A stretch of DNA of 64,000 nucleotides, from assembly GCA_001898385.1 (NCBI GenBank), contig MKTT01000086.1, positions 1 through 64,000 on the forward strand, given 5' to 3'. A program made the position numbers and the translations under genes. This stretch comes from Planctomycetales bacterium 71-10. Lineage in GTDB: Bacteria > Planctomycetota > Planctomycetia > Isosphaerales > Isosphaeraceae. Below are positions 1-64,000 of this stretch, piece after piece; the first letter of the stretch is position 1, and every line of letters begins with the position of its first letter. The notes below the pieces were generated by a model that did not search any database, was not told where the DNA came from, and saw nothing but the letters and a program-made list of their open reading frames with translations.

Positions 1-1
1 C

Positions 2-1396
2 CCCTCGGTCTCGCCGGTGGCGGACCCGGGCGACGCCGAGCCGGCGTCGCCGCGCCCTCTGATCCTGCCGGTCCTGCGCTGGCCCGGCGACGACATGGCG
101 ACGGTGACCTCCTCGTGCAACGGCTGCGGGAGCTGCCGCGGCGGCGACCCGACGACCCGCATGTGCCCCAGCTTCCGGGCCTATGGGGACGAGGCGGCCT
201 CGCCGCGGGCCCAGGCCAACCTCGTCCGCCAGATCGCCGCCGGCCGGATCGACCCGAAGGCGTGGGGGTCTTCGGAAGCCCGGGCGAAGGCCGGATACTG
301 CATCCACTGCAAGATGTGCCAGAGCGAGTGCCCGGCGGGCGTGGACGTGTCGAGCCTGATCCTGGAGGCCAAGGCCGCGTTCGTCGAGGACCACGGCCTG
401 GCCCCGGGCGACTGGATCTTCTCCCGGCTGGAGATGTGGGCGCGGATGGCCAGCCGGTTCCCGATCGTCTCCAACTTCCTGATGTCCCGGCGCGGGGCCC
501 GGTGGCTGCTGGAGCGCACCCTGGGCGTCTCGCGGCGTCGGGTCTTGCCGCCGGTCCGGCGGACGCCGTTCACGCGACGGGCGGCGCGGCTGGGCCTGCA
601 CCGGCCCAGGCCGTCGCGGCCGGGCCCGCGGGTCGTGTACTTCGTGGACGTGTACGCGAACTACTACGACCAGGAACTGGCCGAGTCCGTGGTCGGGGTG
701 CTCCAGCAGGCGGGCGTGAACGTCTACGTCCCCGCCGCCCAGCGCAGCGCGGGGATGGCCCCGCTGGTCGTCGGCGACGTCGACCATGCCCGCGAGCTGG
801 CCCTGCGGAACCTCCGCGTGCTGGGCGACGCCGTCCGCGACGGCTACACGGTCGTCTGCTCCGAGCCCACCGCCGCGCTCATGCTGCGCCAGGAGTACGT
901 CAAGCTCACCGACGACCTCGACGCCGAGCTGGTGGCCCGCAGCGTGATGGACCTGGGCCAGTACCTCCAGGGCCTGGACGCGCGCGGGCAACTCCCCGCC
1001 CCGACCGAGCCGGTCCGGGCCCGCGTCGGCTATCACCAGCCCTGCCACCTGCGGGCGCTCGACGTGGGCCTGCCGGGGTTCGACCTGCTGCGGAAGGTCC
1101 CCGAGCTGGACGTGGAGTTCATCGACCGGGGCTGCTCGGGGATGGGCGGGACGTTCGGGCTCCGCCGCCACCAGTTCCGCGCCAGCCTGCGAGCCGGCCG
1201 TGGCCTGCACCGCCGGCTGATGGACGACGACATCGAGATCGGCTCGACCGAGTGCGGGGCCTGCCGGATCCAGATGGAACAGGGGATCGCCAAGAGGACG
1301 CTCCACCCGATCAAGCTGCTGGCGCTCTCCTACGGGCTGAACCCGCCGCTGCGGCTCCACTTCAAGGATCCCAAGCCGCGACACGCGATGTCGTGA
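2..1396 (+). CDS. FAD-linked oxidase/Fe-S oxidoreductase, C-terminal part (5' truncated)
   Basis: The frame is open to the left edge, so the true start is probably outside the window; a GTG at 17 exists but begins in the middle of a domain. Counting from that GTG, two 4Fe-4S clusters are visible: C34/C37/C40/C50 (CNGCGSC...MCP) and C95/C98/C101/C105 (CIHCKMCQSECP). They are followed by two CCG-type cysteine motifs of the GlcF/heterodisulfide reductase family, HQPCHLRAL with GCSGMGGTFG and ECGACRIQM. The layout matches the C-terminal half of fused FAD-binding plus Fe-S proteins such as YdiJ or D-lactate dehydrogenase types, which oxidise 2-hydroxy acids and pass electrons through the clusters. 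Substrate cannot be read. A hairpin follows the stop. Confidence 0.85.
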   Translation, partial: PSVSPVADPGDAEPASPRPLILPVLRWPGDDMATVTSSCNGCGSCRGGDPTTRMCPSFRAYGDEAASPRAQANLVRQIAAGRIDPKAWGSSEARAKAGYCIHCKMCQSECPAGVDVSSLILEAKAAFVEDHGLAPGDWIFSRLEMWARMASRFPIVSNFLMSRRGARWLLERTLGVSRRRVLPPVRRTPFTRRAARLGLHRPRPSRPGPRVVYFVDVYANYYDQELAESVVGVLQQAGVNVYVPAAQRSAGMAPLVVGDVDHARELALRNLRVLGDAVRDGYTVVCSEPTAALMLRQEYVKLTDDLDAELVARSVMDLGQYLQGLDARGQLPAPTEPVRARVGYHQPCHLRALDVGLPGFDLLRKVPELDVEFIDRGCSGMGGTFGLRRHQFRASLRAGRGLHRRLMDDDIEIGSTECGACRIQMEQGIAKRTLHPIKLLALSYGLNPPLRLHFKDPKPRHAMS

Positions 1397-1397
1397 G

Positions 1398-1442
1398 CCG
1401 CCGGGCGGGCTTTCGCCCCATCCGGCCTTGCGGGCCCGGCGG
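1398..1442 (+). terminator. Hairpin after the Fe-S oxidoreductase; gene-free stretch 1397-1703
   Basis: CCGCCGGGC at 1398-1406 pairs perfectly with GCCCGGCGG at 1434-1442 (9 bp stem, 27-nt loop), two bases after the stop codon. There is no T-tract, so classical intrinsic termination is doubtful. The rest of 1443-1703 holds nothing else I can recognise. Confidence 0.35.
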
Positions 1443-1703
1443 AACTTCAGTAAAACGCCCCCGCCTGTCACGTCTTCGTCATGCAGGCTCACGCGGAAGT
1501 CGGGACGATCGCGACCAGGATGGACGCGAAGCCCGCCCCCCGCGACCCCGAGTGGGGCCGGGCCGCGACACATCTCTTGAGCACATGTCCGGATGGGATG
1601 GGGGGGCGATCGTCGTCCCCTCGACTTCGACTGGGATGATCGACCGGCTCGTCGCGCCCGCCCCTCTCCGGCGTCGCGGCGCGCGACCGGGGGGCGATCG
1701 CTC

Positions 1704-4634
1704 ATGACGTATCGAGTAGCCAGACGCCTTCCGGCGCCAGGGACGGATCCGGTGGAGCGAAATCTCATCGAAGCCGACGTCAAACTCCCGAAGCGGCCCC
1801 GAAGGGGCCTCGTCGCCGCGACCCTCGCCTTCGCCCTCGCGGCGCTCCTCGCCCCGGAGGCCGCACGCGCCCAGGCGATCCCCAAGGGGACCGTCGTCGA
1901 GGTCCGCGTCGAGGGGAATTCGAGCATCTCCGCGGAGAAGATCCGCGGCAAGCTGCTGAGCAAGGCGAACTCGCCCTACGACCAGCAGAAGGTCGACGCC
2001 GATCTCCGGACGCTGATCCAGTCGAAGTGGTTCTCCGACGTCCAGCCGTTCTATGAGGAGAAGCCCCCCGGCTCCGGGAACATCATCCTGATCTTCCGGG
2101 TGCAGGAGATGCCCATCCTTCGCAAGGTCGAGCTGCGGGGGCGGCGGAAGGTCTCGCAGAAGGAGATCGAGGAGAATACGGGCCTGAAGGTCGGCAACCG
2201 CGCCGACCCGACCCGCACCCGGCTGGCCGTCCAGCAGATCGAACGGCTCTACATCGAGAAGGGCTACGAGCTGGCCCAGGTCACGCTCATCAAGGGGGGC
2301 GAGCCGGGCGATACCGAGGTCGTCATCCAGATCTTCGAGGGGGACCGGTTCCACCTGGCCTCCATCGACTTCAAGGGGAACGTCTTCGCGACCGACGCCC
2401 AGCTCTGGACCAAGATCTCCAGCCGGAAGCCGATCATCGCCTCGCTCGGCGGCAAGTACCATCGCGAGATGCTCGACGAGGACGCCCGCAAGCTGATCGA
2501 CTACTACCAGTCCCAGGGCTTCTTCGAGGTGAAGGTCACGCCCGTCACCCGCCCCGGCGACAGCCTCGGCGACGTCCACCTGACCTTCGTCGTCTCCGAG
2601 GGGGTCCGCTACCACGTCCGCGACCTGATCTTCGAGGGGAACCAGCGGCTCAAGGAGCAGCAGCTCCGCGAGGGCCTCCAGCTCCATTCCGGCAAGCCGT
2701 TCCTGGACGTCGTGCGCGACGCCGACCGCCAGGCCATGCTGAACCGCTATTACGAGCTGGGCTGCATCAAGACCCAGGTCGTCGCCGAGCCGCGGTTCAC
2801 CAACGAGCCGGGCGTCGTCGACCTGGTCTACAAGATCGAGGAGAGCCAGCCGTTCACGCTGGGCGAGATCAAGATCCGGGGCAACACCCGGACCCGCAGC
2901 GACGTGATCCTCCGCGAGTTCTGGCAGGCCGGCCTCCTCCCCGGCGAGATCCTCGACCAGAACCGCCTGGCCCTGGCGCAGAAGCGCCTGGCGAACCTCG
3001 GGTACTTCAACACGAACCCCGAGATGGGCCGGATGATCGAGGCGAGGATCGTCAACGAGCGCCCATTCGACAAGCCGTACAGCGACCTGATGCCCAGCCT
3101 CCTCAGCGAGATGACCGGGGCCCGCATGCAGGGGGACGACGACACGTTCTTCGGCGAGCTGGCCCGCGGCGACGAGGCGACGCCCCCCCCCGCGCCGGTG
3201 GCGAGGCCCGTCAAGGCGCCGGCGGCCGGCGGTGCGCCCTCGGCGCCGACGGTCCGGATGCAGGACGACGTGCCGGCCCTGGTCCCCGCGCCGGAGGGGT
3301 CGAACCTGGGGGCGGACGAGGGCCTGTCGCCGTTGCGGCCGTTCGGGTCGGGCGGGAGCTTCTTCAGCCCGCCCGCGAACACGGTCCCACCGATCACCGT
3401 CCCCGCCCCGGCCGACTCGCCCGTCGCGGGCGTCCCGGGGACGGCGGTCCCGGGGCGCAACCAGCCGCCGGTGGGCTCGGGCGAGCCCCCCGGCTCGTTC
3501 CCGAGCATCCCTGGCCTGAACATGACCGACGTCGGCCCGGACCGCAACGACCCGTTCCCGAACCGGTCCTACGCCGACATCGTCACCACGCTTGAGGAGG
3601 CCCCCACGGGCCGGCTGATGGTCGGCGTGGCGGCGAGCAGCTTCCAGGGCCTGTTCGGCAACATCACGGTCTACGAGAAGAACTTCGACATCTTCAACGT
3701 CCCGCGCTCGTTCAACGACATCTTCAACGGGACGGCGTTCCGCGGCGGCGGCCAGGAGTTCCGCCTGGACCTCCAGCCGGGCACGATGATCAACCGCTTC
3801 CAGATGAGCCTCCGCGAGCCGTACCTCTTCGGCCTGCCGATCGGCGGCGCCGCGGCCGGCTACCTGTTCAATCGCCTCTACCCCAACTGGAGCGAGGCCC
3901 GCGGCGGCGGCCGATTCTCCCTCGGCCGGCAGTTCGGCACCAGCACCTACGCCGACCTCGCGGTCCGTGCCGAGGACGTCAACTTCTACGGCTATCGCAA
4001 CCCCGCCCCGGCGCAATACCTGGCGGCCAGCGGCCATTCGTTCCTGGCGTCGCTGCGGCCGAGCATCCGGTTCGACAACCGCAACAGCCCCTTCATGGCG
4101 ACCAAGGGCCAGTACGCCGAGTTCTCCTTCGAACAGGGCTGGGGGACCTACACCTGGTCCAAGTTCGACGCCGAGGGCCGCATGCACTACACGACCGGCA
4201 GCCGCCCCGACGGCTCCGGCAAGCGGTTCGTCACCCTCCGCGGCCACTTCGGCATCGCGACCAACTCGCTGCCGGTCTACGAGCGGTTCTTCGCCGGTAA
4301 CTTCGGCAGCCTTCGCGGCTTCCAGTACCGCACGGTCAGCCCCAAGGCCCTGGGCGTCCCGGTCGGCGGCATCATGATGGCCCTGGGCTCGCTGGAGTAC
4401 CAGTTCCCCTGGACGGCCGCCGACACCGTCCACCAGGTCGTCTTCACGGACTTCGGCACCGTCGAGAACGATTACAGCTTCAGCAAGCTGCGGGTCTCCG
4501 TCGGCACCGGCCTCCGCCTGATGATCCCGGCCCTCGGCCCCGTCCCGCTCGGCTTCGACCTCGCCTTCCCCGTCATGTACGCCGAGGGGGACGCCCTCCG
4601 GTACTTCAACTTCAGCATGTCGGCGAGCTATTGA
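1704..4634 (+). CDS. BamA/Omp85-family outer-membrane assembly factor
   Basis: About 976 residues. A hydrophobic signal segment ending in ARAQA lies at about 33-59. Several POTRA-type repeats span roughly 62-480, with recurring patterns such as VRVEGNSSISAEKIRG, IDFKGNVFATDAQ and LIFEGNQRLKEQQLREG. A Pro/Gly/Ala-rich linker follows at about 493-605, and the Omp85 beta-barrel fills the rest, with the RGF element (GSLRGFQYRTV) and a terminal aromatic residue (FSMSASY). The family inserts beta-barrel proteins into the outer membrane. The ATG at 1704 was chosen because upstream in-frame starts add only low-complexity residues. The long linker is unusual compared with proteobacterial BamA (about 800 residues). 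Confidence 0.9.
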   Translation: MTYRVARRLPAPGTDPVERNLIEADVKLPKRPRRGLVAATLAFALAALLAPEAARAQAIPKGTVVEVRVEGNSSISAEKIRGKLLSKANSPYDQQKVDADLRTLIQSKWFSDVQPFYEEKPPGSGNIILIFRVQEMPILRKVELRGRRKVSQKEIEENTGLKVGNRADPTRTRLAVQQIERLYIEKGYELAQVTLIKGGEPGDTEVVIQIFEGDRFHLASIDFKGNVFATDAQLWTKISSRKPIIASLGGKYHREMLDEDARKLIDYYQSQGFFEVKVTPVTRPGDSLGDVHLTFVVSEGVRYHVRDLIFEGNQRLKEQQLREGLQLHSGKPFLDVVRDADRQAMLNRYYELGCIKTQVVAEPRFTNEPGVVDLVYKIEESQPFTLGEIKIRGNTRTRSDVILREFWQAGLLPGEILDQNRLALAQKRLANLGYFNTNPEMGRMIEARIVNERPFDKPYSDLMPSLLSEMTGARMQGDDDTFFGELARGDEATPPPAPVARPVKAPAAGGAPSAPTVRMQDDVPALVPAPEGSNLGADEGLSPLRPFGSGGSFFSPPANTVPPITVPAPADSPVAGVPGTAVPGRNQPPVGSGEPPGSFPSIPGLNMTDVGPDRNDPFPNRSYADIVTTLEEAPTGRLMVGVAASSFQGLFGNITVYEKNFDIFNVPRSFNDIFNGTAFRGGGQEFRLDLQPGTMINRFQMSLREPYLFGLPIGGAAAGYLFNRLYPNWSEARGGGRFSLGRQFGTSTYADLAVRAEDVNFYGYRNPAPAQYLAASGHSFLASLRPSIRFDNRNSPFMATKGQYAEFSFEQGWGTYTWSKFDAEGRMHYTTGSRPDGSGKRFVTLRGHFGIATNSLPVYERFFAGNFGSLRGFQYRTVSPKALGVPVGGIMMALGSLEYQFPWTAADTVHQVVFTDFGTVENDYSFSKLRVSVGTGLRLMIPALGPVPLGFDLAFPVMYAEGDALRYFNFSMSASY

Positions 4635-4666
4635 CGGCCGCCCACGTCGAACCTGAAGGGCGGCCG
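4635..4666 (+). terminator. Hairpin directly after the bamA-like gene
   Basis: CGGCCGCCC at 4635-4643 pairs with GGGCGGCCG at 4658-4666 (9 bp stem, 14-nt loop) immediately after the stop codon. No T-run follows, so it may protect the 3' end rather than terminate transcription. Confidence 0.4.
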
Positions 4667-4738
4667 ATCGCTTCGGGGTCGCCTTCGGGTTAGGATGGGA
4701 GCCGGGTGAAACTCGGGTCCCTCGGTGCGAGCTTCGGG

Positions 4739-6130
4739 ATGGCTGACGCGGATTCGTCTCGTGGGGATAGGCCCTCGCCGCCGCGACGACGCGGGCGGAT
4801 CGGTAGGTCGATCGGGGTGTGGGCGTGGGTCGTCGCGCTCTGCCTGGCGATGGGGGCCGCGTCGTACTTCATGTTCGTCGAGCCGCCCCCGCCCCGGCGG
4901 ATCGTGATGGCCAGCGGCGGTCGCGAGGGGGCCTATCACGCCTTCGCCGAGGAATACGCCCGCGAGCTGAGCAAAGACGGGCTGGTCGTCGAGGTCCGGG
5001 AGACGGCCGGCTCGCTGGAGAACCTCAAGCTGCTGCGCGAGGACGATTCGGGCGTCTCGGTCGCCATCGTCCAGAGCGGCGTGGCCGGGCCCGAAGACGC
5101 CGAGAAGCTGCTCGCGCTGGGGAGCCTGTATCGCGAGCCCCTCTGGGTCTTCCATCGCGCCGATCGCGAGGTCGCGAGCCTCGGCGCCCTGGCCGGGATG
5201 CAGATCGGGATCGGCGCGGAGGGGAGCGGCACGCAGGCCGTGGCCCTGCGCATGCTCGCGGCGAACGGCCTGGCCGGGGCGACCCGCCCCGACGAGAAGC
5301 CTCGCGCCCGACTGGTCGCCCAGAAGGTGGCCGACGCCGCCGACGCCCTGCGGAATGGGGACCTGGACGCCGCGTTCTTCGTGGCCGCCTTCGAGGCCGA
5401 GTACATCCAGGAGTTGCTGGGGGACCCCCGCGTGAAGCTGCTGGGGTTCGAGCAGCAGGAGGCCTATCGCCGCCGCTTCCGATTCCTCGCGCCGGTGTCT
5501 CTGCCGACGGGGATCGTGGACCTGGCGAAGAACGTCCCGCCGCGCGACGTGGCCCTGCTGGCCCCGACGGCGATGCTGGTCGTCCGCGGCGACTTCCACC
5601 CGGCTTTGGAGTCGGTCCTGCTCGCGGCGGCGTCGCGGCTCCACGGCGACGGCGACGTCCTGAACGAGCCGCGCGAATTCCCGTCGGAGCGCTATTGCGA
5701 CCTCCCGATGAGCGAGGACGCCCGGCGCTTCCATCGCTCGGGCCAGCCGTTCCTCCAGCGGGTCCTTCCGTTCTGGCTCGCGTCGCTGGCCGACCGCGCC
5801 AAGCTGATGGTCATCCCGCTGGTGATGCTGATGATGCCCCTGCTCCGCGCGGCCCCTCCCCTGATTCGCTGGCGGACGAGGCGGAAGATCTATCGCTGGT
5901 ACGGCGTCCTGCGCGAGATCGACCAGAAGCTGGCCGTGGGCCTGGCCGGCGTCGACCTCGACCGCGAGATCGCCCGCCTGCGCTCCATCGAGCACAAGGT
6001 CGTCTGGGTCGACGTCCCGCTGAGCTACATGGAAGAGTTCTATCAACTGCGTATGCACCTGATCATGATGATGCAACGATTGTCCGAACTGCGCGAGAAG
6101 GGTGAGGATGCCGAGGATGCCGAGGGGTGA
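4739..6130 (+). CDS. Membrane-anchored TAXI-family TRAP-type solute-binding protein
   Basis: 463 residues from the ATG at 4739 (a GTG at 4706 is an alternative). A cytoplasmic Arg-rich start is followed by one membrane segment at about 24-46, then a periplasmic-binding fold beginning IVMASGGREGAYHAFAEEYA, typical of the TAXI receptors of TRAP transporters. The ETAGSLENLKLL and GSGTQAVALRML stretches match the family's ligand-binding core. A second hydrophobic segment (MVIPLVMLMMPLLRAAPPL, about 356-376) and a basic, helical C-terminal tail follow, which classical secreted TAXI receptors lack. No TRAP permease gene is adjacent, so the protein may act in sensing or with a permease elsewhere. 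Ligand unknown. Confidence 0.8.
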   Translation: MADADSSRGDRPSPPRRRGRIGRSIGVWAWVVALCLAMGAASYFMFVEPPPPRRIVMASGGREGAYHAFAEEYARELSKDGLVVEVRETAGSLENLKLLREDDSGVSVAIVQSGVAGPEDAEKLLALGSLYREPLWVFHRADREVASLGALAGMQIGIGAEGSGTQAVALRMLAANGLAGATRPDEKPRARLVAQKVADAADALRNGDLDAAFFVAAFEAEYIQELLGDPRVKLLGFEQQEAYRRRFRFLAPVSLPTGIVDLAKNVPPRDVALLAPTAMLVVRGDFHPALESVLLAAASRLHGDGDVLNEPREFPSERYCDLPMSEDARRFHRSGQPFLQRVLPFWLASLADRAKLMVIPLVMLMMPLLRAAPPLIRWRTRRKIYRWYGVLREIDQKLAVGLAGVDLDREIARLRSIEHKVVWVDVPLSYMEEFYQLRMHLIMMMQRLSELREKGEDAEDAEG

Positions 6131-6145
6131 ACCCGGCCCTCTCCC

Positions 6146-7252
6146 TCACTTCCCCTTCGCCGCATCCTCGCGGGCGAGGCGATTCTGGAGGAGGGCCAGC
6201 ACGGCGGCCTCCTCGGGCTTGAGGTCGCCGATCGAGCGGGCCATCTCGCGGTCCGCCCTGGTGCGGAGGGCGTCGAGCATCGAGCCTTCGAGATAGGCGT
6301 CGACGACGGCGGGGTGGATGTAGCACTTGCGGCAGACGCTCGGCGTGTTGCCGAGCCGTCGGGCCACGCGCTCGACCGCCTGCACGACGTTGCGCTTGGC
6401 CTGCGCGTCGCTGTCGAACGCCTCGAACTCCTGCAACGCGATCGAGGCCAGGACCGTCCCGGCCCAGGTGCGGAAGTCCTTGGCGGTGAAGTCCTGCCCC
6501 GAGATCTCGCGGAGGTATTCGTTGACGTCGCCCGAGTCCAAATGCTGGGGGAGGCCCTCGTCGTCGATGTAGGTGAATAACTCCTGGCCGGGCAATTCCT
6601 GGCATCGCGCGACGACCCGGGCGAGCCGACGGTCCTTGATCGAGATCCGGTGCTTGACGCCGCTCTTGCCCTTGAACTGGAACAGGATGCTCGGGCCCTC
6701 GACGGCGACGTGCCGGTTCCGCATGGTCGTCAGGCCGAACGATTTATTGGTCCTGGCGTACTCCTCGTTGCCGACCCGGATCAGGGACAATTCCAGGAGC
6801 TGCACGACGGCCGCCAGCACCTTGCGACGCGGCATGCCCGCGAGCTTCAGGTCGGCGTCGGTCGCCTCGCGGATGCGCGGGAGGGCCGAGCCGAAGGCGG
6901 CCATGCGGCCGTACTTGGCGTCGTCGCGGACCTGACGCCAACGGGCGTGGTAGCGATACTGCTTCCGCCCCTTCTCGTCCCTCCCGGTCGCCTGGATGTG
7001 GCCCCGGTCGGACGGGCAGATCCAGACGTCGGTCCAGGCCGGCGGGATCGCCAGCGCCTTGATGCGGGACAGGGCGGCCTCGTCCCGGACCGGCCCGCCG
7101 TCCGCGTCGACGTACCGGAACGATTCGCCCGACCGTTTCCGACCGATCCCCGGCTTCTCGTCGCTCACATACCGGAGCCCCGCCCCCCTCGCGACGAGGG
7201 ACGGATCCTCGGGGCCGGTCGATCGCGGGGCGGTCATGGCATTCGCGCTCAT
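6146..7252 (-). CDS. DNA topoisomerase IB (poxvirus-type)
   Basis: 368 residues, the usual length for bacterial type IB enzymes. The N-terminal domain has RGAGLRYVSDEKPGI and the catalytic domain has RVGNEEYARTNKSFGLTT, the GKSGVKHRISI active-site block and AKDFRTWAGT. The nucleophilic tyrosine is in NTPSVCRKCYIHPAVV, at about residue 311. Such enzymes relax supercoils through a 3'-phosphotyrosyl intermediate without ATP. A second in-frame ATG (7237) is possible. The gene is convergent with the TAXI gene, with only 15 bp between the stops. Identification is secure; the in vivo role is not deducible. Confidence 0.95.
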   Translation of the reverse strand: MSANAMTAPRSTGPEDPSLVARGAGLRYVSDEKPGIGRKRSGESFRYVDADGGPVRDEAALSRIKALAIPPAWTDVWICPSDRGHIQATGRDEKGRKQYRYHARWRQVRDDAKYGRMAAFGSALPRIREATDADLKLAGMPRRKVLAAVVQLLELSLIRVGNEEYARTNKSFGLTTMRNRHVAVEGPSILFQFKGKSGVKHRISIKDRRLARVVARCQELPGQELFTYIDDEGLPQHLDSGDVNEYLREISGQDFTAKDFRTWAGTVLASIALQEFEAFDSDAQAKRNVVQAVERVARRLGNTPSVCRKCYIHPAVVDAYLEGSMLDALRTRADREMARSIGDLKPEEAAVLALLQNRLAREDAAKGK

Positions 7253-7409
7253 GGAGCGAGCTTACGGCAATCCCGGCGCCAGGCCCGGCGATTCGCAGGC
7301 CGAGCCGGGGCCCCGATCGGTTGCATGGGAGGCCGGCGTTTCTTTAGTGTAGATGCCTTGCAGCCGGGCACGCCGGCGGGCGGTTCGCGGTCGGGACGAT
7401 TGGGGTCGG

Positions 7410-7940
7410 ATGATTCGCTCGTATCTGGTCCTGGCGGTGACGGGGGCGTCCCTGCTCCTCGCGGCCTTCGCGACGGGGCTGGCGGCTTCCGCCGGCCCTC
7501 GATGGGGCGGGGTGCACCTGTTGACTTCGCTGGGGACGGTGATCGCCGTGCTGGGGATCCATTCGATCGTCTACACCTACTTCATGGCGACCGTGCGGTG
7601 GGCCAAGGAGGTCTCGCGGGCCTACGGGCTGCCGGACTGGCTCGTCGGGCAGGCCCGGCGGAACAAGGGGCGGGCGAGCCGATTCATCCTGGGCGGCGTG
7701 GCGACGGTCGCCGCGGCGGCCTGGCTCGGCGCGGCCGTCGACACCCGGGGCGGCGGCTACCGGCCCTGGCACCTGGCCGCCGCGTCGTTCGCCCTAGGGT
7801 TCAACGCCGTGGCGTTCCTCATCGAGTACGCCGGCGTCGTCGCGCATCACCGCCTGCTCGCCGAGCTCAAGGCCCAGGCCGACCTCGCCCGGTCGGAGGG
7901 CCGCGGGGCGTCGTCGGCCGCCTCGGGGGGCCCGGCCTGA
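7410..7940 (+). CDS. Small four-helix membrane protein of unknown function
   Basis: 176 residues from the ATG at 7410. Four hydrophobic segments are visible: SYLVLAVTGASLLLAAFATG; VHLLTSLGTVIAVLGIHSIV; a middle one after a basic loop (FILGGVATVAAAAWLG); and LAAASFALGFNAVAFLIEYA. The C-terminus is charged and cytoplasmic-looking. I do not recognise a family. It lies head to tail with the MFS gene 18 bp downstream, so the two may be co-transcribed. Confidence 0.65.
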   Translation: MIRSYLVLAVTGASLLLAAFATGLAASAGPRWGGVHLLTSLGTVIAVLGIHSIVYTYFMATVRWAKEVSRAYGLPDWLVGQARRNKGRASRFILGGVATVAAAAWLGAAVDTRGGGYRPWHLAAASFALGFNAVAFLIEYAGVVAHHRLLAELKAQADLARSEGRGASSAASGGPA

Positions 7941-7958
7941 GCGGGGGTTCGCTTGGAA

Positions 7959-9233
7959 ATGAATGAGGACATGAGCACGAACGTCGTCCTGGAAGAGCCG
8001 ATTTCGAAGCCCTCGCGGTCCCCCCTGGGGCTGGTGGTCCTGATCGTCCTGATCGACCTGCTGGGATTCTCGCTGGTGATGCCGCTGCTCGGGTTGCTGG
8101 GCGTGCGGTTCGGGTTCGACGGCTGGCAGTCGGGCCTCCTGTTCGCGGCTTTCCCGATCTGCCAACTCGTCGCGGGGCCGATCCTGGGGAGGCTGAGCGA
8201 TCGGCACGGACGCCGCCCGGTTCTGGTGTTGAGCCAGGCGGGGACCGCGCTCTCCTTCGTGATCCTGGGCCTGGCCCGCGACTTCCCGACGCTCCTCCTG
8301 GGGCGGATGCTCGACGGCTTCTCCGGCGGCAACATCATGGTGGCGCAGGCGTACGTCGCCGACGTGACGAAGCCGGAGGACCGCGCCCGCGGCATGGGCC
8401 TGATCGGCATGGCGTTCGGCCTGGGATTCGTCCTGGGGCCGCTCCTCGGCGGCCTGCTGTTGCAACTGCCGGTCCCTTCCGACTGGTCGCTGCGGATCCC
8501 GTTCCTGGCCGCGGCGGCGTTCTCCATCGTGGCGTTGATGCTCGTGATCGCCCGGCTCCCGGAGAGCCTCCGGCCCGGGGCCGAGCCGCAGACGAAGGCT
8601 CGCGTCGTGACGTGGCGGGGCCTGGTCGACGTCTTCCGCCTGGAAGGCGTGGGGGTCCTGGCGCTGCTCGCGTTCCTGTCGATCCTGGCGTGGGCCGCGT
8701 TGGAAGGGACGTTCGCGGTCTTCCTCCAGCGCCGGATGGGCTGGACCAAGGGAGGGGCGGCCTATGCGTTCGCGGCGGCGGGCCTCATCTCGGCGATCGT
8801 CCAGGGAGGGTTGATCCGCTCGCTGGTCCCTCGCTTCGGGGAGGTCCGGCTGATCCTGGCCGGCGGGCTCCTCGCCGGCGTCGGATTCGTGATCGCCGCC
8901 TCGCTCTCGGGGGCGAGCATCCTGCCGCTGGCGGCGGCGATCATCCTCGCCGCCTCGGGGTCCGGCCTGCTCACCCCGTCGATCACCGGCCTGATCTCGC
9001 AGATCACGCCCCCGAGCGAACAAGGGGCCGTGTTCGGGGCCTTGACCTCGATCCAGACGCTGGCCAGGATCGTCAGCTACCTGCTGGGGAACGTGCTGCT
9101 GTATCGCGTCTCGCCGTCGGCCCCCTACTGGTTCGCCGCGGTCGTGTACGGGCTGGTCCTGGCGCTCGGGATCGCCGCGGCCCGTCGCCTCGCCGACGCC
9201 CTCGGGAGATCTCGCAAGCCCTCGGGCGCATGA
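7959..9233 (+). CDS. MFS transporter, drug:H+ antiporter (TetA/DHA1-like)
   Basis: About 424 residues with 12 predicted membrane helices. Motif A (GRLSDRHGRRPVL) sits between helices 2 and 3 near residue 77. A second family feature is FLDGFSGGN-like RMLDGFSGGNIMVAQAYVAD with GLIGMAFGLGFVLGPLLGG, the motif C region of antiporters. These point to the DHA1/TetA branch that exports small molecules using the proton gradient. Starts at ATG 7959 or 7971 are both possible. Substrate cannot be inferred, and no adjacent regulator is seen. Confidence 0.88.
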   Translation: MNEDMSTNVVLEEPISKPSRSPLGLVVLIVLIDLLGFSLVMPLLGLLGVRFGFDGWQSGLLFAAFPICQLVAGPILGRLSDRHGRRPVLVLSQAGTALSFVILGLARDFPTLLLGRMLDGFSGGNIMVAQAYVADVTKPEDRARGMGLIGMAFGLGFVLGPLLGGLLLQLPVPSDWSLRIPFLAAAAFSIVALMLVIARLPESLRPGAEPQTKARVVTWRGLVDVFRLEGVGVLALLAFLSILAWAALEGTFAVFLQRRMGWTKGGAAYAFAAAGLISAIVQGGLIRSLVPRFGEVRLILAGGLLAGVGFVIAASLSGASILPLAAAIILAASGSGLLTPSITGLISQITPPSEQGAVFGALTSIQTLARIVSYLLGNVLLYRVSPSAPYWFAAVVYGLVLALGIAAARRLADALGRSRKPSGA

Positions 9234-9260
9234 CTTGGTTCCAACGCCGGAGGCGGGAAG

Positions 9261-9707
9261 ATGAGCAAGTCGCTTCGTTCGCGATTCACGCGGTTGACGA
9301 TCCTCGCCTTGCTCGGGCCCGCGGGGTGCGGACAGGCCGATGCCCCGGTCGGATCGGCGTCGCTTCGGTCGGTCTCGGGCCGGGTGACGAGCGGCGGCCG
9401 GCCGGCGGCGGGCGTCGAGGTCCGGCTCCACCCCCTGAACCGGGCGAACGACCCGTCGGCGCCGAAGCCCGTCGGCGTGACGGACAAGGAAGGCCGATAC
9501 ACGCTCCGCACCGGCGACGCGGAGGGCACCCCCGACGGGCCGTATCAGGTGAGCCTCACATGGCCATCCGGCCGGGGGAACTCCGACAGGTTCGGCGGCG
9601 CATTCGAGGATCCGCAGGGCTCCGGGCTGACCGCCGAGATCGACGCCGGGACTTCGGAAATCCCCGACTTCGAAATCGGAACCGGCCCCGCCCGCAAATC
9701 GCGCTGA
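9261..9707 (+). CDS. Lipoprotein with carboxypeptidase-regulatory-like (Ig-fold) domain
   Basis: 148 residues. The signal peptide ends in the lipobox LGPAGC, giving lipidation near Cys23. The mature part has VSGRVTSGGRPAAGVEVRLHP and TDKEGRYTLRTGDAEGTPDG, the pattern of a transthyretin-like/carboxypeptidase-regulatory domain, a small beta-sandwich common in planctomycete envelope lipoproteins. No catalytic residues. A strong hairpin overlaps the stop codon. Confidence 0.75.
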   Translation: MSKSLRSRFTRLTILALLGPAGCGQADAPVGSASLRSVSGRVTSGGRPAAGVEVRLHPLNRANDPSAPKPVGVTDKEGRYTLRTGDAEGTPDGPYQVSLTWPSGRGNSDRFGGAFEDPQGSGLTAEIDAGTSEIPDFEIGTGPARKSR

Positions 9708-9727
9708 GGCGTGCGGGCGGGGCCGGT
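9681..9727. terminator. 16-bp perfect hairpin between convergent genes
   Basis: The 16 bases at 9681-9696 pair perfectly with 9712-9727, around a 15-nt loop containing the TGA of the lipoprotein gene. It lies between two convergent genes and could act as a bidirectional terminator, although neither side has a clear T-tract. Confidence 0.5.
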
Positions 9728-9753
9728 GAAAGGATGCGGTCTGGTTCGTTCGC

Positions 9754-10782
9754 TCAATCCTTGACGTGCTTCGGGAACTCCCATCGCCCGACGTTGGCCC
9801 GCAGCCACTCGTAGTACGGGCGGATCCCGCGGTCGGACTCCTCCGTCCCGCCGCCGCCCATCTCGAAGTTCGGGCCCGTCCCCTGCTTGCCGGTCACGTC
9901 CTCGACGTAGGGGCTTCGGAACAGCATGGCGACGCGGGGCGACGCCGTCCTGTAGGATTCCCATTCCTTCACCATCGACGCCCGGTGGTATTTGTTGAAC
10001 ACCCCCTCATTCCCGGAGGCGTCGCGGTCGGCCGTCTCGGTGTTGACGGCGAACCCATGGTCGGGGATCGGCATCGCCTCCTGGAAGAACATGACCTCGG
10101 CGCCGGGGTAGTCCACGGGCGAGCCGGTCTGGTGGTTGGGGCAGACGCCGACCTCGATGTCCGGGGCGACCGACTTGAACCACCCGGTCAACTTCGACTT
10201 TTTCGCGGCCCCGTCGGGCTCGCGGAAGATTTCGTGGTCGGACCGCAGCGCGTGGTTGAACTCCTGGTACAGGTTCACGAAGACGTTCCGAAGGCCCCGT
10301 TCGGTCAGCAGCCGCCCGGTTTCCTCGGTCGCCCTTTTCACGGCCGCTTCATCGTGCAGCAGTTCATCCTTGCGCGGCATGAAGAGGACCAGGCAGACGA
10401 CCATGCCGCGGGCGTCGGCCTCGCGCGCCAGCCATTCCAGCCTGCCGCCGAAGGCCGGCATGAGCTTGCCGAAGGATGTATAGGCGTTGGGGCCGGCGTC
10501 GACGCTGGGGAAGCCGCCGTTGGTCCCCTGGAGGCTCACGCTGATCAGGTTGATCCCGTGCGCCTGCATGTTGTCGAGGTTGTTGACCAGTCGTTCCGTC
10601 ACCGCCGGGCTCATCAGGGCGTTGTTGCACCGCAGGCCCCAGAGCTTCACCGGCTCGCCCGCGAGGTGCGGCAGGCCGTCGCGGATCGAGAACTCGCGGG
10701 TCGGGCCCGGGGCCTCCTCGGCCCTTGCGATCGAGGTCGTCAGGACGAGCGCCGCCAGGACGGTCGGGAGCGTTTTCGTCAT
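9754..10782 (-). CDS. Secreted TIM-barrel (glycoside-hydrolase-like) protein, copy A
   Basis: 342 residues with a cleavable signal peptide ending ARA-EE near residue 21. The sequence resembles (beta/alpha)8 glycosidases of the GH5/GH42 type: VKLWGLRCNNALM, NMQAHGINLISVSLQG, WLAREADARGMVVCLVLF and NVFVNLYQEFNHAL, where the Gln-Glu-Phe-Asn is in the place of the usual Asn-Glu acid/base pair. C-terminal YYEWLRANVGRWEFP is shared with the copy at 11859-12887. The two flank a DUF1559 gene. Whether it is catalytically active is uncertain; substrate unknown. Confidence 0.7.
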   Translation of the reverse strand: MTKTLPTVLAALVLTTSIARAEEAPGPTREFSIRDGLPHLAGEPVKLWGLRCNNALMSPAVTERLVNNLDNMQAHGINLISVSLQGTNGGFPSVDAGPNAYTSFGKLMPAFGGRLEWLAREADARGMVVCLVLFMPRKDELLHDEAAVKRATEETGRLLTERGLRNVFVNLYQEFNHALRSDHEIFREPDGAAKKSKLTGWFKSVAPDIEVGVCPNHQTGSPVDYPGAEVMFFQEAMPIPDHGFAVNTETADRDASGNEGVFNKYHRASMVKEWESYRTASPRVAMLFRSPYVEDVTGKQGTGPNFEMGGGGTEESDRGIRPYYEWLRANVGRWEFPKHVKD

Positions 10783-10794
10783 CGTCGGGCGTCC

Positions 10795-11760
10795 TCAGAA
10801 TTGGTCGGCCGAGAGGATCTCGCCGCGGTTGCGCGTGGCGACCGCGCGCCATGCGGCGACGTTGATCGAGTCCTTGGCGAACTGGACGTGCCCGTCGAGG
10901 AACAGGACGTTCGCCCCGCCCGAATGGTAGCTCCTTGCCGCCATACGGCCGCCGACGTTGCCGGAGATGCAGTCGTACGTCTTGGCGTTGGGGGTGTAGA
11001 AATGATTGAAGGTCGCGTAGATGAAGCTGCCTCGGGCCCACTCGCGGCCTCGCTGGCCGTTCCAGATGGTCACCGCGTTCGCGCAGAAGTCGTCGGTGAC
11101 CGGGGTGGAACCCGGCCCCTGGCCATATTGGAGGAACTTGCTGATCGGCGACCCGACGAGGGAGTCGATGCCGTTGCCCTTGATCGTCTCGCTGAATGCG
11201 GCCGTGTTGCTCAGCCCGTCGGTGACCTCGGCGAACCGGACCGCGGAGACTTCGAAGAACACGCCGTCGATCTGGTCCGCACCGTCCTGCGGCCGGAAAC
11301 TGCCCCCGTTCTGGAGGCCCGTCCCCGCGTTCGCGACGTAATTGTTGGGGCCGAAGCCCGGGTCGAGGCGGTCCTGCCTCGGGTCGGACGGGCAGAGGTA
11401 GGTGGCGACGATCGTCTGGGTCGCCGTCGTGTTGGCGTAGTCCCCCGGCCTCGCCGCCGTGGGCAATGTTCCGTGGTCGAAGTTGATCGAGTTGAAGAGG
11501 GCGCCGCCCTCGATGTTGGGGAGGATCTGGGCCAGGGCCGACCAGAGGTGAGGGGAACCGGTCCGGGCCGAAGGGAGGCGGCCGTGCGTCGACTCGTAGT
11601 TGTTGACCGCCAGGCCGATCTGCTTCAGGTTGTTCGTGCATTGCGATCGGCGGGCCGCCTCTCGCGCCGCCTGGACGGCCGGCAGGAGGAGGGCGATGAG
11701 CACGGCGATGATCGCGATCACCACCAGCAATTCGATCAACGTGAATCCGGCGCGGCGCAT
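10795..11760 (-). CDS. DUF1559 prepilin-type protein
   Basis: 321 residues. The N-terminus is a textbook type IV prepilin signal: [20 protein letters not shown], cleaved before Phe, with the hydrophobic helix followed by [19 protein letters not shown]. The C-terminal H-X9-DG signature is present ([18 protein letters not shown]). This family is hugely expanded in planctomycetes and is thought to form pseudopilin-like or surface structures. It lies 12 bp upstream of copy A of the TIM-barrel gene and the two probably share a transcript. Confidence 0.93.
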
Positions 11761-11858
11761 TCCTTCATCCTTTCGGGTGGGCGCGGGCGACGCAGGACCA
11801 TTCGTCGGCCGTTGGACGTGTTGATGCTTCGATCATGTTCGGGCGAGGTCGTGCCGCA

Positions 11859-12887
11859 TCAGGGGGCGGCCTTGATGTGATCGGGATACTGCCACCGGCC
11901 GACGTTGTCGCGGACCCACTCGTAGTAGAAGCGGACGCCGCGGTCGCTGGGGCTCGTCCCCCGTCCCCCCAGCTCGGCGTGGGGGGCGGTGCCGCTCCGG
12001 CCCGTGACCCCCTGGATGAAGGCCGCATGGAACATGAGGGCCGCGTTCGGGGCCGCCTTGTAGCGCTCGCAATCGGCCAGGATGAACTCGCGGTGGCCCT
12101 CGTTGAACACCCCGTCGTCCTCGTAGCTGTCCTGCTTGTGCGACTCCACGTTTACGACGAAGCCCGAGGACGGGATGGCCATCTCCTTCTGGATGATCCG
12201 CACGTCCATGCCGGGGTAGTCGTCTCCCGTCTTGGACTTCTCGTAAGGGCAGACGCCCACCTCGATCCCCGGCGCGGCGGCTTTGAACCAGGATGTGAGC
12301 TTGGCTTTCTTCTCGGCCCCTCCGGGCTCGCGGAAGAGGGACTGATCCATCCTCAGGGTATGATCATATTCGTGGGCGATGTCGACGAATACGTTTCGGA
12401 GACGACGCGATTCGAGGAATGCGGCGGTCTCCTCCACCGCTCTCTTGATCGCCGCCTCACCCTCCAACTCCTGGTCTTTGCGTTGCGAGAACAGCCCGAC
12501 CATGACCACCATGCCTCGCTGGTCGGCCTCTCGGACGAGCCATTCGAGGCGCTGGGCGACGTCCTTCTTCAGGGCGCCGTCGCGGCCGAACCCGTTGAGG
12601 CCGGCGTCCGGGTCGGGCCAACCTCCGTTCGAGCCCTGGACGTAGCAGCCGATGAGATTCACCCCGTGCGCCGCCATGTTGTCGAGCGCGCGGACGTGGC
12701 GCTCGGTCACGGTCCAGCTGTGCAGCGCGTTCCCGCATCGCACGCCCCAGAGGGAGACCTGTCGGCCGCCCAGGAACGGGCGATCGTCGCGGATCTCGAA
12801 CTCCTTCGTGGGCACCGGCTCTTCGGCCCTCGCGGGAGCGAAGAGAACCAACGCTGCGATGGAGATCGCACACAGGTCTCGTCTCAT
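11859..12887 (-). CDS. Secreted TIM-barrel (glycoside-hydrolase-like) protein, copy B
   Basis: 342 residues from the ATG at 12887, chosen because it begins a signal peptide (RRDLCAISIAALVLFAPARA); the longer open frame to 13013 adds basic junk. It is paralogous to 9754-10782 along its length: VSLWGVRCGNALHSW, NMAAHGVNLIGCYVQGSNGG, WLVREADQRGMVVMVGLF, NVFVDIAHEYDHTLR and YYEWVRDNVGRWQYP. The position matching copy A's QEFNH is HEYDH, so one acidic residue is conserved while the Asn is changed. Likely a periplasmic or surface carbohydrate-related protein. Confidence 0.7.
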   Translation of the reverse strand: MRRDLCAISIAALVLFAPARAEEPVPTKEFEIRDDRPFLGGRQVSLWGVRCGNALHSWTVTERHVRALDNMAAHGVNLIGCYVQGSNGGWPDPDAGLNGFGRDGALKKDVAQRLEWLVREADQRGMVVMVGLFSQRKDQELEGEAAIKRAVEETAAFLESRRLRNVFVDIAHEYDHTLRMDQSLFREPGGAEKKAKLTSWFKAAAPGIEVGVCPYEKSKTGDDYPGMDVRIIQKEMAIPSSGFVVNVESHKQDSYEDDGVFNEGHREFILADCERYKAAPNAALMFHAAFIQGVTGRSGTAPHAELGGRGTSPSDRGVRFYYEWVRDNVGRWQYPDHIKAAP

Positions 12888-13002
12888 GGCCTGGCTCCGC
12901 GTACGGCCCTGATGGAAGATCCCTCCGCGGGATCGTCCGGGACATCGTACGCGGGTGGACACTCTGACACAAGTCCCATGTCGCCGGCCGTGACGACCGG
13001 TT

Positions 13003-14556
13003 TCAGGGCTCACGAATGAAGATGTACTCCATCGGGTCCACGAAGTCCGGGCGCACCGAGAAACGAAATTCGGCAGGGCGTCCGGTCCCGTCGATTCGGA
13101 AGGGGACGGGGCTGGTCTTGAAGAATGGATCGGCCCAGGCGGCTTCGAACAGGTCGCCGTCCCTGGGCGTCAAGACGGCACGGAGCCCGATGTTGCGTTC
13201 GACGGCCAATCTCAGCGTCCCATCGGCTAGCTCGATGCGGGCCTCGCCCAGGGCCCCGTTGCGATAGGTCCCGGCATATCGCGCCAGGTCCAGCGTCGGG
13301 CGCGGCGTGAAGGCGTCCTCGGGAGCTTTGGACGCAGACTCTTTCGACCGGGCCTCGCTCTCCTGACGCAGAAGCAGCAGTTCCCCGCTCCAGTCGCGAG
13401 CTTCGGCCTTTAAGAAGGCATCGACCACGCGGAAGGGGATGGCCCGATAGAGCTCTTGCTCGTCGAAATTCGTGAGGACGACGACGCCCAACTTCTCCTC
13501 GGGGACGAGGACGGTCAGCGAGAGCATGCCGTCCATCCCCCCGCCGTGGGAGAGGACCATGCGCCCGAGGTAGTCTTGCATGAACCAGCCCAGGCCGTAG
13601 GCGAAGAAGTGCGAGGATGGGAACAGCGACTTCTGCCGCATCGACGTCGGGCGCACCAGATTCTGTGGTGCCTGGGTCTCTTGGATTACGGCCGAGGGGA
13701 TGACGCGGGCGTCGCCGAGCATACCGTCGTTCAGTTGGGCTCTCATCCATTGCGACCAGTCGAGGACGCAAGAGTTGATCCCGCCCGCCGGCCCGCAATT
13801 GTCGAGGTTGCGATACGGGATGGCCGCGATCTTACCTTCGATGAGCGTGTGGGGCCTCGCGACGTCCGCCACCCCTTCGAGCGCCCGAACCGAGGTGCTG
13901 GAGCGGGTCATCGCCAGCGGATGAAAGAGCCGGCGCTCGACGAAGCTCGCCCACGTTTCGCCGGAGACCTTCGCGAGGAGTTCCCCCGCCGCGAGGAAGG
14001 TCAGGTTGCAATAGGCGTAGCGGTCGCGGAAGCCGAAGTCGGGCGGCAACTCCCTGACGCGTTCGAGCACCTCGGGGATCGATCGGTCCGAACCGTACCA
14101 GATCAGGTCGCCCTGCCAGGTCCCGAGCCCCACGCGATGGCAGAGGAGGTCGCGGATCGTCAGGGCTCGCGTCGCCGCCGGATCCTGGAGCTGGAAGGCC
14201 GGCAACTTCTCGCATACGGCGTCATCCCAGCCGAGCTTCTTCTCATCGACGAGGAGGCCCAGGGCGGTTGCGGTGAAAGCCTTGGAGTTCGAGGCCATCG
14301 CGAATCGCGTCTCGGGCGTGATGGGCTCGGGCTTGCCCGTCTCGCGGACGCCGAACCCTCGCGCGTAGACGACGGCGTCGCCCTTGACGACGGCGATCGC
14401 CAATCCCGGCACGCGCCATTCGCGCATGGCGTTTTCAATGTAATTATCCAGGCCCGCGAGCGCCTCCGGGGGAACTTGCTGGGCGGGGACCGTCGCCGCT
14501 ATCAACAGGGCGACGAATGTCACGCTGGTCGTCCGGATACGTCGCCGCCATCTCAT
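13003..14556 (-). CDS. Serine hydrolase, beta-lactamase/class C family
   Basis: About 517 residues from the ATG at 14556, which has GGGGA 8 nt upstream (an ATG five codons earlier is possible). A signal peptide (TSVTFVALLIAATVPAQ) precedes the beta-lactamase fold. The catalytic SxxK is in AMASNSKAFTA (Ser about 89, Lys about 92), the YxN is in RYAYCNLTF, and the third motif is LSHGGGMDGM. The C-terminal 100 residues (ARYAGTYRNGALGEARIEL) resemble the DUF3471-like lipocalin domain often attached to these proteins. Likely an esterase or D-aminopeptidase rather than a drug-resistance enzyme. Confidence 0.88.
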   Translation of the reverse strand: MRWRRRIRTTSVTFVALLIAATVPAQQVPPEALAGLDNYIENAMREWRVPGLAIAVVKGDAVVYARGFGVRETGKPEPITPETRFAMASNSKAFTATALGLLVDEKKLGWDDAVCEKLPAFQLQDPAATRALTIRDLLCHRVGLGTWQGDLIWYGSDRSIPEVLERVRELPPDFGFRDRYAYCNLTFLAAGELLAKVSGETWASFVERRLFHPLAMTRSSTSVRALEGVADVARPHTLIEGKIAAIPYRNLDNCGPAGGINSCVLDWSQWMRAQLNDGMLGDARVIPSAVIQETQAPQNLVRPTSMRQKSLFPSSHFFAYGLGWFMQDYLGRMVLSHGGGMDGMLSLTVLVPEEKLGVVVLTNFDEQELYRAIPFRVVDAFLKAEARDWSGELLLLRQESEARSKESASKAPEDAFTPRPTLDLARYAGTYRNGALGEARIELADGTLRLAVERNIGLRAVLTPRDGDLFEAAWADPFFKTSPVPFRIDGTGRPAEFRFSVRPDFVDPMEYIFIREP

Positions 14557-14710
14557 GAAGTCGATCCCCATCCCCGTGGCCCTCGGCCGTCGCTGCGGCC
14601 TTCATATCATCCGGGATGAGCGATCGCCGAGCCAGCGCGATCCGCCGGGTTTCGCGCGCCATTGCCGGTCGGTCCCGCCCTCCTGCCGAGCCCTCGAGTA
14701 CGGGCGCGAT

Positions 14711-15709
14711 TCAGGCCGATCGCCTGGATGTGAGGGCGGGGTGAGCGACGGCGGCCGATCGTGTCGCCTCGTACGCTGCTCCGCGTCCGAGGACGTCCTG
14801 GAGCTTGGAGAGAGCGGATCGTTCGATCGCCCTTAGCTGGTGGATCGGCATGCCGATCTCGGCGGAGAGTTCTCGGAACGTCCTGCATCCGTCGGATTTG
14901 GGGATAGGCGCGGCGACGACGCCGCCCTTGCGTCCCGGCTTCCCACGACCGACGGCCCGGGTCCCGACCAGGGCCTCCTCTAGTCGGTAGCGCCGCCGGA
15001 GGACCCAGGATTGGATCAATGTCAACTTGCGCAGGGCCGCGTGAAGGCGCTCCATCGATTCTGCGATTTCGAGGGGCTCCTGCGGGGGGGCCATACGTGC
15101 CAGCGCCGCATCGTGGGACGGCTCGCTGATGGAGCCCATGGACCGCGAGCGGAGTTCGCCCTGGATGTTGCGGAGGATCTTAAGCTTCCTCCCTTCGACG
15201 CCCATCTGCTCGAACACTTCTTCGAATTCCGGCTCCGTCCGTTCGATCGAGCCGCCAGTCGCCTGGCTCGCGGCCATCATCTCCTCGCGAGCCTTCTCGA
15301 ATCGGCGGCGAAGGAGGACCAGATAATAAGGGTAGCGAATGGTGGTGGACTGCTCTGCCACAACTCTTCGGATGCGGTACCGGATCCAGCAGGCGGCGTA
15401 ATTGACGAAACGCGTCCCGTGGGCTTCGGGATCGAAGTCGCTGGCCGCCCGGAGGAGCCCCAGGTTCCCTTCTTGGATCAGATCGTTGAGGTCGATGACT
15501 CGATTGCGCCCCCGGAACGCCGAGGCGATGTTCCGAACCAGCGGAAGATTGGCGAGGACGAGTTCCTCGCGGGCTGAAGGATCGCCGGCCTTGATCCGGA
15601 TCGCGAGTTGGAGTTCGCGTTCGGCGGAGAGCGGGTGCGAGCAGCCGGCCGACGCTCGCCTCTCCAGGGGGACGGGGCTGGAAGTCACGGACTCGATCGC
15701 GTCGATCAT
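14711..15709 (-). CDS. RNA polymerase sigma-70 family factor
   Basis: 332 residues from the ATG at 15709, which has GGAGAA 7-8 nt upstream. Region 2 is complete: LVLANLPLVRNIASAF, DLIQEGNLGLLRAASDFDP, RFVNYAACWIRYRIRRVV (the -10 recognition part). Region 4 starts at LTLIQSWVLRRRYRLEE and ends with an HTH (FRELSAEIGMPIHQLRAIERSAL). A basic insert of about 25 residues (AVGRGKPGRKGG and following) separates the two parts. Region 1.1 is absent, so it is an alternative group 2/3-type sigma. It is the last gene of the minus-strand block holding the phage-like genes and may direct transcription of that block or be a neighbouring host gene. Confidence 0.88.
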   Translation of the reverse strand: MIDAIESVTSSPVPLERRASAGCSHPLSAERELQLAIRIKAGDPSAREELVLANLPLVRNIASAFRGRNRVIDLNDLIQEGNLGLLRAASDFDPEAHGTRFVNYAACWIRYRIRRVVAEQSTTIRYPYYLVLLRRRFEKAREEMMAASQATGGSIERTEPEFEEVFEQMGVEGRKLKILRNIQGELRSRSMGSISEPSHDAALARMAPPQEPLEIAESMERLHAALRKLTLIQSWVLRRRYRLEEALVGTRAVGRGKPGRKGGVVAAPIPKSDGCRTFRELSAEIGMPIHQLRAIERSALSKLQDVLGRGAAYEATRSAAVAHPALTSRRSA

Positions 15710-15747
15710 GGCCAATTCTCCGGGGTTTGGGGAGGGTCGTCTCGGCT

Positions 15748-16185
15748 TCAATCCCGAGGATCGGAGGGAGACCAGATCACTCGTAGCCGAGGTCGGGCGC
15801 ATTCCCTCGCCGGCACCTGACTCCCATCCCGGGCCACGAGCTGAAGTCGCCAGGAGTCGCCTCCGACGGCATCGATGGCCTCCTTCGCGGTCGCGAAGGC
15901 CACGCTGCTGGGCACCCCGCCGACGCTCGTCGCCGATCGAACGTACCAGCGGCCCGCCCGATGTCCCGCGTCGAACTGCGATCGATACATCGGCGTGTAG
16001 ACGACGACGTCCTCGCCGGAGGGACGATCGTGCAGGCGGAAGGCCGCCATCGCCCGACGATGAGAGACGTGGGCCCGCGGGAGGGGAGGGGAATCGATCG
16101 GGGCGATCCGAAGCATGGCGAGGTCGCGCGAGGAGGAGGCGATCGATGGGCGTCGGCGATGGGTGAACGGTCGGGCGGGGGACAT
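15748..16185 (-). CDS. Hypothetical protein, 145 residues
   Basis: The start at 16185 has GGGAG about 6 nt upstream. The first 50 residues are basic and low in structure; the C-terminal part (VVVYTPMYRSQFDAGHRAG, RWYVRSATSVGGVP and VAFATAKEAIDAVGGDSW) looks like a small folded domain. No family recognised. It ends 38 bp before the sigma-factor start and may be co-transcribed with it. Confidence 0.5.
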   Translation of the reverse strand: MSPARPFTHRRRPSIASSSRDLAMLRIAPIDSPPLPRAHVSHRRAMAAFRLHDRPSGEDVVVYTPMYRSQFDAGHRAGRWYVRSATSVGGVPSSVAFATAKEAIDAVGGDSWRLQLVARDGSQVPARECARPRLRVIWSPSDPRD

Positions 16186-16252
16186 GGCGAACTCCCGGGA
16201 TGGTGCCGAGGTCGGCGGGGTGTGCTCGAATGAACGAAGGAGGCGGCTTAGG

Positions 16253-17011
16253 CTATGAGGGGCTTCGGCGGGTGGTCTTCCGCGGATGAACGGCCCGAGT
16301 CCAGTAGAAGCCGATCGAGTGCTCGTCGGTGGCCGCGCCGGCCGGGGGAAGTTCAAACTCGGCGGGATCCATCGACAGGTGATGCAAGACCTTCGACGCG
16401 CCGTCGCCCGGTCGGACCGCCCGGCCGATGACGGACGCCACCCAGCCTATGAGAGCGGGCCGGCGGATCACCGTCTCCAGCCACGTATAAGGCCGCTCGT
16501 CCGACGCGAACGCGAGATCGGCGACGAGGCGGTTGGCGTCGTCGCGATCACCGGCGTCTCGGCGGAGCAACTCCAGGACGAAGGCGGTCCAACGCCAGTC
16601 GAGCCGAGCACCATCGAGACGCGCCCCGGTCGCACAGGCGTTGTGGAGGTTGGCTCCCGCGAAGTCGGCCCCGCGGAGGTCGGCCTGTCGGAGATCCGCG
16701 TGGCGAACATCCGCCCGCCGCAGGTCGGCCTGCCGGAGAGTCGAGCCGCGGAGATCGGCGGAGATCAGCGAGGCCGTGCGGAGGTCGGCACGCAGAAGGA
16801 TCGCGCCCGGAAGGCTTGCGGCTTCGAGATCCGCCCCGCGGAGGTCGACCCCCTGAAGGTGGCGCCAAGGAGCCTCAAGCCCCTTCAGGTCGGCGTGGGC
16901 GAGCGACACGCGAGCCTTGGCGATCCGCTCGATCGCCAGACCGGAACTCTCGGCCTCGACCAAGGCCAAGATCCCGGTCTCCCAGCGTCGGAAGAATGTG
17001 TAGATAGCCAT
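16253..17011 (-). CDS. Pentapeptide-repeat protein
   Basis: About 252 residues from ATG 17011 (GTG 17050 is possible). Residues roughly 40-130 contain tandem A(D/N)LXX repeats, for example VDLRGADLEAASLPGAILL and ADVRHADLRQADLRGADF, which form a right-handed quadrilateral beta-helix. The remaining C-terminal half is alpha-rich without repeats. Some members mimic DNA and inhibit gyrase (MfpA, Qnr); most have no known role. It lies between the sigma gene and the phage-like genes, on the same strand. Confidence 0.85.
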   Translation of the reverse strand: MAIYTFFRRWETGILALVEAESSGLAIERIAKARVSLAHADLKGLEAPWRHLQGVDLRGADLEAASLPGAILLRADLRTASLISADLRGSTLRQADLRRADVRHADLRQADLRGADFAGANLHNACATGARLDGARLDWRWTAFVLELLRRDAGDRDDANRLVADLAFASDERPYTWLETVIRRPALIGWVASVIGRAVRPGDGASKVLHHLSMDPAEFELPPAGAATDEHSIGFYWTRAVHPRKTTRRSPS

Positions 17012-17137
17012 CGTGTCCAGTTCCGCGACGAGGAGGGGCGATGCGACCACTTTCGTCCGAGGGGGGCCGGAAACGCCAAGAGGGCGCCCCGCGGTGAGGC
17101 GAGGCGCCCGGGGGACGCGGCGCGGCCTTCGCGCGGC

Positions 17138-17407
17138 TCAGCCGGGGCCGATGGGGCCGCCGATCGGAGGAGGCGGGAAGACAGGCGGGGGCGGGAATCC
17201 GGGGAAGTCGCCCGGATCCGGCTCGGGATCCGGAGTGGGATACTCGGGGAGATCCGGCTCGGGGTCGGGGACGATGGGCGGCTTCTCGTCGTCCACGAGC
17301 CGGACGGTGGCGGCCGACGTCCTCACGAGGCCACTGAGGCTGAGCCGCTGCTCCAGCCCTTCGAGCCCGCTCGCGAGGGAGAAGTTGAAATTTCGTCGCA
17401 TGTGCAT
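17138..17407 (-). CDS. Small Pro/Asp-rich protein with a LEPR-XLL-like N-terminus
   Basis: 89 residues. The N-terminal FNFSLASGLEGLEQRLSLSG resembles the LExLExRxLLS motif found at the start of many large planctomycete surface proteins. The rest is low complexity: repeats of DPEPD and a Pro-rich end (FPPPPVFPPPPIGG). No enzyme domain. The motif argues that the reading frame is real; function unknown. Confidence 0.5.
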   Translation of the reverse strand: MHMRRNFNFSLASGLEGLEQRLSLSGLVRTSAATVRLVDDEKPPIVPDPEPDLPEYPTPDPEPDPGDFPGFPPPPVFPPPPIGGPIGPG

Positions 17408-17650
17408 GTCCTGTGTGGTTGCGGCGGGCCGCGTCGAGCCGGGGACGGCTGTCGAGGGCCGAAGGAGGCGGCCGTTTCAAGGGCGCCGGCCTCGTCCGTC
17501 TTCCCGCATGTTCAATGGGATGATCCGCGCCGCCTGGGGTGACGTTTCAGGATTTCGTGCGGAACGCCCGAGTGGAGACGGCGGCCCTGGGATGGATGCG
17601 CCTCGGGCGGGATTGCGGCGGCGGGAGAGGCCGTCCGCCGCCGTAGGTCA

Positions 17651-17905
17651 TCACGCCGATGTGGGGGCGAGGTCCGAAGAGAGGATGCGGACGGCTCGCT
17701 CGCAGGCCGCGACCTGCAGACGGTCCAGGGCGAACTGCACGCGAGGGTTGGGGTGAAGATCGGCGGGTGGATTCTGGAGGATCGGTAGCACGGCCTCGAG
17801 CCAGAGGCGGTCGTTGAATCCGGCCGGATCGAGCGGCTCGTCCACGGTCGTCGGATTCGGGGGGGGCCGATCATCGGGCGAAGGGCCGGGATCGTCATGC
17901 GTCAT
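17651..17905 (-). CDS. Hypothetical protein, 84 residues
   Basis: Starts at ATG 17905 (GGAG 7 nt upstream), overlapping the end of the preceding gene by a few bases, which suggests translational coupling. The N-terminus is Pro/Asp-rich and the C-terminus is helical (FNDRLWLEAVLPILQN and VQFALDRLQVAACERAVRIL). No family recognised. Confidence 0.5.
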   Translation of the reverse strand: MTHDDPGPSPDDRPPPNPTTVDEPLDPAGFNDRLWLEAVLPILQNPPADLHPNPRVQFALDRLQVAACERAVRILSSDLAPTSA

Positions 17906-18293
17906 GGCGGGCTCCGCTTTCATGTCGATCGGGCATCCGGCCGACCGTCTCCGACAGGCAGTCGAAGCAGTCGGACAGGCCGACCAGTGGGGCGCTCGAC
18001 CCCCGTAGCTCGCATGCGGCCCCTCCGTTGCATCCGCACCCGGGCTGCTCCGTTCGGTGGGGGCAAGCCCGCACAGCTCGTAGCAGCCGGAGCGATTCGC
18101 CGAGGGGTTGACGGGGGGCCGGCGGGGCCTCTTCGGCCTCGAACGTCAAGGCGACGAGGTACGATGGGTCGTATGAGGCGTGATTCGGATCGACGAGTTG
18201 ACAGAGCCTGGGGACGTCGATGCCGGCGCAGCTCGAACCGCGCGCGAGCGGGCAACCGGGGCACCGCCCGTCATCCGTGTCGATGTTATGCAT
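17895..18293 (-). CDS. Small cysteine-rich protein
   Basis: 132 residues with about 13 cysteines in four groups: CPGCPLARGSSC near the N-terminus, then CPHRTEQPGCGCNGGAAC and CFDCL near the C-terminus. This pattern suggests metal or Fe-S binding. It is 25 bp downstream of the glycosyltransferase and overlaps the next gene, so it is probably part of the same transcript. Function unknown. Confidence 0.55.
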   Translation of the reverse strand: MHNIDTDDGRCPGCPLARGSSCAGIDVPRLCQLVDPNHASYDPSYLVALTFEAEEAPPAPRQPLGESLRLLRAVRACPHRTEQPGCGCNGGAACELRGSSAPLVGLSDCFDCLSETVGRMPDRHESGARHDA

Positions 18294-18318
18294 GATTGAA
18301 TATGAGTCGAGCGTCGCG

Positions 18319-19314
18319 TCAGGGGTGATCGCGCTCGCGAGTCGGGTCGACTTGCGCCCCGGGCGGGTCGTCGCGGACGATGTAGGTGGGCCGTCCTTTG
18401 ACTTCGAGGAAGATCAGGCGGATGTATTCGCCGATGATCCCGAGGCTCAGCAGTTGGACTGAGCCCATGAAGAGGACGATGACGGCGGTGCTGGCCCAAC
18501 CCGCGGGGGATTTCCCGTAGGCGAACGCGTCGTGGAAGATCCAGATCAGCAGGGCGGACGCCACGCCCACCGCGGCCATGCCCAGATAGGTCGCCAGTCG
18601 CAGGGGCCGGCCGCTGAAGCTGATCAAGCCGTCGATGGCCAGGCCGAGCAGGCGACGGAAGGTGTATTTCGGCGAACCGGCTCCTCGCGGCGGTCGATCG
18701 TATTCGAGGCCGATCTGTCGAAATCCTACGAAGGACCTCAGCCCTCGGATGAATCGCATCCGCTCTGGCAGATGGTTGAGGACGGTGACGACCTTGCGAT
18801 CCATCAGGCAGAAGTCGCCGCTGTCGAGCGGGATCTCCATGTCGCTGATCGCGTTCAAGAGGCGATAGAACACGAAGTATCCCAGCCGCTTGGGCCAGGC
18901 TTCCTCACGCCGGCGTCGTACCGCGTAGACGACCTCGAATCCCTGACGCCACTTCTCGATCAGGCTCGGGATGAGTTCGGGCGGATCCTGCAAGTCGCCG
19001 TCGATGACGACGATGATGTCGCCACGAGCGTGATCTAGGCCCGCCGACACTGCGGGCTGATGGCCGAAGTTGCGGCTCAGGTGCAGGGCGATGATTCGTG
19101 GGTCGCGATTAGACAGGCGGTCGATCAGCATCGGAGTCGCGTCGCGGGCTCCGTCGTCGACCAGGACGATCTCGTAAGGCTGCCCTGTCGCCGAGAGCGT
19201 CGTCGTGAGTCGCCCGTATAAATCATCGAGGTTTTCCTCCTCATTGTAGAGGGGGACGACCACGCTGATCAGGGTGGCTGGCCCACGGGGGGAGACCGGT
19301 GGCTGATCGATCAT
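18319..19314 (-). CDS. Family 2 glycosyltransferase with C-terminal membrane helices (GtrB/DPM-like)
   Basis: 331 residues from ATG 19314. The GT-A fold starts at ISVVVPLYNEEENLDDLY, with VDDGARD and the metal-binding IDGDLQDPPEL (DxD-like), then LNAISDMEIPLDSGDFCLMD. Two membrane helices close the protein (ATYLGMAAVGVASALLIWI and AVIVLFMGSVQLLSLGIIG). The family transfers sugars from nucleotide donors to undecaprenyl or dolichyl phosphate. In phages, GtrB homologues change host surface glycans. Here it sits directly downstream of tail genes on the same strand, which fits such a role but does not prove it. Confidence 0.88.
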   Translation of the reverse strand: MIDQPPVSPRGPATLISVVVPLYNEEENLDDLYGRLTTTLSATGQPYEIVLVDDGARDATPMLIDRLSNRDPRIIALHLSRNFGHQPAVSAGLDHARGDIIVVIDGDLQDPPELIPSLIEKWRQGFEVVYAVRRRREEAWPKRLGYFVFYRLLNAISDMEIPLDSGDFCLMDRKVVTVLNHLPERMRFIRGLRSFVGFRQIGLEYDRPPRGAGSPKYTFRRLLGLAIDGLISFSGRPLRLATYLGMAAVGVASALLIWIFHDAFAYGKSPAGWASTAVIVLFMGSVQLLSLGIIGEYIRLIFLEVKGRPTYIVRDDPPGAQVDPTRERDHP

Positions 19315-19422
19315 TGAACTCGCGCGAGGGAGGGGCTGGCCAAGCCGCCGGTGACGCTGGCCCCCGATGGGCGAAGCCAAGCCTACAGGGGCGTGCCGAT
19401 TGCGGGCAACCCCAATCGCTCC

Positions 19423-20151
19423 TCACTGAGTGACCGTGAACTTCGTGTAGCCCTGGGCCGACAGCGCCGGGCAGGATGTCGCCGTGTACTGCAGGAACAA
19501 GGGATCGCACGACTGCGCGGACGCCGTGAGACCGATGGGGGACGACCCCGGGCTGGAGCAGACGACGGGCTGGCCCGTGGGGCAGTGGCCGGCCACGAAG
19601 TAGGTCGCGGTGAAGGTCGCCGCACCGGAGCGGCAACTCAGGCGGAAGGAGATCTGATTGATGCACCCGGTCGCCCATTCATCGATGCCGTTGAAGACCA
19701 TCGGGGCCGAGTGGGTCCCCAACAGGTTGTTCGTCCACGTCAGGGTCAAGTCCCGGCGGGGCAATTTGCACCCGCCGCAGACGACGGTCGTCGGTCGTGC
19801 GCCGAATTCCGATACCCATCGGCCCCCGGATGCATAAGCGACTAGGACGTCGCCCGCCTTGGGCGCGAGCGAGCCAATCACGACGACCGGGATCGATCGC
19901 GATTCATCGGCCGTCAGACTCGCCCCCGCCCCCTCGGCTTCGGCCCCATCGATCTTCACCGGGTTCACCAGGAAGACGCGTTCGCCGAGGGTGGGGATCG
20001 CGCCGGCGTCGCGGACACGTCCGATGAAACGCGGCGTCACGGGAGCCGGCGAGGAGTCCAGTTCGGGAGAGCGGATTCGGCCGGTATGAGGCCCGGGGCC
20101 CAGGAGTTCGTCCCATCTTAGGCGCAGCGAGCGGAGCGGGTCGTTCGGCAT
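19423..20151 (-). CDS. Virion-associated-like hypothetical protein with domain shared with its neighbour
   Basis: 242 residues. The N-terminal half (VFLVNPVKIDGAEAEGAGAS, then SRSIPVVVIGSLAPKAGDVL and ASGGRWVSEFG) is clearly similar to the 108-residue protein encoded at 20196-20522, so the two are products of duplication. The C-terminal half adds a Cys-containing beta-rich domain (CGGCKLPRRDLTLTW, CINQISFRLSC, CDPLFLQYTATSC). Its place after the tail hub gene suggests a particle component. No family recognised. Confidence 0.6.
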   Translation of the reverse strand: MPNDPLRSLRLRWDELLGPGPHTGRIRSPELDSSPAPVTPRFIGRVRDAGAIPTLGERVFLVNPVKIDGAEAEGAGASLTADESRSIPVVVIGSLAPKAGDVLVAYASGGRWVSEFGARPTTVVCGGCKLPRRDLTLTWTNNLLGTHSAPMVFNGIDEWATGCINQISFRLSCRSGAATFTATYFVAGHCPTGQPVVCSSPGSSPIGLTASAQSCDPLFLQYTATSCPALSAQGYTKFTVTQ

Positions 20152-20195
20152 TGGTCACCCGATCGGTGGGCGTGCGAGATTCGCCGTTCGGCGGA

Positions 20196-20522
20196 TCAAC
20201 CATCGTAACGGAAGGCCCAACGGCCCCCGCTGGAATGGATGATCAGCTTCGTCCCGACCGGCGGCGACTTGGAGCCGAGATTAAGCGCCATGATCGTGCG
20301 CGATGAGTCCACAGAGAAGGTCGCACTCGCGCCCTCGGTCTCCGGGCCGTCGATTCGCAAGGGGGTGCAGGCGTAGAAGGCGGAGGCGATCGTGGGGTAG
20401 TTCCCGCGCGCCATGGTCTGCACCAACACCGCCTCCGAGCCATGGAGACCGGCGGACGTCTGCCGTCGGACGGCGGAGGCGGCGTCTTCTTGCCTGCCTC
20501 GCATGACGCGGGCATCTGACAT
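20196..20522 (-). CDS. Small virion-associated-like protein, paralogue of the next gene's N-terminus
   Basis: 108 residues from ATG 20522. PTIASAFYACTPLRIDGPE, SRTIMALNLGSKSPPVGTKL and HSSGGRWAFRYDG align with the N-terminal half of the 242-residue protein encoded at 19423-20151. The longer open frame to 20624 runs into the end of the hub gene and is not favoured. Likely a small beta-barrel or OB-like module; function unknown. Confidence 0.55.
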   Translation of the reverse strand: MSDARVMRGRQEDAASAVRRQTSAGLHGSEAVLVQTMARGNYPTIASAFYACTPLRIDGPETEGASATFSVDSSRTIMALNLGSKSPPVGTKLIIHSSGGRWAFRYDG

Positions 20523-20551
20523 GGGGTCAAGGACTCCCTTGGCGAAAGGCG

Positions 20552-22672
20552 TTAGAAGCTCCGTTCGACGTCGACGTCCGAGAGCTCGATGACGGTCGCC
20601 TGGCGGTCGTCGGAGAACTCCCACGAAACGGCCGATATGATGGGGTAGGTTGGGGCTTCGCCCTGGGCCTCGCCGACGTTGGTCTGGAGCGCCACGTCGC
20701 GGCCGTCGATTCGGGCCACTCGATCACCGACCCGGTAAGCCGTGACGAGGCCGGGGAGGGTGGCCGATCCTACGGTCGCCGGCAATTCGTGGGCCGCGCG
20801 GAGTTGTCGCGCCCAGGCGACCGCTCGCTCGGTATCGTCTCTCGCGATCTTCGGCCCGGGGGTGGGATTGTGCAGCGAATGAGCGTAGACCGTCTCCAGG
20901 GCGAAGTGGTCGCGGGCGTCGACGCGTCTCCGGCGGGTGAAGGATGTGGGCGAGGCCGGTCGCGAGTCGACCGATGCCGGGAGCATCAGATCATCTTCGA
21001 CGACCGTCGTCAGACGGAGCACGAAGCGAGTATTCGGGGCCGTCGGGTTCGCCTGGCTGCTTACGCCTCGGAGCGTCCTGCTGGGCTCTTGCGGTTGGTC
21101 ACCCGTATACTCCCCGATCGCCCAGGTTTCGGGGTCTTCAGCCACCACATAGATCCCCAACCGATCCTCCAGGAGTTGCCATCCCCCCTCGATCGGCTGC
21201 CAGTTCCCCGTCCCGTCCCACAACCCCGGCGCCGGGCCCGTGTAATCGCGAGACAGCGCGAGTTGGGCCCTGAGCGGGCGGTCTTGCGAGTCGCGACTCA
21301 CCAGGAAGGCCGACCCGGCCCGCAACCGTCTAACGTAGGTAGGATTGCCCTGCTCATCGTCCGGGAACAGGTCCCCAAGGTCGAGCGAGGATTCCGACCA
21401 GGATGACGTCGTTGCCGCCCAATGGCCGTCGCCCGCCTCATCGGCGACGTAGTATCGGTACTTCCGACGGTCTTCCCCGTCGGCTGCGGCGAGGTTGGAT
21501 CGGAGGAATCGGACTCGCTGGACGGCCGATTCGTCCCCCGGGGAGGGAGTGAAGCCGGGAGCCAAGACGAATGAGGCCTCGACGCGGCGCTGGGCGGTCT
21601 CGACCGTCACGGCGTTCACGATCGAGCGTGAGTCTCGACGGAGGTGCAGGGAGGCGACGTTGCAACGAGCGGGGTTGAGGCCGGCCCCCGGCTTCGACAG
21701 GAGCAAATCGCGCAGGGGGCCTCCGCAATCGGCGTCTTTACGGTAGATTTCGACCTCGCTGCGCGGCGAGCCGTCCTCGCCTTCGGCCGTCACGAATCTC
21801 ATCCCGAACCCTGTCAGATCCAACTGATCGGCGAGGGCTTCGGGCCAGGCCTTGTTCGTCGCGTCGTAGTCGCGGACGACCACGTCCGCGGCCGTGCCCC
21901 ACCCGATCGGATTCGCGCCGGGCGCCGGTCCCTTCGATTGGAGCAGCGCGTCCAGGCGGTCGAAGTCGGGGTTCTTGACGAACGCCTGGTCGTTATGCAC
22001 GGCGAGGATATACCGGACCAGCTTTCCGAGGGTCCAGTAGGTCCTGGGATCGGGATCGCGATCGAGGTCCGGATCGATGAAAACGGGATAACCAGTCGAT
22101 GCGTCGGATCGCCCGATGTCGGCACCGTCCGGAGTGCAGTTCGGCCTCCCGTCGGGGTTGAAGCGGGCGGGAAGTTGGACGAGCACGGCGTCGCCGTCCT
22201 GGGGCGAGTCGGCATGACGCTGGAGGCGCCCGCCGATCGGCTCGTCCCAGCACCGGATCGCGACCCCCGTCGCGAGGAACGAGATCCGCTGGGAGTGCGG
22301 ATCCAGGTCGATCTGCGGGGCCTGAGCGAATCCGTCGAAAAGGATCCGAGATTCGCCATGGTGACCGATCGCCAGGACGACGAGCCGGTCGTCGTTCCTG
22401 ACGACGTACGGACCCGCGGCACCCTGAGGCCACAGTCGGCCGAAGTCGACCGGGGCGGGATCGGAGGGGGCCGCGTCGTCAAGGATGTAGCGGAACCAGG
22501 CCGTCGGTGCCTCGGGTCCTTCCACATAACGGATCCGCTCGCAGGTCACGTTCGGGAGCACCGTGTAGGCGGCCCCCCCCGCCCCCCCCGCATCGTAGCG
22601 GCAGACGCGGACCGTCGCGGCCGGGCTCGACAACGGCACTTCGTACGGGTCGAAATCGAAGCTCGCTGGCAT
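20552..22672 (-). CDS. Tail hub/tip-like phage protein
   Basis: 706 residues with no signal peptide. It begins with a beta-rich domain (VRVCRYDAGGAGGAAYTVLP) containing FRYILDDAAP and VVLAIGHHGESRILFDGFAQ, reminiscent of the Tal/hub proteins that describe coordinate-like rings at the tail tip. It continues with a charged middle and a C-terminal region with RVGDRVARIDGRDVAL and ISAVSWEFSDDRQATVIELS, as seen in gp27/gpJ-type hub proteins. It follows fibre and tip genes in the tail module. The assignment rests mainly on size and position. Confidence 0.55.
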   Translation of the reverse strand: MPASFDFDPYEVPLSSPAATVRVCRYDAGGAGGAAYTVLPNVTCERIRYVEGPEAPTAWFRYILDDAAPSDPAPVDFGRLWPQGAAGPYVVRNDDRLVVLAIGHHGESRILFDGFAQAPQIDLDPHSQRISFLATGVAIRCWDEPIGGRLQRHADSPQDGDAVLVQLPARFNPDGRPNCTPDGADIGRSDASTGYPVFIDPDLDRDPDPRTYWTLGKLVRYILAVHNDQAFVKNPDFDRLDALLQSKGPAPGANPIGWGTAADVVVRDYDATNKAWPEALADQLDLTGFGMRFVTAEGEDGSPRSEVEIYRKDADCGGPLRDLLLSKPGAGLNPARCNVASLHLRRDSRSIVNAVTVETAQRRVEASFVLAPGFTPSPGDESAVQRVRFLRSNLAAADGEDRRKYRYYVADEAGDGHWAATTSSWSESSLDLGDLFPDDEQGNPTYVRRLRAGSAFLVSRDSQDRPLRAQLALSRDYTGPAPGLWDGTGNWQPIEGGWQLLEDRLGIYVVAEDPETWAIGEYTGDQPQEPSRTLRGVSSQANPTAPNTRFVLRLTTVVEDDLMLPASVDSRPASPTSFTRRRRVDARDHFALETVYAHSLHNPTPGPKIARDDTERAVAWARQLRAAHELPATVGSATLPGLVTAYRVGDRVARIDGRDVALQTNVGEAQGEAPTYPIISAVSWEFSDDRQATVIELSDVDVERSF

Positions 22673-22694
22673 GCCGTACGTCCTCTCGCGTGGG

Positions 22695-23486
22695 TCAGCC
22701 GAGCAGGCCCATCGCCTTCAGGTCGTTGATTAATGCGTTGAGCAGTTGCGTCGTGTTCTCTGCGAAGGCTCTCAAGTTCTCGTACGACGCCCTGAGGCTG
22801 TTGAGATCGGTGACCTGGGCGTAAAGAGCGCCCGTCTGGCTCGAACTCAGGCCCGCGAATGAGGTCGACGAGATCGCCGGGGAATAGGCGGCCAGGCTTC
22901 GAGAGGACGCTGCATATCCCTGGATGTAAGGCCCCGGTCGGGTGATGGGGGCGGCGTTCCAGAACCCGAGTTTCTGGGCGGTCGAGGTGCCGATCTTGAG
23001 CCCCGAAGATGAGCCGGCCGCGAACGAGGCCCCGTCGTTCATGGCTCCGCCGGCCGCGGTCAAGAAGGGCCTGGAATCGCTGCCGACCGTTCCGCATACG
23101 ACCCGCACATCCGTCACGCTTTCGACGGCGGACGGGCCGGTGGTCACCACGGCCAGCGGGACGTGCGAAGTCTGCGGGAAGCCGGAGGCCGAGGTGGTGA
23201 GGTCGCCGGAATCGGTCAAATAGACGTAATGCGTCGAATTGGCCGACAGATTGACCGGCGTCGAACCCCCGAATTCGCCGACGGTGCCGTCGCGGCGTTG
23301 AAAGCGTCCCGCCGCGACCTGGATTCGGAGGGAGATGCTGGGACGCTCGACCGGAGTGGCGCAGAGGCCCCCGATCGGCGCCAGGTCGTCGAGTGCGTCG
23401 GAGTTGGCGTTCAGCGGTACGTTCCACTCGCGCTCGGCCGGGCCCGGTTTGGCGAGCTTCGCCCGCGGAGTATAGGTCGTCGCCAT
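22695..23486 (-). CDS. Tail-fibre-like phage protein
   Basis: 263 residues from ATG 23486. The N-terminus (NVPLNANSDALDDLAPIGG) and THYVYLTDSGDLTTSASGFP are typical of phage fibre or appendage proteins. The C-terminal region carries GLKIGTSTAQKLGFWNAAPI, the KLGFxxAxP motif common in phage capsid-decoration and tail-fibre proteins, followed by a helical end (LRASYENLRAFAENTTQLL). Likely a trimeric appendage. It is 19 bp downstream of the Fn3-like gene. Confidence 0.6.
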   Translation of the reverse strand: MATTYTPRAKLAKPGPAEREWNVPLNANSDALDDLAPIGGLCATPVERPSISLRIQVAAGRFQRRDGTVGEFGGSTPVNLSANSTHYVYLTDSGDLTTSASGFPQTSHVPLAVVTTGPSAVESVTDVRVVCGTVGSDSRPFLTAAGGAMNDGASFAAGSSSGLKIGTSTAQKLGFWNAAPITRPGPYIQGYAASSRSLAAYSPAISSTSFAGLSSSQTGALYAQVTDLNSLRASYENLRAFAENTTQLLNALINDLKAMGLLG

Positions 23487-23505
23487 GGGCTGTTGATTTC
23501 CTGTT

Positions 23506-24201
23506 TCAGTTGGGGCTGGGATTCCAGGAGAGCGTGGCCCGACGCGTCTCCGGGTCGTAGGCGCAACGAAGCCGGGCACCATCGGGGTCGGCCGCCGGGG
23601 GGCGAGGTGGGGCGACGACGGTCGTCGTCAGGGTCGTCTTCGGCCCCTCGTTTCCCGCGGCGTCGAGCGGGATGACGGCGAAGGTCCAGGTCCCGGGCGC
23701 GAGCGCCGCACTGATCCAGCGGTAGGTCGACGCCGCTCGACCGAATCCTCCCTGGCCGAACCCTCCGATCCCGAATCCGTCGATCGGGACGCCGCCCGGA
23801 TAGGCCTGTATCTCGGCCAGCGGCTCAGTGAAGTCGACATCCCAGCCGGGTTGTCGTGAGCCGAAGACGCGAAAGCCCTGGACGTCGTCGCCGCCCGCCG
23901 GATCCAGGTAGGATCCGCCGAGCCATGTGAGCGTCACGCGGTCGCCCGAGGTCGGCGGCAATGTCGCCGAGAAGTCGACGGTCGCCTCGCCGGGCCCGAC
24001 CGTCCCGACATCGATCCGCACCCGGGAATCCGGCATCGTCAGGGCGACCCAGCGGCTCGTCCCGTACCAGGCCAGGCGACGCCCGACGTAGACCTGGAAT
24101 GTCGTCCCGGAGGGCGCGGTCGAGGTCCACGATAATTGCAGCGTCGCGCCGTCCCACGTCGGCGGTCTCACCTCAACGATCGAGGTCTGGTCGAAAGGCA
24201 T
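23506..24201 (-). CDS. Fibronectin-III-like tail protein
   Basis: 231 residues of beta-rich sequence. LQLSWTSTAPSGTTFQVYVG and ATLSWNPSPN look like two Fn3-type strands, and WTFAVIPLDAAGNEGPKTTL matches the end of an Fn3 domain. A Gly-rich segment (GFGIGGFGQGGFGRAAS) interrupts it. Such modules decorate tail tips and bind carbohydrate. No enzyme motif. Confidence 0.55.
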   Translation of the reverse strand: MPFDQTSIVEVRPPTWDGATLQLSWTSTAPSGTTFQVYVGRRLAWYGTSRWVALTMPDSRVRIDVGTVGPGEATVDFSATLPPTSGDRVTLTWLGGSYLDPAGGDDVQGFRVFGSRQPGWDVDFTEPLAEIQAYPGGVPIDGFGIGGFGQGGFGRAASTYRWISAALAPGTWTFAVIPLDAAGNEGPKTTLTTTVVAPPRPPAADPDGARLRCAYDPETRRATLSWNPSPN

Positions 24202-24232
24202 GGAGTGGCGCCCTTATGGGAGACATGGCGGG

Positions 24233-24616
24233 TCATGTGAGGCCGTGGAACACGGCGCGATAGGGGAGCCCCCAACCGCCGCCGGTGTGGATCGGGCCGC
24301 GGGAGTCCGGGACGAATTCGCCCTTGAAGACGACGTTCCGCCACACACGGCTCCGGTTGTCGACGAGGATGCGGGCGATCCCATCGGCGTAGTCGTTGAA
24401 TCTCGCCTCACAGGCGTTGAGCGCCTCGAGCGTCGGGGCGGTGAGCACACCGCGGATGAAGAAGGATCGGCCTCGGCCGCCGCCATCGAGCACTTGCGTA
24501 CCGCTGACTCCGAAGAACGCGACGACCTGCTGGGCCCTCGGCCGAGCGACGTGCTGGAATTGCACGGCCGACCCGAAGATATTCTCGCCGTTGTATGTCA
24601 CCATGGCATTTCTCAT
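24233..24616 (-). CDS. Small tail-tip/distal-tail-like protein
   Basis: 127 residues; starts at 24616 (six bases after the previous stop) or 24604. Beta-rich: MVTYNGENIFGSAVQFQHVA, FFIRGVLTAPTLEALNACEA, ILVDNRSRVWRNVVFKGEFV. Size and position between the putative tape-measure gene and fibre genes suggest a distal-tail or baseplate-ring protein. No recognised domain. Confidence 0.5.
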   Translation of the reverse strand: MRNAMVTYNGENIFGSAVQFQHVARPRAQQVVAFFGVSGTQVLDGGGRGRSFFIRGVLTAPTLEALNACEARFNDYADGIARILVDNRSRVWRNVVFKGEFVPDSRGPIHTGGGWGLPYRAVFHGLT

Positions 24617-24622
24617 GCGGGG

Positions 24623-25417
24623 TCAGCCGTCGACCCGGCCGCGGAACGGCCTGGGACGCGAGCCGATCGGGGGCGGGGCGGCGAAACGCTCGACGACCCG
24701 TTCCAATCGGTCCGCCACCTGCGACAGACGTCCTTCGATCCGATCGTAGTCGTTCCCATACTGGGAGCCGCCGCTCGCTCCGTCGGAATCCTCCGCCGCA
24801 GCCGTTAGCGTCAGCGGGGCGGCCTGCGATGGAGTAACCTGTCGAGCCGGGCGAATGGGACCGACCATCGGCCATTGACCGCCCGGGGCGGAAGTGGAAC
24901 TCGTCGCCGCGGCCTCAGAGCCCCAGTCGCTCTGGATGAGTGGCGACTTCGATAGAAACTCGCTCTCGATCCGTTCGACGTCTTCGGAGAGGGACATCGC
25001 GATGGGCTCTCGCGCCGTCACAAGGAACTTCCCAAGTTTCCCCGAGACCTCCAGGCTCGAGGAGGGGGATCGATCGATCCGAGGGCCGGGGGTGTCGACG
25101 CGGCTCGATGTGAGAGGGGCGAGCCCGGGGCCCTTCGCTCGCTCCGCGGCCGTGGGGGCGGCGACGATAACCGGCTCGACGAGCGCGGAAGCCAACTCGG
25201 GCGTTTGATGGAGCACCGAGGTCCTGGTCTCGTCACCCTGGGGGAGCGGCCCGATCAAGGCGGCCGTCGGGCGGTCGGGGCTCGCCGAGCCTTCCTCCCC
25301 CGCCGGAGCATCGGCTCCGATCGGCGGCGTCGCCAGGATTTCATCGAGCTTGTCGAGCGGCCACGGGACGCCCGACTCCGAGGTTTCTTGGGAGATCAGG
25401 AATTCGTCGAGGTCCAT
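24623..25417 (-). CDS. Putative short tape-measure or tail protein
   Basis: 264 residues from ATG 25417. Mostly low-complexity and Ala/Pro/Ser-rich, with a helical C-terminal stretch (YDRIEGRLSQVADRLERVVE) able to form a coiled coil. It is the gene directly after the tail-chaperone pair, the position normally taken by the tape-measure protein that sets tail length. 264 residues would give only a very short tail, so the call is tentative. Confidence 0.4.
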   Translation of the reverse strand: MDLDEFLISQETSESGVPWPLDKLDEILATPPIGADAPAGEEGSASPDRPTAALIGPLPQGDETRTSVLHQTPELASALVEPVIVAAPTAAERAKGPGLAPLTSSRVDTPGPRIDRSPSSSLEVSGKLGKFLVTAREPIAMSLSEDVERIESEFLSKSPLIQSDWGSEAAATSSTSAPGGQWPMVGPIRPARQVTPSQAAPLTLTAAAEDSDGASGGSQYGNDYDRIEGRLSQVADRLERVVERFAAPPPIGSRPRPFRGRVDG

Positions 25418-25436
25418 GATGGATACTCGCTGTCGA

Positions 25437-25673
25437 TCAAAAGAGGGCTTCGAGCGCGGCTTCCTGCGCCCTGGTTTCATGTCCGTCCACCCATCGCGAA
25501 GGGGGGACGGCACGGCCCAGTGCCACCAGCATTTCCGAGACGCCGATGGCGTCCTCCCAGGGCAGATCCTGGGCGACCCCGTTCGCGATCAGGGTGCAGC
25601 GGAGCCATCGGCTGAAGGTTTTGGGACCCGGCCCGTCATCGCCCGATTGATCGCCTGCCAACGCTCGCGGCAT
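25437..25673 (-). CDS. -1 frame extension of the tail assembly chaperone (gpT-like)
   Basis: An open frame in the -1 phase relative to the 137-residue chaperone gene, overlapping its end by 85 bp. It has an ATG at 25673, but the only AGGA is directly against that ATG, too close to serve as a ribosome binding site. A CCCAAAA heptamer at 25619-25625 lies in the overlap, in the correct phase (C CCA AAA). Slippage would add 60 residues starting TFSRWLRCTLIANGVAQ and give a 188-residue fusion from ATG 26002. This is the classic G/GT layout of siphophage tail chaperones. Confidence 0.6.
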   Translation of the reverse strand: MPRALAGDQSGDDGPGPKTFSRWLRCTLIANGVAQDLPWEDAIGVSEMLVALGRAVPPSRWVDGHETRAQEAALEALF

Positions 25674-26002
25674 TCCTGGTCTTCGGCGTCGATGATGAGC
25701 AGGTCGCGGAGGTCACGATCCGACAGGTCGTAGTTCCGGAGCAAAAGGAGGGCGGCCATGCGGAACTGGATGGTCAGGCGGGCCGGCGTATCTTCGAGGT
25801 CGCAATCGGATAATTCATCCATCAGCGCCTCGAATTCGGCACCGAAGCTGGGGCCCCCCCCCACTGCAATCCGGCCGTCTTCGCCACGGATGGGGAACAG
25901 CCGGAGCGTTGGGATCGGGAGCGACCATCTGCCGCCATCCCCGAGGGTCACCTCCGGCCCCGCTGAGAACCCAGGCCGGCGGAGCGAACGTTCGTCAAGC
26001 AT
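25589..26002 (-). CDS. Tail assembly chaperone (gpG-like)
   Basis: 137 residues from ATG 26002, which overlaps the end of the preceding gene by 8 bp. The middle and end are helical and acidic (LTIQFRMAALLLLRNYDLSD and DQECRERWQAINRAM), as in gpG-type chaperones that coat the tape-measure protein. The frame stops nine codons after the slippery site, leaving a short tail, while the -1 frame continues for 60 codons. Sequence similarity to a named family is not visible; the assignment rests on position and frameshift geometry. Confidence 0.6.
   Translation of the reverse strand: MLDERSLRRPGFSAGPEVTLGDGGRWSLPIPTLRLFPIRGEDGRIAVGGGPSFGAEFEALMDELSDCDLEDTPARLTIQFRMAALLLLRNYDLSDRDLRDLLIIDAEDQECRERWQAINRAMTGRVPKPSADGSAAP
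25619..25625 (-). promoter_or_regulatory. Candidate -1 ribosomal frameshift site CCCAAAA
   Basis: On the minus strand the zero frame reads GTC CCA AAA CCT. Slippage by one base gives CCC AAA ACC TTC, which is the reading frame continuing to 25437. The heptamer obeys the X XXY YYZ rule. Downstream, AGCC-GAT-GGCT is a possible small hairpin about 5 nt away, and GACGCC-ATC-GGCGTC forms a six-base-pair hairpin further on. Confidence 0.55.
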
Positions 26003-26360
26003 GGGGGGGCTCCTCGGCGAGCGTCCCTCGCTCGGAACCATCGGGAGACGCTGCCCAGGCGTATCGGGGGCGACCCTCGCGAGGATGACCGATCGGGAAG
26101 GAGATCGTGTCGCGTGGGTCCTTCGTGATGAAGAGGCGGCCTCCCGGTTGGCGTCGGATGTAGGCCCTATCCCCACGCGAGCGGTCGACCCCCAGCAGGG
26201 GCTCCGCGAGGCGAAGGATCGAGTCGATCCGGTCCAACTGCGTGCCGCCGGTCTTCCACGACTCGGGGACGATCAGCGCGTCGAATGGCATGGCTTCCAT
26301 GGGTGTCGCGGGCTCGTCTTGCCTCTTGGTCGCCGGAATCTCGGGGCGGGCGGCGATCAA
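25995..26360 (-). CDS. Small phage structural-region protein, 121 residues
   Basis: Start codon overlaps the stop of the tail-tube gene and its own end overlaps the start of the chaperone gene, so the three are translationally coupled. LDRIDSILRLAEPLLGVDR is helical and DRAYIRRQPGGRLFIT is beta. No family recognised. Position between tail tube and chaperone suggests a tail component. Confidence 0.5.
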   Translation of the reverse strand: MIAARPEIPATKRQDEPATPMEAMPFDALIVPESWKTGGTQLDRIDSILRLAEPLLGVDRSRGDRAYIRRQPGGRLFITKDPRDTISFPIGHPREGRPRYAWAASPDGSERGTLAEEPPHA

Positions 26361-26773
26361 GCCCTGGTGAAACTGAGCGGGTTGGTGGTTCCGTCGGACG
26401 AGTAGGCCATGAGGCTAAGTGTCGCCGTACCGAACTCGCCGTGGGCTCCGGACGTCTCGGCGTTCTCGGCCACCGCATTCGCGAGGACGTAGAGGATGTC
26501 GCCGCCGACCTCGCCCTTGGCGTCCTTGTGGATCGCGCTGAAGGTGCCGGTGGCGCCCGGTGCGATCGCCATGAGCGCCGCGGCGTCGCCGCTGGTGACG
26601 GTGGCTTTGGGCTTGCTCATCGTGTTGACGATCACCGTGGGGAAGTGATCGCCGTCTGCGGCATAGGCGGTGAGCGAGCCGCCCTGGGTGAAGCTCACCT
26701 GGGTCACCCGAGAGATGGGGGTCGAATCGAACGAGACGGCCGTCCAGTTCGATTGAAGCTTGGTCGCGGCCAT
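26357..26773 (-). CDS. Major tail (tube) protein
   Basis: 138 residues, beta-rich. The order MAATKLQSNWTAVSFDSTPI, ISRVTQVSFTQGGSLTAYAA, ATVTSGDAAALMAIAPGATG and GHGEFG-like SGAHGEFGTATLSLMAYSSD fits a small tail-tube fold in which subunits stack as rings. It follows the tail-terminator gene and precedes the chaperone pair, as in siphophage tail modules. Confidence 0.7.
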   Translation of the reverse strand: MAATKLQSNWTAVSFDSTPISRVTQVSFTQGGSLTAYAADGDHFPTVIVNTMSKPKATVTSGDAAALMAIAPGATGTFSAIHKDAKGEVGGDILYVLANAVAENAETSGAHGEFGTATLSLMAYSSDGTTNPLSFTRA

Positions 26774-26822
26774 GGGGAGACTCCTTGTCCAAGAAGAAAG
26801 TCGTGGGGCCTTGCGTGTCGGG

Positions 26823-27278
26823 TCATTCCGAGAGGTCGAAGTCGCTCCAACCTTCCAGCAGATACTGAAATTCCAGGGTCGCCTCGATGCGGCGCTCGGG
26901 GGGCGTGGCCTTGCGCCACGCCCAGGAGCAGAGCCTCGTCGAGCCCGGGAGCGAAACCCCGGCCAGCGAGCGGCCGTTCAAGGCCGATGCGGTCGTGTTC
27001 AGGAGCAACTCCGCCGCGTCGTCGCGGGCGGTCGGGTCGTCGTCCCGGGCGAGGAGGACGATCGTGACGGAGGAGGTCGCCTTCAGCGCGCCGGCGACGT
27101 CGTCCCCCAGGCCCGAGACGACGGTCCCGCTCGGTTCGATCGAGGCGGTGCGCCGGACTCCCGAGGGTTCGCCGCCGGCGTCGGGCAGTGTCCCCGGGTA
27201 GATCCGATCAAATACGCCGGTCGAGTCCAGCAGTTCCAAGATCGCGCCGCGAATGTCGCGCTCGCGGTGGTCGGGCAT
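26823..27278 (-). CDS. Tail terminator/head-tail joining protein
   Basis: 151 residues. DIRGAILELLDSTGVFDRIY, SSVTIVLLARDDDPTARDDA and RRIEATLEFQYLLEGW match the alpha/beta layout of phage tail-terminator proteins (gpU-like), where an N-terminal helix is followed by a mixed sheet. Gene order (just before the tail tube) supports it. Confidence 0.6.
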   Translation of the reverse strand: MPDHRERDIRGAILELLDSTGVFDRIYPGTLPDAGGEPSGVRRTASIEPSGTVVSGLGDDVAGALKATSSVTIVLLARDDDPTARDDAAELLLNTTASALNGRSLAGVSLPGSTRLCSWAWRKATPPERRIEATLEFQYLLEGWSDFDLSE

Positions 27279-27345
27279 CGTCGTTCGTCCTCATTCGCAG
27301 CCTTGGGTTCCGTGAGTTGCGAGGCCTGCCGATGGCTCGAGGGGC

Positions 27346-30300
27346 TCATCCGAATCGAGGCCGGAATCGGGAGATCACCAGTCGGCCCGGCTTGGCGAAC
27401 GAGATCGCCGGGGTGCCCGTGCCCGGTTCGGGATCGGGCTGATTCCCGGCTTGCGCGGCCACCCAGCGTCTCTGGTGGTCCAGCCAGGCCTGCATCCGGA
27501 CCGACTCGCAGTAGACGTCGCCGGTCTTGGTCAGGTCCTCCGGGGCGGCGTACCGGTAGCGGCGGTTGTCCACGCCGCCGTCTCGGCCGTCGCCGTAGCC
27601 CGCCTTCTGGGCCGGCCCCCGCAGCAGCCCCCAGAGATAGAGGCTGTCGTCGTAGTCGGTGTACGGCGACGTCGAGGCGATCTCGTACTGCATGTAGAGG
27701 TCGACCCCCCCGATCGACCGCATCGCGCCGTAGTAGTCGCGCTCGGTGAAGTAGAAGTTCGGGTTGTAGGGGATGTCGCGCCGCCGCCGCCCGAGCGGGT
27801 CCGAGAAGCCGGGCGTGCCCGGCAGGACGATCGCCTCGAGCCCCCCCTCGTAGCAGAATTTCAACGGCCGCCGGCCCGTGGCCGCCTCGTGCGAGGCGAG
27901 CATCCGGTCCATCGACGCCATCATCTGGCGGTACTGCAGGATGCTCCCGTCGTAGTAGGTCAGGAACGTGTAGAGGTCGCACGCCTGGTCGTCGTCGACC
28001 GCGGTGAACGCGGCACCGCAGGCCGCGGTCTTGGGCGTGATGATGTAGGGGGCGATGGCCGCGGCGTCGGGCTCGACGCCCAGGCGGCGACAGTCGGCCA
28101 GGATGTCGACCCCCGTCTGGGAGCAGACGACGTGGACGAGCTCGCCCTGCCGCCCAACCTCGGCGAAGCACGCCCGGGCGACCTCGAAGGCGGCCCGGGA
28201 TCGCAGGATGTACAGCTCTCTGTGATTGGCCAGGCCGACCGCATGGGACACGATCTCGTAGACCTGGGTGTTGGGGAATCGCCAGTTCCAGATCTCGTTG
28301 CCCAGTTCGAAGATCACCTTGCGGCCCGCGGGGAGGTGATCGCGGACCTGCCTGGCCGCCTCGTAGACGGCCGCGTCGGTGGACCGCCCGGGGACGCACA
28401 GCCAATGCCACGCCAGAGGGGCCGTGGCCGTCTGCCGGGCCGTCTCGGCGTACGGGAAGACGGCGTAGGGGCTGACGAACTCCTTCGTGCCCGCGTCAGG
28501 CGCGTCGAACGGCTGGAGGACGGCCGGGGTCCCGGACCCCCCCAGGCCCAGCCCGTCGTCGCCGACGAACACCAGCGCCCGGTCGATCGCCGTCGGCAGG
28601 ATGGCGTTCTTCGCGTTGTACAGCCGGTTGTAGCCCCGCTTCGTCCCGTCGGGGCCCTGCAGGAGGACGCCGGAGGACCGCGTCCTCGCCGTCGCGCCGG
28701 CCGGATATGCGGCCGCGCCCGCCGGCCGCGACTTGACGGTGATCTTCCCGGCGGCGCGGTCGACGGCGGCCACGACCAGGACCTCGGAGCCGATGGCGAG
28801 GTTGATGTTCGTCGCGATGAAGTCCCAGTCGGACTCCGCCGCGGGGGTCGCGTAGACGTCCAGGGCCGTCGCGGCCAGGGGGGCCGTCAGCGTGAGCGTC
28901 CGGCGCGCGGCGATGTTCGCGTCGTCGGTGCCGCCCCAGTCCGAGTAGCCGCCGTTCGCCAGGTTCCGGCCGAACGTGAGCGGGGTCGAGAGGTCCTGGT
29001 CGAAGACGGCCTCGTAGCGGTGGGTCGCCGGGTCGACGGGGATGTATTGGCTCGCTTGCGTGATCGGGATGCGGTAGCCGACGACGATCGGGCCCGCGGC
29101 GTGCGTCGCGGTCGGCGTGTTGCGCGACCCCCGCTCCACCCGGTACTCGTCGCCCTCGCGGGGGACCCCGACCACCCGCATGATCTCGCCGCCGTCGAAC
29201 AGGAGTTGACCCAGCATGACGGGCATGCGACGCCCGTCCGCGATCGCGATCGTCTCGACCGTCCCCGGGGGCGGGGCGGTCGCGATCGCCGCGGCCAGCG
29301 TCGCCGTGTACGTCTCGGAGGCCGGCCAGGGGGTCGGCGTGTAGAAGTAGGGCGAAGCGGCGGGGTCGAACGGCCCGACCGAGGCGAAGTGGAGCCTGTC
29401 GACGTACCCCGGGTTCGCATAGTGCGGCGCCCCCGGCTTGGCCATCTGCTCCGGCTCGGCGACGTCGAAGCCCTGGGCCGGCGTCCCGTCCATGTGCCGG
29501 AAGCCCCCGCACCCGGGCGACAGGAAGCCCTCCATCGCCTCGTCGAGCGCCAGGTCGTCGCGGGGCGGGAGCGTCACAGGGCCGGGCTTCGTCGGCTCCG
29601 GCCACGAGCCGGGCTGGTAGGCCACGAAGTCGGCGTAGTGCAGGTTGGGGGCGTCCGGGCAGGTCATCGTCACGTAAAGGTTGCCGTAGCGGGCCCGCCG
29701 GCGGGCCGTGATCGCCGCCCCGGCCGCGTGGGCCGCGGCGACGGTGCCGTTCCAGCCCCGCGTGCAGCCCGCGCACGTCCGGGCGACGGCGTCGTACGAC
29801 CCGACCAGGATCTGCTCGCCGTCGACGACCAGGTAGCTCTCGTTGAGCGAGCCGACGATCGGCTCGACGAGCCGGATCGTCGTCGCCGTCGCGTCGACCG
29901 CCTCGCGGAGCGTGTAAGCCGTCGTCGCGCCGAACCGGACGTCGTAGACCCGGACCTTGCCCCGGCCCTCCGCGTCGCCGTCGTTGCGATAATCCCGCAC
30001 CTCCTTGACGACCGAGCCGACGCCGTCCCCGCCCACGACCATGGTGACGGGGTTCGCGTGGTCGTAGTCGGACCAGCCGATGGCCCAGAGGCCCTCCTTG
30101 CCGGCGATCCCCTCCGGATCCACGCGGTTGTACCCGCCCGACTGCGCGAGGATGGCGTTGACGATCGGCCCCTTGAACGTCCCGTCGGGCCAGTATTTGG
30201 CGTTCATGCCCATGCGGAAGTTGAGAGCCCGGTTCCGATTCATGACGACGGGCGTATATTCGGTCGCCGAGGTGATCGCGGCGTTCGTCCCCACGCGGGC

Positions 30301-31404
30301 CGGGGGCGCGCCGGGCCACAGCCCGTCGGAGATCGGCATCCCCGCGAAGTTGTCGACGGCGAGGCCGAAGATCGCGGGGGCGAACCCGATCTGCGGGGAG
30401 ATCCAGCCGGCCGGCGCGTCGAGGAGCACCGCCTGGCCGGGCGATACGGAGACCCCGGCCGGCATCGGGAAGAAGAGGGCGTCCGCCGTGGGCTGGACGT
30501 AGGCCCCCGCGGAGGCCGTCGTCGGCAGGGCGATCGGCGGGCCGCCGTCGATCCGGATCGACGGAGCCGCGGCCGTCGCGTCGCCCTGCGGCGCGACGCG
30601 GGCCCGCCCCTCGCCGTCCGTCAGGATGACCGTGACCGTCTTCCCCGCGGAGCCGACGTAGGCCCGCTCCACGGCCAGGGCCCCCTTGCAGGCCATCGGC
30701 TCCGAGTAGCGGACGACGTCGCCCGAAGTCGCCCGGGTCGGCTCCGGGATGCCGTAGTTGGGGTCGCCGCCCCACGACACCCCGGGCTCGTTCGCGCGGA
30801 CGTCGGCCCCGACGGCCCCCTCCAGCGAGTGGTACATGGCCAGGACGCCCGGCGTGGCGGCGGCCGCGGCGAAGACGGCCGGGGCCGCGTCGGCGTCGCC
30901 GGCCAGGGCCGACACGTCGGCGTCGGTCGCGGCGTAGCCGTCGAGGAAGAACGCCCGCTGGATCGTGAAGTCGGAGTCGCTCCCGCCGTAGCCCAGCCAG
31001 CTGATGGTCCCCAGCGGGCCGGAGAGGTCCGCGGCCCACGGGACCTTGGCCCCGTTGACGGCCACGAACCGCCGGGACGCGTCGTCCTTGTCGTAGACCA
31101 GGGCCAGGTGGTAGACGCCCCCGACGGCCGCCCCCGCCCGGGAGTGCGTCCGGGTCGTCCCCGCCGCCGACATGCACTGGGCGTTGAACGTGTACGTCGA
31201 CCCGCCCGCCGGCCCGATCGCCGTGAACCGGCACTGGCCCCGGACGAACAGCGTCTGCATGCCGCTCGTCGGCAGCGAGTTCAGCCGCACGTAGGCCGAC
31301 ATCGTGACCCGGGCGCCGATGAACGGGATGTTGAACGTCTTCGCGTTGATCTTGCCCGAATTCTTGAACGTTACGGCCAATGGGGCCTCCTGGATGAACC
31401 GCAA
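27346..31404 (-). CDS. Giant tail-associated protein with LamG-like and glycosidase-like domains
   Basis: 1352 residues, the largest gene of the phage-like region. Residues about 10-200 resemble a LamG/concanavalin-type jelly roll (VTMSAYVRLNSLPTSGMQTL, VYHLALVYDKDDASRRFVAV). The centre (about 220-950) is beta-rich with VVDGEQILVGSYD and VERGSRNTPTATHAAGP. The C-terminal 350 residues look like a TIM-barrel glycosidase: KVIFELGNEIWNWRFPN, with the Asn-Glu pair near residue 1038, and PLKFCYEGGLEAIV with a second Glu near 1186, the spacing expected of acid/base and nucleophile. A host-surface glycan is the likely target, as in phage depolymerases. No signal peptide. Confidence 0.7.
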   Translation of the reverse strand: MRFIQEAPLAVTFKNSGKINAKTFNIPFIGARVTMSAYVRLNSLPTSGMQTLFVRGQCRFTAIGPAGGSTYTFNAQCMSAAGTTRTHSRAGAAVGGVYHLALVYDKDDASRRFVAVNGAKVPWAADLSGPLGTISWLGYGGSDSDFTIQRAFFLDGYAATDADVSALAGDADAAPAVFAAAAATPGVLAMYHSLEGAVGADVRANEPGVSWGGDPNYGIPEPTRATSGDVVRYSEPMACKGALAVERAYVGSAGKTVTVILTDGEGRARVAPQGDATAAAPSIRIDGGPPIALPTTASAGAYVQPTADALFFPMPAGVSVSPGQAVLLDAPAGWISPQIGFAPAIFGLAVDNFAGMPISDGLWPGAPPARVGTNAAITSATEYTPVVMNRNRALNFRMGMNAKYWPDGTFKGPIVNAILAQSGGYNRVDPEGIAGKEGLWAIGWSDYDHANPVTMVVGGDGVGSVVKEVRDYRNDGDAEGRGKVRVYDVRFGATTAYTLREAVDATATTIRLVEPIVGSLNESYLVVDGEQILVGSYDAVARTCAGCTRGWNGTVAAAHAAGAAITARRRARYGNLYVTMTCPDAPNLHYADFVAYQPGSWPEPTKPGPVTLPPRDDLALDEAMEGFLSPGCGGFRHMDGTPAQGFDVAEPEQMAKPGAPHYANPGYVDRLHFASVGPFDPAASPYFYTPTPWPASETYTATLAAAIATAPPPGTVETIAIADGRRMPVMLGQLLFDGGEIMRVVGVPREGDEYRVERGSRNTPTATHAAGPIVVGYRIPITQASQYIPVDPATHRYEAVFDQDLSTPLTFGRNLANGGYSDWGGTDDANIAARRTLTLTAPLAATALDVYATPAAESDWDFIATNINLAIGSEVLVVAAVDRAAGKITVKSRPAGAAAYPAGATARTRSSGVLLQGPDGTKRGYNRLYNAKNAILPTAIDRALVFVGDDGLGLGGSGTPAVLQPFDAPDAGTKEFVSPYAVFPYAETARQTATAPLAWHWLCVPGRSTDAAVYEAARQVRDHLPAGRKVIFELGNEIWNWRFPNTQVYEIVSHAVGLANHRELYILRSRAAFEVARACFAEVGRQGELVHVVCSQTGVDILADCRRLGVEPDAAAIAPYIITPKTAACGAAFTAVDDDQACDLYTFLTYYDGSILQYRQMMASMDRMLASHEAATGRRPLKFCYEGGLEAIVLPGTPGFSDPLGRRRRDIPYNPNFYFTERDYYGAMRSIGGVDLYMQYEIASTSPYTDYDDSLYLWGLLRGPAQKAGYGDGRDGGVDNRRYRYAAPEDLTKTGDVYCESVRMQAWLDHQRRWVAAQAGNQPDPEPGTGTPAISFAKPGRLVISRFRPRFG

Positions 31405-31463
31405 GAGGGGGGAGCCGGGTGGGGTGGGTACGGCCGGGAGGCGGCCTCGTCCCTCCGCACCAC

Positions 31464-33359
31464 TCAGGCGACAGAGGCCGCTACGGACGCCGAGAGACCA
31501 TCGACCTGCGATGGCGGGGTGCTGTCGGCCGTGAAATGAACGGTCGAGACGTTGCCCTCTTCACCGTAGGTGTTGCAAGCCCGGACGACCGCGGCGTACC
31601 GCCGCCCGTCCACTAGGCCGTCGATCTCGGTCGCGAAGGCGTTGCCGCGCGAGGTCGCCGCGGGGACGATGATGGGAGAGGAAAAATCGATATTGGAATC
31701 GTGCGATATGTAAACGTGAAACATGGTCGCCATGTTCGAATCCTGTCGGCTGGCGTCCGTCCACTCGAGACGAACCCGTCCGCGACCCAGGTCGATCGCG
31801 CGGAGGCCGATCGGTGCTCGTGGGACATGGGTCACATCTCGCCCCGCGTGGTCGAGATTCAAGGAGGCCGACGCATCGAGATTCTCTTCTTGAAGACCCC
31901 ACGCCGGATCGTAGGCCCGTACGCCGAAGCGGAAGGAGGAGCCGACGGCCAGCGGTTCGCTCGTCCACTCCAGGCCTGAGGTTTCCGCGATCGGCGAGTT
32001 GTAGTCGATCGGGCCTCCAAGGCCGGCGTTGGAGTAGATCTTGTAGATCAGGCCGAGACCGGGGCTGGGGATTCGACAGGTGCCGCCGGCTCCGAGCCCG
32101 CCGTTCGAGACCGGGACGCAGGCCAGGTTCTCGCGCGCGGCGCCTCCGAATCCGGTGCCGTTCGTCGCCCCCGGGCCTGCCCGGTGGGCGACGCCTACCC
32201 GCGCCGAGGATCCGAAACGCCATCCCGGCGAGGCTTCGATGTCGACGCCGATCCGATGCAAAGCCGCGGGGGCCGCTGCCAGGATGGCGAGGGCGTTATG
32301 AGTTCCATCCAGGTGCGGCATGACGACGCCGCCGGTCGACCATGGCGCGATTGCCGGTTCGCTCGCCGTTCGCTCGGATTCCGCCGTGCCGCCGATGGCG
32401 CAAGCGACGTAGCTCTCGAGCGAGATTCCGACGCCGGCGATTCCGAGCCCAGCCATGTGCGCCGCGGCACCGTAAGCATCGGCGCGGAGATGCCGAGTCA
32501 CGGTAACCGTACCGCCGAGTCCGATCGCCGCGACGCCGGAAATGCGACCGTCGACCTGATTCGAACTGATGGCCGAACCGCCGACGATCAGCCCTCCCGT
32601 GACCACACCTGATAGGTCGGAGCCGCCGACCTTCCCCGAGGAAGCGACGCCGAGCCAACCTCGGAAGCCGAGAGCGAAGTCGCCCCGGCGGGGGCCGACA
32701 TCGCCGACCACCCTGCCTCTCAGCCAATATTTGAAGGATCGGCCCGGGGAATCCACCGAGTGCGCGCCGAAGCCGCCGATCGACGACCCGCCGGAGCCCG
32801 CTCGAGAATGGGACTGCATGACGGTCGAACTGGGGCCCGTCCCTAAGCCCCCCGAGACGGCTTCGACTTTATCGGAGGCGACCTGCGGCAACCCTCCCAG
32901 CGACCAGGCCCATTCCGACGTATGTTCGACCCTGAACGATGCGTCGGCGGAGGTCGTGGCTTCGACGCCCGCCTCGCAGGCCACCTCGATCGACGTGGAT
33001 GGGGAGCAGAAGCCGGCCGTCGACCAGCCACCCCCCGAGCCATGGTTCCTGGAGGTCCAGGCATCGGCGACGGCCAGGATTTCAAGGGTGGTTACGGCGT
33101 TCGTGGCGATTGCCGTGCTCGGGGGGGCCGATCCGCCGGAGGTCGTCTGTTCGCGAAGATCCGGGGAAGCGTTGACCGCGAGCAGGCTCGATCCTCCGGC
33201 CCGGAGGCCGCCGGACCCCGCTACGGACTGGTCGGAGGCCACGCGGACCACAGGCGCGACGAACGAGCCCCGAAAGCCCTGAGGCTTCGAGTTCGAGGAT
33301 CGGGAGGCCGTCTCGACCGATACGCCGCGGTACCAATGTTCGAAGGATCGTGGCGGCAT
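31464..33359 (-). CDS. Large Fn3-containing tail or fibre protein
   Basis: 631 residues. The start (SFEHWYRGVSVETASRSS) and a second copy near residue 218 (SFKYWLRGRVVGDVG) show an internal repeat, each followed by a Gly/Ser/Ala-rich beta region. The C-terminal 200 residues have two Fn3-like domains (YKIYSNAGLGGPIDYNSPI, SFRFGVRAYDPAWGLQEENL, and RVRLEWTDASRQDSNMATMF). Probably a structural appendage of the particle. No catalytic motif. Confidence 0.6.
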   Translation of the reverse strand: MPPRSFEHWYRGVSVETASRSSNSKPQGFRGSFVAPVVRVASDQSVAGSGGLRAGGSSLLAVNASPDLREQTTSGGSAPPSTAIATNAVTTLEILAVADAWTSRNHGSGGGWSTAGFCSPSTSIEVACEAGVEATTSADASFRVEHTSEWAWSLGGLPQVASDKVEAVSGGLGTGPSSTVMQSHSRAGSGGSSIGGFGAHSVDSPGRSFKYWLRGRVVGDVGPRRGDFALGFRGWLGVASSGKVGGSDLSGVVTGGLIVGGSAISSNQVDGRISGVAAIGLGGTVTVTRHLRADAYGAAAHMAGLGIAGVGISLESYVACAIGGTAESERTASEPAIAPWSTGGVVMPHLDGTHNALAILAAAPAALHRIGVDIEASPGWRFGSSARVGVAHRAGPGATNGTGFGGAARENLACVPVSNGGLGAGGTCRIPSPGLGLIYKIYSNAGLGGPIDYNSPIAETSGLEWTSEPLAVGSSFRFGVRAYDPAWGLQEENLDASASLNLDHAGRDVTHVPRAPIGLRAIDLGRGRVRLEWTDASRQDSNMATMFHVYISHDSNIDFSSPIIVPAATSRGNAFATEIDGLVDGRRYAAVVRACNTYGEEGNVSTVHFTADSTPPSQVDGLSASVAASVA

Positions 33360-33369
33360 GGCGGCCCGT

Positions 33370-34884
33370 CTAGGAAAGGGTGATCGAGTCGAAGTAGGCG
33401 ACGCCTGTCCCGTCGGACGAACGAGAGACCAACCGGAGCATCAGGGCCCCCGGGCGGGTCGGCGTGACCGACGAGAAGCTCAGCGTCTCGTACTCGTTCG
33501 GCGTCGATCCCGTCCCGCCGCTCGACGAAGCGGTGACCACCTGATCCGCCGAAACGCCGATCTCGGGATTCGCCAGCAGGATGGCTTGCGGTTTGTTCGC
33601 ATCGCCATGGTTTCCATCCCATCGGACCTTGACGCGGATGACGGTCGCGGTCGCATCCATCAGGATCGGCCGCTCCAGCGAACTCGGCCCCCTGAGAGCC
33701 AGGCAAGCGGGCGATCCCGAATCGGCGTACGGCGTATTTATTTCACCGGTGTCGTGTCGCTCGAGCGCCCCCACGGCGGCACGGGTCGAAAGATATCCTT
33801 CCGGCCGCGCCCGTCCGGCAAAGTCCGTCGTCGGAGAGGCCCCGCCCACCACGAACCCCCCTAGGAGCGAGTTGGCGACGGGCTCGCCCCAGGGCCGAAG
33901 AGGCGTCCCGACCAGTCGACCGTCCCCGTAGTCGAACGCGGGCCGGACGCTCCCGATCGAGTGCGACCCGGCGGTCACGTTGAGGCGGGCCGCCGACGCG
34001 ACGTGGAAGGCGTTGTAGTCCTCGGTGACCTGCGAGACGTGGCCGGCCACGATGCCGTTGTTGCCGCTCAGGTAGCAGCCGAACACCGTGATCGGCGAGG
34101 CCAGCACGACGGGGTCGCTGCCATAGACCGAGATCGGGGCGCTGTGCCCGCCCAGGAATGAGCAGTGGGAGATCTGCAGCCCGGTCGCGGCGTACCCCAG
34201 GCCGGTGTTCGCGACCCTGGCGACGATCAGGACCCCCCCCCGGAACCGGCAGTTTCGCACGACCGAATCGAGGGAGTACTCGGCGGCGGCCCCGGCCACG
34301 TTGAACATGATGGGCCGCCCGCTGGAGTTGCCGCCGACGTGGAAGTCGCACCGCTCGACCACCGCGTTGAGGCCGGCGGCCGCGGGGGCGGCCGCCGACC
34401 CGAAGACGATCGCGGGCTGGGAGGAATGGGGGACCACGATGCAGTCGGAGATCGTCCAGTCGTGGCCGGCGCCCACGTCGACGCAGGATTTGTCGATGGC
34501 GCCGCCGATCAGCTTGAGCCGGCGGAGCGAGACGTAGGATTTGTTCCCGCCCGCGAGGCACGGCATGCCGCGGGCCGTCGTGTCGTTCACCCACGACGAC
34601 CAGTCCACCACCCCCGTCGCCGGGGTCGCGAGGCCCCCGGCCAGGAATCCGGCCCCGTCGCAGTCGCCCACGACCTCCAGCCGCGCGGTCGCGGTGGGCG
34701 TCAGGCCGAGCGTGACCGACTCGTAGTAGGTCCCGGGCTCGAGGTAGACCCGGGCCCCGTCGGAGCCCAGGGACGCGGCCGGGGAGGCGCCGATCGCCTT
34801 GGCGATCGTCTTCCAGGGATTGGACGCCGTCCCCGTGCCGGTCGAGTCGCTCCCCCGGCCGGCGGAAACGTAGTAATTGTTCAT
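33370..34884 (-). CDS. Right-handed beta-helix protein (tailspike/pectate-lyase-like)
   Basis: 504 residues. The opening NNYYVSAGRGSDSTGTGTAS with NPWKTIAKAI and ARVYLEPGTYYESVTL is typical of DUF1565-like parallel beta-helices. Repeating coils follow: SYVSLRRLKLIGGAIDKSCV, DWTISDCIVVPHSSQPAIVF, SVVRNCRFRGGVLIVA, LQISHCSFLGGHSAPISVYG. The last 100 residues form a beta-sandwich-like domain (VIRVKVRWDGNHGD). This is the architecture of phage tailspikes that bind or cut polysaccharides. Active-site acids cannot be assigned. Confidence 0.75.
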   Translation of the reverse strand: MNNYYVSAGRGSDSTGTGTASNPWKTIAKAIGASPAASLGSDGARVYLEPGTYYESVTLGLTPTATARLEVVGDCDGAGFLAGGLATPATGVVDWSSWVNDTTARGMPCLAGGNKSYVSLRRLKLIGGAIDKSCVDVGAGHDWTISDCIVVPHSSQPAIVFGSAAAPAAAGLNAVVERCDFHVGGNSSGRPIMFNVAGAAAEYSLDSVVRNCRFRGGVLIVARVANTGLGYAATGLQISHCSFLGGHSAPISVYGSDPVVLASPITVFGCYLSGNNGIVAGHVSQVTEDYNAFHVASAARLNVTAGSHSIGSVRPAFDYGDGRLVGTPLRPWGEPVANSLLGGFVVGGASPTTDFAGRARPEGYLSTRAAVGALERHDTGEINTPYADSGSPACLALRGPSSLERPILMDATATVIRVKVRWDGNHGDANKPQAILLANPEIGVSADQVVTASSSGGTGSTPNEYETLSFSSVTPTRPGALMLRLVSRSSDGTGVAYFDSITLS

Positions 34885-34926
34885 GAGGTATCCTTGGGTC
34901 CCTTGGGAAGACCGGGGGAGGCGGGA

Positions 34927-34965
34927 GAGGTCGGCTGATATGGCGACGGTCCGGCGGCCGACCTC
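34927..34965 (-). terminator. Hairpin upstream of the beta-helix gene
   Basis: GAGGTCGGC at 34927-34935 pairs with GCCGACCTC at 34957-34965 (9 bp stem, 21-nt loop) in the gap between the 151-residue gene and the beta-helix gene. It may attenuate transcription or mark an mRNA processing point inside the operon. Confidence 0.3.
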
Positions 34966-34988
34966 GGCTCCTCAGGGCCTCAAAATCG

Positions 34989-35444
34989 TCAGGCGACTTC
35001 GAAGACCGGCGTGATGGACAGCGTGTCGCCCGAGTGCAAGGTTCGGGGATCAGCGAATTGCTCGGCGAGGATCAGCGTCCCGCTCGTAGCCCCGACGATG
35101 AAGTAGCCGTGGATCACGTCGCTCGTCGCATCGACGGTCCAGCTCAGAGGGGACGAGCCGTACTTCGAATGGGCGACCTGCTCGCGGGAGGACCAGGGCG
35201 GTGAACCGGCCGGGGCCTGGAGGACGGGGGCGTTCCAGGTCGACGCGGAGACCGAGCGGGTGAGCGTCTTCCTCGCGTAGCCGCCGAACGCCGCCTCGTG
35301 AGCGGTGTAGGTGGCGGCCGTATCGGTCTCGGAAGGGGTGATGGCCGAATTGTACAGGCCGAGCTGCCAGTCTTCGGGCGTGCCGCCGCCCAGGAGTTCG
35401 GTCAGGAGGCGGACGTCGCCCTCGCGGGAAACCAGGAAAGGCAT
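34989..35444 (-). CDS. Phage structural-region protein, 151 residues
   Basis: DVRLLTELLGGGTPEDWQLG begins a small beta protein with AAFGGYARKTLTRSVSASTW and VIHGYFIVGATSGTLILAEQ. This pattern is common in phage appendage-associated proteins that sit before fibre genes. It lies 7 bp after the 225-residue gene and is probably coupled to it. Confidence 0.55.
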   Translation of the reverse strand: MPFLVSREGDVRLLTELLGGGTPEDWQLGLYNSAITPSETDTAATYTAHEAAFGGYARKTLTRSVSASTWNAPVLQAPAGSPPWSSREQVAHSKYGSSPLSWTVDATSDVIHGYFIVGATSGTLILAEQFADPRTLHSGDTLSITPVFEVA

Positions 35445-35451
35445 GGTGGAA

Positions 35452-36129
35452 TCACCTCACGATTCGGGTGGAGAAGATCGAAGACGACGACCTGTCGGCG
35501 ACCGAGCCCCAGCGGACCTCCAGCCGGGCCAGGGTCTCGGCCAACTCGGCCTCGGCCTGCCGGAGCTTCTGGGCGAAGTCGCCGTCGGAGCCGCGGGCCT
35601 CGGCCGCGTAGCGGCGGACGAGCACGCCGAGGACGCACGCACGGCGGAGTTCCCGGACGTCGCGGAGATCCGACGGGGTTCGGCCGGGTGTGAGAGGATC
35701 GATCGCGAACCGGCGGTTCAGCTCGAAGCTCGCCTCCTCGATCTGGGGATCGAGCGTGGCGATGAGGAACTCGACGCCGGAGATGCCCGACGCCGGCACC
35801 GGAGGGGCCCCTACGCCCGCGGCCATGCCGATGCGGCGGATCGTCAGCGAGCCACCGACGGCCCCCGCGACGGCGAAGAACTCGCCCGCGCCCTTGAACG
35901 TCGACGAAGGTTTCCGCAGCTGGACCACATGACCGGGTCGGGCCCCGGCCGCTTCGAAGTCCGAGGTCGCCGACGTGAGGGCCCATGTCGGGCCGGGCGC
36001 GAAGACGCCGTCGATCCCCTGGGCGAGCTTCTGCCAGGCCGGCACCAGCACCGCGAAGTCGCCCGGGGCGTGGACCGCGACGTCTTCGTCGGCGGCGTAG
36101 AGGGTCGTGAGCCGGTCTGGCTGACTCAT
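35452..36129 (-). CDS. Phage head-tail-connector-region protein, 225 residues
   Basis: N-terminal half beta-rich (VAVHAPGDFAVLVPAWQKL, GHVVQLRKPSSTFKGAGEFF); C-terminal half helical (LRDVRELRRACVLGVLVRRY and KLRQAEAELAETLARLEVRW). Position two genes after the capsid gene suggests an adaptor or connector. No named family recognised. Confidence 0.5.
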   Translation of the reverse strand: MSQPDRLTTLYAADEDVAVHAPGDFAVLVPAWQKLAQGIDGVFAPGPTWALTSATSDFEAAGARPGHVVQLRKPSSTFKGAGEFFAVAGAVGGSLTIRRIGMAAGVGAPPVPASGISGVEFLIATLDPQIEEASFELNRRFAIDPLTPGRTPSDLRDVRELRRACVLGVLVRRYAAEARGSDGDFAQKLRQAEAELAETLARLEVRWGSVADRSSSSIFSTRIVR

Positions 36130-36179
36130 GGGATGGCTCGCTGAAGGACGTTCATTGAGGTTGAAGATGCGACGCCGGC

Positions 36180-36539
36180 CTAGCCTCGCCGTCGTTTAGG
36201 CGCGGCGGCGCGATGCGGAGTCGATTCCGCCGGCCCGGCCGGGATGAGGGAGGCCGTCGCGCCTTCAGCGGGATCGCCGAGGGCCCGCATCGACTCCCGC
36301 ACGGCGAGGTCGATCCCGTCGAGCGTGGCGGCGAGGGAGTCGCGCACCGATGCGACGTGGGCCAGCAGCTCGCGCCGGGCGTCCGCGTCGAGGCCGGGAA
36401 GCTGGCCCAGCGAGTCCTGGACCTGCTTGTAGTGCCACAGCCCCCTGCCCCGGCCCAGGAACGGCAGGCTCCGACCCTCGGCCGCGAGTTCGATGTAAGG
36501 CCACAGGCCCGGGAACCTGAAAGAATCGGATGTGCTCAT
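36180..36539 (-). CDS. Small protein downstream of the capsid gene, 119 residues
   Basis: Helical (KQVQDSLGQLPGLDADARRE, ASVRDSLAATLDGIDLAVRE) with a basic C-terminus (RAAAPKRRRG). Could be a small head protein or connector. No family recognised. Confidence 0.5.
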   Translation of the reverse strand: MSTSDSFRFPGLWPYIELAAEGRSLPFLGRGRGLWHYKQVQDSLGQLPGLDADARRELLAHVASVRDSLAATLDGIDLAVRESMRALGDPAEGATASLIPAGPAESTPHRAAAPKRRRG

Positions 36540-36565
36540 GTCGTCTCGCGTCGGATGAAAGGCCT

Positions 36566-36584
36566 CCCCGCGTCGGGCGCGGGG
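36566..36584 (-). terminator. Strong hairpin just after the major capsid gene
   Basis: CCCCGCG at 36566-36572 pairs with CGCGGGG at 36578-36584 around a 5-nt loop, about 30 nt beyond the capsid stop on the minus strand. Placement after a highly expressed gene suggests a (partial) terminator or 3' stabiliser; the following sequence has only a short T-run. Confidence 0.35.
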
Positions 36585-36615
36585 CGGGCCCGGCGGGCGT
36601 CCGATCGGGGCGAGA

Positions 36616-37764
36616 TCAGGCGGCGCTGAAGGCCGAGATGCCCGAGACCCAGGCGTGGTGCGCCTCGTTGTCGATCTCGATGGCGCCTTCCATGATGATG
36701 TCGCCCTCGAAGGCGTCGCCGCGGCTGCCGCGCGGCTTGTCGATCATCGACCTCTTGAGCCGCACGCGAGCTTCGCTCGCCGAGAGGCAGACCGCCGTGC
36801 CCGGGCGGAGCAGCGGTGCCGGCACGATGGAGATGCCCGACAGGAACGGGGCCTCGAACAGGTCGATCGGCACGCCGAAGACGTTGCTCCCGGCGTTGAC
36901 GCGCATCGCGGCGTGGCCCCACACGGCGAAGGCCGACAGGAAGTCCGTGCTGACCAGCAGCAGGCTGGGGTTGCCGCCGCCGTTGAAGCACGCCTGGATC
37001 GTATCGCGGATCAGGTCGCTGGGCTTGTAGGCCGCCGCGTTGGTCGGCGCGGTGACCTTGTTGGTCGCCAGGAGCGACTGGACCCCCTTCATCAGCGGGC
37101 GGCTGTTCGGGCCGGTCAGGCCGACCCCCTTTCCGTAGTACACGGCCGACTCGAAGTCGTCCATGACGTGCTGCATCGCCAGCATGCGGTCGCGATCGAG
37201 CGGCGTGGCGTAGGCCGAGCCGTAGTTGGCGTCGGCCTGGAGCGCCCCGCCGACCTGATAGGCGTGCTGCACCGTCTGGCAATACTGGGTGGTCGCCTGG
37301 GGGATCCGGCTGAGGCCGGAGACGTTCGTCTCGGCGCCGGTCCGGGTGTTGCTCACCAGGAAGATGGGCAGGGCGTCGGCGTGCGAGGCGGCCGTCGTGC
37401 CGGCGTAGCCGCGGGACACCGTCAGGGCGTTCGTCGCCGGGTCGACGGCCGTCACCAGCAGGTATTCCTGCTCGATCTGGATGACGTCGCCCGAATCGAA
37501 GACCGACGCATCGGCGGCGGTCAGCGCCGTCGCCGCGGCCGTCAGGGCGGCTCCGTTGTTCAGGGCCACGGAGCGCGGCCGATAGTTGTCGTTGACGATC
37601 AGGAAGTGGGGCGAGCCGACCGGCAGCTTCGGCAGCCGCGCCGTCAGCGGGGTCCGGTTGACGAACCAGTTGATCGCCACGCCGAAGACGTCGTTGGGCA
37701 GGACGCCGGCGTTGAAGGCGTTGAACTGGGTCAGCGGGCTGTTCTCATACGAGGGCATGGGCAT
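36616..37764 (-). CDS. Major capsid protein (HK97-like)
   Basis: 382 residues. NRTPLTARLPKLPVGSPHFL, QYCQTVQHAYQVGGALQADA, MLAMQHVMDDFESAVYYGKG and PSLLLVSTDFLSAFAVWGHA follow the P-domain/A-domain layout of HK97-fold capsid proteins of the SU10-like group; ITNY-type end is replaced by EIDNEAHHAWVSGISAFSA. An insert at about 75-130 (QIEQEYLLVTAVDPATNALT) resembles a beta decoration domain. A coiled-coil scaffold gene lies immediately upstream, as expected. Confidence 0.8.
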   Translation of the reverse strand: MPMPSYENSPLTQFNAFNAGVLPNDVFGVAINWFVNRTPLTARLPKLPVGSPHFLIVNDNYRPRSVALNNGAALTAAATALTAADASVFDSGDVIQIEQEYLLVTAVDPATNALTVSRGYAGTTAASHADALPIFLVSNTRTGAETNVSGLSRIPQATTQYCQTVQHAYQVGGALQADANYGSAYATPLDRDRMLAMQHVMDDFESAVYYGKGVGLTGPNSRPLMKGVQSLLATNKVTAPTNAAAYKPSDLIRDTIQACFNGGGNPSLLLVSTDFLSAFAVWGHAAMRVNAGSNVFGVPIDLFEAPFLSGISIVPAPLLRPGTAVCLSASEARVRLKRSMIDKPRGSRGDAFEGDIIMEGAIEIDNEAHHAWVSGISAFSAA

Positions 37765-37824
37765 TCACTCCGGGTCGATTCAGTCTGGGCGGTCGACCAC
37801 GAGGCCGGCCGCCGGGGGGCGGGG

Positions 37825-38490
37825 TCAGACCAGGGGATGCAGGCCGAACGACTGGTACTGGTTCTGCCGGTCCTTCCACTGGTCGACGATCGCTTCGAGC
37901 GAGCCGGGCTGGCCCCCCCGGGGGGCGGCGTATGGCCGCGAGGCGTCACCCCCCGCCCCGCCACGCGACGTCGCTGCGAAGAAGATCGCGAACTGCGGCG
38001 AGTCGAGACGCTCGCGGAGGGCCTCCGAGGCGGGTCGGCCGCTGGCCCGCTCGCGTACTACCAGGGCCCCCGACGCCTCGCGGACCGTCTCGAACTCGTC
38101 CTGGAGGAGCCTCCGGACCATCGTCGCGGCGGCCGAGCGCTGTTCCGGCGACTCGCCGACGAAGGCCCGACCCTGGAGGGCCTCGGCGATGGCGGCCGAC
38201 TTCCGCTCGCCGAACACCTGCTGCTCGAGGAGCGTATAGCGGGAGACCGCCTCGGCGTGCTTCCGCTCCCACGACCTGCGCTGCTGCTCCAGCGCCTCCT
38301 CGATCTGCCCCTTCTCCGCCAGGGCTCGCAGCCGCTCCTGCTCCTTCATCTCCAGCGCCGCATCCTGCCGACTCTGGACTTCCCGCAACTGCGCCTCCAG
38401 GGCTCGCAGCCGCTGGCGCTCTTCACCTTGCGCCGGACCGCCCGGCTGGCCGGGGGCCGGATTGACATCGGCGTTCGCTTGCTCGCTCAC
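37825..38490 (-). CDS. Capsid scaffolding protein
   Basis: 221 residues, highly charged and helical: RLRALEAQLREVQSRQDAAL, LRALAEKGQIEEALEQQRRS and TLLEQQVFGERKSAAIAEAL. The first 20 residues and the end are disordered, and the last 40 residues (SLEAIVDQWKDRQNQYQSFG) could bind the capsid protein. Gene order portal, scaffold, capsid supports the call. Confidence 0.75.
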   Translation of the reverse strand: MSEQANADVNPAPGQPGGPAQGEERQRLRALEAQLREVQSRQDAALEMKEQERLRALAEKGQIEEALEQQRRSWERKHAEAVSRYTLLEQQVFGERKSAAIAEALQGRAFVGESPEQRSAAATMVRRLLQDEFETVREASGALVVRERASGRPASEALRERLDSPQFAIFFAATSRGGAGGDASRPYAAPRGGQPGSLEAIVDQWKDRQNQYQSFGLHPLV

Positions 38491-38557
38491 GTGTGGACCT
38501 CGCGTGGAATCGGTGAGGGGCGACGTCGCGGCGCTCGCCGGGCGCCCCGTGGGACCC

Positions 38558-40159
38558 TCAACGTCGCGCCCCGGTGTCGAGCCCGAGGTACGCTTCGATC
38601 TCGGCGTCGAATTCGCCGTAATCCGAGTCGTCCAGGCCGGGGAGCATCACCCGGATGAGCTTCCCGAGCATTTCCCGCTCGGTCTTCGGTGCGTGGCCCG
38701 CCGCCCCCAGGATGGCCTGGAACTGGCCCACGGTCCGGGCCAATTCCTCGCCGGTGAACAGGTCGAAGGACGACGGGTACTGGACCCTGACGGCCGCCCG
38801 CTCCTCGTGCGTGGGCGCGGCTCCCATCACCGCCAGGGCGAGGTCGGCCAGCCGTCGTTCCACATGGCCCAGGGTGGCCGCAACCTTGCTCAGCAGGTCG
38901 TTCCCCGCCGCCTGATCGATCCGCTTCGAGACGCCGCTCTGGGACACGGTCGAGCCGCTCGTCCCCGCGGTCCCGGCCGGCTTCAAAAGCAGCGCGGCGC
39001 GGTCGGCCGCGTCGCGGAGGTCTGCCTTGTTCATCCGCAGGGAATCCGCCCCCTCCTTGGGGAACTGGATGACGTCGAACCCCTCGTAGGTCGCCGCGCC
39101 TCCCTGGGCGTTCTTCTTCTTGGGCAGGAGCCAGTTGGGCCCGATCGGCACGGCCCCGTCGGCCTTGACGTAATCCTCGGGGCCCTGAAGGAGCGGGTGG
39201 GCCTGCGTGGTGTCGCTGAGGATCAGCTCGCTGTCGCGGTTATAGTACTCGCGCTGGATCTCGGCGATGCTCTCGTATCGCGGAAGCCCGATGTTCCGGC
39301 AGCGAGGCCGCCGACGATCGAACACCCGGATGATCGGCACGCGACCGTATCCATGCTCGACGGGCCCGCGGGCCTTCTCGCCGCGCTCATCGAACAGCGT
39401 CCAGGAGCGTTCATCCCAGTGGCGCCAGGAAACGCCGCCCCGGTCGTCGACCTCTCGGATGAGGCATTCGAGATACCGCCCGCCGCGGTCGAGCCGCCAC
39501 CAGACCATGTTCTCCGGCAGGACGTACGAGGCGACGCAGGAATCGAGCCCGAGTCGGATCTCGTCGGCGCGGGTCCGCACCGCTTCGCCGTCGGGGGCGG
39601 CCGGGCGGTCGACGATTATGTCGAGCTGGCCCAGGACGAGGAGGAGTGGGGCGATCGAGCCGGCCATGAAGTCGTCGATCGAGGCCCCCCGGCCGTCGAC
39701 GTCTCGCCACCAGGAGGTCAGCGGATCGGGCCCGGCGCGGCGCACCTCGCGGCTGTAGATCCGGGCCAGATGGGCTTCCACCGCCTCGGAGACGAAGGTC
39801 GGGACCGGCGTCCGGGCCCGGCGCAGCTCGTAGTCGTCGTCCGTCGCCTGGTGGGCCGGGTCGGTGCCGAACGGCCGCCCGCTCGGGGGATACGCCCCGG
39901 AGTCGAGGGAAGACGGATATTCCCGCTTGTGTCGGACGAGGTTCCGCACGGGCATGCCGTGCATGTCATATCCGTAGACGGCGGTGCGGTACGCCTCGCC
40001 CCCCTCCCACGAGTCGAGCAGCCATCGCCAGCGGAGATGATGCGCCTGCCACTCGGGATGGGGCCGGTCGAGTCGCCGGCCGTCCGGCAAGGCGATCCGA
40101 GGCATCGCCGCCCCCGGCGCCGGATGGACCGACGCGCCGATCGTGTTCGAAGTCAGCAT
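38558..40159 (-). CDS. Portal protein
   Basis: 533 residues. The N-terminal WLLDSWEGGEAYRTAVYG and PTFVSEAVEAHLARIYSREV, then PLLLVLGQLDIIVDRPA and YGRVPIIRVFDRRRP, match DUF4055-type phage portals. The stem and crown helices lie in YESIAEIQREYYNRDSELIL and AGNDLLSKVAATLGHVERRL. The portal is the dodecameric DNA gate at one capsid vertex. It follows terL by 48 bp. Confidence 0.8.
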   Translation of the reverse strand: MLTSNTIGASVHPAPGAAMPRIALPDGRRLDRPHPEWQAHHLRWRWLLDSWEGGEAYRTAVYGYDMHGMPVRNLVRHKREYPSSLDSGAYPPSGRPFGTDPAHQATDDDYELRRARTPVPTFVSEAVEAHLARIYSREVRRAGPDPLTSWWRDVDGRGASIDDFMAGSIAPLLLVLGQLDIIVDRPAAPDGEAVRTRADEIRLGLDSCVASYVLPENMVWWRLDRGGRYLECLIREVDDRGGVSWRHWDERSWTLFDERGEKARGPVEHGYGRVPIIRVFDRRRPRCRNIGLPRYESIAEIQREYYNRDSELILSDTTQAHPLLQGPEDYVKADGAVPIGPNWLLPKKKNAQGGAATYEGFDVIQFPKEGADSLRMNKADLRDAADRAALLLKPAGTAGTSGSTVSQSGVSKRIDQAAGNDLLSKVAATLGHVERRLADLALAVMGAAPTHEERAAVRVQYPSSFDLFTGEELARTVGQFQAILGAAGHAPKTEREMLGKLIRVMLPGLDDSDYGEFDAEIEAYLGLDTGARR

Positions 40160-40207
40160 GACGTTGTTATATTCCGCTGATATGAGGGGTCGTGATGATG
40201 AAGACGC

Positions 40208-41788
40208 TCAGAACACGCGGCCGGCGCGGGCGCGGCGCAGGGGGCGCTCCGCGGGCGCCGTCCCTTCGGGCAGAGCGACGCTCAGGCCGCCTCGGAGCGC
40301 GTCGACGAGGTCCTCCCATGGATGCTGCGGGTCCGCGGGGTAGTCCATCCACTGACCCGCGCGGCGGGCCCTCGCGTAGCCCTTGAGCGACGCGGAAAGC
40401 TGGGTGCAACGCGGGTGGATCAGCAGCCGCGGCTCCCCGTCGGCCGTACGGATGAGGCTCTCGATGAGGTTCAGCCCTTCGATCACGCATCCCGGATATC
40501 GGGGCCATGGTTGCAGCCCCGTCTCGCCGACGAGGCCGCACCTTTGGAACTCCGAGATGACGGTCGGGCCGACGGGGTTCCTGGCCCCGCCGGCCGAGTC
40601 GGTGGAGACGAACCGGGTCGCCGAGCCGCACAGGCGGTCGAGCATCTCCCGGATTTCCAGGGCGCACGTCTCGGCCGAACGACCCTCGGCCAGGTAGTCC
40701 GCGAAGACGTGGACCCGGGTCGGCTTAGGGGGATCGGCCCACTCCCAACCGCGATGGATCTGGAACGCCACCGCCCCGGTGAATACCCCCGAATCGATCG
40801 CCGTATGAACCGGCAGCGATGGGTCGAACTCGGCGGCCTCGGAGACGTTCCGGGCCTCGTCGAACTCCTTGAACCAGGCTCCTTCGGCCTTGGGGCCGCG
40901 GCAGAGATAGTCGCTGGCGAAGACCCGCGGCGAGACTCCTCGGACCTTCTGGATCAGCGCGTCGATCCCGTAATGACCGTCGCTCCTCTTGGCCTTGGGG
41001 CGACCTTGCGGGTCGTCGTCGCGGCCTTCATGGCACCAGGGCATCAGCGGACATCCCGGGCATTTCTCCAGGTCCGGGCCGCTGCGCGAGGTCGGGCAGC
41101 GTTCGAGGACTTCGAAGACGCAGTAGCTGTGGAGGGGGAAGGCCCCCGCGCGGGCCCGGTCGACGAGGTCGGCCATCGGGCCCGCCGGGCGATGCCAGGT
41201 CGACGTCATCAGGACGCTCGCCCGGACCCCCCGCAGGTCCATCGCCATGCCGATCGCCGACTCGCGGATCTCCGGATCGATCTCGTCGACCTCGTCGAGC
41301 TTCAGCGAGGCGACGTGAGGGCCGCGGACGCTCGTGGGGCTCGCCGCGAGGATCGCCACCCGAGAGCCGTTGGCGTAGGCCGCCTCCGTCTTGAGCAGCC
41401 GTCGGATGGAGCCCCGATCGCCGCCCAGCGTGCCCGAACCATCAAGGACCAGGGCCTGGATGGCCCGGTAGATCTGCTCCGACTGGGCCCGCGACCCCCC
41501 CAGGACGTGGGTCTCGTGGCGCGGGTTGAATCGGCTCGTCAGGTGCGTGTCGAGCGCCGAGAGGAACGACTTGCCGCTGCCCCGGGGCCCGTGCCAGAGC
41601 GCCAGCGACGGGCGGTCGAGGACCTGCGAGGCGAACATCTCGAACGGGGAGGAATGCCCCGGGCAGACGGCCCGCGACGGGATGCGGACGCCGGCGAAGG
41701 CCTCGGCCCAGGCGCGGAGGTCATGCCTCGATCGGGGACGCCGATCGCGCACGGAACTAATCAAGCGAGCGATCGTCGACCCGTCCAC
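40208..41788 (-). CDS. Terminase large subunit
   Basis: 526 residues. The ATPase has Walker A (WHGPRGSGKSF, about residue 66) and Walker B (LKLDEVDEI, about 168), followed by a coupling-like VLMTSTWHRPAG motif. A four-Cys insert (CPTSRSGPDLEKCPGCPLMPWC) is unusual and may bind zinc. The nuclease half has HTAIDSGVFTGAVAF and FVSTDSAGGARN, with acidic residues for two-metal cutting, and HPWEDLVDALRGGL near the end. The enzyme pumps DNA into the head. Its start overlaps the small-terminase gene by 32 bp. Confidence 0.88.
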   Translation of the reverse strand: MDGSTIARLISSVRDRRPRSRHDLRAWAEAFAGVRIPSRAVCPGHSSPFEMFASQVLDRPSLALWHGPRGSGKSFLSALDTHLTSRFNPRHETHVLGGSRAQSEQIYRAIQALVLDGSGTLGGDRGSIRRLLKTEAAYANGSRVAILAASPTSVRGPHVASLKLDEVDEIDPEIRESAIGMAMDLRGVRASVLMTSTWHRPAGPMADLVDRARAGAFPLHSYCVFEVLERCPTSRSGPDLEKCPGCPLMPWCHEGRDDDPQGRPKAKRSDGHYGIDALIQKVRGVSPRVFASDYLCRGPKAEGAWFKEFDEARNVSEAAEFDPSLPVHTAIDSGVFTGAVAFQIHRGWEWADPPKPTRVHVFADYLAEGRSAETCALEIREMLDRLCGSATRFVSTDSAGGARNPVGPTVISEFQRCGLVGETGLQPWPRYPGCVIEGLNLIESLIRTADGEPRLLIHPRCTQLSASLKGYARARRAGQWMDYPADPQHPWEDLVDALRGGLSVALPEGTAPAERPLRRARAGRVF

Positions 41789-42062
41789 GGGCTGCCTCCA
41801 GGATCCTGCTGGCCGTCTCGTCGTCGACGATCATGCCGGACGAATCCGCCGCCACTCCCGTCCCGGCGCGGCGGAACAGCACGCTCCATGAACGGGCGTC
41901 GCCCCTCGCGGCGGCGGCGACGAGGGCCTCCGCCACGCGTTCGCCCCACGTCCGCTTCGGATCGTCGCTGGGCATGCCGAGGATTCCGCGGAGGCGGTCG
42001 TCGAGGCCGACGGCCTCGGCCTCGTCGTCGGCCCGCGGGCCTGCGACGCCGTCGCCAATCAT
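41757..42062 (-). CDS. Putative terminase small subunit
   Basis: 101 residues from ATG 42062. WGERVAEALVAAAARGDARS resembles the C-terminal helix of DUF5681-like small terminases. The frame extends upstream without clear need, so the ATG was chosen. It precedes and overlaps terL, the normal place of the DNA-recognising subunit. An N-terminal HTH is not evident, which weakens the call. Confidence 0.5.
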   Translation of the reverse strand: MIGDGVAGPRADDEAEAVGLDDRLRGILGMPSDDPKRTWGERVAEALVAAAARGDARSWSVLFRRAGTGVAADSSGMIVDDETASRILEAARGRVDDRSLD

Positions 42063-42079
42063 GTCTTCACTCCAGGGGC

Positions 42080-42376
42080 CTAGTCGCGATCGAGGTCTGC
42101 CGCCGCCGACGGGTCGTAGGGGACCCGGGCGAGGATCTCCTCCAGCTTCCGGGTCACGTCGAGCCGCCAGCGCCTCTCGTCCATCCTTCGCTCGACGTCG
42201 ATCTCCGCGCCGTCCCCAGACCCGCGGCCGATCGAGCGGGCCTGCCGCCCCAACGCCTGGGTCAGCACCATGATCGCCGCCCCCGTCAGGCAGATCGTCG
42301 CGATGAGCCCCGGGACCCCGCCGCGACGTCTCGCCGCCCATACCTGAAACGCAACATGGATGTGTTTATTCGTCAT
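42080..42376 (-). CDS. Small single-helix membrane protein (lysis-region)
   Basis: 98 residues. One hydrophobic helix (GLIATICLTGAAIMVLTQAL) is followed by an acidic and basic helical tail (IDVERRMDERRWRLDVTRKL). Topology fits a spanin- or holin-like accessory. Its start overlaps the end of the next upstream gene by 11 bp. Confidence 0.5.
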   Translation of the reverse strand: MTNKHIHVAFQVWAARRRGGVPGLIATICLTGAAIMVLTQALGRQARSIGRGSGDGAEIDVERRMDERRWRLDVTRKLEEILARVPYDPSAAADLDRD

Positions 42377-42725
42377 GCGGCTGGTCTCGGAAGGGGCCGA
42401 TCTCGGGGGCGGGCGGAAGCGCCGGGTCGGCGGCGCGGGCGGCCTTGATCCAGCCCAGCAGGGCCGCCACCACGGCCTCGGCCCGGTCGGCCCGAGATCG
42501 GATGCGCAAGGCCGCCAACTCGTGCTCGCGTTGCTTCTGCCTGTCCTGCCAGAAATCCTTCGTGAAGGCCGAGACGGCCGCGATCAGCCCCGCCCCCCCC
42601 AGGAGGAATGAGCCCGCGCCGACGGCCGGCTCGCTGGAGACGGATTCGGCGATCAAAGCCGTGGTCGTCGCCGCGAGCCCTCCCATGTACGCGAGGTTCT
42701 GGGAGACGTCCGGGAAGTAGCTCAT
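42366..42725 (-). CDS. Small membrane protein with two hydrophobic segments
   Basis: 119 residues. Two apolar stretches (MGGLAATTTALIAESV and AGSFLLGGAGLIAAVSAF) precede a basic helical tail (QKQREHELAALRIRSRADRA) and an acidic end. Topology fits a holin or antiholin. No family recognised. Confidence 0.5.
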   Translation of the reverse strand: MSYFPDVSQNLAYMGGLAATTTALIAESVSSEPAVGAGSFLLGGAGLIAAVSAFTKDFWQDRQKQREHELAALRIRSRADRAEAVVAALLGWIKAARAADPALPPAPEIGPFRDQPHDE

Positions 42726-42794
42726 GACGTGACCTGTCTTTCATCGTGTCGACGGCGGCGATGCGGGCGATTGCGCCGCCCGCATCGCCGTCAC

Positions 42795-43013
42795 TCAATC
42801 AACTGAGGCGCGGGGGCCGGCCGCGGCGGCGTGCAGGCCGAGGGCGCCGGCCCCGCTGAAGAGGACGAGTAGGGCCTGGCAGATGGTCTCCAGGCCCCGG
42901 TCGTAGTCCTTGGCCAGGATCATCCCGATTCCGGAGATCGTCGCGGCGACGACGGCCGCGTAGGTCTTGTAGTTGCGTAGGATTTTGAGGGCGACGCCGG
43001 CGGCGGTGCTCAT
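42795..43013 (-). CDS. Holin-like small membrane protein
   Basis: 72 residues with two membrane helices (TYAAVVAATISGIGMILA and QALLVLFSGAGALGLHAAAA) and a short basic N-terminus, the size and topology of class II holins. It lies between a cysteine peptidase gene and the terminase genes. Holin function is an inference. Confidence 0.5.
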   Translation of the reverse strand: MSTAAGVALKILRNYKTYAAVVAATISGIGMILAKDYDRGLETICQALLVLFSGAGALGLHAAAAGPRASVD

Positions 43014-43035
43014 GGCTCGATGACCTTTCCGCGGT

Positions 43036-43311
43036 TCAAAACTCGGGGACGAGCGTCCATAGCGATTCCGACGCGAGCATCAGGATCGCCGTCACGGCCA
43101 GGAAGAGCAGGAGCAAGCGGTCCTCGTCGTCGATCGCTTCGATGCGGGATCGGTGCGGAGAAGAGTGAGACGGATCGAAGCGGATGCGAGGTCGGCGAGA
43201 TGGGGGGTCAGGCGGCCTGATGATAGCTCCAGTGCTCCGGGAGCGCCCTCGCCGCGAAGCGGGGAGCCCCGGCCAACGCCCAGGAATCCCCTTGCGCAAG
43301 CATGCCTTCAA
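43036..43311 (-). CDS. Possible very small membrane peptide
   Basis: Only the last 35 residues look coding: acidic then a single helix (RLLLLFLAVTAILMLASESL) ending TLVPEF. The upstream part overlaps the peptidase gene and is basic low-complexity. No ATG, GTG or TTG sits just before the plausible part, so this is uncertain. It could be one more lysis-region peptide with an unusual start. Confidence 0.25.
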   Translation of the reverse strand: MKACLRKGIPGRWPGLPASRRGRSRSTGAIIRPPDPPSRRPRIRFDPSHSSPHRSRIEAIDDEDRLLLLFLAVTAILMLASESLWTLVPEF

Positions 43312-44107
43312 TGACGGACTTGTCGGCCCAGAAGCTGTAGCTCGGCTGGTCGAGGGCGAGCGGCCCGGTCGGTTCCTCCGGCCCCCAACTCTGGAGGATG
43401 CAGGCTCCCGGGCGGTCGGCTCGCAGGCCGCCGATCAACATGCAGTGGCCCCAGGAGCCTTCGGGGGCGCAGAAGCCCTCGGCGTCTCGCTCCATCGCGA
43501 AACCCTGGGTCGAGCACACGGTGACGGGATAGCCGTTCTTCATGGCCGCGAGCAACTCGGCCCAGGTCGTGACCCGGGCCGCGGAGCCGATCCGCATGCC
43601 GGCCGCCCTGGCCTTGATCTCCGCGGGAACCCCGTCTCGCCCCCAAAGCCTGGCGCGCTCTCCGTCGTAGGGGCCTTCGCAGCCCAGGGTCTCGCGACTC
43701 GCGACGCCGATCGTCGACATGGCCGAGACGGCAGCGGAGCCGTAGGAACCGTCGCGGCCCCCGAGGATGCCGGCCACTTCGCGGGAGATCCCATAGATGA
43801 ATTCGGTCGACGACTCGCGGAAACTCATGGCCGCGCCGAGGGCGATCTCGACGCACTGAAGCATGTCCAGGCCGTGGCCGTGCCCGTGCCCCACGCAGTC
43901 GCCGATCGCCTGCTCCGGATAGGCCGGATAGGCCCCCAGCACGTCCCGGAACGCCTTATACAGGAGGATCGGCCCGCCATCGCCTTCATCCCCCACGAGC
44001 GCGGGGGCGGCCCTGGACAGCGTCGGCCGCCACTCGGCGAAACTCCGCTGGATCTCATCGGTTCCGAGCCAGCCGTCGACGAACGGGGATCGCTTCGGAT
44101 CGCTCAT
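43208..44107 (-). CDS. Papain-like cysteine peptidase, candidate phage lysin or prohead protease
   Basis: 299 residues from ATG 44107. The papain-fold active site is visible: Gln66 and Cys71 in QAIGDCVGHG, a catalytic His in GSWGHCMLIGGL, and the third position in LQSWGP, where the usual Asn of NSWG is Gln. FIYGISREVAGILGGRDGSY matches the second helix region of C1-type enzymes. No signal peptide, as expected if a holin exports it. Its place beside small membrane proteins suggests a lysis role; planctomycete walls contain peptidoglycan, so peptide cross-links are a possible substrate. Maturation of the capsid is an alternative. Confidence 0.65.
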   Translation of the reverse strand: MSDPKRSPFVDGWLGTDEIQRSFAEWRPTLSRAAPALVGDEGDGGPILLYKAFRDVLGAYPAYPEQAIGDCVGHGHGHGLDMLQCVEIALGAAMSFRESSTEFIYGISREVAGILGGRDGSYGSAAVSAMSTIGVASRETLGCEGPYDGERARLWGRDGVPAEIKARAAGMRIGSAARVTTWAELLAAMKNGYPVTVCSTQGFAMERDAEGFCAPEGSWGHCMLIGGLRADRPGACILQSWGPEEPTGPLALDQPSYSFWADKSVIEGMLAQGDSWALAGAPRFAARALPEHWSYHQAA

Positions 44108-44148
44108 GGGGCATTCCTCGATGCGGAGGACGGCGTCGGGCGGCACGC

Positions 44149-44607
44149 TCAATCACCGGACGCGAGGCCGGCGGCGAACTCGCGCCACAGGGCTGCGAGC
44201 GATGCCCGGTCGGAGATCGAGGTTTCGGAGGCGGGCTTCCCTTCGGGGACGACGGCGGAGAAGTAGGGGGCGACCTTCTGGTCGAAGAGCGAAGTCCGCC
44301 CGGCCTTCCACGCCTTCTCCACCACGCCTAGCGCCTCCGCGATCCCCCGGCCGGACTCCAGGGCCTCGGCCCCGTCCAGCCACGCGGTGGCGTAAGCGGA
44401 GGCCAGGCCCCTGGGATAGCCCCGGCCGATCGCTCGGATGCTCGGGCCGGATGAATCGGCCGGCAACGAGGTGCGAGGAGGTGCCAGGATGCTGACCCCC
44501 CACGCGCTGACCGAGGCGACCAGGACCGTCGGCAGCCACCTCGCGACACCCCGGACCGACGCCGAGATGAACGGGATCGCTCTCACGCGGAATCCCGAGT
44601 GCGACAT
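44149..44607 (-). CDS. Anchored protein of unknown function, 152 residues
   Basis: A hydrophobic N-terminal segment (WLPTVLVASVSAWGVSILAP) after a basic start acts as a signal anchor; the rest is helical (AYATAWLDGAEALESGRGIA, ISDRASLAALWREFAAG). GAGGA-type SD is about 10 nt upstream. Overlaps the previous gene by 25 bp. Could be a lysis accessory. Confidence 0.5.
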   Translation of the reverse strand: MSHSGFRVRAIPFISASVRGVARWLPTVLVASVSAWGVSILAPPRTSLPADSSGPSIRAIGRGYPRGLASAYATAWLDGAEALESGRGIAEALGVVEKAWKAGRTSLFDQKVAPYFSAVVPEGKPASETSISDRASLAALWREFAAGLASGD

Positions 44608-45218
44608 GTCTTCTCATCCTCTTTGCATTGGCGGGAATCGCGAGGCGACTTGGAGCCCTCGACGGCCGTCGAGCCCGACTTGAAGATGCGAGACCGTCGC
44701 TGACGTCGGGTCTCGGCCTCGACCGGGGCGACGGGAGATTTCGTTTCGTTCGGCCGCCGCGCCCGGCGAGAATTCGACTCGGGCCGGGGATCTGTGGCGG
44801 GATCTCGGGCGAGGGCGGGATGGCCGTCCATCCCCGAGGCCGAGCAGACCATGCAGCAGAGGAGCGACCCTTGCCGAATCGGCCCGTGGTGCGGGCATGG
44901 CGAGGTCGGTGTGAACGGCCCTACGGGGAAGAGGGGGACCAACTCCAGCCACCACGGCGTCCGCGACGCCGCCGAGGGCGACTCGACCGCCATGCCGTCA
45001 TCGGTCGGGATGGCCGAATCATCAAGTGAGTCCCGCGTTCGGGAATCTCGCTCCTTGCGGGCACGGGACAGCGCCCTCCGCAGGAGCTGGACGCTCACGC
45101 CCGATTCTTCGGCCAGTTCGACGGTCGGCCTGCCGGCCTCGTGGAGCCGCAGCCACTCCTCGTCGCGGAGGGCCCGGATCTCGCCCATGGCTCGCACTCG
45201 ATCGGTGGGTCCCATCAT
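44583..45218 (-). CDS. HTH protein with Cys/His-rich motif at the head of the phage-like operon
   Basis: 211 residues. AGGAGG lies 5 nt upstream of ATG 45218, fixing the start. The first 60 residues contain an HTH (EWLRLHEAGRPTVELAEES, GVSVQLLRRALSRAR). The centre carries CPHHGPIRQGSLLCCMVCSA, a compact metal-binding knuckle (two His, four Cys) that I associate with planctomycete proteins. The C-terminus is basic and disordered. As first gene of the block it may regulate it or help recognise DNA for packaging. Confidence 0.6.
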   Translation of the reverse strand: MMGPTDRVRAMGEIRALRDEEWLRLHEAGRPTVELAEESGVSVQLLRRALSRARKERDSRTRDSLDDSAIPTDDGMAVESPSAASRTPWWLELVPLFPVGPFTPTSPCPHHGPIRQGSLLCCMVCSASGMDGHPALARDPATDPRPESNSRRARRPNETKSPVAPVEAETRRQRRSRIFKSGSTAVEGSKSPRDSRQCKEDEKTCRTRDSA

Positions 45219-45541
45219 GACGCCTCCTGAGCCCGCCCGGCCCTCGGTCGACGTCCACACCGAGTAGTGCTATACAAAACGAGGCTGGGAAATGAGAACG
45301 GCTTTTTCGTGACCTTGGATTTTGCGCAAAGTCTTGGAAGGCAAGGCTTAAAAATTTCCGTCGAAAATCGCCGAGGGAAACTTGCTCGCCGTGATGGCCC
45401 CTGTGGCGCACTGTCTATGTGGAGGCGAGGTGACCTCCCGCTCTATCGGGATACACCTCGCGAGGACGAATCGAGTCGAACACACGCCCGCCCGGCCCTC
45501 GCTCGACGTCGAATCGTGATCAGGGACGCTCTTCGAGGCCG
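45219..45541. other. AT-richer intergenic region upstream of the phage-like operon
   Basis: This 323-bp gap between uvrA and the first phage-like gene contains visibly AT-rich DNA (about 45264-45370) in an otherwise GC-rich window, as well as a perfect 10-bp palindrome, CCTCGCGAGG, at 45456-45465. No convincing gene: a plus-strand open frame here has no family features. It is the best place for the control region of the element. Confidence 0.5.
45269..45298 (-). promoter_or_regulatory. Candidate promoter for the phage-like operon
   Basis: On the minus strand, TTCTCA (45293-45298) and TATAGC (45269-45274) are separated by 18 bp, each matching four of six bases of the sigma-70 consensus, 50 bp before ATG 45218. 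Weak; the operon may instead use the alternative sigma factor encoded at its end. Confidence 0.25.
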
Positions 45542-52075
<6,534 letters not shown>

Positions 52076-52127
52076 CCCTGGAATGCCCCCCTATCCTCCC
52101 GATCCTGAAACCATCCCAAGGTCGACT

Positions 52128-52157
52128 ACTATACGAACGTCCGCCTGCTCCTGTCCA
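52128..52157 (-). promoter_or_regulatory. Promoter candidate for uvrA
   Basis: Minus-strand TGGACA (52152-52157) and TATAGT (52128-52133), 18 bp apart, each match five of six consensus bases. The transcript would start about 45 nt before the ATG at 52075. I do not see a convincing LexA box. Confidence 0.45.
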
Positions 52158-52246
52158 GCGACCGCCGGTGGATTCCTCGCGGGCCCGGCGAAGGGTAGAG
52201 TGGCGCGGCCGATCGGGCGACCGGAAACTGTATGAGGAGTATCAGC

Positions 52247-53551
52247 ATGCGTGGCTTCATCGTCCTGGCCTTGGCGTCCCTCATGGCCGCGCCGGCATCG
52301 GGTGCCGACCGGCCCCCGAACGTGGTCCTGATCGTCTCGGACGACCACGCCTGGACGGACTACTCGTTCATGGGCCATCCCCACGTCAAGACGCCCCGCA
52401 TCGACCGCCTCGCGGCCGAGGGGATGACCTTCCGGCGCGGGTATGTGCCGTCGAGCCTCTGCTCGCCCAGCCTGGCCTCGATCATCACCGGGCTTTACGC
52501 CCATCAGCACCGCCTGACGAGCAACGACCCGCCGGGGACGGCCGGCGGCTTCGCCCGGAAGGTCGGCGACCCGGACGTGCGCGAGGGGAGGCGTCGGATG
52601 GTGGGCTTCCTCGGCTCGGCCCCGACGATCCCGCGGCTGCTCGGCGACCACGGCTACGCCACTTTTCAGGCGGGCAAGTGGTGGGGCGGGAACTATCGCG
52701 ACGGGGGCTTCTCCGAGGGCATGACCCACGGCGACCCGGAGCGCGGCGGGCGCCACGGCGACGTCGGCCTGGAGATCGGCCGCAAATCGATGCGCCCGGT
52801 GCTGGACTTCATCGACCGATCGGTCGACGCCGATCGGCCGTTCTTCGTGTGGTACGCACCGATGATGCCCCACCAGCCCCATACGCCGCCGGAGCGTCTG
52901 CTGGCGAAGTATCTCGACAAGGCCCCCAGCCCCCACGTCGCGCGGTACTGGGCGATGATCGAGTGGTTCGACGAGACGTGCGGGGAGCTGCTCGACCACC
53001 TCGACGCCCGGAAGGCGGCCGAGGACACGGTCGTCATCTACCTCGCCGACAACGGCTGGATCCAGGACCCGGAGGCGGCCCGCTTCGCGCCGAGGTCGAA
53101 GCAGTCGCCGTACGACGGCGGCCTGCGGACGCCGATCATCGTGCGATGGCCGGGCAAGGTCCAGCCGCGGGAGGTCGACCGGCCCGTCAGCTCGATCGAC
53201 GTACTCCCGACCATCCTGGCGGCGGCGGGCGTGAAGCCGACGGCCGAGATGACCGGCGTGGACCTCCGGGACGAACGGGCCGTCGCGACTCGGCCGGCGG
53301 TATTCGGCGAGATCTTCACGCACGACGCCGTCGACCTCGACAGGCCGGCGGCGAGCCTCCGCTATCGGTGGGTCGTGGCGGGTGACTGGAAGCTGATCGC
53401 TCCCGATCCCCGAAATGCGCCGGGGGAGTCGCCCCTGCTGTTCAACGTCGCGGCCGATCCCGGCGAAGCTCGGGAGTTGGCCGCCGACGAGCCCGATCGC
53501 GTCGCGGACCTGACGCGGCTCCTCGACGGCTGGTGGCGGCCCGGGGAATGA
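52247..53551 (+). CDS. Sulfatase (alkaline-phosphatase superfamily)
   Basis: 434 residues from ATG 52247, which has GAGGAG 7 nt upstream. Signal peptide to about ASGA-DR. The metal-binding NVVLIVSDDHAW opens the fold, and the formylglycine motif is in SLCSPSLASIITGLY, where Cys would be oxidised; the usual Arg of CxPSR is Leu. Also FVWYAPMMPHQPH and VVIYLADNGWIQDPE. Planctomycetes use many secreted sulfatases on algal polysaccharides. Substrate unknown; no sulfatase-maturing enzyme nearby. Confidence 0.9.
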   Translation: MRGFIVLALASLMAAPASGADRPPNVVLIVSDDHAWTDYSFMGHPHVKTPRIDRLAAEGMTFRRGYVPSSLCSPSLASIITGLYAHQHRLTSNDPPGTAGGFARKVGDPDVREGRRRMVGFLGSAPTIPRLLGDHGYATFQAGKWWGGNYRDGGFSEGMTHGDPERGGRHGDVGLEIGRKSMRPVLDFIDRSVDADRPFFVWYAPMMPHQPHTPPERLLAKYLDKAPSPHVARYWAMIEWFDETCGELLDHLDARKAAEDTVVIYLADNGWIQDPEAARFAPRSKQSPYDGGLRTPIIVRWPGKVQPREVDRPVSSIDVLPTILAAAGVKPTAEMTGVDLRDERAVATRPAVFGEIFTHDAVDLDRPAASLRYRWVVAGDWKLIAPDPRNAPGESPLLFNVAADPGEARELAADEPDRVADLTRLLDGWWRPGE

Positions 53552-53560
53552 GCGTCCCCG

Positions 53561-54337
53561 TCAGGATGTCTTGCGGGCCCGGAGGCGCAGGCCCAGCGCC
53601 GACGCCGCCGCGAAGACGAGCCAGGTCGAGGGTTCGGGGACGGGGGCGGCCTGGGGGGCGGCGACGGACTGTTCGGCGATCGCGCCCTGCGGGTCGTCGA
53701 GGCTGAGGACCTGCGCCGCGGCCGTCGATCCCAGGATCACGGGCTTCGGGGCCTCGGGGTTGAACGTCTTCTTGAGGCTGTCGACGATCGAGTCGTTGAA
53801 CTTCTTGACCGCGTCGGTGCTGGAGTTGTACCAGCCTTCCAGGGTGTCGCCGACCGACTTCCCGCCCGACTGGCCCTCGATGGCCGCCCGCCAGTATTGC
53901 GTCGCGGCCGCGGCGTCGCTCAGGGCCGAGTCGGTCGCCTTCGCGACCAGGAACGCTTGCCGGGGCGCGACGACGGCCACCTGGCTCGACCGGGCGAGGT
54001 CGGCGTTCAGCGACTGGATGGCCATCGCGTCCAGGCGGAGCGGGCCGACGGCCCCGCGGCCCATAGCCGACGCAACGGTCGGCGTCCCTTCGGGGATGTT
54101 GGACCGTCCCGGGAGGCGGTACGCCAGGTAGGTCGGCGTCGTCCCGTCGGGCAGCGAGCCCCCCGCGCGAGGCAAGGCGATGCGGCGCCCGTCCTGATCC
54201 AGCACCACGGCCCGGCGGGCGTCGGTCGTGGACGTGTAGGGCCGGAGTGGGGCCGCCGATACGGCCGAGGAGGTCAGGCCGGCCCAGGCGATCCCCAGGC
54301 CCAGCGCGGCGGCCCATTGGTTCCGTGCGTCGATCAT
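53561..54337 (-). CDS. PEP-CTERM sorted exported protein
   Basis: 258 residues with a signal peptide (AALGLGIAWAGLTSSAVSAA) and a C-terminal sorting signal: VPEPSTWLVFAAASALGLRL followed by basic RARKTS. That is the PEP-CTERM tripartite signal recognised by exosortase. The middle is featureless helical and loop sequence (TQYWRAAIEGQSGGKSVGDT). Function unknown; likely an envelope or matrix protein. Confidence 0.88.
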   Translation of the reverse strand: MIDARNQWAAALGLGIAWAGLTSSAVSAAPLRPYTSTTDARRAVVLDQDGRRIALPRAGGSLPDGTTPTYLAYRLPGRSNIPEGTPTVASAMGRGAVGPLRLDAMAIQSLNADLARSSQVAVVAPRQAFLVAKATDSALSDAAAATQYWRAAIEGQSGGKSVGDTLEGWYNSSTDAVKKFNDSIVDSLKKTFNPEAPKPVILGSTAAAQVLSLDDPQGAIAEQSVAAPQAAPVPEPSTWLVFAAASALGLRLRARKTS

Positions 54338-54635
54338 GCGGTGCGTCCTTCCTCTCCAGCCGTCCCGGGGGACGAGGATTCCATTCCATGGGCGTGCCGG
54401 CGACGGCCCGGAGGACGGGCGGGGCGGATCGATGGGGCGGAGACGTGGGGCGCCGACGTGATGCGATGAGGTCGGCGGGTTTCTATCACGATTCCCTCAA
54501 GTTCGGCAATCCGAAATCCGAGGGCGTCCCGAACCGTCTCCTTGATGGGACGCCGCCGCCCGCGAACAATAAGGCCGTCGTAGGGCGCAGCGAGCCTGTG
54601 GCGGATGATCGGGAATCGAAAAGAAGGGACCGGTG

Positions 54636-55025
54636 ATGGCCGAGACCAACGGGGTGTTCCCCAGGATCCTGGACGTGGGGCAGTGCAACTTCGACCATGG
54701 CAGGATCGCCGGCGTGCTCGCCGAACGCCTCGGTGCCAAGGTCGACCGGGCCCACGGCCTGGGCGACGCCCGCGGCCTGATGAAGAAGACGCGCTACGAC
54801 CTCGTCCTGGTCAATCGCCTTCTGGATGTGGATCAGACCCCGGGCCTCGACGTGATCCGATCCCTGAAGGACGACGAGGCCCTCGCGGCCGTCCCCGTGA
54901 TGCTCGTGAGCAATTACCCGGAAGCCCAGCAGGCGGCCGTCGAGATCGGGGCCGAGTTGGGCTTCGGCAAGGCCGAACTCGATCGGGACGAGACCATCGA
55001 AAGGCTCGCGAAGCTCCTGGACTGA
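54636..55025 (+). CDS. Receiver-like (CheY-type) response-regulator domain
   Basis: 129 residues from ATG 54636. The alpha/beta receiver layout is visible: YDLVLVNRLLD where the phospho-accepting Asp is expected but Asn is found (VNR), then PGLDVIRSL, VPVMLVSNYPEAQQAAVEIG and a C-terminal GFGKAEL in place of the usual Lys. Without the Asp it may be a pseudo-receiver, unless Asp of LLDVD serves. No output domain or sensor kinase adjacent. Confidence 0.7.
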   Translation: MAETNGVFPRILDVGQCNFDHGRIAGVLAERLGAKVDRAHGLGDARGLMKKTRYDLVLVNRLLDVDQTPGLDVIRSLKDDEALAAVPVMLVSNYPEAQQAAVEIGAELGFGKAELDRDETIERLAKLLD

Positions 55026-55035
55026 CGCGATCGCT

Positions 55036-55797
55036 TCAGGCGTCGACCTTCGTGCGGACCCTTCGTCCCGGCCGCCACCCGGCGAAGGCGGGACCGGCGG
55101 CGGCCGGGCGCGAGGGGGGGGCCGAGGCCGGGACGACCACCCGGAACAGGAACGCGACGTGCGTCGCGGTCCCGGCCAGCACGAACAGGTGGAAAACCTC
55201 GTGCGTCCCGAAGCCGGGGGCGAACTCCGCGTGGGCCAGGTTGAGGGCGGCGCCCAGGCTGTAGAGGACGCCGCCGATCGGCAAGAGCCGCAGCGTTTGC
55301 CGACTGTAATCGCGCCGGACGTCCGCGTAGCACAGCAGCATGCCCCACCCCAGCGCGAGGTAGATGCTCGTGGCCAGCCACGTCGGGAACGGGCGTCCGA
55401 CGGCCACGGCCGACCCGCAGACGGCCGAGACGCCCCACACGGCGACCATCGCCGCCCGTCGGGGCCGGGGCCGCATGAGCGCCCACGCCGCGGGCGTGAA
55501 GGTCCCGGCGATCAGCAGGAAGATCCCGACCAGGTCGAGTCGTCGCAGCAGGTCGATCGTCCGCTCGCTCCCCGGCAGGGCGTGGTACGCCACGCTCGCG
55601 CCGTAGCAGGCCGCCATCCCGAAGCCGAAGACGGCCAGGCCGGCGACCTTCCCGTTCTCGAAGGCGGCGGTGGTCGGGCCGGACGCCGGGCGTCTCCAGG
55701 CCGACCGCACCAGGAGCCAGGCCGTCGGGATCGACGCGACCAGCCCCAGGGCGTGCGTCAGGGCGCTGACAGGCTCCCTCAGGTCGAACGGCGGCAT
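55036..55797 (-). CDS. Haemolysin III/PAQR-family membrane protein
   Basis: 253 residues from ATG 55797. Seven hydrophobic segments, with the metal-binding-type residues of the PAQR fold: EPVSALTHALG (His), GASVAYHALPGSERT (His) and HEVFHLFVLAGTATHVAFL (His). Family members are called haemolysin III or YqfA; the function in bacteria is not settled and the eukaryotic relatives are ceramidase-like receptors. Confidence 0.88.
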   Translation of the reverse strand: MPPFDLREPVSALTHALGLVASIPTAWLLVRSAWRRPASGPTTAAFENGKVAGLAVFGFGMAACYGASVAYHALPGSERTIDLLRRLDLVGIFLLIAGTFTPAAWALMRPRPRRAAMVAVWGVSAVCGSAVAVGRPFPTWLATSIYLALGWGMLLCYADVRRDYSRQTLRLLPIGGVLYSLGAALNLAHAEFAPGFGTHEVFHLFVLAGTATHVAFLFRVVVPASAPPSRPAAAGPAFAGWRPGRRVRTKVDA

Positions 55798-55894
55798 GCG
55801 CGCCTCCCGGGGATGAGGTGGAGAGGGACGGACCGCGCGGGATCGCGCCTTCCGATTGTCGACCGCCGCGGCGAGCCGACTTGACACGATCTGG

Positions 55895-57436
55895 TCAGCC
55901 GAGCTGTTCGAGGTCGGCCGCCGCCGGGCCGACCACCACGCGCCCGAGGCGGTCGAAGCGCGAGCCGTGGCAGGGGCAGTCCCACGTCTCGTCGTCGTCG
56001 TTCCACGCCACGATGCAGCCGAGGTGCGGGCAGACGGCGGTCATGGTGTGCAGCGTCCCCCGCTCGTCGCGGTACGCCGCCACCTTGGAGAGCCCCTTGC
56101 GGATCACGGCCCCGCGCCCGGGCTCGATCTCGCCGGCGTCGGAGACGTCGCCGCCGGTGAGCCAGTCGGCGTACTGGCGGGCGACGTTGGCGTTCTCCTT
56201 GACGAAGTCCGTGATCGCCCTCAGCGGCTTCCGCGACGGGTCGTAGAGCCCGGCCCAGGGGTTCTCGCGACCGACGATCAGGTCGGTGATGAGGATGCCC
56301 GCGATCGTGCCGTGGGTCATGCCCATCCCCGAGTCGCCCGTGGCGATGTAGACGTTCCCCTCGTCGAGCGGGTTCTTGCCCAGGAACGCCAGGCCGTCGA
56401 GCGTCTCCTGCACCTGGCCCATCCAGCGGTGATCGATCGCCTGCATCATCGGGAAGCGGCCCCGGGCCCAGGCTTCGAGTCGCCCGTACCGTTCCTCGTG
56501 GTCCGTCGCCTGGCCCGTCTTGTGGTCCTCGCCGCCGATGATCAGCAGGTCGTGGTCGGGGTAGTCCGGGTCGTCGGAGAGGTCCTGGATCCGGACGTAG
56601 TGGTAGGGGTCGACCGTGTCCCAGTAGAGGGCCTTCGGGACGGCCCCCCTCGGCACGCGGCCGGCGATGACGTAGGAAAGGTAGGGGGCCTGCTTCGTAT
56701 GGATGGCGTACATGTCGTTGATCGGCGAATTCGTCGCCACGACCGCCGCGCGGGCGACGACCTTCGGGCCCCCCTCGGTCTCGATGCGGGCCAGGTCCCC
56801 TCCCGCCACCGACTTCACGCGGGTGCCGTTGAAGATCCGGCCGCCGCGCCTCTCCAGGGCCTTCGCCAGGCCGTCCAGGTACTTGAGCGGGTGGAACTGG
56901 CCCTGGTCGGGGAATCGGAGGCAGGGGCCGCTGTCGAACGGGGCCGAGGGGACGTCCGGCAGCCGTTCCACGCGTGACAGCCCCGCGCGATGCGCGGCGG
57001 CCTCCTCGCGGGCCAGCAGGTCGCCGGGGTCGTCGGGGCCGAGGAGGAGGTAGCCGTCGAGCCGGGCGAAATCGCAGTCGATCGCCTCGTCGCGGACGAC
57101 CTGGGCGATCTTCTCGATGGCCGCGGTGTGGCTCTCGGCCGCCAGCCTGGCCCCCTCGACGCCGTGGATCCGCTCGATCTCGGTATATCGGTCGTCGATG
57201 GCGTTCGACAGGTGGGCCGTGGTCCGCTCCGTCTCGCCGCCGCCGATCGGGCCGTCGTCGAGGACCACGACGCGACGGCCTTCGCAGGCCAGCAGATAGG
57301 CCGTCGACAGGCCCGCGATCCCCGCCCCGACGACGCAGACGTCGGCCTCCAGGTCCTCTGCGAGGGGCTTCCTCTCGGCGATCGTCTCGTCGGCCGTCCA
57401 GCTCGATCGATTCCGCCCCGACTCGTCGCGTCGCAT
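55895..57436 (-). CDS. FAD-dependent oxidoreductase with C-terminal Rieske 2Fe-2S domain
   Basis: 513 residues from ATG 57436. The N-terminal dinucleotide fold has DVCVVGAGIAGLSTAYLLA; a DAO-type substrate domain follows with QGQFHPLKYLDGLAKALERR and VARAAVVATNSPIND, then VYIATGDSGMGMTHGTIAG. The C-terminal Rieske domain has CPHLGC and CPCHGSRFD (CxH and CxxH ligands). This fusion, seen widely in bacteria, oxidises an unknown amine or acid and passes electrons via the cluster. 97 bp separate it from the PAQR gene. Confidence 0.92.
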   Translation of the reverse strand: MRRDESGRNRSSWTADETIAERKPLAEDLEADVCVVGAGIAGLSTAYLLACEGRRVVVLDDGPIGGGETERTTAHLSNAIDDRYTEIERIHGVEGARLAAESHTAAIEKIAQVVRDEAIDCDFARLDGYLLLGPDDPGDLLAREEAAAHRAGLSRVERLPDVPSAPFDSGPCLRFPDQGQFHPLKYLDGLAKALERRGGRIFNGTRVKSVAGGDLARIETEGGPKVVARAAVVATNSPINDMYAIHTKQAPYLSYVIAGRVPRGAVPKALYWDTVDPYHYVRIQDLSDDPDYPDHDLLIIGGEDHKTGQATDHEERYGRLEAWARGRFPMMQAIDHRWMGQVQETLDGLAFLGKNPLDEGNVYIATGDSGMGMTHGTIAGILITDLIVGRENPWAGLYDPSRKPLRAITDFVKENANVARQYADWLTGGDVSDAGEIEPGRGAVIRKGLSKVAAYRDERGTLHTMTAVCPHLGCIVAWNDDDETWDCPCHGSRFDRLGRVVVGPAAADLEQLG

Positions 57437-57575
57437 GGCATCGCCCCCCCGCCCCGATCCCGGGGCCGACCATGGCCTCGCGGCCTCCGCGGCCGAGCCC
57501 GAGGAACGCCATGCATCTCGCGGGCCGAATCCTCGCCGCGAGGGGGCCGGCCGACGCCGCCGCGGCCCGCCCGGT

Positions 57576-58022
57576 TCATGAGTCCGCGGGGATGATCGAG
57601 ATCTCGCCGTTCCGCTCAAGGATGGCGTACCTGATCGAGGCCAGGGAGCCCAGCCCTTGCGACTGGCGAGCGGCCTCCAGCACGTCCTCGACGTCGACGC
57701 GCGCCCAGGCCATGCGATCCTCCAGGAGTCGGCCCTCCTCGACGAGGATGGTCGGCAGGCCGTCGACGAGCCGATCGAGCGGCTTCCAGATCCTCTTGGC
57801 CGCCGCCAGGATCAGGTCCATCCCCAGCAGCGTCAGGATCGCCAGCGCCGCGGTGGTGAGCGAGAAATCGTCGCCCACCATCGCGTTCTGGGTCGCCTCG
57901 CTGATGAGCAGCAGGAGCACGAAATCGAACGGCCGCATCTCGCCGAGCGTGCGCCGGCCCGCCGCCCGGATCACGAAGAGGAGCAGGAGGTACACCCCGG
58001 CCGCGCGGAGGATCGTGCTCAT
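57576..58022 (-). CDS. DUF421/YetF-like membrane protein
   Basis: 148 residues. Three membrane helices (ILRAAGVYLLLLFVIRAAGR, RPFDFVLLLLISEATQNAMV, AALAILTLLGMDLILAA) precede a soluble domain (DGLPTILVEEGRLLEDRMAW, SIRYAILERNGEISII), the DUF421 pattern. Compared with YetF (about 230) it is short. Role unknown. Confidence 0.88.
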   Translation of the reverse strand: MSTILRAAGVYLLLLFVIRAAGRRTLGEMRPFDFVLLLLISEATQNAMVGDDFSLTTAALAILTLLGMDLILAAAKRIWKPLDRLVDGLPTILVEEGRLLEDRMAWARVDVEDVLEAARQSQGLGSLASIRYAILERNGEISIIPADS

Positions 58023-58061
58023 GGCGCTCGCGTCTCTTCGGCCCGCGGGCCGTCCCGGGCT

Positions 58062-58580
58062 TCAAGGGTAGACGAACTGGACGAGGGAGAGCCAAGGGCC
58101 CCCCGCCGTCCCCAACTCGATCCGGCCCCTGCCCGGCGACCTGGGGCGGATTCGAAGGGCGAGGCTCGCCGCGTCGGCGTCCGGGGCGGCCCGGACGTCC
58201 AGTGTGATCCCGCCGGCGTCGACGGTCGCCTCGGGCCGGTGCGGCTCCGGCAGCTCGACGTCGAAATCTTCCAGGAACTTCGCCCCGAGCCGCAGCTGCA
58301 GCCGGCCGTCCGGGCCGGGCCGGGCCTCCACTTCCACGTCGTTGGGGGCGTCCAGGCGGCCGAACCGCTCGTAGACGACCCGGAGCCGGCCCTCGCGGTC
58401 GCGGGCCTCCGCGCGGGAGAGCGGCCCGTCGCCGAAACCGCCGGCCGCGGCGAAGGCCAGGACGCCCGCGATCCCCCCCCACGCCCAGCGCTGCCAGATC
58501 CACATCCGACGCTGGAAGCCTGGGTCGTCGTCGAGTTCCAGGGGCCGTTCGGCCATGGGTTTTGAACTCTCGTTCGACAT
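58062..58580 (-). CDS. Small membrane-anchored protein coupled to the GH116 gene
   Basis: 172 residues from ATG 58580, whose ATGA overlaps the stop of the GH116 gene, so the two are translationally coupled. One membrane helix (WGGIAGVLAFAAAGGF) follows a cytoplasmic tail; the rest is a beta-rich domain (LQLRLGAKFLEDFDVELPEP, GGITLDVRAAPDADAASL). No family recognised. Confidence 0.65.
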   Translation of the reverse strand: MSNESSKPMAERPLELDDDPGFQRRMWIWQRWAWGGIAGVLAFAAAGGFGDGPLSRAEARDREGRLRVVYERFGRLDAPNDVEVEARPGPDGRLQLRLGAKFLEDFDVELPEPHRPEATVDAGGITLDVRAAPDADAASLALRIRPRSPGRGRIELGTAGGPWLSLVQFVYP

Positions 58581-61500
58581 CAGCCGACCCTGACCGCCAG
58601 GGGGCGTCCCGGCGCGACGACGACCTCGGCCGGCAGCGTCACGTCGATCATCCCCGGGGTGGCGGCCGGCCTCGCGGTCGCGCCCGCGATCGGGTCGCCG
58701 CCCAGGCTCGCCGCGATTCGCACGGCTCCGGCCTCGCGCCCGACGGCGAGGCCCAGCGTGCGCAGGGCGAGCCGACCCTTCTTCACGTCGAGCGTCGCCG
58801 CCAGCGCGTCGCCCTCGCGACGCTGGGAGAACGTGCCCCACCCTTCGGCCGTCGTGAAGGGGGCGCGGAAATCCTCGGGAGTCAGCCTCGGGGCGAAGGC
58901 GATCCGCCGCGCCGGGCCGTGGTGCTCGAAGCCGCAGGCCGCCAGGAAGACCCCGTAGCTCGCCATCGAGCGCGCGTAGTGGTCGCCGCACTCGACCTCG
59001 TTCCACGGGTTGCGCCGGGAGGCGTCGTAGCGGTCGTGGACGGCCCGGGTGATCGCCAACCCTTCCTGGACCATCCCCTCCCAGATCATGTGGCCGGCGA
59101 CCTGGTATTCGAACCCGTTCATGCATTCGTTGAAGTACATCGCCGACCACGCGTTCCCCGGGTCGTCGATCGGCGGCCGGGGGGATTTCGGGAACGTCAC
59201 CATCAGCAGGCCGGCCTCGCCCGGCATGGCGTACCAGCGCCCCGCCTTGTACGCCTCGCGGTAGGGGCCCACGTCCGGCGTGAAGTTGAATCGCCACAGC
59301 GAGCCGAGCGCCCGCTTCACCCGCGCCTCGTCGAGCAGCCGGCCCAGGCCGACCTGGAAGGCCCAGTGCTGACCGAAGACCTGGTCGATTTCGCAGCCGT
59401 CATACGAGCCGACCGCCTTCGCATGTTCGGGGTCGGGACGCTGGATGAAGTAGCCGAACTCCTCGTTCCACAGCCGATCGACGAGCGTCGCGGACCCCTT
59501 CGCGGCGATGTCGCGGCAGCGGCCGGCGAAGGCGTCGTCGCCGCGCTCGCGGGCCATGGCCTCGCCCGCCTTCAGCGCCGCCAGGTACAGCGAGGAGAGC
59601 CACGGCACCTGGCCGTACCACTTGGCGTCGAGCGTGTTGTGCTGGCCCCCTTCGAGCACGCCGTCGCCGTCGCGGTCGTAGCCCATCAGGTATTCGAGCG
59701 ACTTCCGGACCCTCGGCCAGAGCCTCGCGAGGAACGCGCCGTCGGCCGAGGTCTGGTGCTCGCGATAGGCCCGCAGCACGCTCCCAGCCTGGCCGTCGAT
59801 CGCCGCGTTGCGGTCCCCCTCGGCGCGGAAGCCGATCGCCCCCGTGGCGGGATCGAAGCCGACGCCGTCGGCGTAGTCGACGCGCTCGCGGAGGATCCGC
59901 TCCAGCTCAGGGAACAGCCGGCCCACGGCCTGCGCGTAGTGCCAGACGTGGGTGCAGGTCCCCTCGCAGCAGCCGACCCCCTCCCAGCCGTAGAATCGCC
60001 CGTCCTTGAAGCGGTGGCAGGTCGACGAGGCCAGGATCGACGCGTTGGCGAACGTCCGGTCCAGGAACCAGTAGGGGAGCGTCGAGTCGTACCAGACGTC
60101 GCGCCAGAGGCGGGTCTCGCGGTCGAGCCGCGGCCACTCCTCGGCGACGTGCCGCGCTACCGCCAGGGCGTCCGCGAAGCGGGTCGCGTAGTGTCGTCCC
60201 AGGTCCCTCGGCAGCCGGGTGTCCGGGAGCGACAGGTTGGGGAAGTGCCAGGCGACGACGAACGTGGCCGCCCGCTTCTCCCCCGGCCGGAGCGTCATCG
60301 GCCTTATGATCGCCCCGACGAGCTTGGATCCGAACGGGACCCGGGGCTCCGGCTCGCCGTCGAACAGCCCGTCGACTGGGCTCCCCGAAGGCGTCGCGGC
60401 CCTCGCCTCGTCGCGGTCGTCGGGATCGATCAGGCCCAGGGCCATCGTCCCGAAGTCGCGACGCGATTCCACCGGCCCGTGGCCCGCGCGGGGCCGATCT
60501 TCCTGGACGAAGTGATCCGCATCGATGTGGCCCCAGCCGTCGGAGCGGGCGTCGACGATCTCGATCCGCGCGGACTTGCCAGCGAAGCGGCGGACGTCGA
60601 ACGACCGCCACGACATGGCGTCGGTCCGCTCGCCGGCGGCGGAGTGGACGACGCGGCCGTCGACCTTCAGGTTGACGCACGTCTGCGACTTGTAGTCGCC
60701 GCCGCCGATCAGGAAGTTGAGGTAGCCCCGCTCGATCGCGAACGGAGGCGACGTCAGCCGGCCGGTCAGCTCGTCGGTGCCGGTCCAGGTGTTGACCAGG
60801 CCCTTCCCCTCATGGCCGCCGAGCGTCTGGCCGGGCCCCTGCCCCGCGCTGGGCCTGACACCGAAGGCCTTCCCCTCGACCGTCCATCCGCCGTAGTCCG
60901 GGCCTTCGAAGTCCGCGACGAGGATGGGCGGCCGATCCGCCTCGGGCTTCGGCGGCGCGACCTCGGCGCGGGAGGCGATCGCCAGCAACTTCGGCCCGCG
61001 CGCGACCTCGTTGACGAGCGTCCCCTCGCCCGGCTGCCCCGTCGCGTGGCAGACGGCGTTCTGGAGCCACGCGCCCAACTCCACCTCGACGGCCTCGGCC
61101 GACGTGTTCTCCACCGTGTACGTCAGGGTCGTGGCCGGGAGGCTGGAGGAGTCGACGTCGAGCGGGACGAAAGGCGAGAACGCTTCGAGAATGACCCGCA
61201 CGGGGACGCTCGTATCCTCATACGTCACGACGCCGATGGGGTACTCGCCTCGGAACCGGACGTCGGCGAAGCCCTTGCGGTCGAGCGACCGGACCTCACC
61301 CCCCGCCCCCTTCTTGATGCGGATCGCGGCCCCCTGCTCCACCGGCGACTCGGGCCGCATCGGGTTCGCGTAGTGGGCGTCGTTGGTGCGGATCGTGGCG
61401 TTGAAGACGTCCCAGTGCCAGAGCGTCCCGTCGCCGCCGAGGTACAACTGCCCGGCACAGATCCCGCCGATCGGCATGCCGATCAAGTCCAGGTCGGCCC

Positions 61501-61759
61501 CGTGATGGACGGCCGGCCTCCCTCGCTCGAACAGGGCCGCGACCCACTCGGGATCGAGCTTCTTGTCCGCGGGGACGAGCCGGTCGAACTCCGAGGAATC
61601 GAACGGCCCGGCCATCGCGCCCCGGGGACGGACGCCCGCGATCAGGGCCCCGGCGGCGATCCCGACCTGGAGAAACTCGCGCCGGCTCGGCGTCGGCCCG
61701 CAACATCCCGAACCCGGTCGACAGCACGCCTCATCCCGGCCCGACGCCTCGCTCGCCAT
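58580..61759 (-). CDS. GH116 glycosidase (beta-glucosidase/glucosylceramidase type)
   Basis: 1059 residues. A Tat-like signal (SRREFLQVGIAAGALIAG) targets export. The N-terminal beta domain has DLIGMPIGGICAGQLYLGGD; a galactose-binding-like insert with GHEGKGLVNTWTGTDEL occupies the middle; the (alpha/alpha)6 catalytic domain has GCCEGTCTHVWHYAQA (probable nucleophile Glu) and GQHNTLDAKWYGQVPWL (probable acid/base Asp). GH116 enzymes cleave beta-glucosides or beta-xylosides. The insert is not seen in GBA2 and may help bind polysaccharide. Confidence 0.9.
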   Translation of the reverse strand: MASEASGRDEACCRPGSGCCGPTPSRREFLQVGIAAGALIAGVRPRGAMAGPFDSSEFDRLVPADKKLDPEWVAALFERGRPAVHHGADLDLIGMPIGGICAGQLYLGGDGTLWHWDVFNATIRTNDAHYANPMRPESPVEQGAAIRIKKGAGGEVRSLDRKGFADVRFRGEYPIGVVTYEDTSVPVRVILEAFSPFVPLDVDSSSLPATTLTYTVENTSAEAVEVELGAWLQNAVCHATGQPGEGTLVNEVARGPKLLAIASRAEVAPPKPEADRPPILVADFEGPDYGGWTVEGKAFGVRPSAGQGPGQTLGGHEGKGLVNTWTGTDELTGRLTSPPFAIERGYLNFLIGGGDYKSQTCVNLKVDGRVVHSAAGERTDAMSWRSFDVRRFAGKSARIEIVDARSDGWGHIDADHFVQEDRPRAGHGPVESRRDFGTMALGLIDPDDRDEARAATPSGSPVDGLFDGEPEPRVPFGSKLVGAIIRPMTLRPGEKRAATFVVAWHFPNLSLPDTRLPRDLGRHYATRFADALAVARHVAEEWPRLDRETRLWRDVWYDSTLPYWFLDRTFANASILASSTCHRFKDGRFYGWEGVGCCEGTCTHVWHYAQAVGRLFPELERILRERVDYADGVGFDPATGAIGFRAEGDRNAAIDGQAGSVLRAYREHQTSADGAFLARLWPRVRKSLEYLMGYDRDGDGVLEGGQHNTLDAKWYGQVPWLSSLYLAALKAGEAMARERGDDAFAGRCRDIAAKGSATLVDRLWNEEFGYFIQRPDPEHAKAVGSYDGCEIDQVFGQHWAFQVGLGRLLDEARVKRALGSLWRFNFTPDVGPYREAYKAGRWYAMPGEAGLLMVTFPKSPRPPIDDPGNAWSAMYFNECMNGFEYQVAGHMIWEGMVQEGLAITRAVHDRYDASRRNPWNEVECGDHYARSMASYGVFLAACGFEHHGPARRIAFAPRLTPEDFRAPFTTAEGWGTFSQRREGDALAATLDVKKGRLALRTLGLAVGREAGAVRIAASLGGDPIAGATARPAATPGMIDVTLPAEVVVAPGRPLAVRVG

Positions 61760-61914
61760 CGCTCGACCTCCCCGGGCGACCGTCCCGCGCGGGGAGGTCG
61801 ACCTTCGCCGAGCTTACTCCCGGCGACGCCCCGTCGCCAGCGGATGCCGACACCGGGCCCCCTCGAAACCGATCGATCGAGCACCGACCGGCGGGGGGGG
61901 CGCAAGCGGCCGGC

Positions 61915-63738
61915 CTACGGGAAGATGCGGACCCCGGTGGACGTGTTCAGGTCGAGCATGTCCTGGCGCAGCTCGATGAGGGCGTTGCGGTACTGCTGGA
62001 CCACATCGTCGAAGTCCTGCTGCTCGCCCAGGAAGTCGCCGGCCTTGGACGGATCGGACTGGAAGGCTCGGAACGCGGCGTCGCGAGCGCGACGGGCGGC
62101 GGGGAGGGTTTTCCGTTCCAGTTCATGCACCGCGTCGATCGTGTCCCTCAGGTCCTGCGCCTCGTCCTCGACCTCGCGCGTCACCTGGTACTCGAGCGCC
62201 TGCATTTCGAACCGAGTCTGGACCACGTTCGTCTCGGCCCGCCGGATGTTCCCCTGGTTCCGGTTGAAGACCGGCAAGGCGACGTTGACGCCGAAGCCGT
62301 AAGAGTACGTCCCCTTGAAGCCGAAGGCCCGGCCGTCCTGGAAGGTGTAAGGCTGGTAGACCATGTAGATGTCGGAGAGGCGGTTCGCGCGGGCGAGCCG
62401 GACGTCGGCCTGGGCGCGGCCCACCCCCAGGCGGTAGGCGGCGAGGTCGGGGCGGTTGGCCAGGGCGGCCTGCACCAGCCAGGCGTCGTCGGGCACCGGC
62501 GCGACCTCGCGGAGCCGTCCGCGGAGCTTCAAGGATTTCGCCTCCTCGCCCGAGAGGAACAGCAGTTGCGAGAGCGTCCGATTGGCCCGGGTCGCCGTGC
62601 GGCCGGCCTGCTTCACCTGGAGGACGGCCTGGTCTCGCCGACTCTCCAGTTCGGCGGCGGCCTCGTCCAGCGAATCCCGCTCCTCACCCTGCGCCGAGCC
62701 CCGCCGCCGCTCGGCCTCCTCGAGGATCTGCGAGACGCCGGAGAGATAAGCCTCGCCGTATCGGACCGTCTCGCGCGCGGCCAGGGCGTTGACGTAGGCG
62801 GTATAGAGCTGCTCGACGAGCTTGCGGATCTCGTCCTGCAACTGGGCCTCGGTGACCTTGCGGGCCTTGCCGGCCACGTCGAGGCGGGCCGCGCGCTTGC
62901 GGCTGACGTCCAGCGGCAGGGAGATGTTCACGTCGTACTGGGGCTGGCCTCCGCTGCCGCCGGGCCGGTCGGCGGTGTAATGCCCGTAGGGGACGAGCTG
63001 GGCGTCGGCGTAGAGGATGGGGTTGCTGCGCAGGCCGGCGGTGAGGACGTCGGCGTCGGCCTTGGGGATCTCATAGCGAAGGGCGACGACGTTCAGGTTG
63101 CACGCCAGGAGCCGCTCGACGGCCGCGTCGAGCGTCAGGCCGTCCTCGGGGCCCGGATCGTCGGGCGTCGACGGCAGGTCCAGCCGGGGCCGTTTCGCGA
63201 GCGTCCGCTCGTCGGACTCGGCCGGGCGGACGTCCTGCCGCTCTCGCTCCAACCTCCGCTCGATCAAGGACGGCGGTCCAGCCGCCGACGTCGCGCCGGG
63301 CCGGACCTGCGGGATCGCCGCCCGGCCGAGCCGGCCGCCCATCACGCCGGGTGCCTGGGTGCCGGGGCTGTCGCCGATGTTCGAGCCCGACGACCCGATG
63401 GGCAGGGGGAGCAGGCTTTCGTTCGGATCGCCCGGCGCGCCGTGCGTCAGATCCTGGCGCACGGCGCCGGCCGTGCCCCGCGATCGGCCCGCGCCCCCGC
63501 CCAGGCCGCCGAACCGCTCCGGTTCTTTCGGCTCGCCGGGATCGGCCTGGGGCAAGGCCGAGCCGCGCGAGCCGGCCTCCGCGTCCGCGTCCCCCCCAGG
63601 AGGAGGCCCGTCCGGTCCCAACGACTGGGCGGCCGCGGGCGACGCCGACAGCCCGGCGAACAGCGCGAACGCCCCGGCGGCGAGGGCCATGCGGCACCCG
63701 GCCCTGCGGCGACCCACCGTGTCGCTCACTCGCCTCAT
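61915..63738 (-). CDS. TolC-family outer-membrane channel protein
   Basis: 607 residues from ATG 63738. Signal peptide (ALAAGAFALFAGLSASPAAA), then about 130 residues of Gly/Pro-rich sequence before the TolC fold: TLDAAVERLLACNLNVVALR, LEDLYTAYVNALA-like VEQLYTAYVNALAARETVRY, coiled coils and GFGVNVALPVFNRNQGNIRR, the conserved strand of this family. C-terminal YRNALIELRQDMLDLNTSTG. It forms a trimeric exit duct for efflux or type I secretion. No inner-membrane partners are in the window. Confidence 0.9.
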   Translation of the reverse strand: MRRVSDTVGRRRAGCRMALAAGAFALFAGLSASPAAAQSLGPDGPPPGGDADAEAGSRGSALPQADPGEPKEPERFGGLGGGAGRSRGTAGAVRQDLTHGAPGDPNESLLPLPIGSSGSNIGDSPGTQAPGVMGGRLGRAAIPQVRPGATSAAGPPSLIERRLERERQDVRPAESDERTLAKRPRLDLPSTPDDPGPEDGLTLDAAVERLLACNLNVVALRYEIPKADADVLTAGLRSNPILYADAQLVPYGHYTADRPGGSGGQPQYDVNISLPLDVSRKRAARLDVAGKARKVTEAQLQDEIRKLVEQLYTAYVNALAARETVRYGEAYLSGVSQILEEAERRRGSAQGEERDSLDEAAAELESRRDQAVLQVKQAGRTATRANRTLSQLLFLSGEEAKSLKLRGRLREVAPVPDDAWLVQAALANRPDLAAYRLGVGRAQADVRLARANRLSDIYMVYQPYTFQDGRAFGFKGTYSYGFGVNVALPVFNRNQGNIRRAETNVVQTRFEMQALEYQVTREVEDEAQDLRDTIDAVHELERKTLPAARRARDAAFRAFQSDPSKAGDFLGEQQDFDDVVQQYRNALIELRQDMLDLNTSTGVRIFP

Positions 63739-63867
63739 CGAATCCCCTCGCGGACGGGTGACCAAGTCGTCCCCTTCTTATCGGTCGGCCGGAGTGTGGC
63801 TGTTGAGCCGGTGTCGCCGGCGGCGCGGGGATTGCGGAGCCTCCGTGCGGTTCGCAAAGGGGGGGAC

Positions 63868-64000
63868 ATGCAAAGACGGCGATCCGAAGGCTTCGAGGCT
63901 CGGAAATACGCCTGGCGCGCCGACGTCGACTATCGGGCGCGTCCCGAAGCCTACCGCGTCGGCCGGGGGGAGCAGGGCGTGCTGATCTGCGAGCCCTACA
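63868..64000 (+). CDS. DUF4385-like protein, N-terminus (truncated by window edge)
   Basis: 44 residues visible. KYAWRADVDYRARPEAYRVG and RGEQGVLICEPY match my memory of the N-terminus of DUF4385 proteins. The gene diverges from the TolC gene, with about 130 bp between. Function unknown. Confidence 0.6.
   Translation, partial: MQRRRSEGFEARKYAWRADVDYRARPEAYRVGRGEQGVLICEPY

Follow-up and report, generated by a model that had tools for sequence, protein, structure and literature searches.

A phage-derived head and tail locus of the planctomycete Planctomycetales bacterium 71-10, inherited with its host and predicted to act as a gene transfer agent

PBSX of Bacillus is a defective-phage particle that is fixed in the chromosome and whose control gene is sigma-like. 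Gene transfer agents (GTAs) are defined by the packaging of host DNA rather than of their own genes (abstract of PMC7947584), and one criterion for them is that they have no DNA replication genes (excerpt of PMC11841831). The known GTAs come from few lineages. Their formal families cover alphaproteobacteria and spirochaetes (table in PMC9953437). The particle genes of BaGTA in Bartonella are kept vertically within a clade, some members of which retain phage-derived replication genes (excerpt of PMC3610622). The initial annotation of the DNA analysed here knew of no such agent in planctomycetes, with which the open-access literature agrees (subscription papers and preprints lie outside its reach).

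The window is a stretch of 64,000 nucleotides from contig MKTT01000086.1 of Planctomycetales bacterium 71-10, and positions 14711-45218 hold a block of 34 called genes, which lie on one strand, as first claimed, namely the minus strand (Table 1). The initial annotation had described its head, tail and lysis genes as intact; this stood for TerL, portal, scaffold and capsid, which are recognised by profile, and for tube and hub, which are recognised by predicted fold, whereas the lysis genes are candidates without a family match. The labels small terminase, holin, chaperone, terminator, connector and tape measure come from position or from reading by eye. The block also contains two genes that the initial annotation had passed over, one for a sigma-70-family factor and one for a GtrB-like glycosyltransferase. 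The capsid has no Pfam match besides PF17236 at E≤0.05. In the cysteine-peptidase candidate, GDCVG, WGHCM and QSWG are invariant across 10 sequences; it has no match in Pfam, PHROGs or NCBIfam, and its PDB matches are at chance level only. The candidate small terminase, without PHROG or Pfam match, has dN/dS of 0.38-0.75 in three pairs. Sequence searches of solved structures gave nothing useful for the hub, the tube, the connector, the cysteine-peptidase candidate, the portal, TerL or the primase-like protein of relatives. Confidence in the predicted models of tube and hub is modest (pLDDT 68.5 and 50.1); the best solved match of the tube is a siphophage tail tube (Z 10.2, 3.5 Å, 107 residues), and the hub reaches Z values up to 18.2, with a Foldseek E of 5.1e-8. 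Hcp proteins of type VI secretion have the tube fold in common, with similar Z. A tailocin or contractile injection system would be a tail without head and terminase, whereas TerL, portal, scaffold and capsid are all present here. Rfam at gathering thresholds gave no match at 14000-46000, and ARAGORN detected neither tRNA nor tmRNA anywhere in the window.

Table 1. Features of the block and its flanks, listed along the minus strand.
Feature	Positions	Strand	Basis or remark
Upstream flank, double-length uvrA	45542..52075	-	Adjacent to block in 5/6 genus genomes
22-bp site GTCGANCGAGGGCCGGGCGGGC, upstream copy	45486..45507	-	Between uvrA and block; exact match
22-bp site, second copy	45231..45252	-	Just before Shine-Dalgarno of first block gene
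First block gene, helix-turn-helix and conserved Cys-rich region	44583..45218	-	Weak PHROG matches, alignment
Small protein, N-terminal hydrophobic stretch	44149..44607	-	Conserved position; no Pfam or PHROG match
Candidate papain-like cysteine peptidase (lysis or maturation)	43208..44146	-	Motif read by eye
Small membrane protein, holin-like by eye	42795..43013	-	No family match
Small membrane protein	42366..42725	-	No family match
Small membrane protein	42080..42376	-	No PHROG match
Candidate small terminase, fast evolving	41757..42062	-	Directly upstream of TerL
Large terminase TerL	40208..41788	-	phrog_2, 3.4e-12
Portal	38558..40159	-	phrog_145, 4.7e-38
Scaffold	37825..38490	-	phrog_206, 1.4e-7
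Major capsid protein, SU10 type	36616..37758	-	PF17236 SU10_MCP 140.8 bits; phrog_1328 9.4e-21
Small protein 3′ of capsid gene	36180..36539	-	Conserved position
Head-tail connector candidate	35452..36129	-	Position, conservation; no family match
Small structural protein	34989..35444	-	Weak: phrog_240 head protein; PF23140 fibre protein below cut-off
Beta-helix protein, spike-like, fast evolving	33370..34884	-	PF07602, PF13229, phrog_4577; dN/dS 0.39-0.44
fn3-containing fibre-like protein, fast evolving	31464..33359	-	Profile matches; dN/dS 0.25-0.58
1344-aa fibre-like protein, fastest evolving	27346..31380	-	phrog_7578, phrog_1101; dN/dS 0.60-0.95
Tail completion/terminator candidate	26823..27278	-	Position; related gene in head-only loci; no Pfam match
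Tail tube protein	26357..26773	-	Predicted fold only
Gene in tail-chaperone position	25995..26300	-	Position
Gene in tail-chaperone position	25589..26002	-	Position
Tape-measure slot, short low-complexity protein, conserved C-terminus FRGR(I/V)DG	24623..25417	-	Slot and alignment
Tail protein	24233..24604	-	Conserved position
Tail protein	23506..24201	-	Conserved position; weak phrog_31
Tail protein	22695..23486	-	Conserved position
Tail hub, gp27/gp44/VgrG type	20552..22672	-	Predicted fold only
Tail-tip accessory candidate	20196..20522	-	Cluster c6, after hub in 13/13 tail-bearing loci compared
Tail-tip accessory candidate	19423..20151	-	Locus comparison
GtrB-like glycosyltransferase, genus only	18319..19314	-	phrog_841 1.3e-92; PF00535
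Pentapeptide-repeat protein	16253..17050	-	PF00805
Conserved gene preceding sigma gene	15748..16185	-	Conserved position
Sigma-70-family factor, last block gene	14711..15709	-	PF04542, phrog_351, TIGR02937 over cut-off
Downstream flank, beta-lactamase-family serine hydrolase	13003..14571	-	PF00144; also resembles phrog_382

The block resembles RcGTA (Rhodogtaviriformidae) in being a head-tail cluster that is inherited with the host, has no mobility genes and encodes a short tail, and the tube models are similar in fold (Z 8.1 against the GTA particle tube 6tba). On the other hand, its capsid is of the SU10 type, and phmmer against solved structures returned no GTA-particle chain for capsid or portal; the homologous capsid and portal that mark Rhodogtaviriformidae were accordingly not found in these single-sequence searches, beyond whose reach a remote kinship would lie. 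The known regulators of RcGTA also differ from the helix-turn-helix protein, sigma factor and 22-bp sites of the block.

Profile searches, which covered 34/34 block genes with PHROGs and 24/34 with Pfam, recognised no integrase, repressor, recombinase or replication gene, in line with the initial annotation; since many block genes have no profile match at all, such genes are to be described as none recognised and not as none present. PF00589 (tyrosine recombinase) and PF00239 (resolvase) had no match on the contig. An integrase just outside the window had been named as a finding that would speak against domestication, and in five genomes the complete list of 72 PF00589 matches has none closer to the block than about 160 kb; similarly, PF00239 had no match near the block in nine genomes, in a search that did match at the G030 prophage. 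The longest exact repeat common to the block ends is 11 bp, within the 9-15 bp given by 200 shuffles, as expected from the earlier failure to see att-like direct repeats. The block thus shows neither the integrase nor the att repeats of an active temperate prophage. The host-like base composition that had been described holds for overall GC (0.690 in the block, 0.69 and 0.71 in the host) but not for GC3, which at 0.862 is below the host value of 0.928.

Whether the block recurs beside uvrA in relatives, and whether it is patchily present among them, had been proposed as checks. It is present in 6/6 genomes of the genus, with uvrA adjoining in 5/6 and the flanking serine hydrolase on the same side in G032, G030 and G031, and neither patchy presence nor shifting sites were found among these close relatives, which have common flanks. 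G031 is the genome of a cultured member, Paludisphaera soli JC670. The block is colinear in four genomes of the genus (G029, G032, G030 and G028) and in three more genera (G001 and G002 of g2, G020 of g13, G022 of g14); an M32 carboxypeptidase gene (c84) follows downstream in four genomes of the genus, in both of g2 and in three of g14, and in two of these its orientation is reversed and its distance greater. Within the family, TerL is full-length in 30/45 genomes, a half match only in 5 and without match in 10. Across the class, with at most three candidates scored per genome, a search at E≤1e-20 found TerL in 35/397 genomes, all of its own family, and in none of the 352 outside it; among 50,697 phage records there was no match.

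Selection has acted on these genes. Most head and tail genes have dN/dS of 0.05-0.3 with dS like that of flanking host genes, and in four species pairs dN/dS lies far below 1 at dS 0.3-1.6 with reading frames intact, which is the outcome that the proposed test for purifying selection sought. The trees of block and host come close to agreement. The lineage I block tree, built without G031 (whose tail is on another contig), without G030b and without the capsid, the scaffold and the fast genes, has 4/6 splits in common with that of RpoB, equalled by 19/20000 random trees, and the two missing host splits have bootstrap values of 35 and 40; for lineage II, the figures are 7/9 splits and 0/20000 random trees (the RpoB sequences of G000 and G043 are partial). 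Capsid identity between the genus and G020/G022 is only 44%, against 59-62% for TerL; capsid and portal agree less with host distances than other genes do (Mantel r 0.42 and 0.48, in tests computed both with and without G030b and G005); and in the head tree the prophage G030b stands beside g1+g2 (support 100/99). From the low capsid identity, the place of G030b and the weak host tracking of capsid and portal, it follows that head genes were exchanged with phages at depth.

As read from the genome, the block sits at one ancestral locus; its genes for packaging, head and tail are intact, purifying selection acts on them, and no mobility or replication genes are recognisable in this genome. Its domestication is well supported, as had been proposed, by the common locus, the purifying selection, the lack of an att-like repeat and the lack of a nearby PF00589 integrase. 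On balance, the block is probably a tailed-phage locus that was domesticated and is kept by vertical descent, and GTA activity is the likeliest function predicted for it. In keeping with what is expected of GTAs, phage-derived particle genes pass from host to host by descent and keep a fixed locus, the structural genes are intact, the Walker A, Walker B and nuclease motifs of TerL are intact in 24/24 aligned sequences, and no integration or excision genes were recognised. If the prediction is true, a planctomycete GTA of unrelated origin would mean that domestication for DNA packaging recurs beyond alphaproteobacteria and spirochaetes.

The 22-bp site occurs twice in the window against 0.10 expected, and exactly twice per genome in 5/6 genus genomes, with none elsewhere there when one mismatch is allowed; the copies are 255 bp apart here and 248-257 bp apart across five species. 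The first block gene product has weak PHROG matches to a helix-turn-helix family (phrog_4629, E 0.015) and a late transcriptional activator (phrog_836, E 0.02) and is a candidate regulator that may bind these sites, and the sigma-70-family factor is a candidate late regulator. In a feasible model, the helix-turn-helix protein at the two sites, together with the sigma factor, would turn the block on in some cells, capsids would then assemble, and TerL and the small terminase, freed from a phage packaging site, would fill them with host DNA. The filled capsid would receive a short non-contractile tail, the producer cell would lyse, and the fast-evolving fibre-like proteins would select the recipient.

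The main rival to this GTA reading is a PBSX-like killing particle, likewise chromosomally fixed and perhaps packaging host DNA, which would benefit its host by killing competitors via variable fibres. The three fibre-like genes are the fastest evolving (dN/dS 0.25-0.95) and the most divergent between species, and their rapid evolution fits a killing particle as well; furthermore, a sigma-like factor of the block's own stands at its end, as in PBSX, although the genes of the two are unrelated as far as seen. However, a DNA-free killer would not need the TerL active-site motifs that are intact throughout the alignment, and no immunity gene was recognised, so that this explanation seems doubtful. 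The block may instead be a prophage that became stranded when an old insertion lost its integrase, and that is now in decay and retained only by chance. The lack of a replication gene in this genome would fit such decay, as would the insertion sequences that interrupt the 3′ part of the block in G029 (read by eye), the block of G018, which is present without TerL, and the loss of tails in some genera; nevertheless, the selection result makes it distinctly unlikely, and the block has persisted in four genera or more.

A still-mobile phage or satellite using a helper or host recombinase is highly improbable: a related complete prophage does exist in G030, and seven relatives retain primase-like and helicase genes, but the locus is the same and the tree host-like across genera, no att-like repeat was found, and five viral contigs carry a TerL that is at least 66% identical, of which two have host flanks and the other three are not long enough to decide. 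It is hardly more credible that retained head genes serve to poison the assembly of incoming related phages. Selected head-only loci, which have no obvious route of DNA injection, speak for such interference, yet the conserved tail and lysis-like genes of the genus would be left unexplained and active TerL motifs would not be needed. Counting against the GTA reading itself are the helicase kept in seven relatives, the exchange of head genes, the family genomes with no TerL match (10/45) or only a half match (5/45), and G018.

G030b (G030:C15) is a true prophage with related particle genes. Its TerL is 57% identical, and its TerL, portal, capsid, tube and hub belong to the same families as those of the block; it differs in having recombinases, both tyrosine and serine, and an ordinary-looking 512-aa tape-measure-like protein, along with many small accessory genes, while the tape-measure slot of nine blocks holds low-complexity proteins of 205-405 aa. 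In other genera, a second common locus carries only a reduced head cluster, without a tail in some of them and still under purifying selection, and the connector-candidate gene is present in head-only loci too. These loci raise the question of what purpose a selected, tailless DNA-packaging capsid would serve. It is tempting to speculate, albeit tentatively, that related packaging loci of phage origin became fixed at two chromosomal sites within one family, of which the genus locus would be a short-tailed GTA that arose independently and has an operator pair and a sigma factor of its own, and the g20 locus a shrunken, selected tailless capsid-terminase cluster forming a packaging compartment without known counterpart.

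The initial argument from missing replication genes holds for the present genome, whose block has no P4/D5-type helicase gene, but not for seven relatives, in which the block ends in such a gene, preceded in six of them by a primase-like gene. Vertical retention in a clade and replication genes in some members recall BaGTA with its run-off replication region; unlike there, the primase-like and helicase genes close the particle block, the Walker A of the helicase is altered, and both genes are missing from this genome. The Walker-A lysine is replaced by arginine in 7/7 block copies and kept in 12/12 unlinked copies examined. Inactivation of the primase-like protein, suggested by Trp where His is expected, was dropped, since unlinked fused homologues have Trp too. 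Because recombinase loss, the altered helicase site, replication-gene loss and tail loss map onto one host tree, the stages of domestication should be testable. The block helicase has dN/dS of 0.22-0.28, indicative of purifying selection.

Gene calling placed 34 genes on one strand in the block, which lies on an 87.9-kb contig (the window being its first 64 kb) of a 7.73-Mb genome. The genes are ordered as is usual in tailed phages. Small upstream genes come first, then TerL, portal, scaffold, capsid, a connector region and variable fibre-like genes; tail completion, tube, two small genes, the tape-measure slot, tail proteins and hub follow, and the block closes with genes for a glycosyltransferase, a pentapeptide-repeat protein and a sigma-70-family factor. 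The tube and hub were identified from predicted fold; because the tube model had no Foldseek match at E≤0.001 and its fold is common to Hcp proteins, the identity of the tube rests on gene order too. The capsid and a 1344-aa fibre-like protein both hit PHROG families 7578 and 1101, and therefore have a small domain in common. Two long plus-strand open frames lie opposite real genes and are most plausibly a side effect of GC-rich codon usage.

Coordinates of the block and neighbouring features
Feature	Position	Strand	Remark
Block	14711-45218	minus	
Sigma-70-family gene	14711-15709	minus	
Tape-measure slot	24623-25417	minus	
Fibre-like gene	27346-31380	minus	PHROG matches at residues ~490-559
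Open frame	27451-31539	plus	1362 codons
Capsid gene	36616-37758	minus	PHROG matches at residues ~70-127
First block gene	44583-45218	minus	
uvrA	45542-52075		2177-aa product, UvrA domains duplicated
Open frame	46142-49762	plus	1206 codons

The suggested check for a uvrA-adjacent position in relatives came out positive: uvrA adjoins the block in five of the six genomes of the genus; in G028 it is inverted and ~20 kb away. Genes 54636 and 55036 flank the block in G001 and G002 (genus g2) too, and c84, an M32 carboxypeptidase gene, lies downstream of it in G028, G030, G031, G032, G001, G002 and G021, and inverted at 38–42 kb in G022 and G023. This genome is without c84, its next downstream gene being 13003, a homologue of which comes after c84 in G030, G031 and G032. 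Thus, the common flank genes (uvrA, 54636, 55036, c84 and 13003) identify one locus common to three genera; for genus g13 (G020), just one flank gene supports this placement. The distances of block genes from TerL agree within ~1 kb among G029, G032 and G028, and are close to the genus pattern in G001, G002 and G022; they are up to ~2.5 kb shorter in G030, the order is identical with larger spacing in G020, and the block of G031 is split between two contigs.

Block trees were compared with host (RpoB) trees for lineage I (nine genomes, ten proteins, capsid omitted) and lineage II (12 genomes, four proteins). Four of six splits are common to both trees in lineage I, the two unshared host splits carrying ultrafast bootstrap values of 35 and 40, and seven of nine in lineage II, where the well-supported host split G011 + G026 (99/97) is missing from the block tree; random trees matched as well in 19/20000 and 0/20000 cases, respectively. 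Block-gene dS, obtained like dN/dS by a counting method with no tree, is within the range of adjacent host genes in four species pairs (for G031/G032: TerL 0.58, portal 0.52, capsid 0.27, uvrA 0.44). Purifying selection, raised in the initial annotation, was found for most head and tail genes (dN/dS 0.05–0.3, four species pairs), the exceptions being fibre-like genes, the tape-measure slot, the small-terminase candidate and several small genes; gene 25589 has one value (0.41) outside this range. The capsid gene and the tree place of G030b, a related prophage in G030, show that head genes were swapped with phages at depth, which counts against strict vertical descent.

TerL matches (E≤1e-5) were obtained in 35 of the 45 family genomes, full-length in 30 (15 of 21 genera) and restricted to the nuclease half in the remaining five; 20 of the 26 family genomes of ≥90% completeness and ≤5% contamination contain full-length TerL. 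At E≤1e-20, matches occur in 35 of 397 class genomes, every one within the family, and in none of the 352 class genomes outside it. Against 50,697 phage records TerL had no match, and the portal matched three Pelagibacter phages at ~25% identity. In G018 (L188, L177, L178; G018:C17) the block is kept, and TerL is missing from the interval that separates the lysis-type genes from the portal.

Related head genes occur in seven other genera with different flanks in common, namely phosphofructokinase upstream (g3, g6, g16 at 16 kb, g20 and g21) or gene c35 downstream (g3, g8, g17, g20 and g21). A tail module is present at some of these clusters (G043, G011 and G026). In the four g20 species (G039–G042), ~7.5 kb of TerL, portal, scaffold, capsid and small connector-type genes stand alone between ordinary host genes (e.g., L098:4124-10500), and TerL, portal and capsid are under purifying selection (dN/dS 0.06–0.16). 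Hub and tube were not found anywhere in the genomes of g20, g3, g17 and g18, in a search blind to unrelated tails, and the g3, g17 and g18 loci by eye hold extra beta-helix or spike-like proteins.

The initial annotation saw neither an integrase nor a replication gene. The former claim holds: PF00589 is absent within ~160 kb of the block in the full match lists of five genomes, the match nearest to a block being G029:C2:1724101, and a PF00239 search of nine genomes gave none near blocks and detected the prophage in G030. G030 has two sets of particle genes, the block and G030b, the latter with many small genes, a tyrosine recombinase (phrog_1, 1.7e-31; PF00589, 32.2 bits), a serine recombinase (PF00239, 105.8 bits) and, at the tape-measure slot, a 512-aa protein; in the nine lineage I blocks compared, that slot encodes a low-complexity protein of 205–405 aa. 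The latter claim agrees with this genome, where no replication gene was recognised in the block and the helicase gene is absent, but not with seven relatives (G028, G030, G031, G032, G021, G022 and G023), which keep one downstream of the sigma gene; none was found beside the block in G029, G001, G002 and G020. In G029 (L072), transposase-like genes by eye take the place of the block's sigma-factor end. The block helicases fall in families DUF5906, Pox_D5 and TIGR01613 (phage/plasmid primase, P4 family; 130.2 bits against a cut-off of 108.7), and are preceded in six of the seven relatives by a primase-like gene (the G021 contig ends short of that position), which had no family match and is similar to the N-terminal portion of fused primase-helicases. 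At the position of the Walker-A lysine, each of the seven block helicases has arginine, and the 12 unlinked copies examined, one of these in G022, all have lysine; the block helicase gene is constrained (dN/dS 0.22–0.28). We infer from these sequences that the block helicase has probably lost ATP hydrolysis.

Two exact 22-bp sites are located in the 323-bp stretch that separates uvrA from the first block gene. With up to one mismatch, exactly two per genome occur, here only, in this genome, G029, G030, G031 and G032, and the remaining 40 genomes of the family, which include G028, have none; the reversed pattern, as a control, had zero matches. The pair is spaced by 248–257 bp, and the sole exact match in IMG/VR is a pair 254 bp apart on a contig (L037/L218) of the same locus.

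The product of the first block gene has a helix-turn-helix motif. The second helix of this motif is almost the same across the five species with the sites and is different in G028 and G020, and it is tempting to hypothesize that this protein binds the 22-bp sites; alternatively, they may be a packaging or replication site. The locus described here and the second locus of the other genera may represent two domestications, or one that moved. As judged from gene content, the anatomy of the block would be more in keeping with a gene transfer agent than with a phage, because the TerL motifs are intact, no mobility genes are recognised, the tape-measure slot is shortened, the small-terminase candidate is fast-evolving and poorly conserved, and the helicase is altered or missing. 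The small terminase of RcGTA, described as being without a specific DNA-binding domain (PMC7947584), is a precedent. Much of the same anatomy would be expected of a killing particle. Searches of open-access literature for planctomycete gene transfer agents and for Isosphaeraceae or Paludisphaera phages turned up no such locus; one paper mentions an intact prophage of Zavarzinella formosa with TerL near RcGTA-like ones (PMC7947584).

IMG/VR yielded 34 loci, of which five have TerL of at least 66% identity: L037 with uvrA, L040 with flank genes of this locus, and three on contigs too short to show flanks. Loci of lower TerL identity may be true phages. L037 and L040, filed as viral contigs, are pieces of host chromosome carrying the block and host flanks. 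These planctomycete genes also occur on contigs filed as Mycobacteriaceae or Candidatus Kuenenia MAGs (L033, L034, L035 and L036), the record titles of which look mislabelled.

Follow-up and report, generated by a model that had tools for sequence, protein, structure and literature searches.

Two overlapping reading frames among the phage-like tail genes of a planctomycete raise the question of whether one message yields a tail assembly chaperone in two lengths, by a −1 slip of the ribosome, or whether the second frame is a gene of its own or the remnant of one. We addressed this question by examining the window, i.e., the whole 64-kb stretch of DNA that was analyzed, and by comparing it with homologous loci in other genomes.

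Two reading frames meet at a slippery heptamer

The zero-frame open reading frame (ORF), on the minus strand at 25589-26002, starts with an ATG at 26002 and ends with a TGA at 25591-25589. It encodes a 137-aa protein, which we assign to the short form of a tail assembly chaperone on the basis of its translation, its homologues, and a fold match. Near its 3′ end, the heptamer CCCAAAA (25625-25619) is read in the phase C CCA AAA and is followed by nine sense codons and the TGA. The −1 frame runs on for 60 codons beyond the heptamer to a stop at 25439-25437 (25437-25619 on the minus strand, stop included) and would encode the C-terminal domain of a long form. The original prediction had given this phase, this nine-codon zero-frame tail, and this 60-codon run, and the sequence bears out all three figures. 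The site is no mere chance occurrence: CCCAAAA is found once in the 64 kb when both strands are considered, and the one in-phase copy among ~20,000 codon positions of predicted genes is the chaperone site itself. Both codons are in the minority in the genes of the surrounding cluster, CCA accounting for 4% of Pro codons and AAA for 14% of Lys codons, so that conservation of the heptamer cannot be put down to codon usage.

We consider it very probable that this locus encodes a tail assembly chaperone that is made in two lengths from one message via a −1 slip. We infer that slippage takes place in the cell with an efficiency such that the majority of ribosomes stop at 25591 and release the 137-aa short form. 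On C CCA AAA, a minority, presumably held up by a stem that begins 6 nt further on, would shift back by one base and go on to make a long form of 188 aa, in which a C-terminal domain of 60 residues follows the shift point at residue 128 (VPK/TFSR).

The heptamer and the −1 frame are conserved in relatives

Comparison of homologous loci, which the original prediction had put forward as a check, shows that close and distant relatives alike have retained the heptamer and the −1 frame. Relatives of the chaperone were detected in 26 of the 99 genomes searched, and CCCAAAA is in phase in 19 loci (the window locus included) from 17 genomes and eight genera, with identities to the window protein down to ~30%. 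In these 19 loci, the −1 extension spans 50-76 codons, and the zero-frame stop is located 1-9 codons past the heptamer. Among the named Isosphaeraceae relatives are Aquisphaera insulae, Singulisphaera acidiphila, Tautonia sociabilis, and Paludisphaera soli, the latter belonging to the same genus group as the window, whose host is Paludisphaera-like. Within the host family (Isosphaeraceae), the distribution covers 32 genomes out of 45, while a phylum-wide sample yielded 3 of 392 genomes, two from the host family and the third with a weak match.

Of the three frames in which the 60-codon extension can be read, only the −1 frame shows purifying selection: across the seven closest loci, pN/pS past the zero-frame stop is 0.28 there, and 1.46 and 2.77 in the two others. 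These findings bear on the view that the −1 frame is a decaying remnant, produced when a mutation or an assembly error split a once-continuous gene. Although relatives with both domains in one frame do exist, the same split and the same heptamer are seen in 19 loci from independently assembled genomes, and both parts of the split gene are under purifying selection. Conservation of the split thus refutes this view as a general explanation, and we assign it a negligible probability.

Another explanation is that there are two separate overlapping genes, with the 78-aa −1 ORF translated from its own start, perhaps coupled to the upstream gene. There is indeed a possible start, ATG 25673, with an AGGA just before it, and other loci have start codons scattered in the −1 frame. 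However, the AGGA directly touches the ATG, with zero spacer, which agrees with the original statement that this ATG has no spaced ribosome binding site. Moreover, the start is not conserved: in four homologues (L002, L005, L011, and L019), there is no ATG, GTG, or TTG in the −1 frame between the upstream stop and the heptamer. A separate start therefore cannot be the general mechanism, and we rejected a start of its own for the 78-aa ORF. Neither of the two outcomes that the original prediction had named as refuting it was thus obtained. Separate genes would also leave no reason for keeping the heptamer at minority codons, and one polypeptide holds both domains in five related loci. Altogether, we find two separate genes highly improbable. 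Several genera have retained the slip site even though its codons are in the minority, which indicates a continuing need for both chaperone lengths; the tail genes of the inherited cluster (see below) are therefore probably still in use.

A stem is conserved downstream of the heptamer

The original prediction did not include a 9-bp stem, GCCGATGGC/GCCATCGGC, which begins 6 nt past the heptamer and encloses small hairpins in an 80-nt fold. Its 5′ arm, GCCGATGGC (25612-25604, minus strand), pairs with its 3′ arm, GCCATCGGC (25550-25542, minus strand). All nine pairs are present in seven of seven close loci, one of them via a G-U pair. The energies in these seven loci range from about −36 to −45 kcal/mol, with z-scores of −1.8 to −4.2 relative to a synonymous-codon null that keeps the −1 protein and local codon usage and ignores the short zero-frame overlap. 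When 45-48 nt directly past the heptamer were folded in the window's clade, no signal for a local hairpin was seen, the stem emerging only at 80 nt. The window's clade yields no evidence of covariation, since the two arms show almost no variation there. Most of the distant loci also have stems; in these, the same region finds a closer pairing partner (mean z −3.1), and at least two registers occur. Pair counting on distant relatives gives a weak signal because the register of the stem differs among clades.

The predicted fold and the neighboring genes point to a tail assembly chaperone

As for the zero-frame product, its structural model (pLDDT 88) is predicted to fold like a tail assembly chaperone. 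The model matches, over nearly its full length, a BFVD entry named tail assembly chaperone (E 3.9e-10, TM 0.73/0.76), this strong viral match being to one predicted structure with an automatically assigned name. A Foldseek search of the PDB with the same model returned no match at E 0.001. Alignment to PDB structures is weak: more than 80 residues can be aligned with the HK97 chaperone (2ob9, Z 3.3) and with YqbN (3klu, Z 3.0), but at ~10% identity. Searches of PHROGs and Pfam with both frames and the neighboring tail genes found nothing significant for the chaperone, tube, or tape-measure candidates, while tblastn of the fusion against phage records and a search of viral contigs gave no match.

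The neighborhood is that of a tail module. A tail tube (major tail) protein gene (26357-26773, minus strand) lies close upstream of the chaperone gene; the AlphaFold2 model of its product (pLDDT 72) has structural matches to tail tube proteins, with a Foldseek probability of 1.00 and a VIA Z of up to 11.0, among which is the tube protein of RcGTA (6tba). Congeners have tube proteins with 83-87% identity to this one and keep the order of the neighboring tail-region genes. Between the two genes is one small ORF from the ORF list (25995-26360, minus strand; counterpart in L031 at 14157-14462), whose start is uncertain and which overlaps the start of the chaperone gene. Past the chaperone gene, at the place that the tape measure takes in lambda-like phages, lies a gene (24623-25417, minus strand) that is a candidate for that role by its position. 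Its 264-aa product is of low complexity and poorly conserved, has no hydrophobic segment, and shows no recognizable features. In some relatives this position is occupied by genes for 512-712 aa, likewise without family matches. Farther upstream, the region 27346-31539 contains two very long antisense ORFs, of 1352 aa on the minus strand and 1362 aa on the plus strand, and the G+C content by codon position favors the minus strand.

The layout resembles that of lambda G/GT

In lambda, gpG and the rarer gpGT are made in a 30:1 ratio, the G part binding the tape measure and the T part the tube subunit (PMC5009743). By analogy, the tape-measure protein would be coated by the N-terminal part of the chaperone encoded here, and the long form, as the less abundant product, would use its C-terminal domain to bring in subunits of the tail tube. 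The two systems share a short zero-frame product with a −1 slip near its 3′ end, a C-terminal domain without a conserved start of its own, and a tail tube gene close upstream. In contrast to gpG/gpGT, the window protein has no detectable sequence similarity to known families, its heptamer is CCCAAAA, its extension is shorter, a small extra gene is inserted between the tube and chaperone genes, and the tape-measure gene is only a candidate by position. The window heptamer differs by its last base only from C_CCA_AAG, which is highly shift-prone in E. coli (PMC5009743), and 6-7% frameshifting has been measured in tests of phage tail assembly chaperone genes (PMC3711429). Site conservation, the chaperone fold, and the upstream tube gene all support the lambda G/GT-like layout originally proposed. 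The mechanism is thus of an already known kind, the lambda G/GT type, in the setting of an inherited phage-like cluster in a planctomycete.

One-frame fusions and another candidate slip site

Five loci, in G023, G029, G006, G020, and G025, lack the heptamer and encode both domains in one frame. These natural fusions support the existence of a single polypeptide carrying both domains. In all but G025, the fused gene is directly followed by a short N-domain paralogue, a layout that suggests that a duplicated short gene replaced frameshifting in these four. Fused and short genes are adjacent at L039 (15251-16347), L077 (10202-11247), L115 (~7250-8220), and L116 (~6744-7990). Such loci, with separate long and short genes, make it possible to ask directly for what purpose a tail is assembled with two chaperone lengths and how the long/short ratio is fixed.

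At another locus, in G021, G040, and G009, the −1 extension is kept with TCTTTTC in place of the heptamer and a stem downstream. TCTTTTC, which is located at the frame change (L046 12103, L078 14274, and L079 18087, in gene-strand coordinates), is possibly a second kind of slip site. There are also solo N-domain relatives with neither extension nor heptamer (L044 10996-11451, L038 11603-12166, L040, and L045), which are found near exopolysaccharide- and exosortase-like genes and might be co-opted copies. Finally, heptamer-bearing chaperone genes adjoin ParA-like genes on small contigs or plasmids: L036 is on a 15.5-kb contig (G001:C9), where the tape-measure position after the chaperone gene is taken by a gene for 712 aa, and L033/L034 are on the S. 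acidiphila plasmid pSINAC02 (G031:C3).

The chaperone gene belongs to a cluster that looks vertically inherited

The chaperone gene is part of a head-tail gene cluster (17651-45260, minus strand, borders approximate) encoding a terminase, a portal, a scaffold, an SU10-type capsid protein, and tail proteins. The genome has 24 matches to tyrosine integrase (PF00589), none of which is on the window's contig (C86). The cluster adjoins uvrA in three congeners (G001, G002, and G005), and some of its flanking genes are common to Aquisphaera genomes (G028 and G037). A relative of the portal is present in 34 of 99 genomes, all from the host family, and portal identity tracks UvrA identity (Spearman 0.80 over 24 genomes, related genomes being non-independent points). 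From these comparisons, inheritance within the genus looks vertical, at a conserved chromosomal locus. The cluster thus has the look of a vertically transmitted element akin to gene transfer agents, and not of an ordinary prophage.

A further reading is that the frameshift works but that the protein no longer builds tails here, the cluster being partly decayed or repurposed. The shortness and poor conservation of the 264-aa product in the tape-measure position would fit, as would the solo N-domain paralogues found away from phage genes and the family genomes with portal and capsid genes in which no chaperone was found in the following 20 kb. However, the tube protein and tail-region gene order are well kept in congeners, as described above, and a tape measure of this length would be in keeping with a tail that is itself short. 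We therefore regard loss of the tail-building role as unlikely, and favor a frameshifted chaperone that still serves tail assembly. Purifying selection and conserved gene order uphold the original claim of a maintained tail module, with a reservation concerning the short, poorly conserved gene in the tape-measure position. Two loci, L065 (G017) and L066 (G042), retain the portal and capsid genes, but housekeeping genes come next and no chaperone gene was found in the vicinity, a picture that resembles loss of the tail module.

The window cluster shares with gene transfer agents of the RcGTA type a compact head-tail cluster, the absence of a tyrosine integrase from the contig, a chromosomal locus common to different species, and a tube protein whose model is matched by the RcGTA tube (6tba). 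It differs in its host phylum and its SU10-type capsid protein. In Zavarzinella, another planctomycete, a predicted prophage has a terminase near those of RcGTA-like agents (PMC7947584). We found no description of a gene-transfer-agent-like element in Isosphaeraceae in the literature searched, of which coverage was partial. If the cluster makes particles, it would represent a gene-transfer-agent-like system in Planctomycetota. We give even chances to a scenario in which Isosphaeraceae have inherited a gene-transfer-agent-like head-tail cluster vertically, some lineages still depending on frameshifting for the chaperone and sister lineages having exchanged recoding for gene duplication, with the long form encoded by a fused gene and the short form by a duplicated one.

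A protein with a sigma-70 region 2 is encoded next to the cluster (14711-15802), and a protein with a weak helix-turn-helix match is encoded at its other end (44583-45260); both are possible regulators. In P. soli, a TAG interrupts the portal copy on the uvrA side (G004:C1:2771-4363), and the search for a close homologue of the chaperone gave none; the same species has a second, divergent element, on contig C114, in which the heptamer is kept.
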